Below are positions 1 to 64,000 of a stretch of 64,000 bases of DNA, piece after piece (position 1 is the stretch's first letter; each line of letters starts with the position of its first letter). The notes under the pieces are model-generated. The model was not told the origin of the DNA. It did not search any database and saw only the letters and a program-made list of their open reading frames with translations. Location of the stretch: positions 1 to 64,000 of the forward strand of contig NKIR01000003.1 in NCBI GenBank assembly GCA_002255985.1, in the 5' to 3' direction. Source of the DNA: Sphingomonadaceae bacterium PASS1 (GTDB lineage: Bacteria > Pseudomonadota > Alphaproteobacteria > Sphingomonadales > Sphingomonadaceae). Made by a program: the position numbers and the translations under genes.

Positions 1-127
1 GCCGCAGCGCCCAAAAACAGAAAGGAAAAACCAACCTCTTGACCCAAAACCCGCAACGCGGGATATGACAACCACCCGGGTCACTTCTCAGTGAAAATAA
101 CGGGTCACTTCTCAACGACAATCAACA
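1..127. mobile_element. Terminal end of an IS21-type insertion element (partial)
   Basis: The sequence CGGGTCACTTCTCA occurs twice as a direct repeat at 77-90 and 101-114. Read outward on the minus strand, the segment begins TGTTGATTGTCGTTGAGAAG. A TG...CA terminus followed by repeated internal blocks close to the end is the layout of IS21-family (IstA/IstB) elements. Only the end lies in the window; the transposase genes would be to the left. The boundary is at about 127-129 and coincides with the place where the helicase reading frame stops. The family call rests on terminus layout and recall of similar ends, not on a transposase. Confidence 0.55.
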
Positions 128-2182
128 CAGACGGGGCGGGCCTTGATCTTTCGAGGTTGAAATCTGGGCCGGAGCAGGTGCAGCGTAATCCCCGAACAGG
201 GCTGCAAACTCGTCGTCGACCGACATGTGTGTAACCACCTCGGCGGCCCGCTCATTCATCTGGCGCTCGAATGCCTCCGCGCCGATCCCGGACGCGATGG
301 CCTCTGCTACGACTACCTCCTCTCCATCTGCGTCCCCGGCACCGAGAAATACGGCGGGGTCTCCAACGCCCGCTTGGGCAGCCTCGTCCTTGGCAACTAG
401 CTTCTCAAGAACCCACATCTGACGTACCTTCGGGTGGGTGCTCTCTCCCACGAAGTAGCTGATCTGCGGCGGACGGTCCTGACCGTATCGGTCGATCCTC
501 CCGTTCCGCTGCTGGAACCGCAAAAGGGACCAGGGCAGATCGAAATGGATCAGTCGGTGACACTGGAAGTGAAGGTTAAGCCCTTCGGATGCCATGTCCG
601 AGGCGATCAGAATTCTGATCGGGGAGCGCTCTTGGCCGAAGGCCTCGATCACCTCCTGGGTTTTGACGTCTGCCTCGACGCTGCCCCCATCCACCCGTGC
701 TACTTGCTCAGGTGAGAGGTCAAGGTCCTCTCGCAGCCGCTCGGCTAACCACGAAACGGTCGCGATCCGTTCCGAGAAGATCACCAAACGGTCGCGAGGC
801 GATTTTCCTGTCCACCGCAGCTCGCGAAGGAGCTGCAGGAGCTGCTGATACTTGCTGAAAGCGTCAGTATCGATTGCCGCCACTAGGTCAGCCAGAGCGC
901 GCAGACGATCGAGGTCCGCGTCAGTGCCGCGCGCGGTGCCTTTCTCGATCCCGCGTATACGCCGCTCGAGCGTCTCAAAGCACGCGACGGGACTGGAGAA
1001 GATCGCCTTGGCAATTGTGGTCCGAAACAGGTCAATTGCACGCCCCCGGGTCTGCTCCTCATCGAGGTCAAGGTGCAAGTCGGCGATCGCTTGATAGGCT
1101 ATCTCCTCCTCCGCGCTTAGCGGGAAGTGACGCGGGAACAGTTCCCGCTTTGGGACCTCTCGACCTATATCGGCGACGACTTCGGGCGATGACCTGAACC
1201 TGCGGACGACTAGATCCTCGATATCTGACCGATGCAACCTAGCTGGGTCTGGAACCCGGGTCGGGTCCAGCATGCGGATCAGGCTGGCGAAGCTCTCCTG
1301 CGATCCGTCATGCGGAGTTGCGGTCAGGAGAAGCAAAGAGTCGGTCCGGCGAGACAATAGCTGAGCTAGCTCTGCCCGCTGAGAGTTGGATCCGGCGGCT
1401 GACTTCCTCTCTGCGGCGTTATGCGCCTCATCGATGATGATCAGATCCCAATACGAATTTTTAATCGCTTCCCGGATTTGCGTGTCCCGTTTCAGTGTAT
1501 CGATCGAGACGATGGACCGGTCGAACTGGTCAAAGACGTTGTAGTGGGCAGGAATTCGGTTACGCATCCTTCGGATCGCCGCGCTATCTAGCCGAGATAG
1601 TGGTAGAGAAAACCTGGTCCAGAATTCCTTTTGGAACTGGGTTAGCATCGCGCGGGTCGTGACGACTAGTATCCGATCGGCTCGACCTCGCAGTGCAAGC
1701 TCCGCGGCGATTAAGCCCGCTTCAAGCGTTTTACCGAGGCCAACGTCGTCCGCAATCAGAAGCCGAATCCGGTCCTGGGAGAGGGCCCGCTCCACCGGTA
1801 AGTGTTGGAATGTGAGATTGTCGATCGCCGCCCGGCCAAGTGTAAGTGGGAGGCGTGTTGTTGTGGGTGTCGCCTGGAACGCAGCTGCGAGGTGCAGCTT
1901 TGTATCGACGATACCTGGAGAAGAGTCCGTGACCAATTCGATTGCCGCGGGGTCGAGGACGCGAGCACCCTTTTCGAGGTCCCAGACAAATCGGGCCTCT
2001 TTGCCGCGAACTAGCCCTGACAAGCCTCGGCAATGTACTTCGCGATAGCCAAGCTTCAACGTCGACGTCGCCAGAACCTTCCAAGTGGCTGAGCGAAGCC
2101 GGATTACGGCGCCAGGGGTCGGGGTCGATTGTGCGGTCACAGTACAAGTGCCTCGTGAATATTCATCATGCCGCGATCGCAT
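122..2182 (-). pseudogene. SNF2/RapA-type helicase, 3'-truncated (possibly DrmD-like)
   Basis: 686 codons encode a superfamily 2 DNA translocase. Visible motifs are Walker A DDVGLGKT (145-152), DEAH (251-254), TATP (287-290), SDMASEGLNL (about 529-538) and motif VI RFQQRNGRIDRYGQ (about 555-568), so both RecA-like lobes are intact. Relatives linked to phage defence (for example DrmD of DISARM) run to roughly 1000 residues; here the C-terminal part is missing and the frame ends within the IS-like terminus, with the last few residues (about RLC) read from or next to it. The start overlaps the end of the WYL regulator gene by 17 bases, so the two were one operon. Assignment to DISARM is a guess because none of the other drm genes is present. 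A truncated but working ATPase cannot be excluded. Confidence 0.7.
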
Positions 2183-3017
2183 CCCTGTTTAGCAACACAA
2201 TCTGCTGATCCTGCGGTGCCCGCGCGGCCGGATCTGTATCAAGCCCCAGCCTTTTTAATGCGTAGTAGAGCAAGGCTCTGCGAACAGGGATAACGACCCG
2301 GCCATTTTGCATCCCGTAGTCGAGTGCAATTACCCGTTTCTGATTTAAACTGAGATCCGGATGCGGCCCGATCTCAAGCTCAACGATTTCGTCCCAAGCT
2401 ACATCAGCCGTTATCTGCATTTGAGTAGACCGGGACTGCCGGGTCTCGATAACTCGTGAAATGACGAAGTCACGGTATTCCCTGCTCTTTTCGCAAAACG
2501 AACGGGCGTGCCAACGGAAGCCATCGAAGGCGAGCGCATGGGGTGCAATCCAGCGCCATTCCGGATCAGGCGCAGACATTGATTGATACAACGTATGGAT
2601 GGATTCCTGGCGCCTGATAGCAGTGACGATCGAGCGCAAGACGACCGGGTCTATACCTCGAGCGGGCGATGGCGCTGCGTCGAAGGCAGGAAGGTTGCCG
2701 ATCCAGGCATCCTCTTTACCGACTATGCCTTCAGCGACGGAGCGCAGCTGCGAGAGGTAGTGGGTCGCATCCGGATTGAGGAATATTGGGCTGAACGAAG
2801 TTGAGCGGACATACGTCTTGCCGCTTTTGTCGTAGATCATATTGTCCGGGGCGAGCGCGATATACCGATTGAGGTCACCAGATGCTTGGTTCTGGGAAAT
2901 TCCAAATTTATCAATTAGGTCCCCGCGGTTGACATGCCCCTCCCAGAACAGGCGAAACTCGATGAACTGAAGCTTCTGCTCCACCCCCCATCGCAGACTT
3001 AGCTTGTCATCCCCCAT
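2166..3017 (-). CDS. WYL-domain transcriptional regulator (CapW/BrxR type)
   Basis: A 283-residue protein with an N-terminal winged helix (about 1-80), a central WYL domain containing WRWIAPHALAFDGFRWHARS, and a C-terminal extension domain. This wHTH-WYL-WCX order is that of CapW/BrxR repressors, which sit upstream of BREX, CBASS, DISARM and similar defence operons and are thought to release DNA on sensing a nucleic-acid or nucleotide signal. The open frame extends to 3347, but homology-like sequence starts at MGDDKLSLRWG, so the ATG at 3017 is chosen; 3047 is an alternative. No strong Shine-Dalgarno is seen. It is co-transcribed with the truncated helicase and divergent from the DUF2779 gene. 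Confidence 0.75.
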   Translation of the reverse strand: MGDDKLSLRWGVEQKLQFIEFRLFWEGHVNRGDLIDKFGISQNQASGDLNRYIALAPDNMIYDKSGKTYVRSTSFSPIFLNPDATHYLSQLRSVAEGIVGKEDAWIGNLPAFDAAPSPARGIDPVVLRSIVTAIRRQESIHTLYQSMSAPDPEWRWIAPHALAFDGFRWHARSFCEKSREYRDFVISRVIETRQSRSTQMQITADVAWDEIVELEIGPHPDLSLNQKRVIALDYGMQNGRVVIPVRRALLYYALKRLGLDTDPAARAPQDQQIVLLNRDAIAA

Positions 3018-3108
3018 CGCGGCCCCCGAATCACTTTTCGGACCCATCCAAAAAGTTGACACACAAGTTTGTAGATGACAGCCTCTGCATTCGGCAAGGA
3101 CGATTTTG

Positions 3109-3140
3109 CGATTCTTTCTTGTTGCAGTTGGGCAGAATCG
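3109..3140. promoter_or_regulatory. Inverted repeat in the divergent promoter of the WYL and DUF2779 genes
   Basis: CGATTCT (3109-3115) is repeated inverted as AGAATCG (3134-3140), separated by 18 bases, in the roughly 190-base region between two divergent genes. Autorepressing WYL proteins of this type bind inverted repeats in such places, so it is a candidate operator. Arms of only seven bases could arise by chance. Confidence 0.3.
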
Positions 3141-3210
3141 TCGCGTTAAACGCTGGCGGAAGAGGGGGATGCTTGAAGCTATCATCGGCAAACGCTGTTC
3201 GGGTGACATC

Positions 3211-4677
3211 ATGAGCAGGCGTGCCGGGCTTTCCAAGTCTCGCATCACGGCGTTTGAGCAGTGCCCAAAGCGGCTGTGGCTATCGGTCCACCGCCCTGAG
3301 CTCGGTGTCACCGACAGCTCATCGAAGGCCCGGCTTGATGCCGGCAATGACGTCGGATCGGTCGCCTGCGAGCTTCATCCGGAAGGTGTGATGGTTGAGG
3401 CAGAGCCCAATCTCTCCGCAGCACTCGAGACCACCGCCAATTTGCTCGAGCAAAACCACCCTGGTCCAATTTTCGAAGCCACGTTTCAACACGAGGGCGT
3501 CCTGATCAGGGCGGACATCATCTCACGTGATGGAGAAGGACGCTGGCAGCTTGCCGAGGTGAAAAGCAGCACCGGGCCCAAGGAGTATCACATCGGTGAC
3601 CTGGCAACGCAGGTGTGGGTGATGGAAGAGGCCGGCATCCAGCTATCCGGAGCCGCCGTGCGCCATCTGAGCCGCGCCTTCGTGCTGGAGCGCGAGGGCG
3701 ATTATACCGGGCTCTTCCAGGATGCTGAACTGCTCGAGCAAGTGCGGCCCATCGCTGCCCAGCGTCCGCAAGTGGTCGCCGAGGCTCGAACGACGCTCGC
3801 TGGTGAGGAGCCCGTTCGTGAGCCTGGTGACCACTGCACGGTTCCGTTCGCCTGCGAGTTTTCGGGTTATTGCAGCAGCCATCTGCCGCCCGGACCCGAA
3901 TGGCCCGTTACGATTTTCCCCAACGGCGGGGGCAAATCCTGGTTGGGCAAAGGCGTCACTGACCTGTTGGAGTTGGACGAAGCAGCGCTTCCCGAAAAGC
4001 ACGCGCGGATAGTCCGGGCCACCCGAAGCGGCGACCCTGATCACGATGTCGAGGGCGCACGCCAGGCAATGGCAAAATGGGCTTATCCGCGCGCCTGGCT
4101 GGATTTTGAAACCATCGCATTTGCGGTGCCGCGCTGGATCGGCACGCGGCCCTATCAGCAGGTCCCGTTCCAGTTCTCGGTACATATCGAGGATGCCGCC
4201 GGTGCAGTAACCCATCACGAGTTCTTGAGCCTCGATGGTGCCGATCCCCGGCGTGCCTGCGCCGAGGCGCTGGTGGCAGCAATTCCAGAGGATGCTACCG
4301 TCATTGCCTACAACGCGCCATTCGAGAAGGGCGTGCTGCGCGAACTGGCTGCAATCTTTCCAGACCTGAAGGATGGCTTGCTCGATATGGCGCAGCGAAC
4401 CGTCGATCTGCTGCCGGTCACCCGGAACCACTGGTATCACCGCGATCAGCGCGGTTCTTGGTCTATCAAGGCAGTGCTGCCGACCATGACCAGCCTCGAC
4501 TACAGTAGCCTCGAGGTAAAGGACGGCACTGGCGCGCAGGAAGCTTATCTCGAAGCTATTCGTCCGGACACGTCCGATGAGCGGCGGACGTTCCTTAGCG
4601 ATGGTCTGAAGAAATACTGTGCACAAGACACATGGGCGATGGTGGCCATGGCACGCTTCCTGTCAGCCGCTGCGTAG
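3211..4677 (+). CDS. DUF2779 protein: Cas4-like nuclease fused to DnaQ-like exonuclease
   Basis: A 488-residue protein. The N-terminal half looks like a RecB/Cas4 PD-(D/E)XK nuclease: KSRITAFEQCPKRLWL near the start, then RADII...AEVKSS with the D-(E)VK metal site, and a late Cys group (CTVPFACEFSGYC) that with the first Cys could bind an iron-sulfur cluster. The C-terminal half has the three exonuclease motifs of the DEDD group: WLDFETI, VIAYNAPFEKGVL and YCAQDTWAMV. This matches the DUF2779 family, of unproven function, often near mobile or defence genes. The start at MSRRAGLSKS is chosen because the nuclease motif begins there; ATG 3169, preceded by AGAGGGGG, is also possible. Confidence 0.72.
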   Translation: MSRRAGLSKSRITAFEQCPKRLWLSVHRPELGVTDSSSKARLDAGNDVGSVACELHPEGVMVEAEPNLSAALETTANLLEQNHPGPIFEATFQHEGVLIRADIISRDGEGRWQLAEVKSSTGPKEYHIGDLATQVWVMEEAGIQLSGAAVRHLSRAFVLEREGDYTGLFQDAELLEQVRPIAAQRPQVVAEARTTLAGEEPVREPGDHCTVPFACEFSGYCSSHLPPGPEWPVTIFPNGGGKSWLGKGVTDLLELDEAALPEKHARIVRATRSGDPDHDVEGARQAMAKWAYPRAWLDFETIAFAVPRWIGTRPYQQVPFQFSVHIEDAAGAVTHHEFLSLDGADPRRACAEALVAAIPEDATVIAYNAPFEKGVLRELAAIFPDLKDGLLDMAQRTVDLLPVTRNHWYHRDQRGSWSIKAVLPTMTSLDYSSLEVKDGTGAQEAYLEAIRPDTSDERRTFLSDGLKKYCAQDTWAMVAMARFLSAAA

Positions 4678-4889
4678 GAGATGTGGGAGAAGATCATGCA
4701 TTGGCGGAGGCTTTGGGCAACCTTGCATCCCCACAAACGAAGCGTGCTTGCGGGCAATCAGGGATCTGCAGGGCCCCGAATAAATATAACACATTGATTC
4801 TAAATAGCTTTATTCAGAGAGAGTTCGTCCGCAGGCTCTCGCCCACCGCCAATTTCCCAACCGAATTTGTTGCGCCCACATCGCCGAGA

Positions 4890-5234
4890 TTATTTCTCGG
4901 GCGTCAGCTTTGCACCATTTTCGACATTCTCGTTGAAGCTGGTGACGATTGAGTCGACGATCATCTGAATTTCTTCCGCTGCAAACTTTTCGGCATCAGC
5001 CACGCTTGAACCGTATGAGCGTTCTGATTTGACCAGAATTTCCTTATACGCGGCGCGCTCTGTTGGGCAGGCTGCGTCACTAGTTTTGATGAAATCGCTC
5101 GGGCTCGCCTTTTCGCCAACCGCGGTGTTGTGCGTTTCAATCATGCAATTGTTGAATGCCTTGCGGGCATCATCCATTGGGTCGCCTTTCATGGCGGCCA
5201 TGCTGAGCAAAGTTGCTGCGACCAAAGAAATCAT
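4890..5234 (-). CDS. Small exported protein of unknown function
   Basis: 114 residues. The first 14 or so (MISLVAATLLSMAAM) look like a short signal sequence. The remainder is hydrophilic and helical, with two cysteines (NNCMIE and AACPTE) spaced to allow a disulfide bond in the periplasm. A run of G residues (GGGGG) lies upstream of the ATG. It stands alone: about 210 bases to the left hold no gene, and the next gene upstream on the same strand starts at 6631. I do not recognise the family. Confidence 0.6.
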   Translation of the reverse strand: MISLVAATLLSMAAMKGDPMDDARKAFNNCMIETHNTAVGEKASPSDFIKTSDAACPTERAAYKEILVKSERSYGSSVADAEKFAAEEIQMIVDSIVTSFNENVENGAKLTPEK

Positions 5235-5326
5235 AGTTCAAACCCCCAGATGTTCATCATATCGGTTATATTTATCACAGTGTGCGGTTCGCAATCAATG
5301 CAACATCGCACAGTGTCATATTGGTT

Positions 5327-6631
5327 TCAATTGACGACTTTGCCACCTTTTACGACGGCATCGACCGATTCCAGTTCACGAACATTGGCCAACGGATCGC
5401 CATCTACCGCAATAATGTCTGCGAAGCGGCCGACGGCGATTGCGCCGACATCCTGTTCACGGCCCAATGCCTGCGCCGCATTGCGCGTTGCCGCTTGGAT
5501 AGCCTCCAACGGTGTCATGCCATATTCGACCATGACCTTGAACTGCCCGCCGACCAATGCGTGCGGCATAACGCCAGCATCCGATCCAAACACCATTTTG
5601 ACGCCCGCTTTATGTGCTTTGCGGAAATTATCGCGTTGGATTTGCGCGACTTCGCGGTCTTTCCTGAGATTATCTTCGAGCACGCCGTTCTTGGCGCCTT
5701 CGGACTGGGTGTAGTCGGTGTTGAAGATATCCATTGAGAACCAGACTGGCCGAGGCCGAGCGGCTGCAAGCTTGATGCCTTCATCATCGACAAGGCTGGC
5801 ATGTTCGATGGTATCGATGCCTGCCTTGATCGCAGCCTTAATACCCTCGCCGCCATGGGCATGCGCGGCAACGCGAAGGCCCCATTGATGCGCCTCGTCC
5901 GCAATCACGCGAAGTTCGCGTTCGGAAAGCTGCTGCTGGCCGGGTTCGGTATTGCGCGAGAATACGCCGCCCGTTGCGCAAACCTTGATGACCTCTGCGC
6001 CATATTTGCGCTGACGCCGCACTTGGTAGCGCAGTTCGTCTTCGCTATCGGCGATGCCCTCTTCCTTACCCGATTTCTCAAGGCTGGGTGGCAGGAATGT
6101 GGAGTCGCAATGGCCGCCAGTCGCGCCGAGCGCATAACCCGCCGGAACAATACGCGGCCCTGTTGCGTATCCGTTTTCAATGGCTTGTTTCAGGCCGATG
6201 TCGTTGCGGTTGCCCGAACCAACGTTGCGAACCGTGGTAAATCCGGCTTTTAGTATCGCCTGCGCCGATCCAACGGCAGTCATGCCCCAGAAGCTGTCGG
6301 TGAATTCCAGTCCACGATAGCCGCCAATGTCCGCTGGACTGTCGAGATGGACGTGCATGTCAATCAAGCCAGGCAATATGGTTTTGCCGCTAAGGTTGAT
6401 ATGTTTGACGTCACTGCCCCATTTTACGGTGCGCGCGTCGGCAATGCTCGTAATGCGGCCATCGGAGCCAACAAACACGGCAGGATAATCGACGGTCTTA
6501 CCCGTCAGAACGTCGATCATTTTGTCTGCAGTGATGACCGTATTCTGCGCATTGGCGGCGGTCGCACAAAATGCAGTGCCGATCAGTGCCAGCGCTTTCA
6601 AATTTTTCGCAAAGTTCACGGTCAAATGCAT
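5327..6631 (-). CDS. Exported metal-dependent amidohydrolase
   Basis: A 434-residue protein with a signal peptide (cleavage near TAANAQ, about residue 29) and an amidohydrolase-superfamily TIM barrel. Signature features are ILPGLIDMHVHLDS, with the HxH metal pair at about 93 and 95, later GLRVAAHAHGGEG with HxH, a conserved IEHASLV, and VFGSDAGV with the metal Asp. The C-terminus GRFADIIAVDGDPL closes the composite beta-sandwich. Exported relatives act as imidazolonepropionase-like or dipeptidase-like hydrolases on cyclic amides and peptides; the substrate here is not evident. GGCGAGAACC precedes the ATG. It appears monocistronic. Confidence 0.8.
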   Translation of the reverse strand: MHLTVNFAKNLKALALIGTAFCATAANAQNTVITADKMIDVLTGKTVDYPAVFVGSDGRITSIADARTVKWGSDVKHINLSGKTILPGLIDMHVHLDSPADIGGYRGLEFTDSFWGMTAVGSAQAILKAGFTTVRNVGSGNRNDIGLKQAIENGYATGPRIVPAGYALGATGGHCDSTFLPPSLEKSGKEEGIADSEDELRYQVRRQRKYGAEVIKVCATGGVFSRNTEPGQQQLSERELRVIADEAHQWGLRVAAHAHGGEGIKAAIKAGIDTIEHASLVDDEGIKLAAARPRPVWFSMDIFNTDYTQSEGAKNGVLEDNLRKDREVAQIQRDNFRKAHKAGVKMVFGSDAGVMPHALVGGQFKVMVEYGMTPLEAIQAATRNAAQALGREQDVGAIAVGRFADIIAVDGDPLANVRELESVDAVVKGGKVVN

Positions 6632-6714
6632 GGTTCTCGCCCCTTATGTAATTCAATATTTCGGTAGATGACAAATTCCAAGCGCGGTGGACAGCAAAAA
6701 GCGCGTTGGCAAAT

Positions 6715-7365
6715 TTATGGTGCAAGCACTGACGGAAACGCAGCCTGTCGCTGATGCTGGCGGTAGGCGATGACTGCGCCCGCCATAAGGGCGAAGGACG
6801 CACCAAGCATCCATCCACCCAGCACGTCGGTCGGCCAATGGACCCCAAGCATGATCCGCGAAACGCCGGTCATCAATATCATCGTCGCCGCGGCGATCTG
6901 CCACAGGGGATGCCGCGCCTGCGGCACCAGCATGATGAATAGGATGTAGACCACTGCTGCATTGTTGGAATGCCCGCTGGGGAATGCCGGGCTGGTGATG
7001 GGATCAAGCTGCGCCACGAAATCGGGGCGGACACGCGCGAAAAAATACTTCATGACGTCAGACGTCAGTGCCGCGATCAGCGTCGTTACGCCCATGGCAA
7101 GCGCTGAGCCCCACCCCCACCAACGCCATAAGGCGAACGTCAGGACGGCGACAATTATGTAGCGTTGAACGCCGCCACCGATCCAGCTGATGCCTTGCAT
7201 AAGCAGGATCAGCCATTCGGGTGAACTGCCGCGCTGCATACTGAGTGCGTGCGAGATGACGAGGTCAAATTCGCGGAAATAGCCTGCGGTAACAGCGTAT
7301 CCCAACGCAACCACGAGGGTGAACAAAACCGCCGCCCCCGTCAAAAGACGAAAGGGCAAAATCAC
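6715..7365 (-). CDS. PAP2-family membrane phosphatase
   Basis: 216 residues with about five to six membrane helices. The three phosphatase signature motifs are complete: KYFFARVRP (106-114), PSGH (129-132) and SR-x5-H-x3-D (SR 169-170, H176, D180). Such enzymes remove phosphate from phosphatidic acid, undecaprenyl pyrophosphate or related lipids on the outer face of the inner membrane. The GTG start overlaps the TGA of the dihydrolipoyl dehydrogenase gene by four bases, so it is translated from the same transcript, although no functional link to the dehydrogenase is obvious. Confidence 0.85.
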   Translation of the reverse strand: MILPFRLLTGAAVLFTLVVALGYAVTAGYFREFDLVISHALSMQRGSSPEWLILLMQGISWIGGGVQRYIIVAVLTFALWRWWGWGSALAMGVTTLIAALTSDVMKYFFARVRPDFVAQLDPITSPAFPSGHSNNAAVVYILFIMLVPQARHPLWQIAAATMILMTGVSRIMLGVHWPTDVLGGWMLGASFALMAGAVIAYRQHQRQAAFPSVLAP

Positions 7366-8753
7366 ATGTGTATCATCTTGCCATAAGCGCCCAGCACGCT
7401 TTCGTGCATCATCTCGCTGAGCGTTGGATGCGGGAAAACGGTGTGCATGAAGTCCGCTTCGACCAACTCTGCCGTTTTGCCAATGGTATAGCCTTGGATG
7501 AGCTCCGTCACTTCAGCGCCCACCATATGCGCGCCCAGCAGTTCCCCGGTTTTAGAGTCGAACACGGTCTTGATGAAACCCTCGGCCGCACCCAGCGCAA
7601 TCGCTTTGCCGTTGCCGAGGAACGGGAAGTTGCCGACTTTGACGTCATAACCGGCCTCTTTCGCCTTGGCTTCGGTCAGGCCGACGCTGGCAACTTGCGG
7701 GTGGCAATAGGTGCAGCCGGGGATGTTCTTGGGGTCCATAGCGTGCGGATGCCCGCCGGCAATCGCTTCGGCGGCAATCACGCCTTCATGGCTGGCTTTA
7801 TGCGCCAACCATGGCGGCGCGGTGATGTCACCGATGGCCCAAAGGCCCGGTACATTGGTGCGGCACATTGGATCGGTTTTCAGGAAACCGCGGTCCATTT
7901 CGACGCCAAGCGCGTCTAGCCCGATATTTTCGGTGTTGGGGACAATGCCGATGGCGACGATGCAATGGGTGAATTCGGACTCAACAACTTTGCCGTCCTT
8001 ACCCTTGATCTTCGCAGAAACACCTGTCGCGGTGGCCTTGAGTTCTTCAACCCCTGCCCCGGTCATGATCGTCATGCCCTGCTTTTTCAGCGCCTTTTCA
8101 AGGAAAGTCGAAACATCGGCGTCCTCAACGGGTACGATGCGGTCGAGCATTTCGACGACGGTCACTTCTGCGCCCATATCATTGTAGAAGCTTGCAAATT
8201 CGATGCCGATCGCGCCAGATCCAATGACCAGCAGCTTTTTGGGCATTTCGGGCGGCACCATCGCGTGGCGATAGGTCCAGATGCGCTTCCCATCGGCAGG
8301 CGCAAATGGCAGGTCGCGGGCGCGCGCACCGGTGGCGAGGATGATGTTCTTCGCGGTCAGCTCGTCGGTCTTGCCATCTTTGGTAACCGTCAGCGTGTTG
8401 GCGGCAGTTAGCTTGCCATCGCCCATATGGACGGTGATCTTATTCTTCTTCATCAGATGCGTAACGCCCTGATTAAGCTGCTTGGCCACACCGCGCGATC
8501 GCTTCACCACCGCGTCGATATCCGCACTGATATTCGCCGCCGTCAGGCCGTAATCGCCCGCATGCTGCATATAATGATAGATTTCGGCCGAACGCAGCAA
8601 CGCCTTGGTCGGGATGCAGCCCCAGTTGAGGCAAATGCCGCCGAGATTTTCCCGCTCAACAATCGCGACTTTCAGCCCAAGCTGCGCCGCGCGGATGGCC
8701 GCAACATAGCCACCGGGTCCAGAACCGAGGACGATGAGGTCGTAATCAGACAT
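7362..8753 (-). CDS. lpdA: Dihydrolipoyl dehydrogenase (E3)
   Basis: A 463-residue flavoprotein that reoxidises dihydrolipoyl groups of 2-oxo acid dehydrogenase complexes with NAD+. It shows the FAD site GSGPGG (about 10-15), the redox-active disulfide C41/C46 in GGICLNWGCIPTK, a second nucleotide fold (LLVIGSGAIGIEFAS), and the C-terminal catalytic pair in HPTLSE (His about 442). Length is normal. It starts one base after the stop of the lipoyl-less E2 gene, so E2 and E3 form an operon with the PAP2 gene. The E1 genes are absent here; E1 alpha/beta genes occur at 53.5-55.5 kb. Confidence 0.93.
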   Translation of the reverse strand: MSDYDLIVLGSGPGGYVAAIRAAQLGLKVAIVERENLGGICLNWGCIPTKALLRSAEIYHYMQHAGDYGLTAANISADIDAVVKRSRGVAKQLNQGVTHLMKKNKITVHMGDGKLTAANTLTVTKDGKTDELTAKNIILATGARARDLPFAPADGKRIWTYRHAMVPPEMPKKLLVIGSGAIGIEFASFYNDMGAEVTVVEMLDRIVPVEDADVSTFLEKALKKQGMTIMTGAGVEELKATATGVSAKIKGKDGKVVESEFTHCIVAIGIVPNTENIGLDALGVEMDRGFLKTDPMCRTNVPGLWAIGDITAPPWLAHKASHEGVIAAEAIAGGHPHAMDPKNIPGCTYCHPQVASVGLTEAKAKEAGYDVKVGNFPFLGNGKAIALGAAEGFIKTVFDSKTGELLGAHMVGAEVTELIQGYTIGKTAELVEADFMHTVFPHPTLSEMMHESVLGAYGKMIHM

Positions 8754-8754
8754 A

Positions 8755-9885
8755 TTATGCCACCAATCCCAAAGGCTTCTCCACCAACTCCTTAAACACC
8801 TTCATCAACTGCGCGCCGTCTGCGCCGTCGATGGCGCGGTGGTCGAAGCTGCCGGTGGCCGACATGACTGTGGCGATGGCGAGTGCGTCATCGACAATAT
8901 AGGGCCGCTTTTCGCCAGCGCCGATCGCCATGATCATTGCTTGTGGCGGGTTGATGACGGCTTCGAATTGCTTGATGCCCATCATACCCATGTTGGAAAT
9001 GGACGCGGTGCCGCCCTGATATTCATGGGGCTGCAATTTGCCTTCCTTCGCGCGGGCCGCCAGTTCGGCAATTTCGGTCGAGATTTTCGACAGCGACTTG
9101 TTTGCAGCGTCTGTAACGATGGGCGTAATCAGGCCAGTGGGCACCGATACCGCAACGCTGATGTCGGCGCGGCTATATTGCAGCATATTGTCGCCGGCGA
9201 AGCTGACATTGCATTTGGGCACCTGAATAAGCGCAAGGCCAAGCGCCTTGATAAGCATGTCGTTGACCGACAGTTTGATACCACGTGGCTCAAGCGACGC
9301 GTTAAGCTCTCCGCGCAGCTTGAGTAAAGCATCGAGGCGGACATCGACCGTGAGGTAGATGTGCGGTACTTGCTGCTTGGACTCGGTCAAGCGGCGCGCA
9401 ATGGTTTTGCGCATGTTGGAGAGTTTAACGACTTCGTGCGGGATGTTGCCACCATCCACCGTAAGCCCTGAGCCTGTCGAAGGGCGGCTGTCGGCCGCAG
9501 GTGCTTCCCGGCGAAGGCCGGGATCCATCGCGGTTGAGGGGGCTGGGCTCCGGCCTGCGCCGGAGAACGCCTCGACATCTTCCTTAACAATGCGCCCATT
9601 GGGGCCGGTGCCCGTTACCAGGGTCAGGTCAATGCCCTTTTCGGTAGCGATGCGTTTCGCAAGCGGGGACGCTTTGACGCGGTCACCGCTGTGCGATGCT
9701 GCGGGAACCGCAATGGCGACGCTTGGTTGAGCCACGCTTGAGGGTGGCACTACCGACGGTGCACCTTCAATATCCGCTCTGACAATTCGTCCATTTGGAC
9801 CAGTGCCCCGAATGCTAGCAAGATCAATGCCCTTTTCAGCGGCAAGTAGTCTTGCCGAAGGGCTTATGCGCACTGCATCACTCAC
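8755..9885 (-). CDS. 2-oxo acid dehydrogenase acyltransferase (E2) lacking a lipoyl domain
   Basis: 376 residues. Two peripheral-subunit-binding domains come first (about 5-40, [17 protein letters not shown]; about 70-108, [17 protein letters not shown]), then a linker, then a complete catalytic domain (about 150-376) with the active-site FDHRAIDG (His about 348). Ordinary E2 proteins begin with one or more lipoyl domains; none is present, and an in-frame stop seven codons upstream of the GTG start rules out a longer N-terminus. The linker holds REP-like palindromes read in frame. A separate lipoyl-domain protein at 62130-62360 could supply the missing carrier. No Shine-Dalgarno precedes the GTG; a 13-codon frame ends over it, so coupled translation is possible. 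Confidence 0.85.
9462..9568. repeat. REP-like palindrome cluster inside the E2 gene
   Basis: Three palindromic modules lie side by side: CCCTGAGCCTGTCGAAGGG (9466-9484), a CCCGGCGAAGGCCGGG hairpin (from about 9507), and CTCCGGC-CTGC-GCCGGAG (9548-9565, perfect seven-base arms). The first core is a well-known intergenic repeat in sphingomonads. Here the block is translated as part of the Pro/Ala/Gly-rich linker between the second binding domain and the catalytic domain (roughly residues 110-145) and keeps the frame open. Confidence 0.75.
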
Positions 9886-9923
9886 GGCAACAGCAGGCCC
9901 AGGTCGTTACGCAGAATACCCAT
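9882..9923 (-). CDS. Possible 13-codon leader ORF upstream of E2
   Basis: ATG at 9923 opens a frame reading [13 protein letters not shown] whose TGA overlaps the GTG start of the E2 gene (GTGA). Because the E2 start has no ribosome site of its own, this short frame could couple translation. GGAG lies about 14 bases before the ATG, which is far. It could equally be a chance frame or a leftover of a longer E2 N-terminus. Confidence 0.25.
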
Positions 9924-10061
9924 GACAAAATGCCCACTCCAAATCCCTACTGTTGATTGCCGTATAATGCTCTGCGGCCTTCTATGACAACAAGATTGGC
10001 CAGTACTATATTAAATCTAAGCCGAATTTTACCTGTCCTGCCGTCTCATCACAGCTCGGTC

Positions 10062-10092
10062 AAAAAAAGGCCGGTGGGATGAACCACCGGCC
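10062..10092 (-). terminator. Rho-independent terminator of the TonB receptor gene
   Basis: On the minus strand a perfect nine-base stem GGCCGGTGG / CCACCGGCC (10084-10092 and 10069-10077) with a six-base loop is followed by seven T residues. It lies about 40 bases after the receptor stop codon and separates it from the E2-E3 operon. Confidence 0.9.
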
Positions 10093-10130
10093 TAAAGTTT
10101 TACTGGTATAACCCAGTGTTGGAGATGTTT

Positions 10131-12908
10131 TTAGAACTTTTTGGACACACCCAATTTGACCACCCGGCCCATAGTGTAACCAGTATAAGCGATGAAGTTC
10201 TGGCTTGAACGCAGGATGACTTGCGGCTTTTGTTCGAACATATTGTCGATACCAAGGCGCAATGATGTACCGCCCAGGGCCCCACCTTCACCAAACTCAT
10301 AACCGAACGCGAGATTGATGACGGTGAAAGGGTTCACCACGCGTCCAATAACGCCCGTATTGGTGCTATTGGGGTCTCGGTACTTGCCCGTGTAGTTGAT
10401 GGTCATCCTTGAGGAAAAGCCACCCGATCTAAAGCCCAAATTGGTGCTAGCTGTAAATTCTGCCGAACCGAGCCCCAGTTGATTAACAAATGTACCAAAG
10501 TTGGTTTGCGATTTGGTTGCTTTGGTACCGGATATACCGGCGCTAAGCTGTCCAAAATCGAAATCCTGCGCATAGTTCAGATGGAAATCAACACCTTCAA
10601 GCTTGGCATTACCAATGTTCGACGTACGCCGATCAACGATAAATGCAATGTTGCTAGATGGTTGCTGCGCACCAAGCTGCGCACCATTGGTCAACTGCGC
10701 CAGAATAGCGGCATATGTTGCGGGGAACGTTCCTGGGCCGCTATTGTAGATGTATAGCTCAGGATTAGTCGTGTAGGTGGTGAGGTTCTGTGGGTCAACC
10801 GCAGCGAGAATGTCATCAAATTTCAGCGAGTAAAACTGTCCGCCGAAATTGAAGCCATTGGATGGTGTCACTTCAAACCCAACTGCCCAGTTTTCCGACG
10901 TCTGTGGTTGCGTCCCGGAATTCGTTCCATCCAACACCATTGCATGGCTACCAAAGCCGAGGTCGTTCACAGGCGCTGGATCAGTTGGGCGCCGCGATGG
11001 GTCGCTGCTGTTCGCCAGATATTGGTTCAACGCGAAACGACCCGTGGCGATAGCCAAGCCGTCGACTGCGGTCGGGGCGTTGAACGAGGTGCTCCAATGG
11101 CCATAGACTTTCAGCCAATCGGTTGGCGTCAGGCTTACGCCCAAGCTCGGGTTCGTGGTGGAACCAAAATCGCTGTAGTCATCGATACGCAACGACGCCG
11201 AAAGATCGACCCATTCCATGACCGGTAGTGATAGTTCACCAAAAGCCGACTTCGAATTACGGCTATAGTCAAGATATGGCAGCGCATTGATAGAACCAAA
11301 ACGACCCGTATTCAGGCGGCTTTCTGCCTGATTGCGCTGATATTCGACACCGACTGCGACCTTGGCTTCGCCACCCGGAAGTTGGAAAATGGGGCCGTCA
11401 GCGACCAACCGCGTCACAAACATATTTTGTTTGGACTGTTGAGCGCTCGCAAAATCGTTGATGTCGGTAATTACTGCAGCGGTTGCGGCAGCAACATTCA
11501 GCGGGTTAAGCTGACCAGCCGTGATGGCTGCTCCGGTCGGCGATGCAGCGGCTGTACAGCCGGTGATATAGCATTGTGCGAGCGAAGTATTAACTGTTGA
11601 GAACTGCTGGTAATTGTCGGACTGGCCATAATGCGCAGTAGCACGCAATTGCCAATCGCCACCGGCTTTGTACGTCAACTCCGGCGTGATGCCCCATGTT
11701 TCAAGACCAACCGTGTTTGGTGTGTTTACATAAGCCGAATTGGGCGCAAAGCGGAAACCGACGCCTTCCGTGACCGCAAACAGACCGCCACGAGGTGTCG
11801 CCAACGCTGCGGGGAAAGCCGCTGTTAGAGCAGCACCACTGGTGATACCGCTACCGGCCGAAGTAAATCCGCGCGGGACGATCGGCAAAGTGGTGTCGCG
11901 CTTGGACCAGTAGCCGGTCATCCTAAAATCGAGGCGGTCCGAAAATTCCTGGGTTACCGCAGCATAGACGTTATAGCGTTCAACTTCAGGGGCATAAGTT
12001 GCCTGTCCAATGGCATCGCAACCAGAACCGACTGGGAATGTCCCTGCTCCGGGCGCCGCGGGATTGTTCGTGAAACCAGCGCCAAAATTGAACCAGCGGG
12101 TTTCAGTACCCACAGGAGAGTTACACTGGGTACCGGTAAAACTGCCGACGCCGGCGGAGTTGAAAACCTGGCTCTGCGACCACGTCGTTTCATTGTTCAG
12201 CACCGAATTGCGTTTCGAATAGCTGCCCGAAATCCAGGCATTACCCGAATCCCAGCTCATGCCGCCGGTCAACGAAGCGTCCCAATAGCTGTAGCCAGAG
12301 ATCGTGTCGCCCAAGCCATAATTGGCATCAGCCTTGAGACCTTCGAACTTGCGCATGGTCCGGAAGTTGATAACGCCCGATACAGCGTCGGCGCCGTATA
12401 AGGACGAACCGCCATCGGTAACAACCTCAAGCCCAGCCAAGACAGCTGCAGGGATGATGTCGACATCAACAGCTGACTGGTTAACGCCTACTGGCGTGAC
12501 GCGAAAGCCATCGACCAACACCAACGCTGTGCCACCCGAGGCCGAGTTGGCGCTTGGAAGGTTGCGCAGATTTGGACGGTTGATTGAAAGGCCGGTATTA
12601 ACGCCGCGCGGATCGACCTCGAATCGGCCGTTAAAGGTGTTTGCGATTTGCGGGATCAACGACAGCAATTCATTTGTTGATACCGGCGCTTTCGCGGCAA
12701 TGGCATCAGTGGTCACGCTGAGCGTCTGCGAACCCACGACCGTCTTGCCACGGATCAGAGTACCCGTAACGATGATCTCTTCATCACCAGCATCTTCCGC
12801 AGTGGTTGTTGCTACAGGCGCTGTATCTTGCGCCCATGCTGGCGCAGTAATTGTTGCGCACAATGCAGTTGCAGCAAATAGTGACAGTTTTACGCGACTT
12901 GCTCTCAT
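10131..12908 (-). CDS. TonB-dependent outer-membrane receptor
   Basis: 925 residues with a signal peptide (MRASRVKLSLFAATALCATI, cleaved near AWAQD). A sphingomonad-style plug domain follows, with EIIVTGTLIRG at its start, ALVLVDGFRV, and SSLYGADAVSGVINFRT. A long 22-stranded beta-barrel region ends in the terminal aromatic KLGVSKKF. It imports a large or scarce substrate across the outer membrane using TonB energy; in this context the substrate of the catabolic region is the natural guess. AGGGAGAG precedes the ATG and a strong terminator follows. It has no partner gene in its transcript. Confidence 0.92.
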   Translation of the reverse strand: MRASRVKLSLFAATALCATITAPAWAQDTAPVATTTAEDAGDEEIIVTGTLIRGKTVVGSQTLSVTTDAIAAKAPVSTNELLSLIPQIANTFNGRFEVDPRGVNTGLSINRPNLRNLPSANSASGGTALVLVDGFRVTPVGVNQSAVDVDIIPAAVLAGLEVVTDGGSSLYGADAVSGVINFRTMRKFEGLKADANYGLGDTISGYSYWDASLTGGMSWDSGNAWISGSYSKRNSVLNNETTWSQSQVFNSAGVGSFTGTQCNSPVGTETRWFNFGAGFTNNPAAPGAGTFPVGSGCDAIGQATYAPEVERYNVYAAVTQEFSDRLDFRMTGYWSKRDTTLPIVPRGFTSAGSGITSGAALTAAFPAALATPRGGLFAVTEGVGFRFAPNSAYVNTPNTVGLETWGITPELTYKAGGDWQLRATAHYGQSDNYQQFSTVNTSLAQCYITGCTAAASPTGAAITAGQLNPLNVAAATAAVITDINDFASAQQSKQNMFVTRLVADGPIFQLPGGEAKVAVGVEYQRNQAESRLNTGRFGSINALPYLDYSRNSKSAFGELSLPVMEWVDLSASLRIDDYSDFGSTTNPSLGVSLTPTDWLKVYGHWSTSFNAPTAVDGLAIATGRFALNQYLANSSDPSRRPTDPAPVNDLGFGSHAMVLDGTNSGTQPQTSENWAVGFEVTPSNGFNFGGQFYSLKFDDILAAVDPQNLTTYTTNPELYIYNSGPGTFPATYAAILAQLTNGAQLGAQQPSSNIAFIVDRRTSNIGNAKLEGVDFHLNYAQDFDFGQLSAGISGTKATKSQTNFGTFVNQLGLGSAEFTASTNLGFRSGGFSSRMTINYTGKYRDPNSTNTGVIGRVVNPFTVINLAFGYEFGEGGALGGTSLRLGIDNMFEQKPQVILRSSQNFIAYTGYTMGRVVKLGVSKKF

Positions 12909-13075
12909 TTCACTCTCCCTAAAGTAAATTCCTCTGCCTTGTTCTCCGGCATATTCTGCAGACGTATGCGGCTTTTAACTACAATGCCATCGCCCAACCA
13001 ACAAGTATCGCTCCGGCGAACTGTTAATCGACATATGTGTTGATTACAAACTTTGGCTAGCGGCCATAATCTAAA

Positions 13076-13091
13076 ATAAACATTTGTTTAT
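13076..13091. promoter_or_regulatory. AT-rich palindrome between the TonB receptor and NTF2-like genes
   Basis: ATAAACA-TT-TGTTTAT is a perfect palindrome with seven-base arms in the 290-base space between divergent genes. It could be a repressor site for either gene. The rest of this space shows nothing else I can name. Confidence 0.35.
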
Positions 13092-13199
13092 ATTGCATAT
13101 TTATCCAGATTTACGTGATCATTTTGCATGCAAAGAACGCCATGGCGATATACGCCGAACCAGATAGACAATGCCGCATAATCACGCCAAATTTTAAAG

Positions 13200-13742
13200 A
13201 TGAACCAACCTTTGGAAGACATGCTCGCCCGCGAGCACATCCGTTGCTGCATCGCACGACTAGCGCGCGGAGAAGACCGCCGCGATGCCGCATATATTGC
13301 AGCATCTTACTGGCCCGACTCGGTGACGGACTATGGGGTCTTCAAGGGAACGTTCGACGAATATCTCGCATGGGTCGTTCCCGGCGCGGATGCTATTGCC
13401 AATACCCAGCATCACATTGGCCAGAGCCATATCGAACTCGACGGCGACAGCGCGAGGGTCGAAACGCAGGTTATCTCGTATCACCGCATCGATTATGGAA
13501 ACAAAGACGAGCACGACACTGTGATCGGCGGGCGTTACCTTGATGTCTTTGAAAAACGTGACGGTGACTGGCGTATTGCAAGCCGTTTGATGCTGTATGA
13601 CTGGTTTCAGGATTGGGGCGCGTCGATCGACTGGTCACAAGGTGTTATGGGAATGCCATTTAGCGCCCCGCATTTCCAGGGGCGATCGCATAATGATTAC
13701 AGTGTTCAGTTCTTCCAAATAAACCAGGACAAAGAATGTTGA
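13200..13742 (+). CDS. NTF2-like (SnoaL-type) protein
   Basis: 180 residues with the alpha+beta cone pattern of the SnoaL/NTF2 superfamily: an N-terminal helix pair with 'LAREHIRCCIARLARGEDRR', a central HHIGQSHIEL strand, and VIGGRYLDVFEKRDGDWRIA. Proteins of this fold include polyketide cyclases, dehydratases, delta-5-3-ketosteroid isomerase and the small subunits of Rieske oxygenases. It is the first of four such genes in the window. A weak AAAG precedes the ATG. It is divergent from the TonB receptor and convergent with the DUF1330 gene. Enzymatic role unknown. Confidence 0.75.
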   Translation: MNQPLEDMLAREHIRCCIARLARGEDRRDAAYIAASYWPDSVTDYGVFKGTFDEYLAWVVPGADAIANTQHHIGQSHIELDGDSARVETQVISYHRIDYGNKDEHDTVIGGRYLDVFEKRDGDWRIASRLMLYDWFQDWGASIDWSQGVMGMPFSAPHFQGRSHNDYSVQFFQINQDKEC

Positions 13743-13750
13743 TCAGGATT

Positions 13751-14050
13751 CTAAAGGCCCTCCATTAAAAAGGCGCGATAATTGGCGGCCTTTAGACGGT
13801 ACTGCAAAGCGTTTTGATATTCGGGACTTTCATACCATGCCTTGGCATCCGCCATGCTGGGAAATTGCAGGATGATTGCCCCATCGGGCGCAATGCCCTC
13901 TAGCGCCTCGATTGCGCCATACACGACGATGGGCTTGATACCGTGCGCCAGATAGGCGGAAACGCTTTCACTGTTCATCTTCTGATATGTGGCAAGACCT
14001 GCGGGGTCATGGGGCGGTTCGTCGCGAATAAAAACGGCATAAGCCGGCAT
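13751..14050 (-). CDS. DUF1330-domain protein
   Basis: A 99-residue ferredoxin-like-fold protein of the DUF1330 type: PAYAVFIRDEP at the start, IIVYGAIEALEG-like strand, and AKAWYESPEYQ, a hallmark of this family. Members are small dimeric alpha+beta barrel proteins of unclear function, often beside oxidoreductases. The open frame extends to 14143, but the sequence before MPAYAVF is the end of the neighbouring reductase gene in another frame, so ATG 14050 is used; AAAGGAT lies before it. It follows the OYE gene by 14 bases and is its likely operon partner. Confidence 0.8.
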   Translation of the reverse strand: MPAYAVFIRDEPPHDPAGLATYQKMNSESVSAYLAHGIKPIVVYGAIEALEGIAPDGAIILQFPSMADAKAWYESPEYQNALQYRLKAANYRAFLMEGL

Positions 14051-14064
14051 AATCCAAATCCTTT

Positions 14065-15189
14065 TTAGATAAAACTGGCGAGCGCTTGGGTCTCGAACGG
14101 GGTCAGCGCATCCAGTCGCCCTGCCCTGACCTTTTCCGCCCAATCCGGATCAACGATCAGCGCACGACCCACCGCGATCAGATCAAATTCCGCGCGCCCC
14201 ATACGGTTGATAAGGCGATCAAGGCTAGCGGTTTCTGCGCGTACTCCTGTAAAGCTGCCAAAGAAATCACTAGACAACCCGACAGAGCCCACACTGATAG
14301 TGACTGCTCCCGTTATTTTCTTAGCCCATCCGGCGAAATTCAGCCCTTCCCGGCCGTCGATCTCCGGAAATTCGGGTTCCCAAAAACGCCGCTGCGAGCA
14401 ATGTAGAATGTCCACGCCGGCATCGACGAGAGGCATCAACCAATCGTGCATCAACTGCGGAGTCTCGGCAAGACGCACGCGGTAATCTTGCTGCTTCCAC
14501 TGGCTGACGCGCAGAATTATCGGATAGTCAGACCCGACTGCAGCACGGGTAGCGGCAATGATTTCAGCAGCGAAGCGCGCGCGCTCTTTTAACGTGGCCC
14601 CGCCATAAGGGTCGTCGCGCATATTGGTTGCATCCCAAAAAAACTGATCAATCAAGTAACCATGCGCGCCGTGGAATTCGATTGTGTCAAAGCCCAGCCG
14701 TTTTGCATCGGCAGCGGCGCTAGCAAATGCAGCAACGGTATCGGCGATGTCCTCTTCGCTCATTGCCTGCCCGCGCGGAACGCCGGGCTCTTCTAACCCC
14801 GAGGGGCTTTCCACAGGGTGCTCGGGTTCCCAATCGTTGGTTTTGCTTTTTACCGATGCAGAATGCCAGATTTGTGGGCCAATCGCGCCGCCAGCATCAT
14901 GCACTGCATCCACCACTGACTTCCAACCATCCAGTGCTTTGCCGTGAAAGAAGGGCACGCCTGGTTCGTTTCGCGACGCAGGGCGGTCAATCACTGTGCC
15001 CTCTGTAAGGATCAAACCAACATTGCCTAAGGCTCTGCGTTGGTAATAATCGACATGCGGCTGAGCGGGCAGACCGTCGGATGCAAAGCCTCTCGTCATC
15101 GGAGCCATCACGATCCGGTTTTTAAGGTTTAGCGACTTAATCCGGAAGGGTTCAAACAATATGTCTGCGTTAGCGGTCGGCGACAGCAT
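14065..15189 (-). CDS. Old yellow enzyme family NADH:flavin oxidoreductase
   Basis: 374 residues forming an FMN TIM barrel. Seen are DILFEPFRIKSLNLKNRIVMAPMTRGF at the N-terminus (FMN contacts), GAIGPQIWHSA, EFHGAHGYLIDQFFWDATN with the catalytic-region His and Tyr, and LIAVGRALIVDPDWAEKV near the C-terminus. Such enzymes reduce C=C bonds next to a ketone or cleave N- or S-linked groups. Beside a Baeyer-Villiger monooxygenase it may saturate an enone before ring oxygenation. AAGGAG precedes the ATG. It is divergent from the BVMO gene across 210-220 bases. Confidence 0.85.
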   Translation of the reverse strand: MLSPTANADILFEPFRIKSLNLKNRIVMAPMTRGFASDGLPAQPHVDYYQRRALGNVGLILTEGTVIDRPASRNEPGVPFFHGKALDGWKSVVDAVHDAGGAIGPQIWHSASVKSKTNDWEPEHPVESPSGLEEPGVPRGQAMSEEDIADTVAAFASAAADAKRLGFDTIEFHGAHGYLIDQFFWDATNMRDDPYGGATLKERARFAAEIIAATRAAVGSDYPIILRVSQWKQQDYRVRLAETPQLMHDWLMPLVDAGVDILHCSQRRFWEPEFPEIDGREGLNFAGWAKKITGAVTISVGSVGLSSDFFGSFTGVRAETASLDRLINRMGRAEFDLIAVGRALIVDPDWAEKVRAGRLDALTPFETQALASFI

Positions 15190-15411
15190 TTACATTATTC
15201 TCCTTAAAAGACAGTGCATATCAGCCTCAAATGCTGAAAAGCACGGTCGATGCGACTGGTCCTTGCAAATCACAATCACGATAGCAAATCCCCCAGTTAA
15301 ACCACGCCCCCTTACCGCACAGGCGATTTCGCCAATCCAAGCGGGCTTTGCAGTGGATTCGACTTCGCAGGTCATTATTGACAGTGTGTCGTAATATAAA
15401 TGGGAACAAAA

Positions 15412-17232
15412 ATGACTTGCACGCCAACCGTAACACCGTCGATTGAAGCGATTGACGTTCCCGCTCTGCGCGCAAAATATCAGGCCGAAAAGCAACGGCG
15501 GATGCGCGCAGAAGGCCAGGCGCAATATGTACGGCCAGCCGGCGACGTGGTCGCAGACTATGCAGTCGATCCATACAAGCCGGTCGCGCCGCGTGTACCC
15601 GTGAACGAAGATATCGACGCGTTGGTCCTTGGAGCAGGCTGGGGCGGCATTAAGGCGAGCTATTATCTAACCAAAGAAGGTATCACCAATTTTCGCAATA
15701 TCGACACAGCGGGCGACTTTGGCGGTGTGTGGTATTGGAACCAATATCCCGGCGTGCAGTGCGACAATGACGCTTATTGCTACTTGCCATTGCTTGAAGA
15801 AATGGGGTTCATGCCTTCAAAGAAGTTTTCCGAAGGTTCGGAAATCCAAGCTTATGCCAAGTCGATCGCCGAGCGTTTCGGCTTCGCCGACAAGGCATTG
15901 TTCCATACGCAAGTAACCAGCGTGAAATGGGATGCCACGATTCATCGTTGGCAGGTTGAGACCAATCGCGGCGACACTATCCGTGCGCGCTTTGTCATCG
16001 TCGCCTCCGGCGTCCTCAACATGCCTAAGCTGCCTGCCGTTAGGGGCATCGACCGGTTCAAAGGCAAAGTCTTCCATACCTCTCGCTGGAATTATGATTA
16101 CACCGGCGGGTCATATGGCAACCCGGTACTCGACAAGTTGTCCGACAAGCGCGTTGCCATTGTCGGTACGGGTGCAACGGCTATTCAAGCTGTGCCGCCG
16201 CTCGGCGAATATACCAAACAGCTTTACGTTATCCAGCGTACGCCATCGACAGTCGACAAACGACCTAATCCCGCAACCGACCCAGTCTGGGCTGCCGGCC
16301 TGCAACCGGGCTGGCAGAAAGAGCGGATGGCCAATTTTCATCGCGGCGCTCAGGAAGTGTTCCAGCCAGGTGAGCAGGATCTGATCTGCGACATCTGGAC
16401 CGAAATTAATCGCAACCTTTCGGCCGAACTCGCCGCCGCTGGCAACCCAGTAACCATGGAGGAATTCATGGCCAAGCGCGAGGAAATGGACTTCCGTGTC
16501 ATGGAACGGTTGCGTGCGCGCTGTGATGAATTGGTCAATGATCCTGCAACAGCAGAAGCCCTAAAACCTTATTATTACCACATGTGCAAACGACCATTAT
16601 CGAGCGATTCCTATTATCCGACTTTCAACCGGCCAAATGTAACCTTGCTCGATGTATCCGATACGCAGGGTCTGCAGGAAATGAACGAAAAAGGTTTCAT
16701 TGCGAATGGCGTCGAATATGAAATTGATTGCATGATTTTCGCCAGCGGGTTCGAAGTGACATCTGACCTTGAAAGGCGCTGGAGCATCAGCACATTCGAA
16801 GGCCGCGATGGAGTGTCGATTTACGATCATTGGCGTAAGGGGCCGTCAACCTTGCACGGCATCACCACACATGGTTTTCCCAATATGGCTTTCATCGGAT
16901 ATATTCAGGGCGGCATCAACTCATCGGTAACCGAACATTTCGGTCGGCAGGGCGCCCATGCAGCTTGGATCTTTGCCGAAACACTGCGGCGCGGATTGAA
17001 TGAAGTCGAGCCGAGCAAAGAGGGTCAGGACGCGTACGTAAAGACCTATAATGAGATCAAAATGGACGTCACCGAAATGATGGCACGCTGCCCTCCCGGT
17101 TATTTCAACAATGAAGGCGGCGACAACAAATGGGCATTGTTCCCAGGATGGGGCTATGGCTGGGATCATTTTGAAGCCATGCTTGCCGATTGGCGTGGCA
17201 ATGGGAATATGGAAGGTATGGTGCTTAGATGA
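15412..17232 (+). CDS. Baeyer-Villiger flavin monooxygenase
   Basis: 606 residues. A first Rossmann motif GAGWGG (about 74-79) binds FAD, a second (VAIVGTGATAIQ) binds NADPH, and between them lies the type I BVMO fingerprint FKGKVFHTSRWN (about 216-227; canonical F-x-G-x3-H-x3-W). An N-terminal extension of about 65 residues precedes the first fold, as in several cycloalkanone and steroid monooxygenases. It inserts oxygen beside a ketone, giving an ester or lactone. ATG 15412 is preceded by GGGA, while ATG 15400 has no ribosome site; the latter would add four residues. Its stop overlaps the Rieske oxygenase start by four bases. Confidence 0.9.
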   Translation: MTCTPTVTPSIEAIDVPALRAKYQAEKQRRMRAEGQAQYVRPAGDVVADYAVDPYKPVAPRVPVNEDIDALVLGAGWGGIKASYYLTKEGITNFRNIDTAGDFGGVWYWNQYPGVQCDNDAYCYLPLLEEMGFMPSKKFSEGSEIQAYAKSIAERFGFADKALFHTQVTSVKWDATIHRWQVETNRGDTIRARFVIVASGVLNMPKLPAVRGIDRFKGKVFHTSRWNYDYTGGSYGNPVLDKLSDKRVAIVGTGATAIQAVPPLGEYTKQLYVIQRTPSTVDKRPNPATDPVWAAGLQPGWQKERMANFHRGAQEVFQPGEQDLICDIWTEINRNLSAELAAAGNPVTMEEFMAKREEMDFRVMERLRARCDELVNDPATAEALKPYYYHMCKRPLSSDSYYPTFNRPNVTLLDVSDTQGLQEMNEKGFIANGVEYEIDCMIFASGFEVTSDLERRWSISTFEGRDGVSIYDHWRKGPSTLHGITTHGFPNMAFIGYIQGGINSSVTEHFGRQGAHAAWIFAETLRRGLNEVEPSKEGQDAYVKTYNEIKMDVTEMMARCPPGYFNNEGGDNKWALFPGWGYGWDHFEAMLADWRGNGNMEGMVLR

Positions 17233-18611
17233 CCGCCAACAGCAACATTACACCAAATGATCTCGATGCCGAACGCCCCGTTACATATGGCACCGAGGCG
17301 TTCCTTTCTGCCGATTATGCCAAGGCCGAAAAGGAACTTCTCTGGCCGCGTGTCTGGCAAATGGCCGGGCGTGAGGAAGATATCCCGAATGTGGGCGACT
17401 ATTTCACTTACGACATTTGTGACGACTCGATCATCATTGTCCGAACGGCGGCTGATAAGATTAAGGCATTCTACAATGTCTGCGCACACCGGGGTCGCCA
17501 GCTAATTGATGTACCCGCCGACCAGAATGGTGTGCGGGGAAATACGCGCAATTTCATCTGCGGCTTCCACGGCTGGACCTATGATATCGACGGCCGTAAC
17601 AGCTACATACTGGACGAAGATGACTGGCATGGTGCACTAAATACCGAATGCACCTCGCTAACGCCATTGCGCGTCGATACTTGGGGCGGTTTCATCTATA
17701 TCGACCAGCGCGAAGAGGAAGCGGAAACGCTCGCCGAATATCTCGGCGACGCGGGTCGCATCCTATCGCATTTCGAGTTCGAAAAGATGCGTTACAAATG
17801 GCGTCAATATTGCGTCTATCCAGCAAACTGGAAAACCGCGATCGAGGCATTCATGGAGCCGTATCACACCACCGCAACGCACCACCAATTGACGGCCTTC
17901 GCCGAATTCTATGCCTATTCCAAACAATATGGCCTGCACAGCGTATCGGGTTTCGACCAACGCAAATCGGCTGAAGCAACAAGCCAGGGCGGTTCGGTTA
18001 GCCGCGCCGGCAAGGGCGCAGATCCGCGCATCTCGACCTATGAACTTGCCTATGAAAATTACACGACCATCAACTACTCGGCTTCTACCGATACATTGAT
18101 CGCAGCGGCGGCACGGTTGAAGGATGAGCTGCCAGAAGGTTCCAGTATCGCAGACGTCATGTCGCATTGGATGACCAGCGCGAAGGCAGACGATGCCGCG
18201 CGCGGGGTCATTTGGCCTGATATCCCCGCCGAAGTAATGGCCGAGGCAGGGCTGGCTTGGACGCTGTTTCCCAACCAGAACATTCTGCAAGGTGTGACCT
18301 TTGCGCTTTGCTATCGTTCCCGTCCCCATCCCACAGATGTCGACCAGTGCATATTTGAAGCATATGCGCTCGAACGCTATCCCGAAGGTGAAGAGCCCGA
18401 TACCGAATGGGTGCTGGCTGCACCCACCGAGGAAAAGTGGGGCAAAGTGTTGGCACAGGATTTTGCCAATATGAAATGGGTGCATAAAGGCATGAAGTCG
18501 CGCGGTTTTAAAGGTGCGCTACCCAACCCGCATCAAGAGCAGAAAATCATTAACGCACACCGCAATCTGGCCGAGTTTATGGGGCGCGGCGCACCGACGC
18601 TTTTGCGTTAA
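17229..18611 (+). CDS. Rieske non-heme iron oxygenase, alpha subunit (copy 1)
   Basis: 460 residues. The Rieske [2Fe-2S] site is C85-x-H87 and C111-x2-H114. The mononuclear iron site is H213 and H218 in AFMEPYHTTATH. The residue three before the first His is Glu210, where classical dioxygenases have the Asp that links the two metal centres; Glu is known in carnitine oxygenase CntA. No beta subunit, ferredoxin or reductase follows directly. The ATGA overlap with the BVMO gene shows coupled expression. It probably hydroxylates or demethylates an intermediate of the same substrate. Confidence 0.9.
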   Translation: MTANSNITPNDLDAERPVTYGTEAFLSADYAKAEKELLWPRVWQMAGREEDIPNVGDYFTYDICDDSIIIVRTAADKIKAFYNVCAHRGRQLIDVPADQNGVRGNTRNFICGFHGWTYDIDGRNSYILDEDDWHGALNTECTSLTPLRVDTWGGFIYIDQREEEAETLAEYLGDAGRILSHFEFEKMRYKWRQYCVYPANWKTAIEAFMEPYHTTATHHQLTAFAEFYAYSKQYGLHSVSGFDQRKSAEATSQGGSVSRAGKGADPRISTYELAYENYTTINYSASTDTLIAAAARLKDELPEGSSIADVMSHWMTSAKADDAARGVIWPDIPAEVMAEAGLAWTLFPNQNILQGVTFALCYRSRPHPTDVDQCIFEAYALERYPEGEEPDTEWVLAAPTEEKWGKVLAQDFANMKWVHKGMKSRGFKGALPNPHQEQKIINAHRNLAEFMGRGAPTLLR

Positions 18612-18741
18612 GGACATCTCCCCAGCGATAAACTCTTGCCTTGTTCAATTTGCCGTTGCTGCATTCGCCGATAGGCGGCAGTCGTTTCTTCTGATATTTA
18701 AACTGCCCGGCAATGGGCGCTTGCAAATCAAGGCATAAACC

Positions 18742-20529
18742 ATGAGCTATGACGACCCCAAACCGGTTACCGCAACGTCCGACCTAAAAGTTAAAGCAGG
18801 CGGCATTCCGGTTTATAAGCGTGTTCTTGACCTGTTTGAGGCTGAAGGCATAAAAACGCTTTTCGGTATTCCTGATCCGAATTTCGTGCATTTGTGCCTC
18901 GAGGCAGAGGCACGCGGATGGACAGTCGTTTCCCCGCATCATGAAGCTGCTGCCGGTTTCATGGCTGAGGCCGCATCACGCATTACCGGAAAGCCAGCAC
19001 TTTGCTTCGGCACATTGGGGCCAGGCCTAGCGAACATGATGCCCGCTATCCAATGCTGTAAAGTCGAAAACAGCCCTGTTATCTTCCTGGGTGGCCAACG
19101 TGCGCGCGTTACCGAACGCCGCGTGCGGCGGGGAAGAATCCAGTTTGTGCGGCAAGAACCGATGATCGAAGATAGCGTCAAATATTCCGGTGCTATCGAA
19201 TATGCGGACCAGACTGACGAGGTGATCCGCGAGGCAATTCGCGTTGCGATGTCGGGCACTCCTGGGCCGACCTATGTGGAATATCCGTCGCATATCATCT
19301 TGGAAGAATTGGATGCGCCGCCGATTTTGCCGCCTCACCGTTACCGCCTGACCAATCAAGGTGCTGATGGCGACCGGATTGCCGAGGCAGCGGAGATGAT
19401 CTTGAAGGCCAAAAACCCAATCTTGCTGGTCGGCCACGCCGTCCACACCACCAAATCGGGCGAAGCCGTGAAAGAGCTTGCCCTCAAAATGAACTGCCCT
19501 GTCATTCAGACATCAGGCGGCACGAGCTATATTAAGGGCATTGAAGACCGCACATTCCAATATGTTTTCTCTGATGCCTCGATCGAAGCTGTCGAAGCAT
19601 CCGATTGCGTCGTCGCACTCGCGACCGAATTGGGTGAACCCGTCCATTTTGGGCGTTGGCGGCACTGGCATGCGGGCGAAGCAAACCGCAAATGGATTTA
19701 TGTCCAGCAGGACCCAACGGCCATAGGCGTCAACCGACCTATCGACGTGCCATTGGTGGGCGACGTGCGAGCAGTTGTGCCGCAACTCACACGTGCCTTG
19801 GGCGCTGGACGTCCGGCTGGCGAAGATCTCGCAAAGTTCATGAAGGATGGCCAGGCAGAAGTGGATGAACTTGCCATTGAGTCGACAACACGAAGCGATG
19901 GCACCGGTGATGTCGGCATTCACACATCGCGTTTCATTGTCGAGACAACCAAGGCGTTCCCCAAAGGCGGCATCATGATCCGCGACGGCGGTGCATCAGT
20001 GGTATTTGGCTGGACCTATAACCAGTGCAAACCGAACGATGTCATCTGGAATCAGAATTACGGCCATATCGGCACAGGCTTGCCATATGCTACGGGCGCG
20101 ATGCTGGCCGATATTGCCGAAACGGGCGTGACCCGTCCCGGCATGTTGGTGACTTCAGATTCGTCATTCCTGTTCCATATCGCAGAACTCGAAGTCGCAG
20201 TTCGCCGCAATCTTCCTTTGGTCTGCGTCGTTGCTGTAGATTTCCAATGGGGCCTTGAAGTCGGCGTTTACAAGCGCACATTTGGTCAGGGTACTGCGGA
20301 AACCGGAACCCATTGGAGCGATAAGGTTCGCATGGACAAAATTGCCGAAGGCCTTGGCGCACACGGTGAATATGTTACCACTGCTGACGAGATTGGTCCC
20401 GCAATCGCCCGTGCTTATGCCCGCGGCGGCCCTGCGGTGATCCATGTGAAAATCGATCCAAAGGCCAATTCGGAAGAAATGCCTAAATATGATAAATTTC
20501 GTACTTGGTATGCCGAAGGACAACAGTAA
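18742..20529 (+). CDS. Thiamine diphosphate-dependent lyase (acetolactate synthase-like)
   Basis: 595 residues in the three-domain ThDP-enzyme plan. The cofactor-activating Glu is E68 in PHHEAAAGF. The cofactor/metal motif, usually GDG...NN, reads TSDSSFLF...VVAVDFQWG: the Asp is kept but the Gly residues and the Asn pair are changed. Candidate reactions are cleavage or decarboxylation of a 2-hydroxyacyl or 2-oxo compound, giving an aldehyde for the aldehyde dehydrogenase encoded next. A gap of 130 bases separates it from the Rieske gene; a hairpin follows it. Substrate not predictable. Confidence 0.82.
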   Translation: MSYDDPKPVTATSDLKVKAGGIPVYKRVLDLFEAEGIKTLFGIPDPNFVHLCLEAEARGWTVVSPHHEAAAGFMAEAASRITGKPALCFGTLGPGLANMMPAIQCCKVENSPVIFLGGQRARVTERRVRRGRIQFVRQEPMIEDSVKYSGAIEYADQTDEVIREAIRVAMSGTPGPTYVEYPSHIILEELDAPPILPPHRYRLTNQGADGDRIAEAAEMILKAKNPILLVGHAVHTTKSGEAVKELALKMNCPVIQTSGGTSYIKGIEDRTFQYVFSDASIEAVEASDCVVALATELGEPVHFGRWRHWHAGEANRKWIYVQQDPTAIGVNRPIDVPLVGDVRAVVPQLTRALGAGRPAGEDLAKFMKDGQAEVDELAIESTTRSDGTGDVGIHTSRFIVETTKAFPKGGIMIRDGGASVVFGWTYNQCKPNDVIWNQNYGHIGTGLPYATGAMLADIAETGVTRPGMLVTSDSSFLFHIAELEVAVRRNLPLVCVVAVDFQWGLEVGVYKRTFGQGTAETGTHWSDKVRMDKIAEGLGAHGEYVTTADEIGPAIARAYARGGPAVIHVKIDPKANSEEMPKYDKFRTWYAEGQQ

Positions 20530-20536
20530 AACATAA

Positions 20537-20562
20537 TCCCTGCCGGCATTGGTCGGCAGGGA
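20537..20562 (+). promoter_or_regulatory. Intercistronic hairpin
   Basis: TCCCTGCCG / CGGCAGGGA (20537-20545 and 20554-20562) form a perfect nine-base stem with an eight-base loop between the ThDP-lyase and aldehyde-dehydrogenase genes. No T-run follows, and the ALDH ribosome site AAAGGAGAG comes right after, so an mRNA-stability or processing element is likelier than a full terminator. Confidence 0.55.
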
Positions 20563-20577
20563 GTTAAAGGAGAGACA

Positions 20578-21987
20578 ATGCGCGAATACACTCGGTTCTA
20601 CATCGACGGCCAATGGGTAGATCCGGTGTCTCCCAAGACCGCCCAAGTCATTAACCCGGCGACCGAGGAAGTGTCCGGCACTATCTCTCTAGGTTCGGCG
20701 GCCGATGTCGACAAAGCGGTCGCGGCAGCGCGCAAAGCCTTTTCTAGCTGGTCACAATCAAGCGTTAAGGAACGGCTGGAACTGCTCCGCGCGATCCAGG
20801 CAGAATATGCCAATCGCATGCAAGAGCTGGGCGAAGCGGTAACCGAAGAGATGGGCGCGCCACTCTCTCTGGGTTGTGGTTTTCAGGCAGGCCTTGGTGC
20901 CGGCCATTTGCAAACGGCGATTGAAGTTCTAGAGAATTTCAAGTTCGAGGAGCAAAAAGGGCCAACGCTAATTCTTAAGGAAGCTATCGGCGTTTGTGGC
21001 CTGATTACGCCTTGGAACTGGCCGCTCAACCAAGTCACGGTAAAAGTCTTCCCGGCGCTGGCAACGGGATGCACCACGGTGTTGAAACCGCCGCAACTTG
21101 CGCCCTATTCAGCGCAAATTCTTGCCGAGATCATGCATAAGGCGGGGACACCTGCGGGCGTTTTCAACATGATTCAAGGTCAGGGAAGTGAAATTGGTAG
21201 CGCACTTTCCAAGCACCACGACGTCGACATGATTAGTTTTACAGGTTCAGAAGCGGTTGGGATCCAGATCAGCAAGGATGCAGCAGATACGGTCAAACGT
21301 GTCGGGCTCGAACTTGGCGGAAAAAGCGCGTGGATCATCCTAGATGATGCCGACATGGAAGCCAACGTCGCCGCGGCCACCTCTGGTATGATGGTGAATT
21401 CGGGACAGACCTGCTCGGCAGGATCGCGTCTATTGGTACCAAACGCCCGCATGGCCGAAGCCGTCGCAGCCGCGAAGGCAGCTTGTGATGCGGTGACCGT
21501 CGGCAACCCGCATAGCGATGTTGCGATGGGTCCAGTTGTCTCCAAGGGCCAGTGGAACGTAATTCAGGACTATATCCAGAAAGGTCTCGACGAAGGCGCT
21601 TCGCTGGTCGCCGGTGGGCTCGGGCGCCCCGATGGACTCGAGCGGGGTTACTTCGTCAAGCCATCGGCGTTTACCTGCACCAACGACGCAGTGATTGCGC
21701 GTGAGGAAATTTTTGGCCCCGTGCTGGTCATCATTGGCTATGAAGATATCGACGACGCCGTTGCTATCGCAAATGACAGCGTGTTTGGGCTTGGCGGCTA
21801 TGTCAGCGGGCAGGATCGCGATACTGCAATCGCCATAGCCCGTCGGATGCGCACTGGTGCAATCTGGGTGAATGGCGGGTTTGATTTCCATGCACCCTTT
21901 GGTGGCTACAAACATTCGGGCAATGGCCGCGAATGGGGCGAGCATGGCTTTGCCGAATATCTCGAGGTAAAATCGATCATCGGCTAA
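20578..21987 (+). CDS. NAD(P)+-dependent aldehyde dehydrogenase
   Basis: 469 residues of the ALDH superfamily. Catalytic residues are visible: N147 in TPWNWP, E245 in LELGGKS and C279 in NSGQTCSAGS; the C-terminal PFGGYKHSGNGREWGEHG is also typical. It oxidises an aldehyde to the acid. Position directly after the ThDP enzyme suggests it handles the aldehyde released there. Strong ribosome site AAAGGAGAGACA before the ATG. Confidence 0.92.
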   Translation: MREYTRFYIDGQWVDPVSPKTAQVINPATEEVSGTISLGSAADVDKAVAAARKAFSSWSQSSVKERLELLRAIQAEYANRMQELGEAVTEEMGAPLSLGCGFQAGLGAGHLQTAIEVLENFKFEEQKGPTLILKEAIGVCGLITPWNWPLNQVTVKVFPALATGCTTVLKPPQLAPYSAQILAEIMHKAGTPAGVFNMIQGQGSEIGSALSKHHDVDMISFTGSEAVGIQISKDAADTVKRVGLELGGKSAWIILDDADMEANVAAATSGMMVNSGQTCSAGSRLLVPNARMAEAVAAAKAACDAVTVGNPHSDVAMGPVVSKGQWNVIQDYIQKGLDEGASLVAGGLGRPDGLERGYFVKPSAFTCTNDAVIAREEIFGPVLVIIGYEDIDDAVAIANDSVFGLGGYVSGQDRDTAIAIARRMRTGAIWVNGGFDFHAPFGGYKHSGNGREWGEHGFAEYLEVKSIIG

Positions 21988-22007
21988 ACGGAAATTGAGG
22001 AAGTAAT

Positions 22008-23621
22008 ATGACCGCAACGTCTAGTCGCTTCGGCGGCTCCGCCCCTGCCCAAGCCGCCGAGGGATGGAGCGTTACCCGCCTCACTTTACCGAGCCGCCTT
22101 TCCGGCGCGAACGGTATCCGCACTGGCGCCGATGGCCGCATATACATTGCCTCGGTGCCTTCGAGCAGCATCAGCGCGATAAACCCCGACACCGGGGCGA
22201 TCGAGGTTATCAGCCCGCTGGGTGGCGACATCGTCGCGCCCGACGACCTCGTTTTCGACGAGGCAGGCAATCTCTACGTCACCGAAATCACATTGGGTCG
22301 CGTCTCGATGCGTGCCCCGAATGGCAAAATGTCTGTGATCGCCGGCGACATGCCCGTTGCCAACCCAATTACCTATAATCAGGGCCGCCTGATCGCCGGC
22401 GAGTGCCGAATGGATGCGCGGATCATGGAGCTTGACCGGAACGGCGGCGCTCCTCGGCTCATCAAGGACGGCATCCCTATGGCCAACGCCTTTGACGTTG
22501 GCCCAGACGGCAGGCTCTATGCCCCGATAATGGGCGCCAACGAAATTTGGGCGATTGACCTCTCCACCGGCGCACATGAAGTGGTTGCGGGCGATCTGGG
22601 TGTCCCTGATTCAGTCAAATTCGACAGCAAGGGCCGGATCGTGACCACTCAAGTGGCGAGTGGAGATGCCCTGCGTATTGATGTGCAAAGCGGAACGCGC
22701 GAAGTCCTCGCCAATCTGGGGCCGGGCCTCGACAACGTCGCCTTTGTTGGCGACCGGATTTTCGTTTCCAGTATCAACGGATCAATCACAGAAATATTGG
22801 AACCTGGAAAGGTCCGCCCGCTCGTGCAGCGCGGACTGCAATGGCCGCTAGGTCTTGGTGTTGACGGCGATGGCACAATCTTTGTCTGCGACGGCGTCTA
22901 TGGATATAATCTCCGCCCCGGTGGAGACGTTTCTGAAGAGAGTTTACAACTGGCCGGTATGATCTTTTGGCCAGGCTGCCCCGGGTATCTCCGCGGCGTG
23001 TGCGCGAGCGCCAGCCCCGGTGAGTGGATTGTTACAACTGGCCTGGGAAGCATTGCCCATTACCGTCCGGCAGCCGGTGAAAGTGACTTTATCGGCCACG
23101 GCTATGACCAGCTAATGGGTGTTGCGACAACGTCGGGTGGTGCTGTCGTATTTGCGGAATATGGCACCGGTGCGGTCCATTTGTCCGACGGTGGTGAGAT
23201 ACGGAAAATCGCAAGCGGCCTCAGCAAGCCTATGGGCGTTGCGGTACAGGGCGACACTATTTTTGTGGCCGAGGCCGGTTCCGGCCGCATCAGCATGATC
23301 CGCAACGGCAGTTCGGCAGAAGCTTTGGTCACCGGATTGGGCCGTCCAGAGGGGTTGTGCGTCAGCAACGGGATGCTTTACGCGGTCGACACCACTGCAA
23401 AAACGTTATTTGCAATCGATCCGGCGAGCGGCGACGTAACGGCAATAGTCAGCGGCCTGCCTGTGGGTGCTCCTGCAGGGATTACGCCCAAATTCCTCGG
23501 CCCCATTGGCGATATGTCCGGCCCTATGGTGAATTTTGCGGGAATCGCGGCGGGAAGCGATGGCACGCTGTATCTGTCTGGCGACGGCGAAGGTAGCGTC
23601 ATCGCGGTGCGGCAGGCCTGA
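22008..23621 (+). CDS. SMP-30/NHL-type beta-propeller protein
   Basis: 537 residues, all repeated beta-propeller blades of the SMP-30/gluconolactonase/NHL kind: recurring motifs such as PDDLVFDEAGNLYVTE, PDSVKFDSKGRIVT, GLGVDGDGTIFV, GVAVQGDTIFVAEAG and PEGLCVSNGMLYAVD. The length fits two six- or seven-bladed propellers or one large one, longer than single-domain lactonases (about 300). No clear signal peptide is present, so it is probably cytoplasmic. A lactonase role on BVMO products is plausible but unproven. GAGGAAG precedes the ATG, 20 bases after the ALDH stop. Confidence 0.75.
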   Translation: MTATSSRFGGSAPAQAAEGWSVTRLTLPSRLSGANGIRTGADGRIYIASVPSSSISAINPDTGAIEVISPLGGDIVAPDDLVFDEAGNLYVTEITLGRVSMRAPNGKMSVIAGDMPVANPITYNQGRLIAGECRMDARIMELDRNGGAPRLIKDGIPMANAFDVGPDGRLYAPIMGANEIWAIDLSTGAHEVVAGDLGVPDSVKFDSKGRIVTTQVASGDALRIDVQSGTREVLANLGPGLDNVAFVGDRIFVSSINGSITEILEPGKVRPLVQRGLQWPLGLGVDGDGTIFVCDGVYGYNLRPGGDVSEESLQLAGMIFWPGCPGYLRGVCASASPGEWIVTTGLGSIAHYRPAAGESDFIGHGYDQLMGVATTSGGAVVFAEYGTGAVHLSDGGEIRKIASGLSKPMGVAVQGDTIFVAEAGSGRISMIRNGSSAEALVTGLGRPEGLCVSNGMLYAVDTTAKTLFAIDPASGDVTAIVSGLPVGAPAGITPKFLGPIGDMSGPMVNFAGIAAGSDGTLYLSGDGEGSVIAVRQA

Positions 23622-23634
23622 ACGACCTGCCGCA
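23608..23634. terminator. Hairpin spanning the propeller stop codon (possible terminator)
   Basis: TGCGGCAGG / CCTGCCGCA form a nine-base stem (23608-23616, 23626-23634) with a nine-base loop that includes the TGA. It lies between convergent genes. There is no good T-run, so it is only a possible terminator. Confidence 0.4.
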
Positions 23635-23641
23635 ACACCAT

Positions 23642-24910
23642 TTAGAACGGCAGGCGGTAAACCCGCGAAGCATTATCCTGCAGAACCTTCTTCTTGGTTG
23701 CAAAGTCATAGCCACCGAGCACATCGACGATATGCGCTTGCACGCCTGGATAGAGTGAGGTTGGGTGCGGGAAATCCGTTTCGAACATCACATTGTCGAC
23801 GCCGATGGTTTCAAGAAGCAGCTTCGGACCCACTTTTTCAAACCAGAAGGTGCAGAAGAAGTGGTCGCGGAAATAATCCCACGGCCGTTTCTTCAGCATG
23901 CCCAATTTCGACGGCAGCATTTCGTTGAACTGATGCTCCAGCGCCTCGATCGCAAAAGGCAACCAGCCCATACCGCTTTCAATCAAGCCGATTTTTAGCC
24001 CCGGATGGCGGTCGAGCCGACCGGAAACCATCCAGTTGCCCAGCGTTGCTGCATTGCCGATCGAAAACATCGTCGCCACGACAGACAGTGTCTGTTCAAA
24101 GCCGAAGCCTTCCCAAGTAATAGTGTTCGGATCGACGCCGCTGTTAAGATGGAAGTTGATCGGCGATCCCGTCGCGTCGCACATTTCGAGGAACGGCGTC
24201 CAATAATCATAGTTAAAGCTAGGAACGCCCACGCGCTCGGGGGTGTCGGGTAGTACAAAGCCGCGAATGCCGCCGTCGATGCAACGCCGCGCTTCCCGTT
24301 CCATTTCCTTCTGGTCCCAGAACGGCAAATGTCCCATGTTAAAGATGCGCTGTCCGGAATCTTCAGCATATTCCATCGATGCGTCATTGTAGATTTTGAC
24401 GATGTTAAGCGCGAGGTCCGGGTCGCCAAGGCTCATCAGCGAGCCGGCCTGAGTGACACCCGAATTTTGATAGCAGATCTGGGCATATACGCCCATGTCG
24501 TCCATCGCCTTGAGGCGATCCTTCATAATATGACCGCCAGGATGCGCTTGTTCGAGCTTCGGAAAGGCAAGGCGACCAAGCAACTTGTTATTGTCGTTGC
24601 GGATCACGTTGCCGCCCATCGACCCGAAATTGCGGTCGCCGACATACCAACGCTCTACACCGTCCGCATCGAGCTTCACATAAGGCACCTTGTCCTTATA
24701 TCTGGCTGGCGCACGGCTCGTGAACAGATCCGGAGCTTCGGTAATGTGCGTATCGGTATCGACGATCTTGATACCTTCTAGCGAAGGATGCAGGCCGCCC
24801 GACTGCGCAGCATAATCCACCTCGCGAATAACGCCGCCTTCGGTATATCCTTCGGCCGACCAATATTTGCGAGCGTTTTCGGCGATGTCTTGTGTGTCGG
24901 CTTCGGCCAT
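23642..24910 (-). CDS. Amidohydrolase-2 family (decarboxylase-like) protein
   Basis: 422 residues of the amidohydrolase-2 group related to ACMSD and gamma-resorcylate decarboxylase. Near the start is IVDTDTHITEAPDLF, with the usual HxH changed to THxxE, followed by NFHLNSGVDPN and FETDFPHPTSLYP, the late metal Asp region. Members cleave C-C or C-N bonds of ring or acyl compounds, and many long versions occur in sphingomonad and mycobacterial catabolic clusters with unknown substrate. ATG 24910 is chosen because GGAG lies eight bases before it. It follows the SDR gene on the same strand after about 96 bases. Confidence 0.8.
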   Translation of the reverse strand: MAEADTQDIAENARKYWSAEGYTEGGVIREVDYAAQSGGLHPSLEGIKIVDTDTHITEAPDLFTSRAPARYKDKVPYVKLDADGVERWYVGDRNFGSMGGNVIRNDNNKLLGRLAFPKLEQAHPGGHIMKDRLKAMDDMGVYAQICYQNSGVTQAGSLMSLGDPDLALNIVKIYNDASMEYAEDSGQRIFNMGHLPFWDQKEMEREARRCIDGGIRGFVLPDTPERVGVPSFNYDYWTPFLEMCDATGSPINFHLNSGVDPNTITWEGFGFEQTLSVVATMFSIGNAATLGNWMVSGRLDRHPGLKIGLIESGMGWLPFAIEALEHQFNEMLPSKLGMLKKRPWDYFRDHFFCTFWFEKVGPKLLLETIGVDNVMFETDFPHPTSLYPGVQAHIVDVLGGYDFATKKKVLQDNASRVYRLPF

Positions 24911-25006
24911 GGGTATTCTCCAAAAAAATAGTCGATGCGGGATTTTCGCAGGGATAGAAGCGCAGAGCAACCAGCGCGTAGATTTATCGCGGCGGCGGTT
25001 GTGAAG

Positions 25007-25783
25007 CTATTCCGGGTCGCTCCAAACCGAATTCAGCACACGCGGCGAAAGATATTTGGTCTTGGTCCAGCCTCCATCGACCGTGATCGTCTGACCGTTG
25101 ATCATTTCTGCACCGGGCGAGCAAAGGAACGCAATGGTGCTGGCAATATCGGCGACTTCGCCGAGCCGCGGATAGGGCGTAGTTTCGACATTGACGCGTT
25201 GGAACGTCTCATCTTCGAAACGGTGGCGCACCATATCGGTCATGGTGACACCGGGGGCGACACAGTTTGACCGGATTCCCCGTGGTCCATATTCGCACGC
25301 CATATGCTCGGTCAGCGATTTTAGGCCGCCCTTTGCCGCCGAATAGGCCCCTCCCCGCTTACCGCCTATCATTGCGAAAGTGGACGTGACGTTGACCACG
25401 CCCGACCCTGACTGCATGTGCGGGATCGCCTCGCGGCAAAGCCGGAACGGCGCACGCAGCATGACGCCCAGAAATTCATCCAGCATGGCATCGTCGGTTT
25501 CATCAAGTGGTTTGGGACTACCAAGACCCGCATTGTTGATCAGGAAATCAATCCTGCCGAAACGATCGAGCGCAAGGTTAACTATTTGCTTCGGTGCGTC
25601 GTCGGCCGAAATATCGACGGAAATGGTCGCAAGGCGTGCAGGGTCTGCAATGGTCTCCTCAAGCACCTTCAGCTTGTCGGGACTGCGCCCGACACCAACA
25701 ATCGCCATACCCTTTTCGTGCAGCATTCGCGCTGTTTCGAGTCCGATTCCACTTCCGGCGCCCGTGATGATTGCAACTTGCAT
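25007..25783 (-). CDS. Short-chain dehydrogenase/reductase
   Basis: 258 residues. Classical SDR features: TGAGSGIG (8-15) for NAD(P), NNAG, catalytic YSAAKGG, and a C-terminal INGQTITVDGGWT. Oxidises an alcohol or reduces a ketone. It follows the EthD-domain gene by one base (stop of one, start of the next nearly abut), in an order Rieske oxygenase, EthD protein, SDR, amidohydrolase. Ribosome site AGGAAAAATTGAA. Confidence 0.88.
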   Translation of the reverse strand: MQVAIITGAGSGIGLETARMLHEKGMAIVGVGRSPDKLKVLEETIADPARLATISVDISADDAPKQIVNLALDRFGRIDFLINNAGLGSPKPLDETDDAMLDEFLGVMLRAPFRLCREAIPHMQSGSGVVNVTSTFAMIGGKRGGAYSAAKGGLKSLTEHMACEYGPRGIRSNCVAPGVTMTDMVRHRFEDETFQRVNVETTPYPRLGEVADIASTIAFLCSPGAEMINGQTITVDGGWTKTKYLSPRVLNSVWSDPE

Positions 25784-25784
25784 T

Positions 25785-26156
25785 TCAATTTTTCCTCAAA
25801 TCAGTTTCGGCTTCGCTGACTATATGAAAGCGCGTCTTGCTGCGGTCGAACAGATTAAGCTCGTCGGTGATCACATCGATCGGCATAGCGTCTTTTTGCA
25901 TGGCAGCCACAATCATATCGACGGGCGCGCGAGACCTGAACCAAAGTTCTGTAATCACGTCAAAATATGGCTCACCCATACCCTCAACCGGCTCTAGATA
26001 GCGTCGAAAATAGCGCTCTACGCCCTGCATATATTTCATGCACAGCGGCATATGCCGGTTTTCATAATAATCGCGGAAATCAGCGATGCTCATTCCGGGT
26101 TTACGCTTCATGAAGAGGAGGAGTTTATGCAAATCCTCCCCCGCTTCAGAAATCAT
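25785..26156 (-). CDS. EthD-domain protein
   Basis: A 123-residue dimeric alpha+beta barrel protein: KLLLFMKRKPGMSIADFRDYYENRHMP is the EthD signature, followed by FDVITELWFRS. EthD of Rhodococcus is needed with the P450 for ether breakdown; other members act as small isomerases or cyclases of unknown mechanism. The frame is open to 26246, but the upstream part lies in the Rieske gene, so ATG 26156 is used; it overlaps that gene by 11 bases, showing translational coupling. GGAGGAG-like sequence seen nearby belongs to the opposite strand. Confidence 0.8.
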   Translation of the reverse strand: MISEAGEDLHKLLLFMKRKPGMSIADFRDYYENRHMPLCMKYMQGVERYFRRYLEPVEGMGEPYFDVITELWFRSRAPVDMIVAAMQKDAMPIDVITDELNLFDRSKTRFHIVSEAETDLRKN

Positions 26157-27537
26157 ACTCAAAGATTTTGCCATCAAAATTACCGCCCAGCGTGTGGGTG
26201 GCTGCCGCCAGCTTGTCCGCAGGCTTGCCTTCAAGATGGCCGTCAATGATGCGGTTGTAATTGCTGATCATGCCTTCGATGTCTTTCGACAGGCGCATGA
26301 AATCGAAGCCCTTGGCATGCAAACCCTTCTGCTGGATCGGGATATTGGCATAATCCTGACGCGGGATGGGAGGGAATTCCTCGCTGTTATAAGGCAGGAC
26401 CGTCGGTTCCATGATCGGTTCTGGTTCATCGCCCGGAGCAAAATGGGTCAGCGACCAGATTTCGAATTGGCAGGTCTCAGGACCTGTCGGACGGATACGA
26501 TAGGCCGACGTGCTGGTCATAAATGGCAGTAGGAAGTAGTTAGGAAAAATGAACTCCACTGCGTTCACCGGATCGGATACCGCGACCGCGTTAAGATCGG
26601 GCACATTTTCTCCCCGCGCACGCAGTTTCTCGGTTATTTGGTGCTGGACGATGCCATACCACATCATAACGCCCTGCTGCGGATCTTCAGGTAGTTCGAC
26701 CTCAAGCAAGTGGCGCGCAATTTCCACTTCCTTTGTGTGTAGCATTCCCGACATGCCCTCGCTCAGCAATTCCATATGCTTGAATTGTGCATAGACATTT
26801 TCACGCACGCTCAGGTTGGGATTGATCGGCAAGCCGATGCCACCCGTATCCATGCCATACATCATATTGTAGATCATGGGTGCTGCCTGTTGCAGCTGTG
26901 GATGTGTTCGCATCACATGATAACCTTCCATAAAGGCTTCCATGGCGATCTTCCAGTTGGCGGGGATTTCGGTTGAAAACCACCATTCAGCGCGCTGCCC
27001 GCTTTGGCCCTTTTTCTCCAACCGACCCAATACCGGCCCGATGGTGTCGGCAAAGCTAGGCGCATCATCATCGAAGTTGATGAATACACAGCCCAGCGCT
27101 TCTTCTGCTCGGCAAGGGATCAAGGCCAGATCACCTGCGTCCAGTTGGCGCTCATCAAACATATGCCGGCCATAAACAAAGCTGTTCTTGCCTTCGCCGT
27201 CCCAGCGCCAGCCATGGAACGGGCAGATGAAACCTTGGGTTTTGCAATTGCCGTGGCCACTGACCAGTTGAACGCCGCGATGGCGGCACGCATTATGGAA
27301 AGCACGGATGCCGTCTTTGGTGCGGGTGACAATCACCGACTTGCCCAGATGGCTATATTCGATCCAGTCGCCGACTTCCGGAAGCTGCTCTACCCGGCAC
27401 GCCATTTGCCAGACATGTGGCCATAATTTGTCACATTCCAGCTTGTAAAACGCTTCATCATAATAACGCGGAGTCGGGATACGGTCCGGCTCGGTTACCT
27501 TGAAGGGAATCAATGATTTAGGGTCGGCCTCGGCCAT
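26146..27537 (-). CDS. Rieske non-heme iron oxygenase, alpha subunit (copy 2)
   Basis: 463 residues. Rieske ligands C84-x-H86 and C105-x2-H108; mononuclear iron ligands H207 and H212 in AFMEGYHVMRTH; bridging position is Glu204, not Asp. The spacing between Rieske motifs is shorter than in copies 1 and 3, so it is the more distant of the three. It heads an operon with the EthD, SDR and amidohydrolase genes. No beta subunit or electron carrier is adjacent. AAGAGAGGC precedes the ATG. Confidence 0.9.
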   Translation of the reverse strand: MAEADPKSLIPFKVTEPDRIPTPRYYDEAFYKLECDKLWPHVWQMACRVEQLPEVGDWIEYSHLGKSVIVTRTKDGIRAFHNACRHRGVQLVSGHGNCKTQGFICPFHGWRWDGEGKNSFVYGRHMFDERQLDAGDLALIPCRAEEALGCVFINFDDDAPSFADTIGPVLGRLEKKGQSGQRAEWWFSTEIPANWKIAMEAFMEGYHVMRTHPQLQQAAPMIYNMMYGMDTGGIGLPINPNLSVRENVYAQFKHMELLSEGMSGMLHTKEVEIARHLLEVELPEDPQQGVMMWYGIVQHQITEKLRARGENVPDLNAVAVSDPVNAVEFIFPNYFLLPFMTSTSAYRIRPTGPETCQFEIWSLTHFAPGDEPEPIMEPTVLPYNSEEFPPIPRQDYANIPIQQKGLHAKGFDFMRLSKDIEGMISNYNRIIDGHLEGKPADKLAAATHTLGGNFDGKIFEYDF

Positions 27538-27644
27538 ATTATGCCTCTCTTAGAAAAACCTATATATTCAAAATTAGCCGCTCGACTGCTTCGTGCAACC
27601 ATGAAGACTATCGATCGCCCTAAAGCGCGGGAGCGATGCTAAAC

Positions 27645-28877
27645 TTAGATGATGCCCATCGCTTTAAGTGCAACGATGCGCTCCTCGTCATACCCAAGCT
27701 CGGTCAACACATCTGCGTTATGCTCGCCCAGCATTGGCGGCGGACGACGAATAGTGGCGGGTGTAGCCGACATTTGCGCAAGCGGGCTGGCGATAAGGTC
27801 GACAGAGCCCGTCTCGGCCCAAGGGTGCGGGGTATTTGCACGTAGGCCCCGATGCTGCACCTGCGGTTCCGTCCATACCTCTGCAAGCTCATTATACTTG
27901 GCCGCGGGTATTTGGGCGCCATCCAGCTTTACCAGCAACTCGGCAACCGTGAACTGACGGCTCCATGCGGAAATAATTTCAATCAACTCCGCTTGCCCTG
28001 TGCGCCCGCGCTTGAAATTGCTGTCGAACCGCGGATCGGTAAAAAGCTCTGGCTGTTCCATCAACACCGTCAACCGCCGGTAATGTTCATCCGTTCCAGC
28101 GGTCAGATAGACAATACCGTCGCTGGCCGCGATCAAGTCCGCCGGCCCGCCGCCATTGCCGCCATTGCCAAGGCGTGGCGGGGGTACGCCACTAATGAGA
28201 TAATCCTGCATGATATGGCTGACCATCGCCACCGACGTATCGAGCAGTGCGATGTCGATATACTGCCCCTCCCCGGTATTAGCGCGGTGGATCAGCGCCG
28301 CCATAATTGCCAGAGCTGTGTTGTGCCCCGTCAAAAAATCGACAAGGCTAGGTCCGGCCTTTAGCGGCCCTGCCCCTGGTTTTCCGTCGGCGATGCCGGT
28401 CACCGCCATCATGCCGCCCGTCGCCTGAAACAGGCCGTCATAGCCCGGAAGCGCTGCCATAGGACCGGTCTGGCCAAAGCCGGTTACCGAGCAATAAATT
28501 AGGCGGGGGTTGATTTCCTTGAGGCTATCATAATCGAGCCGGTATCGCTTTAGGTCGCCGACCTTGAAATTCTCAATCAGGACATCGGCGTTTTTCACCA
28601 AGGTCCGGATGATCTCCTGCCCTTCGGGCTTACTGTGGTTGACGGTGATTGAGCGCTTATTGCGGTTAGCGACGGTGAAAAAACTTGACTGTTTCGTCTC
28701 GATGCCGTCCCTGCCTTTGATCCACGCCGTGCCATAGCCTCGGCCGTCATCGCCGACCCCAGGGCGTTCGATCTTGATCACATCCGCACCGAGATCACCC
28801 AAAATCTGCGCGCCGACGGGTGCTGCAAAAACGCGGCTCATATCAATAACGCGAATGTCCTGTAACGCTGCTGTCAT
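27645..28877 (-). CDS. CaiB/BaiF-family CoA-transferase (copy 1)
   Basis: 410 residues of the class III CoA-transferases: LQDIRVIDMSRVFAAPVGAQILGDLGADVIKIE at the N-terminus, RNKRSITVNHSKPEGQ, DVLIENFKVGDL, FGQTGPMAALPGYD, and C-terminal ADVLTELGYDEERI. The catalytic Asp should lie in the segment GPSLVDFLTGHNTAL or just before it. It moves CoA between acids, activating a carboxylate of the pathway. It is the first gene leftward from the divergent promoter at 28.9-29.0 kb; the Rieske copy 2 gene follows after 107 bases. Confidence 0.9.
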   Translation of the reverse strand: MTAALQDIRVIDMSRVFAAPVGAQILGDLGADVIKIERPGVGDDGRGYGTAWIKGRDGIETKQSSFFTVANRNKRSITVNHSKPEGQEIIRTLVKNADVLIENFKVGDLKRYRLDYDSLKEINPRLIYCSVTGFGQTGPMAALPGYDGLFQATGGMMAVTGIADGKPGAGPLKAGPSLVDFLTGHNTALAIMAALIHRANTGEGQYIDIALLDTSVAMVSHIMQDYLISGVPPPRLGNGGNGGGPADLIAASDGIVYLTAGTDEHYRRLTVLMEQPELFTDPRFDSNFKRGRTGQAELIEIISAWSRQFTVAELLVKLDGAQIPAAKYNELAEVWTEPQVQHRGLRANTPHPWAETGSVDLIASPLAQMSATPATIRRPPPMLGEHNADVLTELGYDEERIVALKAMGII

Positions 28878-28944
28878 TGTCTATTTCCATAATGAAGGTT
28901 CGGATCGGCCTATCAAATCGCAGACGTAACCGTCAGGCCTAAAA

Positions 28945-28956
28945 TGCGCTATCGCA
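28945..28956. promoter_or_regulatory. Shared palindromic site A (GCGYTATCGCA type)
   Basis: TGCGCTATCGCA has inverted TGCG/CGCA ends and lies in the 155-base space between the divergent CoA-transferase and SDR genes. Near-identical sites occur at 41564-41574 (opposite orientation) and 47143-47156, both also in divergent promoters, which suggests one common regulator. Confidence 0.5.
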
Positions 28957-28973
28957 GCGGCGATGACCTAAGC

Positions 28974-29014
28974 TTGACAAGCGGCTCGCCCGATGCTGAA
29001 CACTAGTTCAAATT
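28974..29014 (+). promoter_or_regulatory. Promoter/operator with ATGCTGAACA motif (site 1)
   Basis: TTGACA (28974-28979) is followed after 13 bases by ATGCTGAACA-CT-AGTTCAAATT (28993-29014), a degenerate copy of the perfect 22-base palindrome found at 31212. The -35-like TTGACA and the motif have the same spacing at both places. It lies upstream of the SDR-SDR-TetR transcript, so the TetR protein encoded there is the likely ligand, with autoregulation. Confidence 0.65.
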
Positions 29015-29032
29015 TTTTAAAAGGATGCTTTG

Positions 29033-29785
29033 ATGACACGTTCGTTGCAAGGTCGGGTTGCGGTTGTAACCGGTGGAGGTTCAGGCATTGGCCGCGCGAT
29101 AGCCGTTCGGCTGGCCGAGGATACCGCGAAAGTCGCAATCTGGGATATTAACGCAGCCGGTGCCGAAGAAACCGCGCAGATGGTTCGCGATGCGGGCGGC
29201 ACGGCCATTGCGATAAATGCCGATTGTTCGGACAAAGCGGCGATCAAAGCCGCCGCGGACCAAACACGTGCGGAGCTTGGGCCGATTGCTATCCTTGTCA
29301 ACAATGCAGGAATTGCACCATTCAATCTGTTCCTCGAAACCGACGACGAGCTTTTTGACAAAGTCATCCGCATCAATCTTAAAGGCCCGTGGCTGATGAC
29401 GAAGGAATGTCTTCCCGACATGCTTGAGGCCGGTTGGGGCCGGGTGATAAACATCACGTCTTCGTCGGTGCAAACGGGATCGCCTGCGCAGGGTCATTAT
29501 GTATCGTCCAAGGGCGGTCTCCTCGGGATGAGCAAGGCACTGGCGCTGGAATTCGCGGCGTCGGGCGTAACGTTCAACATCATCCCGCCAGGCTTTATCG
29601 ATACACCGATGCTGCGCGCCGCGCCGGTTGATGCGGAGGCCTTTGCCCAGACGCTTCCAATGAAGCGCATCGGCCAACCCGAAGATATCGCCGCCGCCGC
29701 TGCCTATCTCGCGTCAGAAGAAGCGAGCTATATTACCGGCCAGACGATCAGCACCAATGGTGGCCGCTATATGGGTTCGCATTAA
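29033..29785 (+). CDS. Short-chain dehydrogenase/reductase
   Basis: 250 residues. TGGGSGIGRAIAV, D at the end of the second strand (IWDINAAG, pointing to NAD preference), LVNNAGIAPFN, catalytic YVSSKGG preceded by SSSVQTGS, and a FIDTPML segment. First gene of a transcript that runs through a second SDR to the TetR gene with gaps of 3 and 10 bases. ATG 29033 is placed seven bases after AAGGA; a TTG at 29030 is also in frame. Confidence 0.9.
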   Translation: MTRSLQGRVAVVTGGGSGIGRAIAVRLAEDTAKVAIWDINAAGAEETAQMVRDAGGTAIAINADCSDKAAIKAAADQTRAELGPIAILVNNAGIAPFNLFLETDDELFDKVIRINLKGPWLMTKECLPDMLEAGWGRVINITSSSVQTGSPAQGHYVSSKGGLLGMSKALALEFAASGVTFNIIPPGFIDTPMLRAAPVDAEAFAQTLPMKRIGQPEDIAAAAAYLASEEASYITGQTISTNGGRYMGSH

Positions 29786-29788
29786 GTC

Positions 29789-30580
29789 ATGCGCCTTGCG
29801 GGCAAGATCGCAATCATCACCGGCTCTGCCGGGGGCATGGGACAGGCGTCAGCCGTCATGTTCGCCAAAGAGGGCGCCCGAGTTGCCTGCATCGATCTGT
29901 CTGAACAGAACAATGCAGAAACGATGGCAAAGATAGCCGCGATTGGAGGCAACGCGATTTCAATTGGTGCCGATGTAACGCGAACCGCAGATGTCGAGCG
30001 GATCGTTACACGCACCGTTACTGAACTTGGCTTGCCCAATATCCTCTTCAACAACGCTGGGGCCGACACCGAAAACAAGCAATCAATCCTGAAGATCGAC
30101 GAGGCCGCATTTGACCGGGTTGTCGAGGTCAATCTCAAAGGTCCGTGGTTGATGATCAAACATGTCGCACCCAAAATGATCGAAGCAGGCGGCGGTTCTA
30201 TCATCAATACGGCATCAATCGGCGCTTTCATCGCGGCGAGTTCGGCTGGATACTGCGCGTCAAAGGCCGGGCTCGTTGGCTTGACCAAAGTTGCCGCAGT
30301 CGAACTGGCGCGGCACGGAATTCGCGTCAATACGCTTTGCCCAGGCGCGACCGAAACGCCAATGGCAAAGCATCAGCGCATGGAGATGGAAAAGGCGGGA
30401 ATGCCGACTTCCAACGCCATAATCGATCGGATGGGCGTATTGGGTCGCCTCGCCCAGCCTGACGAGATGGCAAAAATGGCGCTGTTTCTGGCCAGCGACG
30501 AATCGAGTTTTGCTACCGGTGCGGATTTCGTAAATGACGGTGGGTGGCTCGCGATGAGCGGCCTACCCACGCAAGGATAA
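29789..30580 (+). CDS. Short-chain dehydrogenase/reductase
   Basis: 263 residues. TGSAGGMGQASAV, CIDLSEQN, FNNAGADTEN, catalytic YCASKAGLVGL and FVNDGGWLAM at the C-terminus. The DL pair after the second strand suggests NAD(H). It begins three bases after the preceding SDR stops and is 10 bases ahead of the TetR gene. Two adjacent SDRs of the same type may oxidise successive hydroxyl groups or opposite stereoisomers. Confidence 0.9.
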   Translation: MRLAGKIAIITGSAGGMGQASAVMFAKEGARVACIDLSEQNNAETMAKIAAIGGNAISIGADVTRTADVERIVTRTVTELGLPNILFNNAGADTENKQSILKIDEAAFDRVVEVNLKGPWLMIKHVAPKMIEAGGGSIINTASIGAFIAASSAGYCASKAGLVGLTKVAAVELARHGIRVNTLCPGATETPMAKHQRMEMEKAGMPTSNAIIDRMGVLGRLAQPDEMAKMALFLASDESSFATGADFVNDGGWLAMSGLPTQG

Positions 30581-30590
30581 CCAACATCAG

Positions 30591-31196
30591 ATGACCGTAA
30601 CTGCGCCAGAGGTAACAAAACGACGGATAGGCGCGGAAAGCTCCGAAACACGCGCGCTGATAATTGCCGCTACCGAGATGGTAATCCGCGAAGAAGGCTA
30701 CTCGGCCGCTAGTACGCGCCGTGTTGCGCTGCGCGCCGGACTTAAGCCGTCACTTGTTCATTATTATTTCCCAACGACCGACGACTTACTGCTCGCAGTC
30801 TTTGAACGCGGCGCTGCGAAAAGTGACGAGATGATCGAAGCAGCAATTGCCAGCGGCGACCCCGTTCGCGCGTTGTGGCGTTTCTTTTCGGACGACAGCC
30901 GAACCGCGCTCTCGGTCGAATATCTGGCGCTCGCCATCCGCCGCCCGGCGATCCGTGCGAAGATTGCGACGCATAGCGACGCGATGCGCAAGCAGCAGGT
31001 GGAATTGTTTGAGCAGCTTTTGGGTGCGCGGCTTAACGGTCCCGACGGCTGCCCGCCAGCTGGGCTGAGCGTTATCTTGGCAGGCATTGGACGTGCGCTG
31101 TTTATGGAGAGCGCACTCGGCGTTTCAACAGGGCACAAAGAAGCGACGGCATGGGTTGACCATTGGCTCGACCGTCTGCTGCCGCCCACCGATTGA
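30591..31196 (+). CDS. TetR-family transcriptional regulator
   Basis: 201 residues. The N-terminal helix-turn-helix domain covers about 20-66 (ALIIAATEMVIREEGYSAAS, then VALRAGLKPSLVHYYFPTTD). The C-terminal part is an all-helical ligand domain. It is the only regulator seen in the catabolic region. It sits between two copies of the ATGCTGAACA operator, upstream of its own transcript and just after its stop before the TauD pair, so it probably represses both and is released by a pathway intermediate. Confidence 0.88.
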   Translation: MTVTAPEVTKRRIGAESSETRALIIAATEMVIREEGYSAASTRRVALRAGLKPSLVHYYFPTTDDLLLAVFERGAAKSDEMIEAAIASGDPVRALWRFFSDDSRTALSVEYLALAIRRPAIRAKIATHSDAMRKQQVELFEQLLGARLNGPDGCPPAGLSVILAGIGRALFMESALGVSTGHKEATAWVDHWLDRLLPPTD

Positions 31197-31233
31197 CAAG
31201 TATATATCAATATGCTGAACAGGTGTTCAGCAT
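31193..31233 (+). promoter_or_regulatory. Promoter/operator with perfect 22-base palindrome (site 2)
   Basis: TTGACA (31193-31198) overlaps the TetR stop codon. After 13 bases comes ATGCTGAACA-GG-TGTTCAGCAT (31212-31233), a perfect palindrome with ten-base arms, 24 bases ahead of the first TauD start. A palindrome of this size and position is a typical TetR-family operator, and the half-site is shared with site 1 at 28993. Confidence 0.8.
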
Positions 31234-31257
31234 AAGGCAAATTTCAGGAGATATCCC

Positions 31258-32115
31258 ATGTCGGTTGCAGAATTGACCGAGGCAAAATTGCACGCAGAAC
31301 CGATCAAGGAAAAAATCGGAACACGCGTTTTTAACACGAAGTCCGAATTGCTGTCGGGCAATTTAAGCGAGCAGTTGCTCGAACGGCTGGAAAACACTGG
31401 AATTTTGGTTTTTCCCGAACTGAATCTGACCGATGACGAACAGGTTGCCTTTACCGACGTTCTGGGCGGCAGCGTGAAAGAAATAGGCGGCGCGGCAACC
31501 AAACAGGGCGTATTCAAAGTCAGTCTGGATAAAAAGATCAACTATGATGTCGCCGAATATCTGATGGGCAGCATGTATTGGCACATTGACGGCACGATGA
31601 ACCCAGTTCCGATCCGTGCCTCTATGTTGACAGCCAAAGTGTTAACCCAAGAAGGTGGCGACACCGAATTTGCCAACACAGCAAGCTCCTATGCCGATCT
31701 GGACGAGGCGACCAAAGCGAAGATAGCCGACCTGCGCGTAGTGCACTCGCTTTGGCGCTCTCAGTTATTTCACACCCCCGAACCAACGATGGAACAGCTT
31801 GAACGCTGGCAAGGCCATGGCGAGGCCGAGCTGCCCTTGGTTTGCAAACACAAATCAGGCCGCCATTCCCTTGTTTTGGGCAATACCGCCCATTATGTAA
31901 TCGGTGTTGAGCCCAAGGAAAGCTATCGCATTCTGCATGGACTGCGTAATTTCGCAACAAGCGAGCCTTATATGTACACGCATAAATGGAATGTTGGCGA
32001 TACCATTATCTGGGACAACCGTACGTCGCTGCACCGCGCGACACCCTATGACCCGGATGCTGGGCGGATGATGCATCGCACTATCCTGCAAGGCACAGAA
32101 GCTTGGGAGAATTAG
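31258..32115 (+). CDS. TauD/TfdA-family Fe(II)/2-oxoglutarate dioxygenase (copy 1)
   Basis: 285 residues. The iron-binding triad is visible: H109-x-D111 in YWHIDGTMN and H259 in TSLHRATPYD; R270 in GRMMHR would bind 2-oxoglutarate. Such enzymes hydroxylate an unactivated carbon and often trigger cleavage of an ether, sulfonate or ester. CAGGAGATA precedes the ATG. It is followed without gap by a close paralogue and is preceded by a TetR operator, so it is inducible as a pair with copy 2. Confidence 0.9.
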   Translation: MSVAELTEAKLHAEPIKEKIGTRVFNTKSELLSGNLSEQLLERLENTGILVFPELNLTDDEQVAFTDVLGGSVKEIGGAATKQGVFKVSLDKKINYDVAEYLMGSMYWHIDGTMNPVPIRASMLTAKVLTQEGGDTEFANTASSYADLDEATKAKIADLRVVHSLWRSQLFHTPEPTMEQLERWQGHGEAELPLVCKHKSGRHSLVLGNTAHYVIGVEPKESYRILHGLRNFATSEPYMYTHKWNVGDTIIWDNRTSLHRATPYDPDAGRMMHRTILQGTEAWEN

Positions 32116-32117
32116 AC

Positions 32118-32966
32118 ATGGCAAGCGCCGCACTTTCACAATCAATATTGCAGCACGAAGCGATCCGCCCGGTCATTGCAAGCCGGATTCTCAACTCGAA
32201 AGAAGAGCTCCTTACGGGAGATCTTGGTCCCGCAATCCGCGATCTTTTGGAGGAACGCGGCGTACTGGTATTCAAGCAGATTAATTTCACCGATGCCGAA
32301 CAGATTGCCTTCACCAAAACGCTGGGTGAATTTGCGCCTGAGGGGATGGACGGCGAAAATGTCAGTAAGATTACCGTCAATCCAGAACTGAACAGCGAAG
32401 GTGCCGAATATCTGAAAGGCAGCCTGTATTGGCATATCGACGGCACCATGAATGACGTGCCCATTTTGGCATCGCTGCTATCGTGCCACACCCCTGCCGC
32501 GAAAGGCACCGGTAACACCGGCTTTTGCAACACCTACGCCGCATGGGATGCACTGCCAGATAATCGCAAAGACGCATTACGCGATCTGCGCGCCATCCAT
32601 GCCGTGTGGCCAACCATCTTTTACTACGAACCTGAACCGCCGATAGCCAAATTGCAGGGTATGTTCCGCGTAGGCGAAAATGAGCTGCCATTGGTTTGGA
32701 AACATCAGACTGGCCGTGAATCCTTGGTGCTCGGCTGCACCACCTTGCGGATTATCGATAAAACACCGTTTGAAAGTGCGGAGATCATCCATGGGCTTCG
32801 TGAATGGGCCACGCAGGAACAGTTTAGCTATAGCCATGAATGGGATGCAGGCGATCTGGTCATCTGGGACAATACCGGCACCATGCACCGCGCCGAATGG
32901 TATGATCCGACCAGCGACCGGATGATGCACCGCACCAAGCTGAGAGGCGAAGAGCCCTTCGCCTAA
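32118..32966 (+). CDS. TauD/TfdA-family Fe(II)/2-oxoglutarate dioxygenase (copy 2)
   Basis: 282 residues, clearly paralogous to the preceding gene: the same YWHIDGTMN iron motif, a distal His in GTMHRAEWYD and Arg in DRMMHRTKLRG. ATG 32118 is used because GGGAGA stands before it and the copy 1 stop is two bases upstream; a start at 32103 is in frame but inside copy 1. The two proteins probably act on different positions or isomers, or form a heteromer. Confidence 0.9.
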   Translation: MASAALSQSILQHEAIRPVIASRILNSKEELLTGDLGPAIRDLLEERGVLVFKQINFTDAEQIAFTKTLGEFAPEGMDGENVSKITVNPELNSEGAEYLKGSLYWHIDGTMNDVPILASLLSCHTPAAKGTGNTGFCNTYAAWDALPDNRKDALRDLRAIHAVWPTIFYYEPEPPIAKLQGMFRVGENELPLVWKHQTGRESLVLGCTTLRIIDKTPFESAEIIHGLREWATQEQFSYSHEWDAGDLVIWDNTGTMHRAEWYDPTSDRMMHRTKLRGEEPFA

Positions 32967-32968
32967 GC

Positions 32969-34330
32969 TTAGCCGGTTTTTACTGGCGCGCCCGTACCCA
33001 TGAACCGCGCGAGGTTCATGTGCAGGCTGGCGGTGGAACGCTCCATATAGGGATTGGGCTGGGTGCCTTTGAACCCAGCGCTTTTCATCCCCTGCTGCAC
33101 GGCCACCATATTGGCAAAATCCTGTTGCAGCACCGGCGGCCAATCGGCTGGATCTGTGTACTCCCAATCGGCTTCGGGGGCTTCGCCTTCGGGATAAAGT
33201 TCATAAACCGCGGCTTCAAAAATGCACTTGTCTGGATCATTGCCCCAAGGACGCGCCATGTAGCAAAGCATGTTGTTGACCGCATGGCCGATCTGGAAGT
33301 TCGGGAAAATCTGCCACGCCGTCCCGGCCGTTGCAGTATGCAGTGGGTCGACCGTCGGCCAGACAACACCGCGCTTTTCATCATCGGCGCGTGCAGTCGC
33401 AATCCAGTGCCTCGAAACCTCCGTTGCCGGCGTGTCGTCGGGCAGTTCGTCAACCAGTCGCTTCGCCGCATTGACTAAAGTCAACGTCGTGTTGGTGTTG
33501 GCATTTTCCCAAGTGAACACTTGCATTTCAGCGGTCGACTTGCGCGGATCGGCGCCAGTTCCGGTGCGCATTTTGCCGGCGTCTTCTTCAAGTCCCTTTG
33601 GCGCTTCATAACCAATATGGCTGTGCAAGCCTTGGTTTCGCGCCCAACCGCGAAACTGGCCGAATGCGTTAAATTCGGGATGGGTCGTGGCAACATGATA
33701 GGTTTCGTTGAACGCCTCCATGGCCACTTTCCAGTTACAATCGAAAATGATCCATTTGCGCCAACGCGGACGCATATTTTGCAGACCGTAAGGATCGAGC
33801 ATCTCGGGCACGACACCAAGCCATTTGGATAGCGATACGCTATCCGGGTCCATATTGATCCAGATCCATCCGCCCCATGTTTCGCATTTGACACCGGTAA
33901 GACGGATGCGATCTTCGGTAAGCGACCCCTGCCAATCGTCAATATGCGGGACATGTTTGCATGCGCCGTCCAATCCATATGTCCAGCCATGAAAACCGCA
34001 TGTGAAGTTTCTGGCGGACCCACGCGCATTGCGCTGGCCAGATGGTGTATCGATAAGCCTGCGGCCACGATGAACACAAACATTGTGGAAAGCGCGAACG
34101 GTGACGGCATCTTCACGCACCACGATAATCGAATCGTCATGGATATCGAACGTGATGAAGTCGCCCTCGCCCTTTATATCTTCCAGTCTGCCCGCTTGTA
34201 GCCAAGATTTGCGCCAAAGAAGGTCGCGTTCGCTCTTGGCATAATCGACGGACACATAAGCCTCGGTGCCTATGGTAACGGGCGCTTCCAATTGGTCGGC
34301 AGACGACACGACTTTTCCGGTATCATTCAT
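32969..34330 (-). CDS. Rieske non-heme iron oxygenase, alpha subunit (copy 3)
   Basis: 453 residues. Rieske ligands C85-x-H87 and C111-x2-H114; iron ligands H212 and H217 in AFNETYHVATTH; bridging position Glu209. Motif spacing and the VTIGTEAYVSVDYAK start match copy 1 closely, so the two are paralogues. It is convergent with the TauD pair (two bases between stops) and divergent from an NTF2-like gene that could encode its small subunit. ATG 34330 with GGAGAT before it; the longer frame to 34441 is rejected. Confidence 0.9.
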   Translation of the reverse strand: MNDTGKVVSSADQLEAPVTIGTEAYVSVDYAKSERDLLWRKSWLQAGRLEDIKGEGDFITFDIHDDSIIVVREDAVTVRAFHNVCVHRGRRLIDTPSGQRNARGSARNFTCGFHGWTYGLDGACKHVPHIDDWQGSLTEDRIRLTGVKCETWGGWIWINMDPDSVSLSKWLGVVPEMLDPYGLQNMRPRWRKWIIFDCNWKVAMEAFNETYHVATTHPEFNAFGQFRGWARNQGLHSHIGYEAPKGLEEDAGKMRTGTGADPRKSTAEMQVFTWENANTNTTLTLVNAAKRLVDELPDDTPATEVSRHWIATARADDEKRGVVWPTVDPLHTATAGTAWQIFPNFQIGHAVNNMLCYMARPWGNDPDKCIFEAAVYELYPEGEAPEADWEYTDPADWPPVLQQDFANMVAVQQGMKSAGFKGTQPNPYMERSTASLHMNLARFMGTGAPVKTG

Positions 34331-34472
34331 CGCTGTAATCTCCGTTGGCTCATTATGAATGCATAGTGCCAGTAAGCAGCGCTTGCGCTCAAGCGGATTG
34401 TGCAGACAGTGCATCGCCGTGGCGCTAATGCCCAATTGCAACTGTGCCGGATAGATTTACCCTGCCAATCTA

Positions 34473-34484
34473 GTGCTAAAGCAC
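34473..34484. promoter_or_regulatory. Short palindrome between Rieske copy 3 and NTF2-like gene
   Basis: GTGCT-AA-AGCAC is a perfect palindrome with five-base arms, next to a TTGACC on the minus strand and 15 bases before the NTF2-like start. It could be an operator of the divergent pair; the short arms make this weak. Confidence 0.25.
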
Positions 34485-34498
34485 AGGTCAAGGAGTAG

Positions 34499-35002
34499 AT
34501 GCAAATGACAGACTTTATCGCAGCCGATGTCGGCATCCGCCAACTGCATGCCCGATTTGCCGATGCCGTTTGGCGGCAGGACGCAGAAGAGTTTGCAAGC
34601 TGTTTTACCAGTGAAGGGCTCTGGAAAATTGCGGGCATGGAAATTGCCGGTCGCGAGAAAATTGGCGAGGCTTGCCGCAACATGCTGGGCCGTTGTTCGC
34701 ATATTCATATCATCACTGGATTGCCTATATTGGAAGTCGGCGAAGGTGTCGCGCGGGGTCGATTGAACATGACCGAGTTTGCGCGGATGCAAGATGGCAG
34801 TACGGCGATGACGATCGGATGGTATCATGATGATTATATTATAGAAAATGACCGCTGGTGCTTCAAAAAGCGGCATTGGAGCATGAAGTATCGTGGGGCA
34901 CCAGATATGACCGGTCATTTTGCCGATACGCCGAATTACGGCGCTTTTCCCGATGGCCCGGCGGCGGATGAGGCCACTTATGTCCGGCCGCCTAATGCAT
35001 AA
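34499..35002 (+). CDS. NTF2-like (SnoaL-type) protein
   Basis: 167 residues of the SnoaL/NTF2 superfamily: IRQLHARFADAVWRQDAEEF, a typical start with a helix pair, then FTSEGLWKIAGMEIAG and CSHIHIITGLPILEV strands, and WCFKKRHWSMKY near the end. Size matches small subunits of Rieske dioxygenases, which share this fold. It is divergent from Rieske copy 3 and its stop overlaps the next SDR start by eight bases. CAAGGAG precedes the ATG. Confidence 0.78.
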   Translation: MQMTDFIAADVGIRQLHARFADAVWRQDAEEFASCFTSEGLWKIAGMEIAGREKIGEACRNMLGRCSHIHIITGLPILEVGEGVARGRLNMTEFARMQDGSTAMTIGWYHDDYIIENDRWCFKKRHWSMKYRGAPDMTGHFADTPNYGAFPDGPAADEATYVRPPNA

Positions 35003-35858
35003 AAAGCTTAGCGGAAAGGTCGCACTGGTAACCGGCGCCAGCCGGGGAATCGGCAAAGGCATCGCCATTGCACTCGCACGTGAAGGCGCAACCGTTTACG
35101 TCACCGGACGGACGGTCAACGAAGGCGACTATTACCTCCCCGGCACAGTGGGCCAAACAGCCGCCGATTGCGATGCAGCGGGGGGCAAGGGTGTGGCGGT
35201 TGCCTGTGACCATGCCGATGACGCAGCCGTCGCCGCGCTATTTGCAAAAGTCCGCGACGAACAGGGCCGCCTCGACATCCTCGTCAACAACGCCTTCCTG
35301 CTTTCGGACGATCTGATCGAACCCGGCGGGTTTTGGGAAAAGCCTTTATCGAACCTTGAAATGTGGGAGGTTGGCGTTCGCTCCAACTATGTGGCCGCCT
35401 GGCACGCCGCACAGATCATGGTCCCGCAACACAGCGGACTGATCGTTGCCATTTCAGGCTTCGCTGCAACCACTTACACCTATGGCGTCATTTTCGGCAC
35501 ATCAAAAACAGCCGTAGGACGCATGTCACGCGACATGGCGGTCGAGTTGAAGCCGCACAATATCGCGGCATTGACACTGTGGCAGGGGCTGACGATGACC
35601 GAAAAGGCGAAGGATAATTTCGCCAAAATGGCCGGCAAGATGACTGCATCCATCACCAATCAAAAAGGCAGCTCGGTCGAGCATCCCGGCCGCGTCATTG
35701 CCGCGCTCGCCACCGATCCTGATGTTATGCAGCGGTCCGGAGGGGAATTTGTAACAGCGGAGCTGGCACAGGAATATGGAATTACCGATGTGGATGGAAC
35801 CATCATCCCATCGGCGCGCGCAACCCGCGGTTCGCCAATTTGGGCACCGATTGATTGA
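34995..35858 (+). CDS. Short-chain dehydrogenase (DHRS1-like)
   Basis: 287 residues. VTGASRGIGKGIAIALA, VYVTGRTVNE, CDHADDAAV, LVNNAFLLSDD in place of NNAG, and a long C-terminal part; together these mark the DHRS1-like SDR group. The usual YxxxK is not obvious: the region reads FGTSKTAVGRM, where the Tyr is Phe or shifted, so activity is uncertain. ATG 34995 lies inside the end of the NTF2-like gene. A paralogue is encoded at 55925. Confidence 0.82.
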   Translation: MHKKLSGKVALVTGASRGIGKGIAIALAREGATVYVTGRTVNEGDYYLPGTVGQTAADCDAAGGKGVAVACDHADDAAVAALFAKVRDEQGRLDILVNNAFLLSDDLIEPGGFWEKPLSNLEMWEVGVRSNYVAAWHAAQIMVPQHSGLIVAISGFAATTYTYGVIFGTSKTAVGRMSRDMAVELKPHNIAALTLWQGLTMTEKAKDNFAKMAGKMTASITNQKGSSVEHPGRVIAALATDPDVMQRSGGEFVTAELAQEYGITDVDGTIIPSARATRGSPIWAPID

Positions 35859-35876
35859 ACGAATAAGGAAAAGCAA

Positions 35877-36800
35877 ATGAGCGAGTTACGTTTCGATGGC
35901 CGCGTGGCCGTGATTACCGGAGCCGGACGCGGGCTGGGCCGTTCTTATGCCTTGCTGCTTGCAGCGCGTGGCTGCAAAATCGTGGTCAATGACAATGGCA
36001 GCGCCACGCGCGGCGACGAGATACTCGCCAATCCGGCTGACGACGTGGTCGCCGAAATCAAAGCGGCGGGCGGCGAAGCGATTGCCTGTGCAGAATCGGT
36101 GGCAACGCCAGAGGGCGCAGCCGCCATCATTCAAAGCGCGATCCAGACATGGGGCCGCATTGACATCCTGATCCACAACGCCGGCAACGTCCGCTATGGT
36201 ATGATTGCCGATCTGAGCATTGACGATTTTAACGCGGTGACAGACGTGCACTTCAAGGGCGGATTTTACCTCGCCAAAGCCGCGATGCCGCACATGGTCG
36301 CTGCCAAATATGGTCGTGTTGTGCTGACGGCGTCGTGCAGCGGGCTTTATGGTAGTCAGACGACCGTCAATTACGGCATGTCAAAAGCGGGGCTGATGGG
36401 TCTGAATAACGTGATTGCACTGGAAGGCGGTGACCATGGAATTCATTCCAACACCATCATTCCAGCCGCGGTAACGCGTATGGCCGACGGTCTGGATACC
36501 AGCGCCTATCCGCCGCTTGACCCCGAACTGGTCGCACCGATGGTAGCATGGCTATGCCATGACAGTTGCGCCGTGACAGGCGAACATTATGTCGCAGGCG
36601 GTGGCCGCATGGCGCGCGCCTGGACCATTGAGACCAAAGGGCTGTGGCAGGCTGACTGGACACCGGAGGAAGTCGCGGCGAACAGCGAAGGCATCCGCAA
36701 TGGTGAAGAAAAATGGGTCTTCCCGCCCTACCCGTCGGGCATGATGGATCATCTTGGCGAAACTTTCAAATGGGCACACAACAAGGGCAAAGATGCATGA
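35877..36800 (+). CDS. Short-chain dehydrogenase (17-beta-HSD4/MFE2-like)
   Basis: 307 residues. TGAGRGLGRSYALLLAARG, VVNDNGSATRG (the VND segment is typical of the MFE-2/17-beta-HSD type 4 dehydrogenase domain), HNAGNVRYG, catalytic YGMSKAGLMG, and an extended C-terminus. In that family the enzyme oxidises 3-hydroxyacyl-CoA, so a beta-oxidation step is likely. AAGGAAAAGC before the ATG; its TGA overlaps the next ATG (ATGA). Confidence 0.88.
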   Translation: MSELRFDGRVAVITGAGRGLGRSYALLLAARGCKIVVNDNGSATRGDEILANPADDVVAEIKAAGGEAIACAESVATPEGAAAIIQSAIQTWGRIDILIHNAGNVRYGMIADLSIDDFNAVTDVHFKGGFYLAKAAMPHMVAAKYGRVVLTASCSGLYGSQTTVNYGMSKAGLMGLNNVIALEGGDHGIHSNTIIPAAVTRMADGLDTSAYPPLDPELVAPMVAWLCHDSCAVTGEHYVAGGGRMARAWTIETKGLWQADWTPEEVAANSEGIRNGEEKWVFPPYPSGMMDHLGETFKWAHNKGKDA

Positions 36801-37351
36801 CTGCAGAACGAATTCAGTCGGTCATTGACCGGCAGGACATCCATGATTGCCTGTTACGTTTTTGCCGGGGCATGGACCGTTTTGACCGCGACCTTTATCT
36901 TTCCGCCTTTCACGACGATGCCGAAATTGCCGCCGGCCCTTATGTAGGCGATGTGCAAGATTGCTGGGATTGGGCGAAACCGATGCATGAATCGGGACAG
37001 CTTTTGACCCATCATTTGCTGTTAAACCATCATGTCGATATTGACGGCGATACGGCACATAGCGAATGCTATTACCAGTTCGTCGCACGCAATCATCCGT
37101 GGGAAGAAGGCGGCGATGAGACGGTCATGCTGGCGGGCGGGCGGTATATTGACCGGCTGGAGCGGCGCTGCGGCGCGTGGAAAATCGCGCTGCGGACCAA
37201 CATCATCGAATGGAGCTGCCTGCAACCATCATTGCCGCCACCCTTTGGCGATATACCCGACATTGGCTTGAACGGCGTTTCGGCGCGGGACAAAAGCGAT
37301 CCATCTTATCAACGACCTTTGGTCAATAAGCGCGCGCTGAACCGGCCTTAA
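36797..37351 (+). CDS. NTF2-like (SnoaL-type) protein
   Basis: 184 residues. SVIDRQDIHDCLLRFCRGMDRFDRDLYLSAFHDDA is cut from the usual SnoaL start; HHLLLNHHVDIDGDTAHSE and LAGGRYIDRLERRCGAWKIA follow. Same group as the genes at 13200 and 56789. It is the last gene of the 34.5-37.35 kb transcript and overlaps the end of a convergent crotonase gene by four bases. Confidence 0.8.
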   Translation: MTAERIQSVIDRQDIHDCLLRFCRGMDRFDRDLYLSAFHDDAEIAAGPYVGDVQDCWDWAKPMHESGQLLTHHLLLNHHVDIDGDTAHSECYYQFVARNHPWEEGGDETVMLAGGRYIDRLERRCGAWKIALRTNIIEWSCLQPSLPPPFGDIPDIGLNGVSARDKSDPSYQRPLVNKRALNRP

Positions 37352-38115
37352 CGGCCCTTCCACTCCGGCTTACGCTTTTGCGAAAAGGCCAGCGGGCCTT
37401 CTTGCGCGTCTTCGCTGGTATATGCTGTGACATGCGCTTCATAGCCTGCATCGATGGCTGCTGCCCGGCCCATTTCTGTCGAAAGCATGACGGTTTCGCG
37501 GGCGGCGGCGACAGAGAGCGGTGCGCCCTCCAACACTTCACGCGCAAGTTCCAGCGCCGCATCCATCAACGCGGCCGGTTCCGCGATGCGGTTGACCAAA
37601 CCGATTTCATAGGCACGTTGCGCACTGATCGGTTTTCCAGTCAGCACGATTTCCATAAAAATACGCTGCGGAATCATATGGATCAACGGGGCTGCCCAAG
37701 GGCTACCCCGGCCAACTTTAACTTCGGTGATGGCAAATTTTGCCGTATCAGAGGCAACGCACAGGTCGCAGGCTTGTGAAATCATCCACCCACCTGCAAA
37801 GGCCACACCGTTTACAGCAGCAATAGTCGGCTTGCTAAGCTTGATATTTTCATAAGGCACCGGAAACATATCGCGGGGCGGCACCTGCAATTTGCGTTCG
37901 ACCATTTCTTTCAGATCGCCGCCTGCGCAAAACGCCTTTTCACCGCTGCCCGTGAGGATCGCGATACGCGCGTCCGCGTCATTTTCGAACCGGTCCCACG
38001 CCGCAAACAGACCCTGCCGCACCTCAAGGCTTAAGGCATTACGCTGTTCGGGGCGGTTGATCGTGATGATCGCAATGCCCTCTGGCAACAGATCGTACAA
38101 TACCGCATCGGACAT
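37348..38115 (-). CDS. Enoyl-CoA hydratase/isomerase (crotonase)
   Basis: 255 residues. Crotonase features: NRPEQRNALS, oxyanion-hole FCAGGDLKEM, AVNGVAFAGGW, and both catalytic glutamates appear kept (ITEVKVGRG and FMEIVLTGK). Hydrates an enoyl-CoA. Last gene of a four-gene operon (acyl-CoA dehydrogenase, CitE-like lyase, acetyl-CoA hydrolase/transferase, crotonase), all spaced by overlaps or two bases. ATG 38115, with GAGG about ten bases before, is preferred to the TTG at 38121. Confidence 0.9.
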   Translation of the reverse strand: MSDAVLYDLLPEGIAIITINRPEQRNALSLEVRQGLFAAWDRFENDADARIAILTGSGEKAFCAGGDLKEMVERKLQVPPRDMFPVPYENIKLSKPTIAAVNGVAFAGGWMISQACDLCVASDTAKFAITEVKVGRGSPWAAPLIHMIPQRIFMEIVLTGKPISAQRAYEIGLVNRIAEPAALMDAALELAREVLEGAPLSVAAARETVMLSTEMGRAAAIDAGYEAHVTAYTSEDAQEGPLAFSQKRKPEWKGR

Positions 38116-38117
38116 AC

Positions 38118-39389
38118 TCAAAAACCTCTTTTTTCAATAATATATGCAGCTTTACTAAGTTCATCTCTGAAGTCAGGATGCGCAATCGCGACCAACCGCC
38201 GCGCACGTTCTGCCAAATTCTGACCACGCAATTGAGCCGCACCAAATTCGGTGACGATGATATCTACCTCGCTCCGCGCGGTCGTCACTGGACCCGATAA
38301 CAAAGGCACGATTTTGCTGATCGTGCCGCCTTTTGCGGTTGCGGGCAAAGCAATGATTGAATGGCCGCCGGGCGACCGAACGCCTGCGCGGACGAAATCG
38401 ACCTGCCCACCGGTGCCGCCAAGATAGGCATCGTCTGTGCCTTCCGCATTGACCTGCCCGGTCAGATCGACCTCCATCGCGGAATTGATAGTCACAAGCC
38501 GCGACAGTTGGGCCAGCACCGCGCCGGAATGCGTATAATCCGAACGTGCCATCCGCACGGCGGGGTTGTGGTGGACATAATCATATAACCGCCGCGTACC
38601 AATGAGCGCGCCATTGATCGACACGCCAGCATCAATCTCCTTGCGCGCATTGGTCAGCACCCCTGCCTCAGCCAGATCGACCAGCCCGTCGCCCAGCATG
38701 CCTGAATGGGCGCCCAAATCTTTGCGGTCATGCAGCAACCGTAGAATGGCGTCGGGAACCGCACCAACGCCCGTTTGAATAACGGCACCGTCACCGATAA
38801 ATTCCGCACAATGCCGCGCAATCGCTTCGTCGGTCTGCGAAATCGACGCGGGGCGAACTTCGGCGGGCGAACGGTCGACATGCACCGCAACATCAATGCG
38901 GGATGCAGGCAACAACTCGCCATAGGTATACGGCACTTGCGGATTAACCTCGGCAATAACAATACGTGCCTTTGCGACGGCGGCCTGCACATAATCGCTG
39001 ATGAGACCGAAACTGTGGTTGCCATCAGCATTGGCGGGGCTGACCTGAACCATGGCGACGTCGCAACCGATAAGGCCTTGTTCAATCAGCGGCGCGACCT
39101 GTCCGACATGACATGGAACGATGCCAAGCTTGTGCGCCTTGCTCATCGACCGCAGCGCGCCGATTGCACCCATGCTTGAAAGCGCGAAGCTCTCTGACGT
39201 TTCGGGGGTAAAAATGCCTGAAAAACTGGTGGCGATAAAGGCGGATAGGCCGCCAATATCTGCGCATTGTGCTATCAGCGCCTCGATTAACGTCGTCGGT
39301 TCACCGCAAGCCTGTCCAAAAACGACGGCATCGCCCGCCTTTATATATTGTCCAAGATCAAGCCCTGCCGCATCGATATTATGGGTCAA
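38118..39389 (-). CDS. Acetyl-CoA hydrolase/4-hydroxybutyrate CoA-transferase family protein
   Basis: 423 residues of the class I-like acetyl-CoA hydrolase/transferase family: AGDAVVFGQACGEPTTLIEAL at the start is cut short here; later GAVIQTGVGAVPDAI, and LGGTGGQVDFVRAGVRSPGG followed by IVPLLSG and VDIIVTEFGAAQLRGQ, the C-terminal signature. It would transfer CoA from acetyl-CoA or another donor to a pathway acid. The TTG start overlaps the TGA of the CitE-like gene by four bases. Confidence 0.87.
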   Translation of the reverse strand: MTHNIDAAGLDLGQYIKAGDAVVFGQACGEPTTLIEALIAQCADIGGLSAFIATSFSGIFTPETSESFALSSMGAIGALRSMSKAHKLGIVPCHVGQVAPLIEQGLIGCDVAMVQVSPANADGNHSFGLISDYVQAAVAKARIVIAEVNPQVPYTYGELLPASRIDVAVHVDRSPAEVRPASISQTDEAIARHCAEFIGDGAVIQTGVGAVPDAILRLLHDRKDLGAHSGMLGDGLVDLAEAGVLTNARKEIDAGVSINGALIGTRRLYDYVHHNPAVRMARSDYTHSGAVLAQLSRLVTINSAMEVDLTGQVNAEGTDDAYLGGTGGQVDFVRAGVRSPGGHSIIALPATAKGGTISKIVPLLSGPVTTARSEVDIIVTEFGAAQLRGQNLAERARRLVAIAHPDFRDELSKAAYIIEKRGF

Positions 39390-40273
39390 ACCGGGTCTAC
39401 CTGCGCCAGCAGTTGCAGCGCGCGGGACAAATAAGGCCGGTCGAGCATTCCGCCCTTATAGCCGATCGCCCCAACACCGGGATTGGCGTCAAATATCGCG
39501 ACGATTTCGCGCGCCTCTGCAACTTCCTCAGCGCTTGGCGTAAAGGCCGCGTTGATAACGTCGACCTGCGCCGGATGGATGGCAAGCATTCCGCGAAAAC
39601 CGTCCCGCCGTACCTTTTCGGCGCGCAACCGCAGCGCTTCCAAATCTTTATAGTCGGCCGATATCGTTTCGACCGCCGCAACGCCAGCGGTCGCTGCGCC
39701 CAATACCGTTAAGCTGCGCGCCAATTCATATGTAAAACTGTAGCTGCCATCAGCATCGCGGTTTGAGCTGGCACCAATGGAATCGGCCAGATCCTCTGCC
39801 CCCCAAGTCAGGGCGACCACGCGCGGCGCGCCTTTATAGCTGCCGGTATGGAACATGGCTTCGGCAGTTTCGGTAACCAGCACGATGACCGGGGTCGATC
39901 CTTCCTCGATGCCGTTCGCAACCTCCAGCGCCGAGAGGCAATGGTCGAGTTTATCGACATCGGCACGGCCATAGACTTTGGGCAGCATGATTCCACCGGG
40001 ATGCGCGGGCATGATAGCGGCCAAGTCGGCGAGCGTATAAGGCCCGTCAAACGGGTTGATACGCACCCAAAGTCGCGCTTGGTGCGTGGCGTTTGCTTTC
40101 AGGAAATCATGCACCAACGCCCTTGCCATTGGCTTGTTTTCAGGCGTGACGGCATCTTCAAGGTCGAACAAAGCAATGTCAGCATTGCCCTCCATAGCCT
40201 TGGTCATTTTCTTTTCGCTGTCGCCTGGGGCGAACAGCCACGAACGCATTTTGTGCGGAAGGGTCTGTGTCAT
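39386..40273 (-). CDS. CitE-like CoA-ester lyase (HpcH/HpaI aldolase family)
   Basis: 295 residues. RSWLFAPGDSEKKMTKAM and ADIALFDLEDAVTPENKP are the N-terminal hallmark; RVNPFDG-like WVRINPFDGP, GIMLPKVYG and the metal Glu in VLVTETAEAMFH follow; AIHPAQVDVINAAFTP closes the barrel. Relatives split citramalyl-, malyl- or 3-hydroxy-acyl-CoA into acetyl- or propionyl-CoA and a 2-oxo acid. ATG 40273 overlaps the ACAD stop by one base (TGATG). Confidence 0.9.
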   Translation of the reverse strand: MTQTLPHKMRSWLFAPGDSEKKMTKAMEGNADIALFDLEDAVTPENKPMARALVHDFLKANATHQARLWVRINPFDGPYTLADLAAIMPAHPGGIMLPKVYGRADVDKLDHCLSALEVANGIEEGSTPVIVLVTETAEAMFHTGSYKGAPRVVALTWGAEDLADSIGASSNRDADGSYSFTYELARSLTVLGAATAGVAAVETISADYKDLEALRLRAEKVRRDGFRGMLAIHPAQVDVINAAFTPSAEEVAEAREIVAIFDANPGVGAIGYKGGMLDRPYLSRALQLLAQVDPV

Positions 40274-41439
40274 CAATAGGACTTTGGCAGATCAAGTACT
40301 TTTTCAGCAAGGAAATTCAGGATCATATGTGGACTGACCGGTGCCGTGCGCGGGATAAGCACTTCACGCAAATAACGCTCCACATGATATTCCTTGGCAT
40401 AACCCATGCCGCCCATCGACAGCATAGCGGTATGACAAGCCTCAAAACCGGCTTCTGCCGCCAGATATTTGCCGGCATTGGCCTCAACGCCGCATTCTTC
40501 GCCTTTGTCGAACAAAGTTGCCGCCTTCATCACCATCAGATTTGCGGCCTCGAGTTGCGCCCAGCATTTGGCAAGCGGGTGCTGGATACCCTGATTTTGT
40601 CCAATAGGACGGCCAAAAACGACGCGCTCGCGCGCATATCTGGCCGCGCGCTGGATCGCGACGCGGCCAAGGCCAATCGCTTCCGCGCCCAGCAATATCC
40701 GTTCGGGGTTCAGGCCCTTTAAGATGATCTTAAATCCATCGCCTTCGGCGCCGATCCGGTCTTCCTCGGGAATAAAGAAATCATTGATAAACAGCATATT
40801 CGATCCGACCGCATGGCGACCCATTTTGGGGATCAGGCTGTGTTCGATGGCTGAACGATCGAGTTTCGTGAAGAACAGTGACAGCCCGTCGGTCTTTCGC
40901 TTGACCTGATCGAGCGGGGTAGTGCGCGCCAGCAACATGATCTTGTCGGCGACATGCGCGTTGGTAATCCAGATTTTTTCGCCGTTGACCAAATAGCCGC
41001 CCTGAACGGCCTCTGCCCGTGTTTTCAGGCTGGTGGTATCCAGCCCGACATTGGGTTCGGTCACGGCAAAGCACATCCGCTCCGCACCCGACAAAATGGG
41101 CGGGATCATCCGTTGCTGCTGTTCGTCATTACCGAACTGGATGATCGGCTCCATGCTGAACACCGGTCCGTGAATCGCAGACGACGCCGTCATTCCGCCG
41201 CCGGCTTCGGCCACAGCCTGCATCATGATCGCAGCTTCGGTAATCCCCAGTCCTGAACCGCCGCACGCCTCGGGCATGGCGATGCCAAGCCATCCAGCCT
41301 GTGCCATCGCGTTGCTGAATTCGACGGGAAATTCCCCATCGGAATCGCGTTCAAGCCAGTAATCGTCGGAGAACTGGCCGCAGATGCCGAGAACGGCCTC
41401 GCGGATGGCTTGCTGGTCTGCGGTAAGCGAAAAGTCCAA
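40273..41439 (-). CDS. Acyl-CoA dehydrogenase
   Basis: 388 residues, full-length ACAD: DFSLTADQQAIREAVLGI, CFAVTEPNVGLDTTSLKT for FAD and substrate binding, GEKIWITNAHVADKIMLLA, FGRPIGQNQGIQHPLAKC and MGGMGYAKEYHVERYLRE. It introduces a double bond alpha-beta to the CoA ester. It leads the four-gene operon. The start is TTG with AGGA eight bases before. This is the only one of the five ACADs in the window that stands without a short partner. Confidence 0.9.
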   Translation of the reverse strand: MDFSLTADQQAIREAVLGICGQFSDDYWLERDSDGEFPVEFSNAMAQAGWLGIAMPEACGGSGLGITEAAIMMQAVAEAGGGMTASSAIHGPVFSMEPIIQFGNDEQQQRMIPPILSGAERMCFAVTEPNVGLDTTSLKTRAEAVQGGYLVNGEKIWITNAHVADKIMLLARTTPLDQVKRKTDGLSLFFTKLDRSAIEHSLIPKMGRHAVGSNMLFINDFFIPEEDRIGAEGDGFKIILKGLNPERILLGAEAIGLGRVAIQRAARYARERVVFGRPIGQNQGIQHPLAKCWAQLEAANLMVMKAATLFDKGEECGVEANAGKYLAAEAGFEACHTAMLSMGGMGYAKEYHVERYLREVLIPRTAPVSPHMILNFLAEKVLDLPKSY

Positions 41440-41563
41440 AGCTAAAATCCTGCGTTGCGGATGGGATGACGAAGTGGCTAGCAGCCTGCCTGCACCACCT
41501 CAACACTCCGCTACCACGATATCGGCGGGGCGAAGCTGATGGTATTTGGCTTGCTTAGCATGA

Positions 41564-41574
41564 TGCGATAGCGC
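41564..41574. promoter_or_regulatory. Shared palindromic site B (GCGYTATCGCA type)
   Basis: TGCGATAGCGC, which on the minus strand reads GCGCTATCGCA, is identical over 11 bases to site A at 28.95 kb. It lies about 22 bases before the CoA-transferase start at 41597, in the divergent space shared with the ACAD operon. Confidence 0.5.
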
Positions 41575-41596
41575 TTTTTGGTCAAGAGGAGGGACA

Positions 41597-42763
41597 ATGA
41601 CCGACAAGCTCAAACATAATGGCCCATTGGCTGGCATTCGCGTTATTGACCTGACTGGTATGGTATTTGGACCCTATGCGACGCAAATCATGGCGGACAT
41701 GGGCGCCGATGTGATCAAGGTGGAGGCACCAGGCGGCGATGATGTCCGCAACATCTCGCCCGGGCCGGTACCGGGCATGTCGGGCGTATTCGTCAACGTA
41801 AACCGCGGTAAGCGCAGTGTCGTGCTCGATATCAAAAGCGCGAAGGGCAAAGAAGCGCTGCGGCAAATGATCGCTGGCGCTGACGTCTTCATCCACTCGA
41901 TGCGCGCGAAGGCAATCGCGCGGCTGGGCTTTGATTATGCGGCGGTCGCCGCGATCAAGCCGGACATTGTCTACACCAATTGCTATGGCTACAGCCGCCG
42001 CGGACCCGATGCCGACAAGCCGGCTTATGACGACACAATCCAAGCGGAATGCGGCATCCCGCATGTGCAGCAGCTCATGACGGGCGAACCGGGCTTTGTC
42101 GCAACGATCATGGCTGACAAGGTGGCAGGGCTCACCGCGCTTTATGCGACGACGATGGCGCTGTTCCACCGCGCGCGCACCGGCGAGGGGCAAGAGGTCG
42201 AAATCGGCATGTTTGAGACGATGGCGAGCTTCATGCTGGTCGAACATGCAAATGGCGCCATGTTTACCCCGCCGCTTGGTCCCGCACACTATCATCGCGC
42301 GGCTGCGCCCAATCGCAAACCATATAAGACCAAAGACGGCCATGTTGCGGCGCTGATCTATAATGACAAGCATTGGAAGCTGTTCACCGAACGCGTCAAG
42401 CCCGACTGGGTCACGCCGGATATGGCGACGCTCGCCCAGCGCGCGCTGCAGATCGACACGGTCTATGCGAATCTCGCGCAGACGTTTTTGGAGCGCACGA
42501 CCGACGAGTGGATCGCGTTGCTGGACGAATTGGGTATCCCGGCATCGCGCCTGCAAACGACCGACCAATTGTTCGACAACGCCCATCTGAACGCGATCGG
42601 CTTTTTTGAAACCGTAGAGAGCAAACAGGGGCCAGTGCGCTTTCCAGGCGTACCAACGTGGTTTTCGCGAACGCCGGGCAAAGTCGCAGGTCCGACGCCC
42701 CTGGTCGGTGAACATACCCAAGAGGTCTTTACCGAATTGGGAATCGAGGGAGATACGTTATGA
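41597..42763 (+). CDS. CaiB/BaiF-family CoA-transferase (copy 2)
   Basis: 388 residues. GIRVIDLTGMVFGPYATQIMADMGADVIKVE, NRGKRSVVLDIKSAKG, DVFIHSMRAKAIARLG and YTNCYGYSRRGPDADKPAYDD, then MADKVAGLTALYA where the catalytic Asp (M-A-D) sits. It activates an acid of the pathway with CoA. Strong ribosome site GAGGAGGGACA. Its ATGA overlap with the MFS gene and the GTG overlap after that make a three-gene transcript of CoA-transferase, transporter and hydroxylase. Confidence 0.92.
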   Translation: MTDKLKHNGPLAGIRVIDLTGMVFGPYATQIMADMGADVIKVEAPGGDDVRNISPGPVPGMSGVFVNVNRGKRSVVLDIKSAKGKEALRQMIAGADVFIHSMRAKAIARLGFDYAAVAAIKPDIVYTNCYGYSRRGPDADKPAYDDTIQAECGIPHVQQLMTGEPGFVATIMADKVAGLTALYATTMALFHRARTGEGQEVEIGMFETMASFMLVEHANGAMFTPPLGPAHYHRAAAPNRKPYKTKDGHVAALIYNDKHWKLFTERVKPDWVTPDMATLAQRALQIDTVYANLAQTFLERTTDEWIALLDELGIPASRLQTTDQLFDNAHLNAIGFFETVESKQGPVRFPGVPTWFSRTPGKVAGPTPLVGEHTQEVFTELGIEGDTL

Positions 42764-44007
42764 ACCCATCCGCTCCGGGCGCATCCGCTGAGTGGCGAAG
42801 CCATGGGGCACTGCCCTTTGCCGCAATGTTCGGCTATTCGGTCAGCGTCATCCACATTTACGGGATCAACCCCTATATCATTCCGGTCACTGCAGAATTC
42901 GGCTGGACCCGCGCGCAGTTTACAGGTGCCTTTACCTTGGCGATCCTGATCCAGGCGCTACTCGCCGTTCCTGTTGGAATGCTCGTGGACCGTTTCGGTT
43001 CACGCAAGCTGGGGCTGGCCGGGGTACTGATGGTCTGCCTTGCCTTTACAACATTGGGGACCGCTGACGGCAATTTGACCAACTGGTATCTTTTGTGGGG
43101 ACTCATCACGCTCGTTGCCCTGCCCGTTCAAGCGACCGTCTGGACCAGCGCAGTTGCGACCCGCTTCACCGCATCGCGCGGCCTCGCTTTTGCCATCACC
43201 CTGTGCGGAGCCTCGATTGCCCAATTTGCCTTTCCGCCGCTCGCGACCAAACTCATTGGCTTATACGGCTGGAAAACCGCCTTTTTCTGGCATGGCCTGA
43301 TTTGGCTGGCGATTGTCTTCCCCTTCGTCTTCTTCTTTTTCGGGGGCGCAAGAGACGCAAAAATGTCCGATAATGGCGGAACCGAAGCACCGGCGCGCGC
43401 GCTGGACGGCATGCGCTTTGGCGAAGGGCTTAGATCGACCGTATATGTTCGCCTGCTGTTGGCCAGCCTGTTCTTCACCTTCACCATCGTTGCGCTCAAT
43501 TACCAGTTTATGCCGATCCTCTCCGGATGGGGGATCGCCCCCACTAATGCAGCATGGCTCGCTTCGCTGATCGGCCTTGCCTCCATCGTCGGGCGATTGG
43601 TTACCGGCTATGTAATCGACCATTTCCGCGCCTCTTACGTTGGCGCGCTGGTATTCCTGATCCCGGTGATTGCTGTACTACTGCTGCTCTATGGACAGGG
43701 CAACGCGCTTGCCCCAGCGCTGATCGCGATCATGCTCGGGCTGACTTTGGGTGCTGAGGTCGATGTGATCGTCTATCTAACAACCCGCTTTTTCGGGCTG
43801 CGCAACTTTGGCGCGCTGTATGGCGGGTTGCTCGCCGCATTGTCTATCGGCACTGCGACCGGACCGCTGGCGGCTTCAATGATTTTTGACGGAACAGGTG
43901 GTTATGCCCCCTTCTTCTGGCTCGCTATCGGACTTTTGATATTGAGCAGTATTTCACTATTCACCCTCCCCAAACCCCCGCAAATACAGGAGACAACAGG
44001 TGCTTGA
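42760..44007 (+). CDS. MFS transporter (monocarboxylate/OFA-type)
   Basis: 415 residues with twelve predicted membrane helices in two bundles and a polar loop near the middle (about 200-225, GGARDAKMSDNGGTEAPARA). GWTRAQFTGAFTLAI and GMLVDRFGSRKLGLAG (the A-loop RhxGxR-type motif) are typical of MFS carriers of the monocarboxylate or oxalate/formate groups. It probably moves the acid substrate or an intermediate across the inner membrane. The ATG overlaps the CoA-transferase stop by four bases. Confidence 0.88.
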   Translation: MNPSAPGASAEWRSHGALPFAAMFGYSVSVIHIYGINPYIIPVTAEFGWTRAQFTGAFTLAILIQALLAVPVGMLVDRFGSRKLGLAGVLMVCLAFTTLGTADGNLTNWYLLWGLITLVALPVQATVWTSAVATRFTASRGLAFAITLCGASIAQFAFPPLATKLIGLYGWKTAFFWHGLIWLAIVFPFVFFFFGGARDAKMSDNGGTEAPARALDGMRFGEGLRSTVYVRLLLASLFFTFTIVALNYQFMPILSGWGIAPTNAAWLASLIGLASIVGRLVTGYVIDHFRASYVGALVFLIPVIAVLLLLYGQGNALAPALIAIMLGLTLGAEVDVIVYLTTRFFGLRNFGALYGGLLAALSIGTATGPLAASMIFDGTGGYAPFFWLAIGLLILSSISLFTLPKPPQIQETTGA

Positions 44008-44782
44008 CGACATTTTTTCCAGCGAAAAGGCTATCCAGCTTTGGCTGGTCCTGTTTCTTGCTTCAGTGCTGGTGGGGGGCATCGTCACTGGCTTTTTTAA
44101 GGCGCGTAAGATTCAACCCAAGGGCTTCAAATGGAAGGTTTTCCGGAACGAAGGCATTTTTGGTATGGTCAATTTGGCGGTATCGGCCTTTTTGATCGGC
44201 GCGCCGACTGCGTGGCTAACGAGCAACGGATATATCGCAACCACCAAGGGCGCAGCTGACTGGTGGACAATCGCGTTTGAATATGCCCTTTATTTCTTCC
44301 TGTTCGATACCTGGTTTTATTGGCTGCACCGCGCCATGCACCAAGGTCGTTTCTATACGTACGTCCACAAGCTCCACCATCTTTCGACATCGCCAAATCT
44401 GCTGACCACCTTGTCGGTCAACCCGCTTGAATCACTGATCAACGGTGGGTTCGTTCCGCTGTTTCTGGTCGCAATGACATTTATTGCCCCAATCAGCGAA
44501 CAATCGATGGCGCTGATTACACCGACAAACATCATCATGGGGCTGTATGTCCATTCCGGCTACGAATTTTTCCCGCGCTGGTGGAACAAAAGCTGGGCCA
44601 CAAAATGGTTCATCACGACCACATTCCATGACCAGCACCACAAATATTTCACTGCGAACTTTGGCGGATATACTACGATTTGGGATAGGCTGTGCGGAAC
44701 GATGCGACCCAAGTTTGAGCAGGATTATCTAAAAGTGAAGGATCGCGCGCGACCGGCCCCGGCCTTGGAACCTGCAGAATAA
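44000..44782 (+). CDS. Sterol desaturase/fatty acid hydroxylase family protein
   Basis: 260 residues, four or so membrane helices, and the three His boxes of the diiron hydroxylase superfamily: HRAMH (110-114), HKLHH (123-127) and HDQHH (210-214), with H185 between. It uses O2 to hydroxylate or desaturate a lipid-like substrate in the membrane. The GTG start overlaps the MFS gene by eight bases and has CAGGAGA before it. An uncharged, hydrophobic substrate fits the rest of the region. Confidence 0.87.
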   Translation: MLDDIFSSEKAIQLWLVLFLASVLVGGIVTGFFKARKIQPKGFKWKVFRNEGIFGMVNLAVSAFLIGAPTAWLTSNGYIATTKGAADWWTIAFEYALYFFLFDTWFYWLHRAMHQGRFYTYVHKLHHLSTSPNLLTTLSVNPLESLINGGFVPLFLVAMTFIAPISEQSMALITPTNIIMGLYVHSGYEFFPRWWNKSWATKWFITTTFHDQHHKYFTANFGGYTTIWDRLCGTMRPKFEQDYLKVKDRARPAPALEPAE

Positions 44783-44868
44783 CGCACGATAACCATTCGA
44801 TAAAAAACGGATCGGTATCTGCCACCTGATTAAGGTCGCCGGGTCACCGTTTCAAACCGTCGAAGTCA

Positions 44869-44884
44869 TAGGTCCTGACCCTAG
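44869..44884. repeat. 16-base repeat, copy 1 (inverted copy at 62495)
   Basis: TAGGTCCTGACCCTAG lies in the 176-base space after the hydroxylase gene, and its exact reverse complement lies at 62495-62510. Both are intergenic. Otherwise this space shows no gene and no strong terminator. One such match is near chance level for the window. Confidence 0.35.
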
Positions 44885-44958
44885 CCTGATGGGGGCCGAT
44901 GATAGCTTGTTTTGACACGCTTCGTCGTCCCCCGCAAGAATGGCAAGGAAACAGCAAG

Positions 44959-45870
44959 CTACCCCCAAAGCGCCTCTGCCGCAGCAAGCGCATTTGCACC
45001 GCGACCGCCAAGTTCACCCGTCAGCAATTTGAGGCGGTAGGTCCATAAATGAAGTGGATGTTCAAGCGTCATCCCCATGCCACCTAAAAACTGGTGAAAA
45101 TCATAAACGACAACGCGCGCAGATTCCTGGGCATGGAACGCCGCCATAGCCGCATCGCTTGGGTCTAACGTGGCGGCGGCTTTCATCGCCAACCAATAGA
45201 CACCATTGGTGCGCACCTGCGCCTCCGCCAGTCGGTGACGCATGCCCTGAAAACTGGCGAGCGGGCGACCGAATTGGTGGCGCTCGGCAGTATAGGTGCA
45301 CACACTTTCAAGCGCTGCGGCAAGTAGACCTGCCGCTTCAGCGGCAAAGGCGATGCGCCAGCGCGTGCGGAATTCTTCGGGTGAAACGTCGTGGGCCTGT
45401 CGCTCGGTAGGGACGGAAAGCAAGGTTGCAACGGGATAACCGAAAAGCGCCTCTGGCTCGGGGCGGACATGGTCGGCGCTGGCGGTAAAGCTTGTCACGC
45501 GGTCGCCGACAACGACGACCGTTGCCCCTTCCGCGAGGAAGCGCAAAGGACGGCCCGTCTTGCCTTCCTCCACAATACACAGGCGCGTACCAACGCCGTC
45601 GTTCAGCAATGGCCGAACAATGGCAGAGAAGGCTGCTTCGGTTGCCTGTGGAAGGCGCGCAAGGCGTTCGACGATGATCGCAGCTGTGCCAATGCCAAGA
45701 TCGGGATCAAAGGCGACATCAAGGAAACCGCCCTCAACGAGCGCATGGTCAAGCCCCGCATCGGTCAAGACAAATCCCGTTTCATGCAGCGATACAGCCG
45801 CATAAGGCTTTGACAGTGAATCGAGCGCATCAAGGATCGCGATTTGGTCAGAGTTGAGCGAAAGATCCAT
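44959..45870 (-). CDS. Short acyl-CoA dehydrogenase subunit (pair 1, beta-like)
   Basis: 303 residues, shorter than a normal ACAD (about 380). The N-terminal helical and beta domains are reduced, while the C-terminal part is recognisable: ERHQFGRPLASFQGMRHRLAEAQ and FLGGMGMTLEHPLHLW. The start ATG overlaps the stop of the full-length ACAD gene (TGATG). Long-short ACAD gene pairs in steroid degraders encode alpha2beta2 enzymes with FAD bound at the subunit interface, and this pair fits that plan. Confidence 0.87.
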   Translation of the reverse strand: MDLSLNSDQIAILDALDSLSKPYAAVSLHETGFVLTDAGLDHALVEGGFLDVAFDPDLGIGTAAIIVERLARLPQATEAAFSAIVRPLLNDGVGTRLCIVEEGKTGRPLRFLAEGATVVVVGDRVTSFTASADHVRPEPEALFGYPVATLLSVPTERQAHDVSPEEFRTRWRIAFAAEAAGLLAAALESVCTYTAERHQFGRPLASFQGMRHRLAEAQVRTNGVYWLAMKAAATLDPSDAAMAAFHAQESARVVVYDFHQFLGGMGMTLEHPLHLWTYRLKLLTGELGGRGANALAAAEALWG

Positions 45871-47015
45871 CAGCGCGGCTCCCTAGGTAGTTTGAGCACG
45901 TCGTTGCCGATGATGTTCAGTTGGATTTCAGCTGCCCCCGCGGCAATCCCCGCGACAATTCCGCGTTGGTGATGCATTTTCAGATAAGGATGCGCGTCGA
46001 CGAGTGCTTCGGGCAGGTTTTCGACTACAAATTCTGCCACGCGCCGTTCGGCCATCACCGTTGCAAAGCGCGCTGATGAGCTTTCTGGCCCGACCTGAAG
46101 TCCCTGCGCACGCTGTGTCACAATCGCGTAGCTTGCGGTTCGCGCCGCCTCGCACAGCGATGCAGCATGCGCGGCTTCTATTTTTACGGCTTCGCTGGTC
46201 CAGCCGCCCTGTGCCTTTAGCACCGATACCGCGCGGTCAAGCGCCGCACGGGCAAGGCTATAGCGCGGGATCCCCAGCCGTTCGTTGACGAGGCTATAGG
46301 CGATAATCTCCCATGCCTGCCCCTCTCCGCCAAACAAGGCAGTGGCCGGGACCAGCATGTCGTCAAAAAACACCTCATGGATATCGCCCTCACCGATCAA
46401 CGACGGAATTTGGCGCACGGTAATTCCCGGCGTATCCATCGGCACGAGCAGAATTGAGATGCCACCTTTGCGTTCTTCAGACGTGCGGCACAGCAGGAAC
46501 ATCGTATCGGCAAGCCCTGCATAGCTCGTCCATATTTTCTGGCCATTAACGCGGTAGTGATCACCCTCCAACACCGCACGGGTGCGAAGGCTGGCAAGGT
46601 CGGAACCGGAACCTGGTTCGGAGAACCCTTGGCACCACAATGCCCGTCCCTCGGCAATCGGAGGCAGATAACGTTCCTGCTGCGCCTTCGTCCCATATTT
46701 GATGAGCGTCGGGCCGATCCAGTTGACGTTCATATATTGTCCGCCGCGTGGTTCGCCTGCGATCCACATTTCTTCAGCAAGGATAGTCTGGTGCCACGGG
46801 TCAAGCCCCTGCCCGCCAATTTCCTTTGGCCAATGCGGGGTGAGCAAATCTTCAGCCGCCAGTTGGCCGCAAAACGTCTCAGCATATTCGGTGAGCGCGG
46901 GCGAAGCCGGGCCATGCTGCGAAAAACGCTCCCAATCATCGGGAAGCGTCTGTGCTAGAAAATCCTTAAGCCGCTGGCGAAAGGCCTTTTCTTCTTCGGT
47001 CCACGTAAAATCCAT
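45870..47015 (-). CDS. Acyl-CoA dehydrogenase, full-length subunit (pair 1)
   Basis: 381 residues: DFTWTEEEKAFRQRLKDFL, LTPHWPKEIGGQGLDPW, WCQGFSEPGSGSDLASL (FAD and substrate), GQKIWTSYAGLADTMFLL, and a C-terminal ISGNDV-like NIIGNDVLKLPREPR. The frame is open to 47042, but MDFTWTEEE is the usual N-terminus, so ATG 47015 is chosen. It is first in a two-gene transcript with the short subunit and is divergent from the Rieske ferredoxin. Confidence 0.92.
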   Translation of the reverse strand: MDFTWTEEEKAFRQRLKDFLAQTLPDDWERFSQHGPASPALTEYAETFCGQLAAEDLLTPHWPKEIGGQGLDPWHQTILAEEMWIAGEPRGGQYMNVNWIGPTLIKYGTKAQQERYLPPIAEGRALWCQGFSEPGSGSDLASLRTRAVLEGDHYRVNGQKIWTSYAGLADTMFLLCRTSEERKGGISILLVPMDTPGITVRQIPSLIGEGDIHEVFFDDMLVPATALFGGEGQAWEIIAYSLVNERLGIPRYSLARAALDRAVSVLKAQGGWTSEAVKIEAAHAASLCEAARTASYAIVTQRAQGLQVGPESSSARFATVMAERRVAEFVVENLPEALVDAHPYLKMHHQRGIVAGIAAGAAEIQLNIIGNDVLKLPREPR

Positions 47016-47142
47016 AAGCGTACCTAGCGCGATCGGCGACATGGCAGCAAGCGGCCGTTGCCGATGCGGAGCATAGATTGCCCGAGCGATGTCGCCGGGG
47101 CGATTGTTTTTCAGCGGATTTGCCTGTGGGGCGCAGTCGATT

Positions 47143-47156
47143 ATGCGTTATCGCAT
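47143..47156. promoter_or_regulatory. Shared palindromic site C (GCGYTATCGCA type)
   Basis: ATGCG-TTAT-CGCAT is a perfect palindrome with five-base arms and matches sites A and B in GCG(C/T)TATCGCA. It overlaps the two possible ATG codons of the Rieske ferredoxin gene, in the divergent space with ACAD pair 1. If it is a repressor site, transcription would start very close to the gene. Confidence 0.5.
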
Positions 47157-47469
47157 GACTCACCCGCTTTTTACCCCAATACTGCCTGTCGCCGAACTGA
47201 ACGACGGCCAGGTTCGCCTTGTCGATGCGTCCGGGACAGCCGTGCTGCTCTGCGCCGATGAGGGAGAGGTTTACGCCATCGAGAATCGTTGCTCGCATCT
47301 CGACGAACCGCTCGCGTGCGGCAAGGTCAAATGGGGGTGGATCGCCTGCCCCGCGCATGGCGCACGCTTTGACCTGGCAACAGGAGAGCCGATGAACCCG
47401 CCCGCGACTGCGCCGATCCGGACATTTCCGGTGCAGGTGGTCGATGGCATGATTGAGGTAGCGGTATGA
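47155..47469 (+). CDS. Rieske-type [2Fe-2S] ferredoxin
   Basis: 104 residues. The cluster ligands are C46-x-H48 (CSHLDEPL) and C65-x2-H68 (CPAHGARF). Such ferredoxins pass electrons from a reductase to Rieske oxygenases; it is the only candidate carrier for the three oxygenases in the window, and no ferredoxin reductase gene is visible. The start is uncertain: ATG 47155 (MTHPLF) is used; ATG 47143 would add four residues, and neither has a good ribosome site. It overlaps the following ACAD gene by four bases (ATGA). Confidence 0.88.
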   Translation: MTHPLFTPILPVAELNDGQVRLVDASGTAVLLCADEGEVYAIENRCSHLDEPLACGKVKWGWIACPAHGARFDLATGEPMNPPATAPIRTFPVQVVDGMIEVAV

Positions 47470-48638
47470 ACATAGAACTCGAAAAATTGCGTACAGAAGT
47501 TCGCAACTGGCTGGCGGCTAATGCCCCTAAGGATTGGCGCGAAGCTGCGACGCACGACGTGTTTGTCGCCGGCCAGCGCGACTGGTTCAAGAAGCTGGTG
47601 GCCGCAGGCTACGCCATCCCCCATTGGCCCGCAGCATGGCCGGGCGGCGGGCGCAGCCTTGCCGAACAAAAAGTGATTTACGAAGAACTTGCCCGCGCCG
47701 ATGCGCCGCGCTTGTTGCTCTCGTTCGTGTCGACCTATCACGCATTTGCGACGTTGCACGAATGCGGCAATGACGAACAAAAAGCGCGCTATTTGCCGCG
47801 CATAATGGAAGGCGAGACGTGGTGTCAGGGTTTTTCTGAACCCGGCGCGGGTTCCGACCTCGCCGCCGTCAAATGCAAGGCCGAGCTAAAGGGCGATGTC
47901 TATGTCATAAACGGGCAGAAGCTGTGGTCCACGATGGCGCAATATGCCGATAAATGCCTGTTGCTGGTGCGCACATCATCGGAGGGCGCCAAGCAAGCGG
48001 GCCTGACCTATTTATTGATGGATATGAAAGCCCCGGGCGTAACCGTGCGCCCAATTCACCAGATTCAAGGTGACGAGGAGTTTGCCGAAATATTCCTAGA
48101 CAATGTCGAGGTTCCGGTTTCCGAACGCGTGGGTGCGGAAGGCGCAGGCTGGGCAGTCGCGCAAGCCACCTTGGCGTCCGAACGTGGGTTGACGCTGATG
48201 GAGCTTGGCTACCGGATGCGCGGGAATATGGCGCTTTTAACGCGCGCTATATCCGATACGGGCCGCGCCAATGATGCAGGCATCCTGCGCGATCTGGGGC
48301 GGCTTTCGGCGCAGGTTGACGCCGTTTGCGCGCTCGCTGATCAGTTTCTCGATAACCGGATGAATGGTATCGAACAAGTTGGCGACGCCTCGATTGTAAA
48401 GAACGCATATTCACGCGCCTTGCGCGCTTGGTCCGACTTCGGTGTTCGCATTGGGGGAATGGATGCGCAATATCGACAAGGCATTACCTTTGGGGATCTG
48501 AACACCGGTAACTGGATGGCAGATTATATGAACAGCTTTGCGTGGACCATCGCGGGTGGCAGCGAAGAAGTGCAGCGCAACATCATCGCGGAACGGATGC
48601 TGGAAATGCCGCGCGAGCCTAAGGGATGGACGGCATGA
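47466..48638 (+). CDS. Acyl-CoA dehydrogenase, full-length subunit (pair 2)
   Basis: 390 residues: ELEKLRTEVRNWLAANAP, IPHWPAAWPGGGRSLAEQ, WCQGFSEPGAGSDLAAVK, GQKLWSTMAQYADKCLLL, and IAGGSEEVQRNIIAERMLEMPREPKG cut at its conserved Arg-containing end. Clearly full length. It is followed by a short ACAD with an ATGA overlap, giving a second heteromeric pair arranged divergently from pair 1 around the ferredoxin gene. Confidence 0.92.
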   Translation: MNIELEKLRTEVRNWLAANAPKDWREAATHDVFVAGQRDWFKKLVAAGYAIPHWPAAWPGGGRSLAEQKVIYEELARADAPRLLLSFVSTYHAFATLHECGNDEQKARYLPRIMEGETWCQGFSEPGAGSDLAAVKCKAELKGDVYVINGQKLWSTMAQYADKCLLLVRTSSEGAKQAGLTYLLMDMKAPGVTVRPIHQIQGDEEFAEIFLDNVEVPVSERVGAEGAGWAVAQATLASERGLTLMELGYRMRGNMALLTRAISDTGRANDAGILRDLGRLSAQVDAVCALADQFLDNRMNGIEQVGDASIVKNAYSRALRAWSDFGVRIGGMDAQYRQGITFGDLNTGNWMADYMNSFAWTIAGGSEEVQRNIIAERMLEMPREPKGWTA

Positions 48639-49561
48639 ATATGGACCGATCAGAGTTAAAGGACAGCGCACGCAAGGCGTTTGGCGAAGCCGGGTTAGCG
48701 CCGGATAAGAGCGCGAGCTGGGCAAAGCTGACCGAAATGGGGTGGTTCATGATGACCGTTCCCGAAGCCCAAGGCGGGTTGGGTATGGGCCGCGAAGCGA
48801 TGGGCGTCATTCATTACGAACTTGGCCGCGCGCTTGTGCCGGGGTCGGCCATCGCGCAAATGCTGGTAATAGAGGCGCTGGCAGCGACCGGCCAGAATGA
48901 CCTGTTGGAGCGCGCAATGGCTGGAGAGGTGATGACCACCAATCTGTGCAACGCGCTGGATGCGGACACGGCCAGCCATATCCTTCTTGTCAGCGATGAT
49001 AGCATTGCCCTTGCACCTGTCGCCAGCTCCACCCACCGTGTCACTTGGGACGAAACGCGTCGGTTGTTCGATGCAACGGCCGGTGAACAGACCCTGCTGG
49101 CCAGTGGCGCCGACGCCGCAGCATTGGCCAACCGCCTGCGTGCGCAACTTCTTTTCATGCTCGCTGCCGATTCCCTGGGTGGTGCCGAGGCAGCGCTGAC
49201 CATGACTATCGAATATCTGAAGACCAGGCGCCAATTCGATCGACCGCTGGCGATGTTTCAGGCGTTGAAGCACCGCGTCGCCGACCTAAAAATCGCGCAC
49301 CGTGCGGCAGAGGCTCTGTTGTGGGATCGCGCAGTCGGCGAACCCAGCCTTGCCGAGATGGGCGCATTGAAAGCGCATTGCACCACCGCCTATGCCCGCA
49401 TCGCGGAAGAGACGATCCAGCTGCATGGCGGTATCGGCCTTACACAAGAATATCCCTGCCATTTGTTTTTGAAACGCGCATTTTTGAACTGCGCGCTTGG
49501 TGGCGATGCGGATTATTGGGAAGAACAGGCCGGTCGTTTTGCCATGGAGAATCTGGCATGA
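48635..49561 (+). CDS. Short acyl-CoA dehydrogenase subunit (pair 2, beta-like)
   Basis: 308 residues. SWAKLTEMGWFMMTVPEAQGG and ELGRALVPGS at the N-terminus, a reduced middle domain, then LKTRRQFDRPLAMFQALKHRVADLKI and IQLHGGIGLTQEYPCHLFLKR. ATG 48635 overlaps the long-subunit stop by four bases; an in-frame ATG at 48626 lies further inside. Expected to form an alpha2beta2 complex with its neighbour. Its own stop overlaps the next ATG. Confidence 0.88.
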   Translation: MNMDRSELKDSARKAFGEAGLAPDKSASWAKLTEMGWFMMTVPEAQGGLGMGREAMGVIHYELGRALVPGSAIAQMLVIEALAATGQNDLLERAMAGEVMTTNLCNALDADTASHILLVSDDSIALAPVASSTHRVTWDETRRLFDATAGEQTLLASGADAAALANRLRAQLLFMLAADSLGGAEAALTMTIEYLKTRRQFDRPLAMFQALKHRVADLKIAHRAAEALLWDRAVGEPSLAEMGALKAHCTTAYARIAEETIQLHGGIGLTQEYPCHLFLKRAFLNCALGGDADYWEEQAGRFAMENLA

Positions 49562-51660
49562 AGCATTTGGTATTAGGCGCATTGCTCGCTGCAACTGCGA
49601 TTCCCCCAGCTTATGCCGAACTGGCAACCTCCGTTGGGGCGGAAGACGCGCTGTTCAAGGAACCCTATGTTGATATTGACGAATGGCGCGATACGCCTGT
49701 CAGGCACCGTTATGTGCACGGCGGGTTTAAAGGCACAGACATGCGCTTTTCGTTCTACATGCCGCCACCTGAAAAATTCGGCGGTCGGTTTTTCCAGTAT
49801 GTGACGCCCGTACCCGACAACGAAAACCTGTCGCAAAATGCACAAAAAGAGGATGACAATATCGGCTTTGCCATCAGTTCAGGTGCCTATTTTATCGAGA
49901 CAAATGGTGGCGGCACCAGTGCCACGGCCGGCCCGGCATTTCGGGTAGACCCAACCATCGGTGCGTTCCGCGCCAATGCGGCGGCCGCCCGCTATTCGCG
50001 TAAATTAGCGCAGGAAATGTACGGTACGCCGCGTGTCTACGGCTATATCTATGGCGGCAGCGGTGGCGGCTATCGCACCATGGGCAGTATAGAGAATACC
50101 GACGTTTGGGACGGAGCCGTCCCGTTTGTGCTCGGCACGCCTATGGCAACGCCCAATAATTTTTCGGTCCGGATGCATGCGATGCGCCTGCTGAAAAACA
50201 AGTTTCCGCAGATCGTAGACGCCATGGACGCTGGTGGCAGTGGTGATCCGTACAAAGGTTTGAACGCAGAAGAAGCAGCGGCTTTGCGCGAAGCAACGCT
50301 GCTGGGCTTTCCGCCCAATAGTTGGTTCGGATACAAGACCATGGGCGTGCACGCATTTACGGCCATCTATCAAGGGATGGTAATGGCCGATCCCAGCTAC
50401 TTTGAGGATTTCTGGACCAAGCCCGGTTATCTTGGCGCTAATGCCCCGGAATCGCTGATCAAAGCGCGGCTACAATTTACCACGAAGTTGAAGCTGCCCT
50501 TGAATGCGGAGGCGATGGAAGCACGTGGACTGACCGCAGGCCGGCTACGCGGACAGCCAAGCGACGCCGGCCGCGGCTCGGCGGATCTCGCCTGGCAAAA
50601 GCTGGTCAATGATGGGTCGACGCGCCCCATCGCTTTTGAACTGGAGGGTACACCTCCCGATGTCGGCTTTATGGGCGGTGATCTCTATGTCCTGTCGGGT
50701 GAAGCAAAGGGAAGCCGCATTGCGCTGCAGGCGCTCAACGGCAACGTCGCCACGCTGGGTGTTATAGCCGACCTTGCAGCATTGGCCAAAATCAAACCCG
50801 GCGATGAAGTGCGTGTCGACAACAGCAATTTCCTCGCCGCGCAAACCTATCACAGGCATCAGGTCCCCGACGCCAGCTACACCAATTATGATCAGTTCAG
50901 GGGCGCGGACGGAAAACCTCTCTATCCGCAACGCCGCATGCTGCTTGGCCCACTATTTACCGCCGGAGCAGCCGGAACCGTGCCATCGGGCAAATTTAAC
51001 GGTAGGCTCATCCTTGTCCAATCTGGCCTCGACCGTGAAGCTGTGCCCAATCAGGCCGATTGGTATCAGCGAAAATTCAACGAAATTTATGGGAACGAGG
51101 CCGGAAACAAGTACCGCCTATGGTTCACCCAGAACGCGCTACATGGTTATGGTGAGTACAAAGACGTCCGTACGCGCGTCATCAACTATTTGCCTGTCCT
51201 GCAACAGGCATTGCGGGATGTGTCTGCTTGGGTCGAGCAAGGTACCCCTCCGCCAACCAACAGCGGCTACAAAGTCGAGGACGGACAAATCATTCTTGCC
51301 GCCACGGCGAAGGAGCGGGGTGGCATTCAACCTGTGGTTACCGTCACTGCCAATGGTAAAACGCGGGCAGTCGTTCAAGCAGGAAAGCCCGTCCAGCTAA
51401 CTGCAACCGTTGCCGTGCCGCCGGGTACTGGAAAGATAGTGGCCGCGGCATGGGATTTTGATGACAGCGGCGTCTTTGCGGAGAAGGCAAAGCTGCCCGC
51501 CACCCAATCTGCTGCGGCAACCATATCGACGACGCACAGCTTTGAAAAAGCGGGCACCTATTTTGTTACCATTAAAGTGGAATCTGAACGGAATGGCGAT
51601 GCCAGCAGCCCCTATGCCCGCATACCCAATCTGGCGCGGGTGCGGGTGGTTGTGCGTTAG
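49558..51660 (+). CDS. Exported tannase/feruloyl-esterase-like hydrolase with PKD domain
   Basis: 700 residues. A signal peptide (MKHLVLGALLAATAIPPAYA, cleaved after AYA) leads an alpha/beta-hydrolase-like body with nucleophile motif YGGSGGGYR and NTDVWDGAVPFV, comparable to GCSxGG and YDGI in tannase/feruloyl esterases, and a late HGYGEY region. The C-terminal 100 or so residues form a PKD-type beta-sandwich (AWDFDDSG...HSFEKAGTYFVTI). It probably cleaves an ester outside the cytoplasm. The ATG overlaps the short ACAD stop (ATGA), so an exported esterase is cotranscribed with beta-oxidation genes. Confidence 0.72.
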   Translation: MKHLVLGALLAATAIPPAYAELATSVGAEDALFKEPYVDIDEWRDTPVRHRYVHGGFKGTDMRFSFYMPPPEKFGGRFFQYVTPVPDNENLSQNAQKEDDNIGFAISSGAYFIETNGGGTSATAGPAFRVDPTIGAFRANAAAARYSRKLAQEMYGTPRVYGYIYGGSGGGYRTMGSIENTDVWDGAVPFVLGTPMATPNNFSVRMHAMRLLKNKFPQIVDAMDAGGSGDPYKGLNAEEAAALREATLLGFPPNSWFGYKTMGVHAFTAIYQGMVMADPSYFEDFWTKPGYLGANAPESLIKARLQFTTKLKLPLNAEAMEARGLTAGRLRGQPSDAGRGSADLAWQKLVNDGSTRPIAFELEGTPPDVGFMGGDLYVLSGEAKGSRIALQALNGNVATLGVIADLAALAKIKPGDEVRVDNSNFLAAQTYHRHQVPDASYTNYDQFRGADGKPLYPQRRMLLGPLFTAGAAGTVPSGKFNGRLILVQSGLDREAVPNQADWYQRKFNEIYGNEAGNKYRLWFTQNALHGYGEYKDVRTRVINYLPVLQQALRDVSAWVEQGTPPPTNSGYKVEDGQIILAATAKERGGIQPVVTVTANGKTRAVVQAGKPVQLTATVAVPPGTGKIVAAAWDFDDSGVFAEKAKLPATQSAAATISTTHSFEKAGTYFVTIKVESERNGDASSPYARIPNLARVRVVVR

Positions 51661-52553
51661 CGCAGCTTTTTGATCAACGCGTCGGCAACTGCGGTCATCC
51701 CATCCAAATTGGGATGATAAGGGACAAAACCCTTGGCGGTTGATGGATCTGTCGGGACAAAAGCGGTAGCCCAAGGCGTGGGGGCGCAGGCATCATGACC
51801 AGCCGAAATATCGGCGATCGGCAAAACCTCTGCACCCGATTTCAGCGCAACCGTTTCCGTCATTTTTGCCAATCGCGTCGCAGTGTTGCGGGCCTTTTCA
51901 GCCGCTGCAGGGGAAAGCGGCGCGACGCTGCACAACGTTCCTATAGGGAGCAGTGTCAGATATTGCACAAACACAAGCCGCGCTTTTGGTGCCCGGCGAG
52001 CAACCTCTGCCGCGATGGCGAAAAGCCCGGCCTCTGCCGCAGTCCATTTTTCCTCATCCGATAAGGCAACGGCTGCAACAGGCCGGATTCCGCCAAGCTG
52101 ACGCATTTTCGCGCAGGCCGTTTTAACAACCTCGCTCGCACTGGCTGTTTCGGAACATGATCCTGCAAACAGCCCCGCGACATACCCCACATCATTGCCG
52201 CCGATGGTCACGGTCACCAACCGGGTATCCTCGGTCAAAGCCGCAACCTGCGGCGGCAGCTCGTTCCATCCGTTCAGGACATGATCGGACGTTGCGCCAC
52301 CGCAAGACACATCAACCAATTCCAGTTGCAATTGGCGCGCCGTTTGGCGGGCGTAATTGTCATAGGAACGCGTGCAGCGCGGATCGCGATCATCCGCCAA
52401 GCGGGTTACGCCCGGGCCAGAGGCAAAAGAACTGCCCATAGCGACATAACGGGACCCTGCCGGAATCGGCTTTGCTGCGGTAGTATCGGGCAACGAAACG
52501 CAGGCGGCACTGAGCAGTGATACCAACGTCAATAGCGGAAGCGATTTTAGCAT
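51657..52553 (-). CDS. SGNH/GDSL-family exported hydrolase
   Basis: 298 residues. Signal sequence with a possible lipobox (SLLSAAC, not ideal). The SGNH blocks are visible: block I YVAMGSSFASGPG with the nucleophile Ser, block III VTIGGNDVGYV, and block V PYHPNLDGM with the catalytic His. It most resembles extracellular esterases/lipases of Streptomyces type. It is convergent with and overlaps the PKD hydrolase gene by four bases, and leads leftward from the hydrolase gene at 52584 after about 30 bases. Confidence 0.87.
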   Translation of the reverse strand: MLKSLPLLTLVSLLSAACVSLPDTTAAKPIPAGSRYVAMGSSFASGPGVTRLADDRDPRCTRSYDNYARQTARQLQLELVDVSCGGATSDHVLNGWNELPPQVAALTEDTRLVTVTIGGNDVGYVAGLFAGSCSETASASEVVKTACAKMRQLGGIRPVAAVALSDEEKWTAAEAGLFAIAAEVARRAPKARLVFVQYLTLLPIGTLCSVAPLSPAAAEKARNTATRLAKMTETVALKSGAEVLPIADISAGHDACAPTPWATAFVPTDPSTAKGFVPYHPNLDGMTAVADALIKKLR

Positions 52554-52583
52554 AAGGTTCAGGCCCGGTGGTGGTCGGATAAA

Positions 52584-53534
52584 TCAGCGATAAAGAGCAC
52601 GTTTCAGTGCGCGATATGACGTCCGCTTTGCCTGCGCAACCACGTCGGCCGTCACGTTCATTTCAAAGCCATGATACGCCCCGGGATAGACATGGAGTTC
52701 TGTCGGCACACCTGCCCGCGTCAGGCGAAGCGCATAATCCATATCCTCGTCCAAAAACAAATCCAGCGCACCGACAGCGATGAAGCTGGATGGTAGTCCG
52801 GACAAATCGTCGGCGCGTGCAGCGGCGGCATAGGGCGAAACATCGGGTAGGCCAGGCGCATGTCCCAACAACGAAGACCAACCGAAAATGTTGGAACTGG
52901 CGGACCAAATGAACTCCCCGGTAAGCGGATGCGGATCGTTGCGCGTGCAGGTGCGATCGTCGATCATCGGATAGATCAGATGCTGGTGACAAATCGCATA
53001 TTCGCCGCGGTCACGCGCCAATAAAGCCAGTGCCGCTGCTAACCCGCCACCGGCACTTTCGCCCGTAATCGCAATGCGCGCAGGATCAACGCCAAGGCTT
53101 GCGGCTTCTGTGTGCAGCCACCGCAATGCTGCATAACAATCTTCAACCGGCCCGGGATGCGCGGTTTCCGGGGCGAGCCGGTAATCGACCGACACAAGGA
53201 CAGCATCCATCGCCTTTGCCATCTCGGCGCAGGCCGGGGTCGCCATCTGCGCGGAGCCGATGACATAGCCTCCGCCGTGGATATGCAAGATAGCAGGGCG
53301 CAGCGACGCCGACGTTGCGGTTGGGCGATACACCATCAGAGAGATCAGATGGCCTTCGTTGCCCGCAACATGGCGTTCTTCAAAAGCGACTTCAGGATCG
53401 TCCTGAACCTCTGCCCGAGGCCGCGCCGCAATGGCGGCGCGGATCATCGGTAAAGTTTCAGCAGAAAAGTCAAAACTGGGAAGCAGCTCTAACCCTGCCA
53501 AAAGCTCTGGATCGATCAATGGTCGGCTGGTCAA
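52584..53534 (-). CDS. Alpha/beta hydrolase, hormone-sensitive-lipase family
   Basis: 316 residues. Oxyanion motif HGGGY (86-90), nucleophile GESAGG with S160, and late YPGAYHGFE with the catalytic His. These enzymes cleave short-chain or bulky esters in the cytoplasm and would suit hydrolysis of an ester made by the Baeyer-Villiger monooxygenase. The start is TTG, preceded by GGGG, three bases after the stop of the E1 beta gene, so it shares the E1 transcript. Confidence 0.9.
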   Translation of the reverse strand: MTSRPLIDPELLAGLELLPSFDFSAETLPMIRAAIAARPRAEVQDDPEVAFEERHVAGNEGHLISLMVYRPTATSASLRPAILHIHGGGYVIGSAQMATPACAEMAKAMDAVLVSVDYRLAPETAHPGPVEDCYAALRWLHTEAASLGVDPARIAITGESAGGGLAAALALLARDRGEYAICHQHLIYPMIDDRTCTRNDPHPLTGEFIWSASSNIFGWSSLLGHAPGLPDVSPYAAAARADDLSGLPSSFIAVGALDLFLDEDMDYALRLTRAGVPTELHVYPGAYHGFEMNVTADVVAQAKRTSYRALKRALYR

Positions 53535-53537
53535 TGT

Positions 53538-54527
53538 TTACCCCATTAAGGATTTTGCAGCAGCAATGATGTCATCAGGCTGTGGCACGAAAGCGTCTTC
53601 CAATACCTTTGCAAAAGGTACCGCGCAATAAGCGCCGCCAAGACGTTTGACCGGTGCCTTCAACTGACCAAATAGCTCTTCGCTAATGGTCGAGGCGATT
53701 TCTGCACCAGGACCAAAATTGCGGACAGCCTCATGCACCACCAAAGCACGCCCCGTTTTGGCAACCGAAGCGAGCACAGCCTCTTTATCCCATGGCGATA
53801 TGGTCCGCAGGTCGATGAGTTCGGCCGAAATCCCGGCCTCAGCCAAACCGGCGAGCGCCATCTGGCAGCGCAAAATCTGTCCCGACCAACTGATAATCGT
53901 CAGGTCGCTGCCTTCAACCATCACATTGGCTTTACCCAATGGGATCGGCCCCTGATCGTCGGCGACATCGCCCGGAGCAAACAGAGTCATACCGTTTTCA
54001 ACAAAAATGCACGGATCGGGATCCTGAATGCAGGACATCAACAAACCCTTCATATCCGCAGGATTTGAAGGGCAAACCACTTTGATACCTGCCGAGTGCG
54101 CGAACCAGCCTTCCAGATGGTCGCTGTGCTGGCCCGCGGTTTGCCAGCCTGCGCCGGTCAATGTCCGGATTGTGATCGGTACGCTCGTCTGCCCACCGCT
54201 CATGAAACGCAATTTGGCAGCGTGGTTGAAGATCATATCCATCGCAACGGTGGTGAAATTCATCAGCATGATTTCGGCAACGGGTTTGTATCCCGCCATC
54301 GCAGCGCCAATCGCGGCACCAATAATGGCCTGTTCGGAAATCGGCGTGGTGCGCACGCGGTGCTCGCCAAATTGGGTCGAAAGCCCCCGCATCGTCCCGG
54401 TAACGCCGCCGCCCTGCGGATCGGCAATGTCTTCGCCGAGAACCAGCACCTTGGGATCGGCTTCCATTGCTTCGACCATCGCTGCGTTAATGGCCTGAAT
54501 GCCATTCATTTTCTGAATACCGCTCAT
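53538..54527 (-). CDS. 2-oxo acid (or acetoin-type) dehydrogenase E1 beta subunit
   Basis: 329 residues of the transketolase-like beta subunits: QAINAAMVEAMEADPKVLVLGEDIADPQGG, STQFGEHRVRTTPISEQAIIGAAIGAAM, and TGAGWQTAGQHSDHLEGWFAHSAGIKVVCPS. With the alpha subunit it decarboxylates a 2-oxo acid or cleaves acetoin-like compounds with ThDP and passes the acyl group to lipoyl-E2. Best resemblance is to AcoB-like proteins. ATG overlaps the alpha stop by four bases. Confidence 0.9.
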   Translation of the reverse strand: MSGIQKMNGIQAINAAMVEAMEADPKVLVLGEDIADPQGGGVTGTMRGLSTQFGEHRVRTTPISEQAIIGAAIGAAMAGYKPVAEIMLMNFTTVAMDMIFNHAAKLRFMSGGQTSVPITIRTLTGAGWQTAGQHSDHLEGWFAHSAGIKVVCPSNPADMKGLLMSCIQDPDPCIFVENGMTLFAPGDVADDQGPIPLGKANVMVEGSDLTIISWSGQILRCQMALAGLAEAGISAELIDLRTISPWDKEAVLASVAKTGRALVVHEAVRNFGPGAEIASTISEELFGQLKAPVKRLGGAYCAVPFAKVLEDAFVPQPDDIIAAAKSLMG

Positions 54528-55519
54528 GCTGCGATCTCCTCTGCAAATACATCGCGGCGCAGTTCGTCCACCGAAGGTAGAGGACTGTTCATGCCAAACT
54601 CTTCAGCATCGGCGATTTCCGCCTCCAGATCGGCCTGCATTTTCGAAAGCTGTTCTTCATTGGCATGGCCTTCGGCAACCAATCGTGCCCGCAAAGCCGG
54701 CAAGGGATCCTTTGCTATTGCGGCTTCTTTTTCTTCTTTGGGAATATAGAAGTCGTCATCACCCAGAACATGGCCGAGAAAACGGAAGGTTTTGCATTCC
54801 AGCAAGGTCGGGCCTTCGCCTGCACGTGCGCGCTCTATCGCAACGCTCATATGCGCATACATGTCGTCAGGATCATTCCCGTCCAAGGTGAAGCCCGGCA
54901 TGTTGTACGAAATCGCCCGGGTCGAAATTTTGTCGACTGACGTCGCCAGATTGTAAGAGGTATGTTCGCCATAGCCGTTATTGGGGCAGACGAAAATCAC
55001 CGGCAGCTTCCAAAGCGAGGCCAGATTCAACGCCTCGTGAAACGCACCAATATTGGATGCGCCGTCGCCAAAGAAGGCAACGACAACGCGTTTCGACCCA
55101 TCCAACTGCGCAGCCCAGCCAAGGCCGTTGGCAATCGGCATCGACGAACCGACAATACCTGTTGTTACCATGATCCCCATTTCAGGATAGGTCAGATGCA
55201 TTGGTCCGCCCTTGCCTTTACAGGTGCCATCAACGCGGCCAGCGATTTCAGCCCATAAGGGGCGCAGCGGCATGTCCTTTGCCACCATATCCTGAATACC
55301 GCGATAAATGGTGCAAATCTGGTCTTCATCGTTGAGCAGATGGCCAATAGTCGCCGGAATCACTTCCTGCCCACGCGCCGAATAATAAGGCATAGTCAAC
55401 CGACCGCGCCGGATGGTCTTGCGGATGGCATCGTCATTACGTTCGACGCGCAGCATGCGGCGGTAGATATCGACCAATGCCGCGCCATCGGGCTTGGGGG
55501 CGTTGCTTTGCTCTGCCAT
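54524..55519 (-). CDS. 2-oxo acid (or acetoin-type) dehydrogenase E1 alpha subunit
   Basis: 331 residues. The ThDP motif is intact: GDGASNIGAF (151-160) to PNNGYG with N180-N181; the N-terminal MPYYSARGQEVIPATIG and GKGGPMHLT also mark the AcoA/PdhA family. The frame extends to 55627, but ATG 55519 with GAGGTG before it is chosen. It forms E1 with the adjacent beta subunit. E2 (8.8 kb), E3 (7.4 kb) and lipoyl domain (62.1 kb) are elsewhere in the window. Confidence 0.92.
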   Translation of the reverse strand: MAEQSNAPKPDGAALVDIYRRMLRVERNDDAIRKTIRRGRLTMPYYSARGQEVIPATIGHLLNDEDQICTIYRGIQDMVAKDMPLRPLWAEIAGRVDGTCKGKGGPMHLTYPEMGIMVTTGIVGSSMPIANGLGWAAQLDGSKRVVVAFFGDGASNIGAFHEALNLASLWKLPVIFVCPNNGYGEHTSYNLATSVDKISTRAISYNMPGFTLDGNDPDDMYAHMSVAIERARAGEGPTLLECKTFRFLGHVLGDDDFYIPKEEKEAAIAKDPLPALRARLVAEGHANEEQLSKMQADLEAEIADAEEFGMNSPLPSVDELRRDVFAEEIAA

Positions 55520-55587
55520 GTTCACCTCTATTTTATGGTTTTGAATGATATCGTTAGTCGGGCGTTGGCCGGACAAGGTCAACCGCG

Positions 55588-55629
55588 CTGTGGCGATATT
55601 TACGTATCCCCCGCGCTTTGTCGCCACAG
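55588..55629. promoter_or_regulatory. Inverted repeat in the divergent E1 promoter region
   Basis: CTGTGGCGA (55588-55596) and TCGCCACAG (55621-55629) are perfect nine-base inverted arms separated by 24 bases, between the divergent E1 alpha gene and the small gene at 55649. A regulator site is possible; repeats of this size with such a spacer also occur by chance. Confidence 0.3.
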
Positions 55630-55648
55630 GCAGGGTATAAAAGCAAAC

Positions 55649-55921
55649 ATGGATACAAAAACTGCATTGCAGGCCGAGCGCGTTGTCGCACTTGAGGCCG
55701 AATTGGAAAGTGCCGGAGAGGTGTCGCTAGCCGAGGCAGCGCTCGCGCAATCGCGGGCCGACTTGCATGACTGGGTGGAAACGGTGGTCGGCATTGTGTG
55801 CTCCCCGGGGGTCGGCCGTGTGTCACTCATCCACAAAGACGGCAGCCAATCGAGCATCGCATCATCACGGTTGCCATTTTTACTGTCTCGCCCGGCACAA
55901 TTTGAACGCGGCGGAGATTAG
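55649..55921 (+). CDS. Small protein of unknown function
   Basis: 90 residues. The first 50 are Ala/Glu-rich and likely helical (ALQAERVVALEAELESAG...); the rest reads GIVCSPGVGRVSLIHKDGS, which could be a small beta structure. AAAAGCAAAC precedes the ATG. It lies three bases ahead of an SDR gene and is divergent from E1 alpha. The coding case rests on tight spacing with the SDR gene; family unknown. Confidence 0.5.
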   Translation: MDTKTALQAERVVALEAELESAGEVSLAEAALAQSRADLHDWVETVVGIVCSPGVGRVSLIHKDGSQSSIASSRLPFLLSRPAQFERGGD

Positions 55922-55924
55922 AGA

Positions 55925-56785
55925 ATGACGACGCAAACAGTCGCTATTGTTACTGGGGCCAGCCGTGGCGCGGGCAAAGGCATTGCGATTGCGCTGGGTA
56001 GTTATGGCTGCACCGTGTATGTCACAGGCCGAACGCAGTCGTCAGGGCAGGCATTGCTGGGTGGCACAATCCATGAGACTGCGGAAGCCGTGACAGCAGC
56101 AGGCGGAACCGGGATTGCCGTCGCCGTCGATCATGCGGATGACAATCAGGTCCGCGCCCTGTTTGATCAGGTACAACGCGAACAGGGTCAGCTTGACATC
56201 CTTGTTAACAATGCTTGTGCGCTGCATAGCGAAATGACTGCGCCAGGTAACTTCTGGGAAAAGCCCCTAAAAATAGTCGACATGCTCGATGTCGGCCTGC
56301 GTAGCAGTTATGTTGCCAGCTGGCTCGCGGCACCGATGATGATCGCACAGGGACGCGGCCTCATCCTGTTCAACTCTGCCTCGGGAGCGGTCCATTATGT
56401 CTATGGTCCGGCATATGGGGCGCACAAAGCAGGGGTAGACAAGTTCGCAGCCGATATGGGAGTCGATTTTACCGGAACTGGCGTCGCGGCAATTTCGGTC
56501 TGGATGGGCGCACTGCGCACCGAGCGCCTGCTGCAGCTCATCGCGACGGACCAGAAAAAATTTGGCTACCTTGAGGGGCAATGCGAAACACCGGAATTTA
56601 CCGGCCATGTCGCTTGGTCGCTGTATAATGATCCGGAGATAGCTACACTAAACGGACAAACGGTTATTGGCGCAGAAATGGCCATCAAATACGGAATTGT
56701 CGATGAAGGCGGGCGGCAACCAAAGTCGTACAGAGATACGCATAAGGTTGCACCTCACAGTCCCTATCCTAATATCATACGTTAA
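55925..56785 (+). CDS. Short-chain dehydrogenase (DHRS1-like)
   Basis: 286 residues, paralogous to the SDR at 34995: TGASRGAGKGIAIALG, VYVTGRTQSSG, VDHADDNQVRALF, LVNNACALHSE in place of NNAG, and FWEKPLKIVDMLDVGLRS. The active-site region reads YGPAYGAHKAGVDK, so a Tyr-x3-Lys pair (YGAHK) is present, unlike in the paralogue. Cotranscribed with the small gene before it and convergent with an NTF2-like gene three bases beyond. Confidence 0.85.
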   Translation: MTTQTVAIVTGASRGAGKGIAIALGSYGCTVYVTGRTQSSGQALLGGTIHETAEAVTAAGGTGIAVAVDHADDNQVRALFDQVQREQGQLDILVNNACALHSEMTAPGNFWEKPLKIVDMLDVGLRSSYVASWLAAPMMIAQGRGLILFNSASGAVHYVYGPAYGAHKAGVDKFAADMGVDFTGTGVAAISVWMGALRTERLLQLIATDQKKFGYLEGQCETPEFTGHVAWSLYNDPEIATLNGQTVIGAEMAIKYGIVDEGGRQPKSYRDTHKVAPHSPYPNIIR

Positions 56786-56788
56786 CGG

Positions 56789-57337
56789 CTACCAGCGCAG
56801 CCCATCGGTGCCGGCAACATAAGGGCGGTTATCTGACGGATCTTTCCCGTCCCATCGCGCTTTCAAAAAGCCTTTAACATTATCGGTAAAGACCCACCTT
56901 CCATCGGCATCAGCGGACATTTCAATAGTGCATTTGCGCGTGTGCAGGCGCCATTCGCCATTGCGTCGCTCCAGCCGATCAAGATAACGGCCAAACGCAA
57001 GCGTCGTGCGCTCATTGTTTTGCCAGAACAATCCCCCGATAACGTAGGATTCGCAATGCGCAGTATCACCATCAATGTCGCACAGATGGTTGGTGATGTT
57101 ATGACTGGTCATATTGAACAGCATTTTGTGCCCCATATTCGCACGTTTTGCATAGTCCGGAATGCGTGTGATCACCGCACCATGCTCGTCAACACCGTCT
57201 GACCACCAGCATTCCGTAATCTGCAGCTCATCCTGCCTGTCGCGCGCACGACATTCGCGCTGGATACAATCCAGTATGTCCTGCCGATCTTTCAACAGGC
57301 GGACAGTTTGCAGTAGCTCCGAAAGTTCTGGCTGCAT
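56789..57337 (-). CDS. NTF2-like (SnoaL-type) protein
   Basis: 182 residues: LLKDRQDILDCIQRECRARDR, ECWWSDGVDEHG, a NITNHLCDIDGDTAHCESY strand and FGRYLDRLERRNGEWRLHTRK. Same type as the genes at 13200 and 36797; the IDGDTAH/DRLERR wording is shared with 36797, so these are paralogues. It follows the KstD-like gene by 11 bases, as its second gene, with TAGGAGCG before the ATG. In steroid pathways an NTF2-fold isomerase acts on 3-keto substrates; here that is only a thought. Confidence 0.8.
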   Translation of the reverse strand: MQPELSELLQTVRLLKDRQDILDCIQRECRARDRQDELQITECWWSDGVDEHGAVITRIPDYAKRANMGHKMLFNMTSHNITNHLCDIDGDTAHCESYVIGGLFWQNNERTTLAFGRYLDRLERRNGEWRLHTRKCTIEMSADADGRWVFTDNVKGFLKARWDGKDPSDNRPYVAGTDGLRW

Positions 57338-57348
57338 CGTCTACGCTC

Positions 57349-59034
57349 CTAAATTGAATTCCCCACACCGGCCGCATGCTTGGCAGCGACATAGCCAAAC
57401 GCCATGCTTGGCCCAATGCTCGCCCCTGCAGCCGGATAGACCCCGCCCATGACGCTGGCGGAGGAAACACCGCATGCATAAAGCCCGGCTATTGCGGAAC
57501 CATCGGCGCGCACCACACGGCCCTGGCTATCGGTAACTGCGCCGCCATAGGTTGAAACATCCCCCGGCACGACATCGACCGCATAATAAGGCGCCTTGTC
57601 AATCCGACCCAAAGCGGGGTTTGGTTGGTGAAAGGGGTTCCCGAGCCACTGGTCATATTTACGATGTCCGCGATTGAAATCCGCGTCATGCCCGGCATCA
57701 ACAAAGCTGTTCCAACGATCGACGGTCGCCTGCAAAGTGCCAGGATCGCAATCCAGCTGTCGCGCCAGCCCCTCGATTGTATCCGCCTCTTTCAAATAGC
57801 CGCTGTCGCGCCACATCTGATAGTATTTCGTGATCTTGACCCCGCCAATCGGGTATTTCGCCGCATATTGCGCATCAAAAATTGCCCAACTGGGCACTGC
57901 CGGGACAGTTTTGTTCCGCTCCCACATATTTTGGCAATATAGTTCATAACTGCCGCCTTCATTCATGTACCGCTGACCCGATTGATCGACGAGAATTGCG
58001 TGCGGTTTGCCCGTGGTGCTTTGGATCGGTGGTTTAACGAAAGCCTGTTCCCAGCCGGGCATCCGAGTCATCTGGTAACCGACCATCTGGTCCATTTGGC
58101 CCAGCACGCCACCGACCCGTTCAAATTCGCCATGCAGGTCACCCGTGTCGCCTTCCGGGACATTTGACCATTGGGCGTTTGTGCCAGGCATATAAATGTC
58201 GCGCATCGCTTGATTCTGGGCAAAGCCACCCGCGTTGACGAGCACACCCAGATTCGCGCGGATGCGGCCCTTGTTGGTGACCACGCCTACGACCTTACCA
58301 TCTTCAACGATCAGTTCTTTCACCGATGTTTCGGTGCGTATCTCCACCCCTGCCTTTAATGCGGCTTGCAGCATCCGGCCTTGGAGTGCCGCACCTGCCC
58401 CAACCCAACGCTGGCCCAGCAATTTGCCCAACACCATGCCGACGCCCGTTTTCAGGAAAGACCACGTAATATCCCAGCTTTTGCCGACATAAGCGAACTT
58501 CATACCGTCATCGAGCTTGACCTTCATCGGCATAAAACCGGGCCGCAGCTTTGCTTCCCATTCGCCCAATTCTTTGGTGTTGAACGGTTTGGCGACGACC
58601 GAACGGCTGGTGCTGCACCCGCCGTGGGCATCGTCATAATAATCGGGCCAAAATTTCGACGCCCGTTCGAGTGCGATTCCCTCACCCAGCAGAAAGTCGA
58701 TCATTCTGGGCGCTTCGCTAACATAGGCTGCACGCTTTTCGGTGTTGGATCCCGGCAGATCTTCGCACACAGTTTCCAGATAAAGCATTGCCTTTTCCGC
58801 GTTTTCATCGGGCTCGTCGGCACGAATAAACCGGTTGTTGGGAACCCAGATCACCCCACCCGACTTTGCTGTCGTGCCGCCTAAAACCGGGGTTTTTTCC
58901 AGAATGAGCACCGATTTTCCAGCCTTGCGCATCACCAGCGCAGATACAAATGACCCGGCACCGCTGCCGGCGATCACCCAGTCATAGCTTTCGTCGAATT
59001 CGTCCACATCTTGTTCCTCAATTGCCTTCGCCAA
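57349..59034 (-). CDS. KstD-like FAD-dependent 3-ketosteroid/enone dehydrogenase
   Basis: 561 residues of the fumarate-reductase/3-ketosteroid-delta1-dehydrogenase flavoproteins: FAD motif VIAGSGAGSF (about 20-29), GGTTAKSGGVIWVPNN, and near the C-terminus YPAAGASIGPSMAFGY, in which Y533 and G537 match the YPGAG active-site pair of KstD. It removes hydrogens next to a ring ketone. The start is TTG with no clear ribosome site, so it may be set wrong by a few codons. Downstream is the NTF2-like gene. Substrate could be a steroid, terpenoid or other cyclic ketone. Confidence 0.82.
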   Translation of the reverse strand: MAKAIEEQDVDEFDESYDWVIAGSGAGSFVSALVMRKAGKSVLILEKTPVLGGTTAKSGGVIWVPNNRFIRADEPDENAEKAMLYLETVCEDLPGSNTEKRAAYVSEAPRMIDFLLGEGIALERASKFWPDYYDDAHGGCSTSRSVVAKPFNTKELGEWEAKLRPGFMPMKVKLDDGMKFAYVGKSWDITWSFLKTGVGMVLGKLLGQRWVGAGAALQGRMLQAALKAGVEIRTETSVKELIVEDGKVVGVVTNKGRIRANLGVLVNAGGFAQNQAMRDIYMPGTNAQWSNVPEGDTGDLHGEFERVGGVLGQMDQMVGYQMTRMPGWEQAFVKPPIQSTTGKPHAILVDQSGQRYMNEGGSYELYCQNMWERNKTVPAVPSWAIFDAQYAAKYPIGGVKITKYYQMWRDSGYLKEADTIEGLARQLDCDPGTLQATVDRWNSFVDAGHDADFNRGHRKYDQWLGNPFHQPNPALGRIDKAPYYAVDVVPGDVSTYGGAVTDSQGRVVRADGSAIAGLYACGVSSASVMGGVYPAAGASIGPSMAFGYVAAKHAAGVGNSI

Positions 59035-59070
59035 CTAGAACCGGCCAAAGGCGCTGGCACAAGAGCTTAT

Positions 59071-59102
59071 CGCCACGGCGGCATAGGCATATCGCCGTGG
59101 CG
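59071..59102. promoter_or_regulatory. Perfect inverted repeat between KstD-like and crotonase genes
   Basis: CGCCACGGCG (59071-59080) and CGCCGTGGCG (59093-59102) are ten-base inverted arms around a 12-base loop, filling much of the 83-base space between divergent genes. It may be a regulator site or an RNA hairpin in the crotonase leader. Confidence 0.45.
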
Positions 59103-59117
59103 TGATATGAAGGGGTC

Positions 59118-59912
59118 ATGACTGACTTACCAAACTTCCAGACCATATTGCTCGAACGCCGGGCGCGCCTGCTGCGTATAACCATGAATCGGCCCGATTC
59201 GATGAACGCCTTCAACCTCGATCTGCATAACGAACTGCCAGAAGCATTGGCCTTTGCACGCAGCGATACAGGCTCAGACGTCATCATGCTTACAGGTGCT
59301 GGCCGCGCCTTTTCAGCAGGTGGCGATATTGCGCATATCGAACGCAATGCCGCCAATCCGGAGCTATTCGACCATGAAGTCGAAATGGCCAAGGCAATCA
59401 TCTTCACCCTGCTCGACATCGACAAGCCCGTTGTCTGCCGGATGAACGGCCATGCCGTCGGGTTGGGCGCTACGCTCGCTTTGTTCTGCGACGTGATCTT
59501 TGCCACAGATACCGCAAAGATCGGTGATCCGCATGTTGGGCTTGGCCTCGTCGCGGGCGATGGCGGCGCGGTGATCTGGCCACAGCTGATTGGGCTGGCG
59601 CGCGCGAAGGAATATCTGCTGACGGGTGACTTAATTCCCGCGCCGCGCGCTGCGGAAATGGGACTGATCAACTATGCCTTGCCTGCCGAAGATCTGGACG
59701 CAGCCGTCGATGGCTTTTGCGACCGGCTGCTGGCGGGCGCGCAGCAGGCGATCCGCTGGACCAAGAAGCTGACGAATATGGAACTGAAACGCGTTGCCGA
59801 CAGCGTTATGCCCGTTGGTCTCGATTACGAAGTCCAATCCGTACGCACCGCCGACCATCGTGAAGGCGTCGCAGCGCTTAAGGAAAGACGCAAACCAATT
59901 TTTGGTAAGTAA
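59118..59912 (+). CDS. Crotonase-superfamily protein (enoyl-CoA hydratase/isomerase-like)
   Basis: 264 residues. NRPDSMNAFNLD, oxyanion-hole FSAGGDIAHIE, MNGHAVGLGATLALFCDV, and AKEYLLTGDLIPAPRAAEMG. The second catalytic Glu (KEYLLTG) is kept, but the first, normally P-E in the loop before GxxPGxGG, is replaced: the sequence reads GDPHVGLGLVAGDGG. It may therefore be an isomerase, hydrolase or C-C cleaving crotonase and not a hydratase. GAAGGGG precedes the ATG. Single gene, divergent from KstD-like. Confidence 0.85.
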   Translation: MTDLPNFQTILLERRARLLRITMNRPDSMNAFNLDLHNELPEALAFARSDTGSDVIMLTGAGRAFSAGGDIAHIERNAANPELFDHEVEMAKAIIFTLLDIDKPVVCRMNGHAVGLGATLALFCDVIFATDTAKIGDPHVGLGLVAGDGGAVIWPQLIGLARAKEYLLTGDLIPAPRAAEMGLINYALPAEDLDAAVDGFCDRLLAGAQQAIRWTKKLTNMELKRVADSVMPVGLDYEVQSVRTADHREGVAALKERRKPIFGK

Positions 59913-59955
59913 TCAGCGGGCTTCCGTAGGATGATGCACAGTTGCCGACATTATC

Positions 59956-61002
59956 TTAATTACCAAGCATCGCCTTTGCCATGGCAAGGATCAGGTCGAG
60001 ATCACCCTGTGCCGACGGGATAGCTTTGCGGAAAGTGGCAAAGCCGTGAATATTGCCTTGCGACTCATAATGTTTGGTGGGCACGCCCGCCGCGAGAAGC
60101 TTTGCAGCAAAGGCGCGGCCGCCATCGCGAAGTGGGTCGAGCGCGGCAGTGGCGATAACAGTTGGGGGAAAGCCATTCAGGTCAGCGAGCAACGCCGAGT
60201 GCCGGATGCTTTTCTTGTTCGCCCCAAGTGCCTTGTCATAAAAACTGCTGTCGGCCGCATCAAGGCCATAGCCAACGCCGAAGGACGTGCTTGACGGATA
60301 TTGTTTTGAGGCATCGGCCATCGGGTAAAACGGGATCGTTAGCTTGACCGGAACGGCGGCGGGCTTATCGCGCAACGCCAATGCCGTAACCAGCGTTAGC
60401 GTGCCGCCAGCGCTGTCGCCGGAGAGGATCAGTCCGGTAACCTCACGCCCCAATGCGTCGCCACTGGTCGCGACCCAGCGAGCCGCCGCCTCCGCATCGT
60501 CGGGTGCAGCCGGCCATTTTGCCTCTGGCGCGAGACGATATTCGACCGAGACCACAGGGACGTCCAATTGCCGCGCCATTTCCGCCGCTAGCGAAGCGTG
60601 GGTGCCGGTGCTGCCAACAACAAAACCACCGCCATGATAGAAAACCAATATCGGTCCAGGCGCGCGCGTGGCCTTGCTGTCAAACAGACGCAGTTCGATT
60701 GGCCCCGCCGGTCCAGGCATCGTTAGCATTTTATCGACCGCCAGTGGGCCCACCGGCTTTTCCGAAGCCGACATCATCTGCGCGATTTGCGCTGGCGGGA
60801 TTTTGCGGATCATTGCAATCGTCGCGTCGTTCATGTGCGGGCGCGGATTTTTGAACAAGTTGTCGAGATAGGCCTGCACGTCGGAACGGACATAGGGCGT
60901 CGCCTTAGCATCTTGGGCAAATGCTTCAGGCACCGTTCCGACAACGGCAGCGCTCCCGGCCAACGCCATGGCTGCCATCGTGTTTCGAATTCCGCTTTTC
61001 AT
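59956..61002 (-). CDS. Exported alpha/beta hydrolase, hormone-sensitive-lipase family
   Basis: 348 residues with a signal peptide (cleaved near EAFAQD, about 30). HGGGF (123-127), GDSAGG with S197, and a late SQGNIHGFA with the catalytic His. An esterase outside the cytoplasm, similar in type to the one at 52584 but exported. CTGAGGACAGACAGT precedes the ATG. It follows the Gfo/Idh/MocA gene by 11 bases as the last gene of the lipoyl-oxidoreductase-esterase transcript. Confidence 0.87.
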   Translation of the reverse strand: MKSGIRNTMAAMALAGSAAVVGTVPEAFAQDAKATPYVRSDVQAYLDNLFKNPRPHMNDATIAMIRKIPPAQIAQMMSASEKPVGPLAVDKMLTMPGPAGPIELRLFDSKATRAPGPILVFYHGGGFVVGSTGTHASLAAEMARQLDVPVVSVEYRLAPEAKWPAAPDDAEAAARWVATSGDALGREVTGLILSGDSAGGTLTLVTALALRDKPAAVPVKLTIPFYPMADASKQYPSSTSFGVGYGLDAADSSFYDKALGANKKSIRHSALLADLNGFPPTVIATAALDPLRDGGRAFAAKLLAAGVPTKHYESQGNIHGFATFRKAIPSAQGDLDLILAMAKAMLGN

Positions 61003-61013
61003 ACTGTCTGTCC

Positions 61014-62117
61014 TCAGTTGATTTCCGATATTGCGACCCAGCGGCGTTCTGCGCTCGAAAGCCGGATAGCCTCCTGTATTTGTTCGATTTGTAATGCACG
61101 CGCGAAATCAGGGGAGGCCTTCCCCCGCCCGAGGATCGCCTCGACCATCGCGTGCATCGACAGCGCCATGGGGAAGCTCGGCGCAATGTCGGCCTGCCAA
61201 TCGACGCCAATTCCTTCCACGACCTTGAAATGATTGGGGATAGCGACCGGTGCGAGCTCGGCGCCCAGCTGCCCAGCCTCCAATGTGCAATCCCGGGCGG
61301 TGGGAAAGGTTGGCGATTTCGCCACCATGCGCGCTTTCGCACCAAAAACGTCGATCAGAAAGCCATCGTGCAGCGGCATCGACCAACTTATCTGCATCTG
61401 CATTGTCAGGCCGCTCTCAAACTTTAGGATGACATTAGCAAAGTCATTGGTTTCCGGCACGATGATATCGCCGTCAGGGAAAACCCATTGTGCCAAAATC
61501 CGACTATCATCGGCAACGAGTTCCGCGACCGGCCCGAACAGATGGGTAAGCAGATAAAGCGCGTGGCTTCCATTATTGCGCACTGCCGACACACCCGCGC
61601 TGCCGTCGGCAAACCAGTTATACGGGAAACGCTTGTCAGGTGCGTTGAAAAGCGAAATATTGAAACGACAGGTCCCGCCGAGCGCGTCGCCCAAAAAGCC
61701 GTCATCGACCATGTGTTTCATGTGCCGGAGCGCCGGGATATATTCGCAGAATGCATCCACCACACCGATGCTGCGACCATTGGCAAACGCGCCCCCAATC
61801 GCCTTGGCCCCGTTCCAATCTGGCGCATGTGGGCTGGCGTTATAGATATGCTTGCCGTGCTTAAGCGCCGCAAGCACCATTGGAAGCCGCACCGATGGGC
61901 GCGTGCCAAGGTCAACAATATCTATATCGGGATCGGCGCACAATTCTTCTGCGTTCCAGAATGCCCGTGGCAGGGATAAACGCGATTGTGCGTTCTTTGC
62001 TGTTTCCTCGCGGGAGGTACAGATCGCAGTAACTTCTACGCCAGGTATGGCACGCCACGCAGGCAAATGCGCAAACGCGCCCCACCCTGCGCTGACTATG
62101 CCGACGCGCTGGGTCAC
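61014..62117 (-). CDS. Gfo/Idh/MocA-family oxidoreductase
   Basis: 367 residues. N-terminal Rossmann fold (VGIVSAGWGAFAHLPAWRAI), DLGTRPSVRLPMVLAALKHGKHIYN with the family's substrate loop, and a C-terminal alpha/beta domain. In this family the usual EKP segment after HGKHI is absent: the sequence reads NASPHAPD, so the catalytic Lys of sugar dehydrogenases is missing here. It oxidises or reduces an unknown hydroxyl or ketone. The start is GTG with no strong ribosome site, 12 bases after the lipoyl-domain gene. Confidence 0.78.
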   Translation of the reverse strand: MTQRVGIVSAGWGAFAHLPAWRAIPGVEVTAICTSREETAKNAQSRLSLPRAFWNAEELCADPDIDIVDLGTRPSVRLPMVLAALKHGKHIYNASPHAPDWNGAKAIGGAFANGRSIGVVDAFCEYIPALRHMKHMVDDGFLGDALGGTCRFNISLFNAPDKRFPYNWFADGSAGVSAVRNNGSHALYLLTHLFGPVAELVADDSRILAQWVFPDGDIIVPETNDFANVILKFESGLTMQMQISWSMPLHDGFLIDVFGAKARMVAKSPTFPTARDCTLEAGQLGAELAPVAIPNHFKVVEGIGVDWQADIAPSFPMALSMHAMVEAILGRGKASPDFARALQIEQIQEAIRLSSAERRWVAISEIN

Positions 62118-62129
62118 ATTAATTGCCGG

Positions 62130-62360
62130 TTACTCGATGGTGCCAATGACGGTACCAACTGCGTATGTTTCGCCCTCAATGCCGCTGATGCGCAGAATTC
62201 CTGAAGCAGGCGCCTCAACTTCGTTGGCGGATTTATCCGCTTCAAGAAGATAGAGTGCTTCGCCTTCTACGACTTCTTCACCATCGGCGAAAAGCCATTC
62301 GGCAATCTGACCTTCGTTCATCGAAAAGCCGATTTTTGGAAGCAGTATTTCGGTGGCCAT
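62130..62360 (-). CDS. Free-standing lipoyl (biotinyl/lipoyl attachment) domain protein
   Basis: 76 residues that form just one lipoyl domain: TEILLPKIGFSMNEGQIAEW at the N-terminus, the modified lysine K43 in LLEADKSANEVEAP, and YAVGTVIGTIE at the end. Single lipoyl domains of this wording normally stand at the N-terminus of E2 acyltransferases. The E2 in this window lacks such a domain, so this protein is a strong candidate carrier for it. The E-x-D-K-S site favours lipoate over biotin (which has A/V-M-K-M). ATG 62360 is used over the frame open to 62399. First gene of its transcript. Confidence 0.88.
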   Translation of the reverse strand: MATEILLPKIGFSMNEGQIAEWLFADGEEVVEGEALYLLEADKSANEVEAPASGILRISGIEGETYAVGTVIGTIE

Positions 62361-62494
62361 ATTGTGATTCTTTCGCTCAATTTGTATTGAGAAAGACACC
62401 TAATCCAGCAATAGCATCGGGCAATGGCATTATGTCTTTCTATCCTGCCATATCGTTGTCGCGATGGCCGTGGTTTCGTCTTTTCTAAAGAATT

Positions 62495-62510
62495 CTAGGG
62501 TCAGGACCTA
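62495..62510. repeat. 16-base repeat, copy 2 (inverted copy at 44869)
   Basis: CTAGGGTCAGGACCTA, the exact reverse complement of 44869-44884, lies in the roughly 170-base space between the lipoyl-domain gene and the gene ending at 62530. Nothing else is recognised in this space. Confidence 0.35.
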
Positions 62511-62529
62511 GGCCAAATCGGTCTTTTGG

Positions 62530-63183
62530 TTAATAGCCCCGTGTGTCGGTCCAGTTCTCAACTTCACCGGGCTTGTACGTTTTGCCGGGGATCCGACCCG
62601 ACTGTGTTCTCAGGTCGAAACCAATGGCGTCCGCGCCGCCTTCGATCGGAACGCCAAAAGATGAAAGCGCCCAACTGGTCATGACATAGTGACCGATGGT
62701 GAAGGTCAAATCCATCAGCTGGCGCTTATCGAGCGTCTTGCTAAGTGTAGCCCAAGTTGCATCACTGATGCAGTTTTGATCGATCAAATCATCGACCGCC
62801 GACATCATTGCGGCCTCTTCCTCAATCCAGTTTCCGCCATCAGGGAAATCCCGGATCGCAGCGATTTCCGTGAGCGAAAGCCCGGCATTCATTCCGTAAC
62901 CGACATGATTATGCCATTCATAGGCCGACTTTACCCGCCAGCTTATGCGCAGGATGACGATCTCCAACTGCCGCGTATTGAGGCTGTTGGCCATCAGGAA
63001 ATGCTTACCCCAATCATTGAAGACTTTGCCCAGCGGCGGATGGTTGCCCATCACCATCATGATATTGGTCTTGCTGCCTTCTTCCCACGCATTGGGTTCG
63101 CCCCAGAAAGCGAACACATCGCGCGCGTCATCGGTCCATTCCTCGCGCGGGCAATGGGGGATACGCTGTACGATCTCAGTCAT
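62530..63183 (-). CDS. Carboxymuconolactone decarboxylase-like protein
   Basis: 217 residues of the CMD/AhpD-like helical family: TNIMMVMGNHPPLGKVFNDW, LNTRQLEIVILRISWRVKSAYEWHNHV, GLSLTEIAAI, with a repeat-like second half (LMDLTFTIGHYVMTSW). The C-x-x-C of AhpD peroxidase proteins is absent, so a thiol-redox role is unlikely; gamma-carboxymuconolactone decarboxylase itself is smaller. Long members are common in sphingomonad and actinobacterial catabolic clusters with unknown role. ATG 63183 with AAGGACC before it. Confidence 0.82.
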   Translation of the reverse strand: MTEIVQRIPHCPREEWTDDARDVFAFWGEPNAWEEGSKTNIMMVMGNHPPLGKVFNDWGKHFLMANSLNTRQLEIVILRISWRVKSAYEWHNHVGYGMNAGLSLTEIAAIRDFPDGGNWIEEEAAMMSAVDDLIDQNCISDATWATLSKTLDKRQLMDLTFTIGHYVMTSWALSSFGVPIEGGADAIGFDLRTQSGRIPGKTYKPGEVENWTDTRGY

Positions 63184-63197
63184 GTTCGGTCCTTGAA

Positions 63198-63983
63198 TTA
63201 ACGGGTTAGCTTCAGCGCGGCATTTTCCGCAGAGCATTCGGGTTTGACGCGTTTCAACGCCTCCGCCTTGGCAGATGCAAGATCTGCTACGAAGGCAGGA
63301 TCGGACAGCAAAGCGTTGAATACCGAATTAGCGACTACGCCGCCGGCCTCGACATCGCTCTTGAAATGGACATTACATACGCGGCGGCTGTCGGCAAATG
63401 CCGCGCCACGTGCGAGCAGCTTACCACGTCGATTGGGAACGATTTCAGCCAGTACCATAGCCCAGCCATACCCAATTGCCGAATGCCCCGACGGGTAAGA
63501 TCCATCGTTGCGCAAAATGTTTTCATAATCGGGTGTGCAGATAGGCTTGCCATTTCCCGCAAAAGGCCGCGGGCGTTTATATTTATTTTTCACCGGATAG
63601 GTCGACATTCCAAAGTCAGAGCCAACCTTGCGCATAATCGCATCGATCTTCGGTGTTTCGGCAGGCCCAATCACAAAACCGGCGGCGCAGGAGAAGCTGG
63701 CTGTCGCTTTTGGTGTAAACAGGTCGGCATCCGAAATCGCAAGCTGCCAGCGCGGGGTACCTTGGAGCGCAAGTGCCTTCACCTCGCCGGCATGGTCACG
63801 CGTTAGCGCTTTCGATCCGTCGGCGGGTGGCGGGCCAATCAGCAAAAGTGCATCGGGCATCGCTGGCGGTTTTAGATATCCCGTACCGAGCCGAGATTGC
63901 GCCACAGGCTTTGCAGGCTCGTTGGCGGCTGCCCCATTAGCAAGCAACAGTGCCGCTGCGAGAAACCTAAGTTTTGGCATCAT
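63198..63983 (-). CDS. Class A non-specific acid phosphatase (PhoN-type)
   Basis: 261 residues with a signal peptide (cleaved near GAAANEP, about 20). The class A signature is complete: K-x6-RP (K132 to RP 139-140), PSGH (164-167) and SR-x5-H-x3-D (SR 199-200, H206, D210), in KNKYKRPRP, GSYPSGHSAIGY and SRRVCNVHFKSD. A periplasmic enzyme that removes phosphate from many organic monoesters. GGAGAG precedes the ATGATG; ATG 63980 is equally possible. It starts the transcript that continues to the CMD-like gene after 14 bases. Confidence 0.92.
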   Translation of the reverse strand: MMPKLRFLAAALLLANGAAANEPAKPVAQSRLGTGYLKPPAMPDALLLIGPPPADGSKALTRDHAGEVKALALQGTPRWQLAISDADLFTPKATASFSCAAGFVIGPAETPKIDAIMRKVGSDFGMSTYPVKNKYKRPRPFAGNGKPICTPDYENILRNDGSYPSGHSAIGYGWAMVLAEIVPNRRGKLLARGAAFADSRRVCNVHFKSDVEAGGVVANSVFNALLSDPAFVADLASAKAEALKRVKPECSAENAALKLTR

Positions 63984-64000
63984 CTAGCTCTCCGATCAAT

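Follow-up and report, generated by a model that had tools for sequence, protein, structure and literature searches.

A split 2-oxo acid dehydrogenase module in Sphingomonadaceae bacterium PASS1 that appears to carry its lipoyl arm as a separate small protein

Genes of the module

The window analysed here, i.e. the whole stretch of 64,000 nucleotides, spans positions 1 to 64,000 of contig NKIR01000003.1 in assembly GCA_002255985.1 (Sphingomonadaceae bacterium PASS1, the genome under study, labelled G000 in the surveys). It encodes E1, an E2 catalytic domain, a lipoyl domain and E3, the gene content of a 2-oxo acid dehydrogenase (Table 1). PDH and the other 2-oxo acid dehydrogenase complexes whose E1 consists of alpha and beta subunits likewise have an E2 with catalytic and subunit-binding domains, a lipoyl domain and E3, but here the lipoyl domain has a separate gene and E2 begins with two binding domains. 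The preliminary description had proposed an E2 with two binding domains and an intact catalytic domain but no lipoyl domain, E1 alpha and beta at 53.5-55.5 kb, and a protein consisting of a lipoyl domain only; the Pfam matches bear out all three, with the expected domains in both E1 subunits.

Table 1. Features of the window and the evidence for each
Feature	Position	Strand	Evidence
E3 dihydrolipoyl dehydrogenase, of the PDH locus	7362..8753	-	Pfam; 98% identical to E3 beside pdhC in L036, L038, L039
E2 acyltransferase of 376 aa lacking a lipoyl domain, with a catalytic and two subunit-binding domains	8755..9885	-	PF02817 twice, PF00198, without PF00364
E2 catalytic domain with DHRAIDG	8764..9438	-	PF00198, 261.6 bits; 99% identical to pdhC in L036-L039
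Repeat core assembled once but belonging to at least two genes; possible misjoin	8932..9445	-	C11 end and C3 start at its borders
E2 subunit-binding domain 2, near-copy of that in PDH E2 of the same genome	9571..9678	-	PF02817, 69.3 bits
E2 subunit-binding domain 1	9766..9873	-	PF02817, 62.1 bits
E1 beta	53538..54527	-	PF02779 and PF02780
E1 alpha	54524..55519	-	PF00676, 1e-69; frame open from GTG 55627, first ATG 55519
FAD-binding ketosteroid-dehydrogenase-like protein, same cluster	57349..59034	-	NCBIfam ketosteroid-delta-1-dehydrogenase models, below cut-offs
Gfo/Idh/MocA oxidoreductase adjoining the lipoyl gene	61014..62117	-	Pfam
Free lipoyl-domain protein, 76 aa	62130..62360	-	PF00364, 5.6e-14

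In the window E2, PF00198 covers residues 150-374 (whole-protein E 2.1e-77). Pfam gave no Biotin_lipoyl match in E2, E1 alpha, E1 beta or E3 of the window, and the lipoyl domain that a 2-oxo acid dehydrogenase complex holds covalently within E2, E1 beta or E3 is absent from these proteins. No lipoyl coding was seen in the 250 bases 5' of the GTG start of E2; a hidden lipoyl domain or a frameshift 5' of E2 was rejected after none was seen in the window or, over about 500 bases, ahead of the corresponding genes on contig C4 and in genomes G095 and G360. The C4 gene is a full lipoyl-less tandem-domain paralogue of the window E2, 76% identical to it. Given this second copy and the genes in three other genera (G095, G360 and G375), the reading of the window E2 as an isolated oddity is rejected. 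The E3-binding protein is marked by loss of the catalytic motif. No such loss was found in the translated E2s of the window, C4, G095, G360 and G375, all of which keep DHRAIDG.

A clade of 25 E1 betas of the split type, with support of 98/94, includes the window E1 beta. In 25 of 25 pairs compared dN was below dS, with dS often near saturation.

The free lipoyl protein shares 53-75% identity with seven others of its kind, including one encoded in the same genome, and its DK motif aligns with the DK of E2 lipoyl domains whose structures are known. In a genome-wide search with PF00364, the contig of the window gave no match other than 62136-62351. With Pfam matches considered up to E 0.001 and NCBIfam matches up to E 1e-5, PF00364 was the sole Pfam match and the NCBIfam matches were lipoyl parts of E2 or E1, which argues against an H-protein (GcvH). 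The best NCBIfam match was the lipoyl part of AcoC of acetoin dehydrogenase, covering positions 2-77 of 372 and scoring 70 bits where the cut-off of the model is 307; the fusion of lipoyl to a second domain that marks AcoC is not found in the free protein. Among the neighbours, the Gfo/Idh/MocA gene recurs beside the lipoyl gene in G095 and in Sphingobium sp. RAC03, a culturable sphingomonad that has the cluster, and a counterpart of the ketosteroid-dehydrogenase-like gene, 56% identical, adjoins E1 in G360.

The E2-E3 join and the origin of the E2 catalytic domain

The genes on the E3 side of the window keep the gene order of the PDH locus in L036, L038 and L039, and most of the E2 as joined in the window matches the usual PDH locus seen in relatives. 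The assembly is broken at a repeat here: contig C11 ends with the first half of pdhC, which has the lipoyl and binding domains, and contig C3 opens with the end of a further E2 and with a broken E3; at the repeat borders the last 126 bases of C11 and the first 138 bases of C3 are identical to the window. Over window positions 9691-9445 the DNA identity to the end of C11 is 98%, and the 4 differences in this shared segment of 247 bases imply two real copies. Taken together, the contig ends, the shared repeat and the PDH-like synteny indicate that two loci are joined in the window by way of a repeat. This E2-E3 join is probably an error of assembly, the alternative being that the loci recombined recently. 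The absence of a lipoyl domain from E2 is independent of the suspect join, because C4 carries another such gene. The preliminary description had also placed the E3 of the module at 7.4 kb: the gene is an E3 by Pfam, but by identity and synteny it is that of the PDH locus, and its pairing with E2 may be a product of assembly. No E3 dedicated to the split module was found.

The search for other complete sets that had been suggested at the outset found PDH, OGDH and BCKDH at other sites of the genome, but all three have an E1 of their own; the PDH E2 is cut by a contig end. Beyond the window there are two further spare E1s with free lipoyl genes and one further lipoyl-less E2, so that the genome has in total three E1s to which no E2 is attached, three genes for a free lipoyl protein and two E2s that lack the lipoyl domain.

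In trees of the E2 catalytic domain (the first was built after removal of one row, an L118 slice in the wrong frame), the window and C4 domains group with pdhC of near relatives, and those of G095, G360 and G375 branch close to the base of the pdhC set, their exact places being weakly supported. A single clade of all five lipoyl-less tandem-domain E2s was rejected when their catalytic domains were constrained together (p-AU 0.0009); the constraint on G095, G360 and G375 was not rejected (p 0.36).

Occurrence and linkage in other genomes

A survey of 397 family genomes, with 20 of 32 places verified by locus, found the lipoyl-less tandem-binding-domain E2 in four: G000, G095, G360 and G375, the last three representing genera other than that of PASS1. 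A phylum-wide search of 398 genomes at E 1e-22 matched three, G000 among them. Tandem-domain E2 matches on plasmids of Acinetobacter and RAC03 resembled relatives but were set aside, their annotated genes of about 471-511 aa having room for an N-terminal lipoyl domain.

The tandem-binding-domain E2, E1 and the free lipoyl gene lie in one island in both G095 and G360, with E2 about 15 kb and 3.5 kb, respectively, from E1 and about 19 kb and 9 kb from the lipoyl gene; in G375 no linkage of the tandem-domain E2 to E1 or lipoyl genes was seen within the 48 kb of its contig scanned. Short E2s adjoin E1 and the free lipoyl gene in G136, G375, G074 and on three Burkholderiales plasmids. At 20 of the 21 family loci examined an E1 lies less than 8 kb from the free lipoyl gene, the 21st being a 3.4 kb contig. 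The trio of E1 alpha, E1 beta and free lipoyl gene also occurs on annotated plasmids of Azospirillum, Paraburkholderia (two), Diaphorobacter and Streptomyces, with an adjoining E2 of 249-275 aa on both Paraburkholderia plasmids and that of Diaphorobacter.

The co-occurrence of lipoyl-less E2 and free lipoyl gene, which the preliminary description had proposed to check, holds in one direction. A free lipoyl gene lies near an E1 in all eight genomes with a lipoyl-less E2 (G000, G095, G360, G375, G136, G182, G071 and G074; G036 was left out, its gene being truncated by a contig edge), a biased count because five of them, all except G360, G375 and G074, had been chosen or were known beforehand for the free lipoyl gene. 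The converse fails, as only lipoyl-bearing E2s were found in 16 of 20 other free-lipoyl genomes surveyed. A lipoyl-less E2 was thus present in 4/20, versus 1/20 comparison genomes, which were selected because one lipoyl profile matched nothing strongly in them; they may carry free lipoyl genes of other types, and G074 does. Alone, these counts are weak; the argument is carried by linkage.

Interpretation and relation to known systems

That the window E2 is no more than a chimera, put together in assembly from pdhC and a tandem-domain gene, we consider very unlikely: contig ends, repeat and synteny would fit it, but the full C4 gene, the genes in three other genera and the two real copies mean that a chimera can explain the join and not the architecture. 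Since its catalytic domain is a near-copy of that of PDH E2 in this genome, the window E2 might instead serve PDH. In another reading the lipoyl-less E2 is an adaptor resembling the E3-binding protein: it would assemble into the PDH E2 core and add binding domains for the E1 of the island, so that the PDH arms do the work and the free lipoyl protein has another role. The near identity of the part common to the two E2s would favour mixed cores, and the clustering of both copies with pdhC points the same way, but the intact catalytic motif, the separation of the G095, G360 and G375 domains from pdhC and the regular presence of the free lipoyl gene beside E1 make such an adaptor very unlikely.

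It is also rather unlikely that the free lipoyl protein is loaded by E1 and unloaded by a housekeeping E2 core (PDH, BCKDH), the lipoyl-less E2 being optional. The 16 of 20 free-lipoyl genomes with only lipoyl-bearing E2s suggest that in many cases a housekeeping E2 may serve the free arm. There is also a precedent, in that the E2 domain of actinobacterial OdhA/KGD acting with AceF, including OdhA of C. glutamicum, is reported to rely on lipoyl supplied in trans; that lipoyl is part of another E2 (PMC10415282), whereas here it is a free protein. The lipoyl-less E2s linked to E1 and lipoyl in G095 and G360, and the short E2s in the same position elsewhere, would however be unneeded if a housekeeping core sufficed, which argues against it.

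The genes thus appear to form a split 2-oxo acid dehydrogenase module with its lipoyl arm as a separate small protein. Gene content, domain make-up, conservation and linkage make it reasonably probable that this is a split dehydrogenase of a catabolic island, acting on a 2-oxo acid (or an acyloin or diketone). E1 alpha/beta would decarboxylate or cleave a pathway intermediate and acylate the lipoyl-lysine of the 76-residue protein, which we infer to be lipoylated and to assemble with these partners as a likely diffusible arm. The acylated protein would travel to the lipoyl-less E2, where the acyl group would pass to CoA, and the arm would be re-oxidised by the PDH E3 of the cell. The second binding domain of E2 may allow one chain to hold both E1 and E3, and this may compensate for the missing tether. 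More tentatively, one or two lipoyl-less E2 cores might be common to several pathway-specific pairs of E1 and free lipoyl protein, each with its own diffusible arm. If so, new substrates could be gained through an E1-lipoyl cassette with no new complex needed; this genome has three such pairs.

Wanner and Soppa reportedly described, in 2002, E1 operons of Haloferax in which a lipoyl domain stands unattached. Such operons would place E1 alpha/beta beside a free lipoyl gene, like the window module, but they are archaeal and are not known to have a tandem-binding-domain E2 partner. Passages of two reviews name Haloferax E1 operons but not lipoyl. GcvH is the free lipoyl carrier protein of glycine cleavage. 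LbpA is a free lipoyl carrier protein of sulfur oxidation (PMC6067878). The 76-residue protein resembles both as a free carrier but belongs to a different family by the models matched here. Among the titles and opening lines of abstracts searched, we found no description of a split module with a free lipoyl arm.

Channelling in 2-oxo acid dehydrogenase complexes is generally held to depend centrally on the tether of the lipoyl arm, a textbook rule to which there may be an exception in nature. A conserved set whose arm is untethered would offer a natural test of whether tethering is needed, and it would assign a role to the 'lipoyl domain-containing protein' genes of catabolic islands. It would also show how aerobic degraders may gain new thiamine-dependent oxidations by cassette.

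Module parts in the window and the E2-E3 junction

Pfam searches bore out the core of the preliminary description, an E2 without a lipoyl domain and a separate protein that is nothing but one. Translations contain DHRAIDG in the E2 and DK in the lipoyl protein, which we take to be the E2 active-site and lipoylation motifs, respectively, and inspection of the upstream DNA revealed no lipoyl coding sequence 5' of the E2. The E2 linker (9457-9507) contains a short dispersed repeat, with matches of 28-44 bases (86-97%) on other contigs of the genome, C4 (two), C25 and C11.

Parts of the putative 2-oxo acid dehydrogenase encoded in the window
Feature	Position	Strand	Basis and content
E3	7362-8753		Pfam
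E2	8755-9885	-	Pfam: catalytic domain and two subunit-binding domains; lipoyl domain absent
E1 beta	53538-54527		Pfam
E1 alpha	54524-55519 (from first ATG of frame)		Pfam
Free lipoyl domain	62130-62360		Pfam; nothing else in the protein

The E3, counted earlier as part of the module, is present, but gene order in near relatives places it in the PDH locus. In Sphingorhabdus rigui (L038) and the Sphingomonadales loci L036, L037 and L039, this locus reads ProS, RNase R, universal stress protein, lipoyl-bearing pdhC (the PDH E2 gene), E3, PAP2 and amidohydrolase; at the protein level, E3 was found in L036, L038 and L039 and PAP2 in L037; at the DNA level, all four align continuously through E2, E3 and PAP2. 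The order is divided in the assembly: its first half stands at the end of contig C11 and its second half in the window, at 88-98% protein identity. Over its last 247 bases, C11 matches the window at 98% identity, and over the final 126 exactly; the first 138 bases of contig C3 match the window exactly before a broken E3 start, and the ~512 bases between the two matches occur once in the assembly (3.07 Mb, 30 contigs). Two or more genes therefore have this stretch in common, and the contig-end matches imply that the window joins the 5' end (9692-9885, first 65 residues) of an E2 from the island, the catabolic neighbourhood holding E1 and the free lipoyl gene, to a PDH-side 3' end. Because the PDH halves belong together by synteny, an assembly misjoin appears more likely than a true rearrangement. 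Whether misjoin or rearrangement, the window E3 is the PDH E3, and the island-side E2 gene has the part downstream of its first binding domain in common with pdhC.

E1, E2 and lipoyl genes in the rest of the genome

A genome-wide search located E1 alpha-type genes at seven places: PDH on C17, BCKDH on C11, OGDH on C12, three E1s without an attached E2 (the window's contig, C13 and C4, the last an alpha-beta fusion in a 754-aa frame) and a further E1-like frame on C4. This further frame (740 aa, L034 4668-6890, C4:529 kb) had no match nearby in the genome-wide lipoyl search. Free lipoyl genes number three: the window's, one on C4 directly 3' of the fusion and 53% identical to the window's, and one on C13, 6 kb from the C13 E1. 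The fusion lies at C4:259-261 kb (L025 9026-11290), its lipoyl gene immediately downstream, and similar fusions occur in genomes G075, G113 and G276.

E2 catalytic domains were found genome-wide at five places, namely OGDH, BCKDH, the window, C4 and the start of C3. The C4 gene, adjoined by an integrase-like gene, is a second lipoyl-less E2 with two binding domains, 76% identical to the window E2. The PDH E2 is truncated by the C11 end, where its lipoyl and binding domain remain, and C3 begins with only the 3' end of an E2. At this C3 start (L028 1-238), the E2 tail, followed by the truncated E3 start, is present in a further copy. Two blocks of Gfo/Idh-like and other genes, on C4 (L026 13.5-17.9 kb) and C3 (L028 3.8-8.2 kb), closely resemble each other, and each has an E2 copy nearby on its contig.

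Distribution of free lipoyl genes and lipoyl-less E2s

Free lipoyl matches at E 1e-22 or better occur in 22 of 149 family genomes, including this one. Leaving out G082, whose match lies in a 314-aa frame, E1 alpha/beta lies within 8 kb of the free lipoyl gene at 20 of 21 loci in 20 other genomes, the exception being a 3.4 kb contig; lipoyl genes closer to the C13 type also adjoin E1 (G048, G056). The E1 alpha/beta-lipoyl trio is found on plasmids of Azospirillum sp. B510, two Paraburkholderia, Diaphorobacter and Streptomyces, and a Sphingobium sp. RAC03 plasmid record has the window's cluster order. A short E2 (249-275 aa) follows the trio in both Paraburkholderia and Diaphorobacter, an arrangement shared by G136 (twice), G375 and G074. 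Two short Burkholderiales E2s (L120 8283-9110, L121 8236-8985) have DHRVING versus DHRAIDG in the window, with Asn for Asp. In an E1 beta tree of a subset of loci (29 split-type and 8 attached-type rows), 25 split-type sequences form one clade (support 98/94), outside which fall C13 and the G074/G136b/G375 type.

Among the 80 best E2 relatives from named genomes, of at least 447 confirmed, 77 carry a lipoyl domain and three are cut by contig ends. The full tandem-domain profile matched, in 45 genomes of the genus, only the present genome (twice), G036 and G043; lipoyl is present at 28 of 30 genus loci checked, the others being the C4 E2 and that of G036, where the contig ends within the gene, and these genomes and the 80 records are partly the same assemblies and not independent. 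Across 397 family genomes, 31 matched at 32 places; the check covered the window and 20 of these, the other 11 lying in frames of 490 aa or more, and lipoyl is absent at four of the 20 (C4, G095, G360, G375), the window's own being a fifth place. In L126, L054, L053 and L068, the PDH E2 has two subunit-binding domains behind its lipoyl domain and may represent an intermediate architecture.

In both G095 and G360, a single island holds E1, free lipoyl and lipoyl-less E2 (identities to the window of 76-78%, 67-74% and 56-62%, respectively) alongside further genes from the window's cluster. The E2 lies ~19 and ~9 kb from the free lipoyl gene and ~15 and ~3.5 kb from E1; assuming random placement in ~3 Mb genomes, such E2-lipoyl closeness has a chance of ~1.3% and ~0.6%. 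In G375, the tandem-domain E2 and the E1-lipoyl-short-E2 set are on different contigs. A PF00198 search of 40 genomes, 20 with the free lipoyl gene and 20 picked for no strong match, gave 130 places, of which 121 were examined (all nine others belong to comparison genomes). Lipoyl is in frame at 115 and absent at six: G071, G095, G136 (two), G182 and the comparison genome G074, whose free lipoyl gene is of a different type. The lipoyl-less E2 lies ~75 kb from the free lipoyl gene in G182 and ~7 kb in G071. At the places examined, 16 of the 20 free-lipoyl genomes have no lipoyl-less E2, G125 and G062 being only 66% and 85% complete.

Proposed carrier mechanism and substrate

A search of open-licence papers found no description of this bacterial split module of E1, free lipoyl and lipoyl-less E2; Haloferax reportedly has free lipoyl domains beside E1. 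In 2-oxo acid dehydrogenases, E1 acylates lipoyl-lysine, E2 transfers the acyl group to CoA and E3 re-oxidises the carrier. A free lipoyl domain would have to travel between these partners, resembling GcvH, and the two binding domains of E2 could keep E1 and E3 side by side. In genomes without a lipoyl-less E2, the load may pass to a housekeeping E2; one report (PMC10415282) describes dependence of OdhA, with AceF, on lipoyl in trans. The island encodes a ketosteroid-dehydrogenase-like protein, and further frames were read by eye as putative Rieske-type oxygenases, acyl-CoA dehydrogenases and CoA transferases. Because of this gene content, our guess is that the substrate might be a ring-derived 2-oxo acid, acyloin or diketone.
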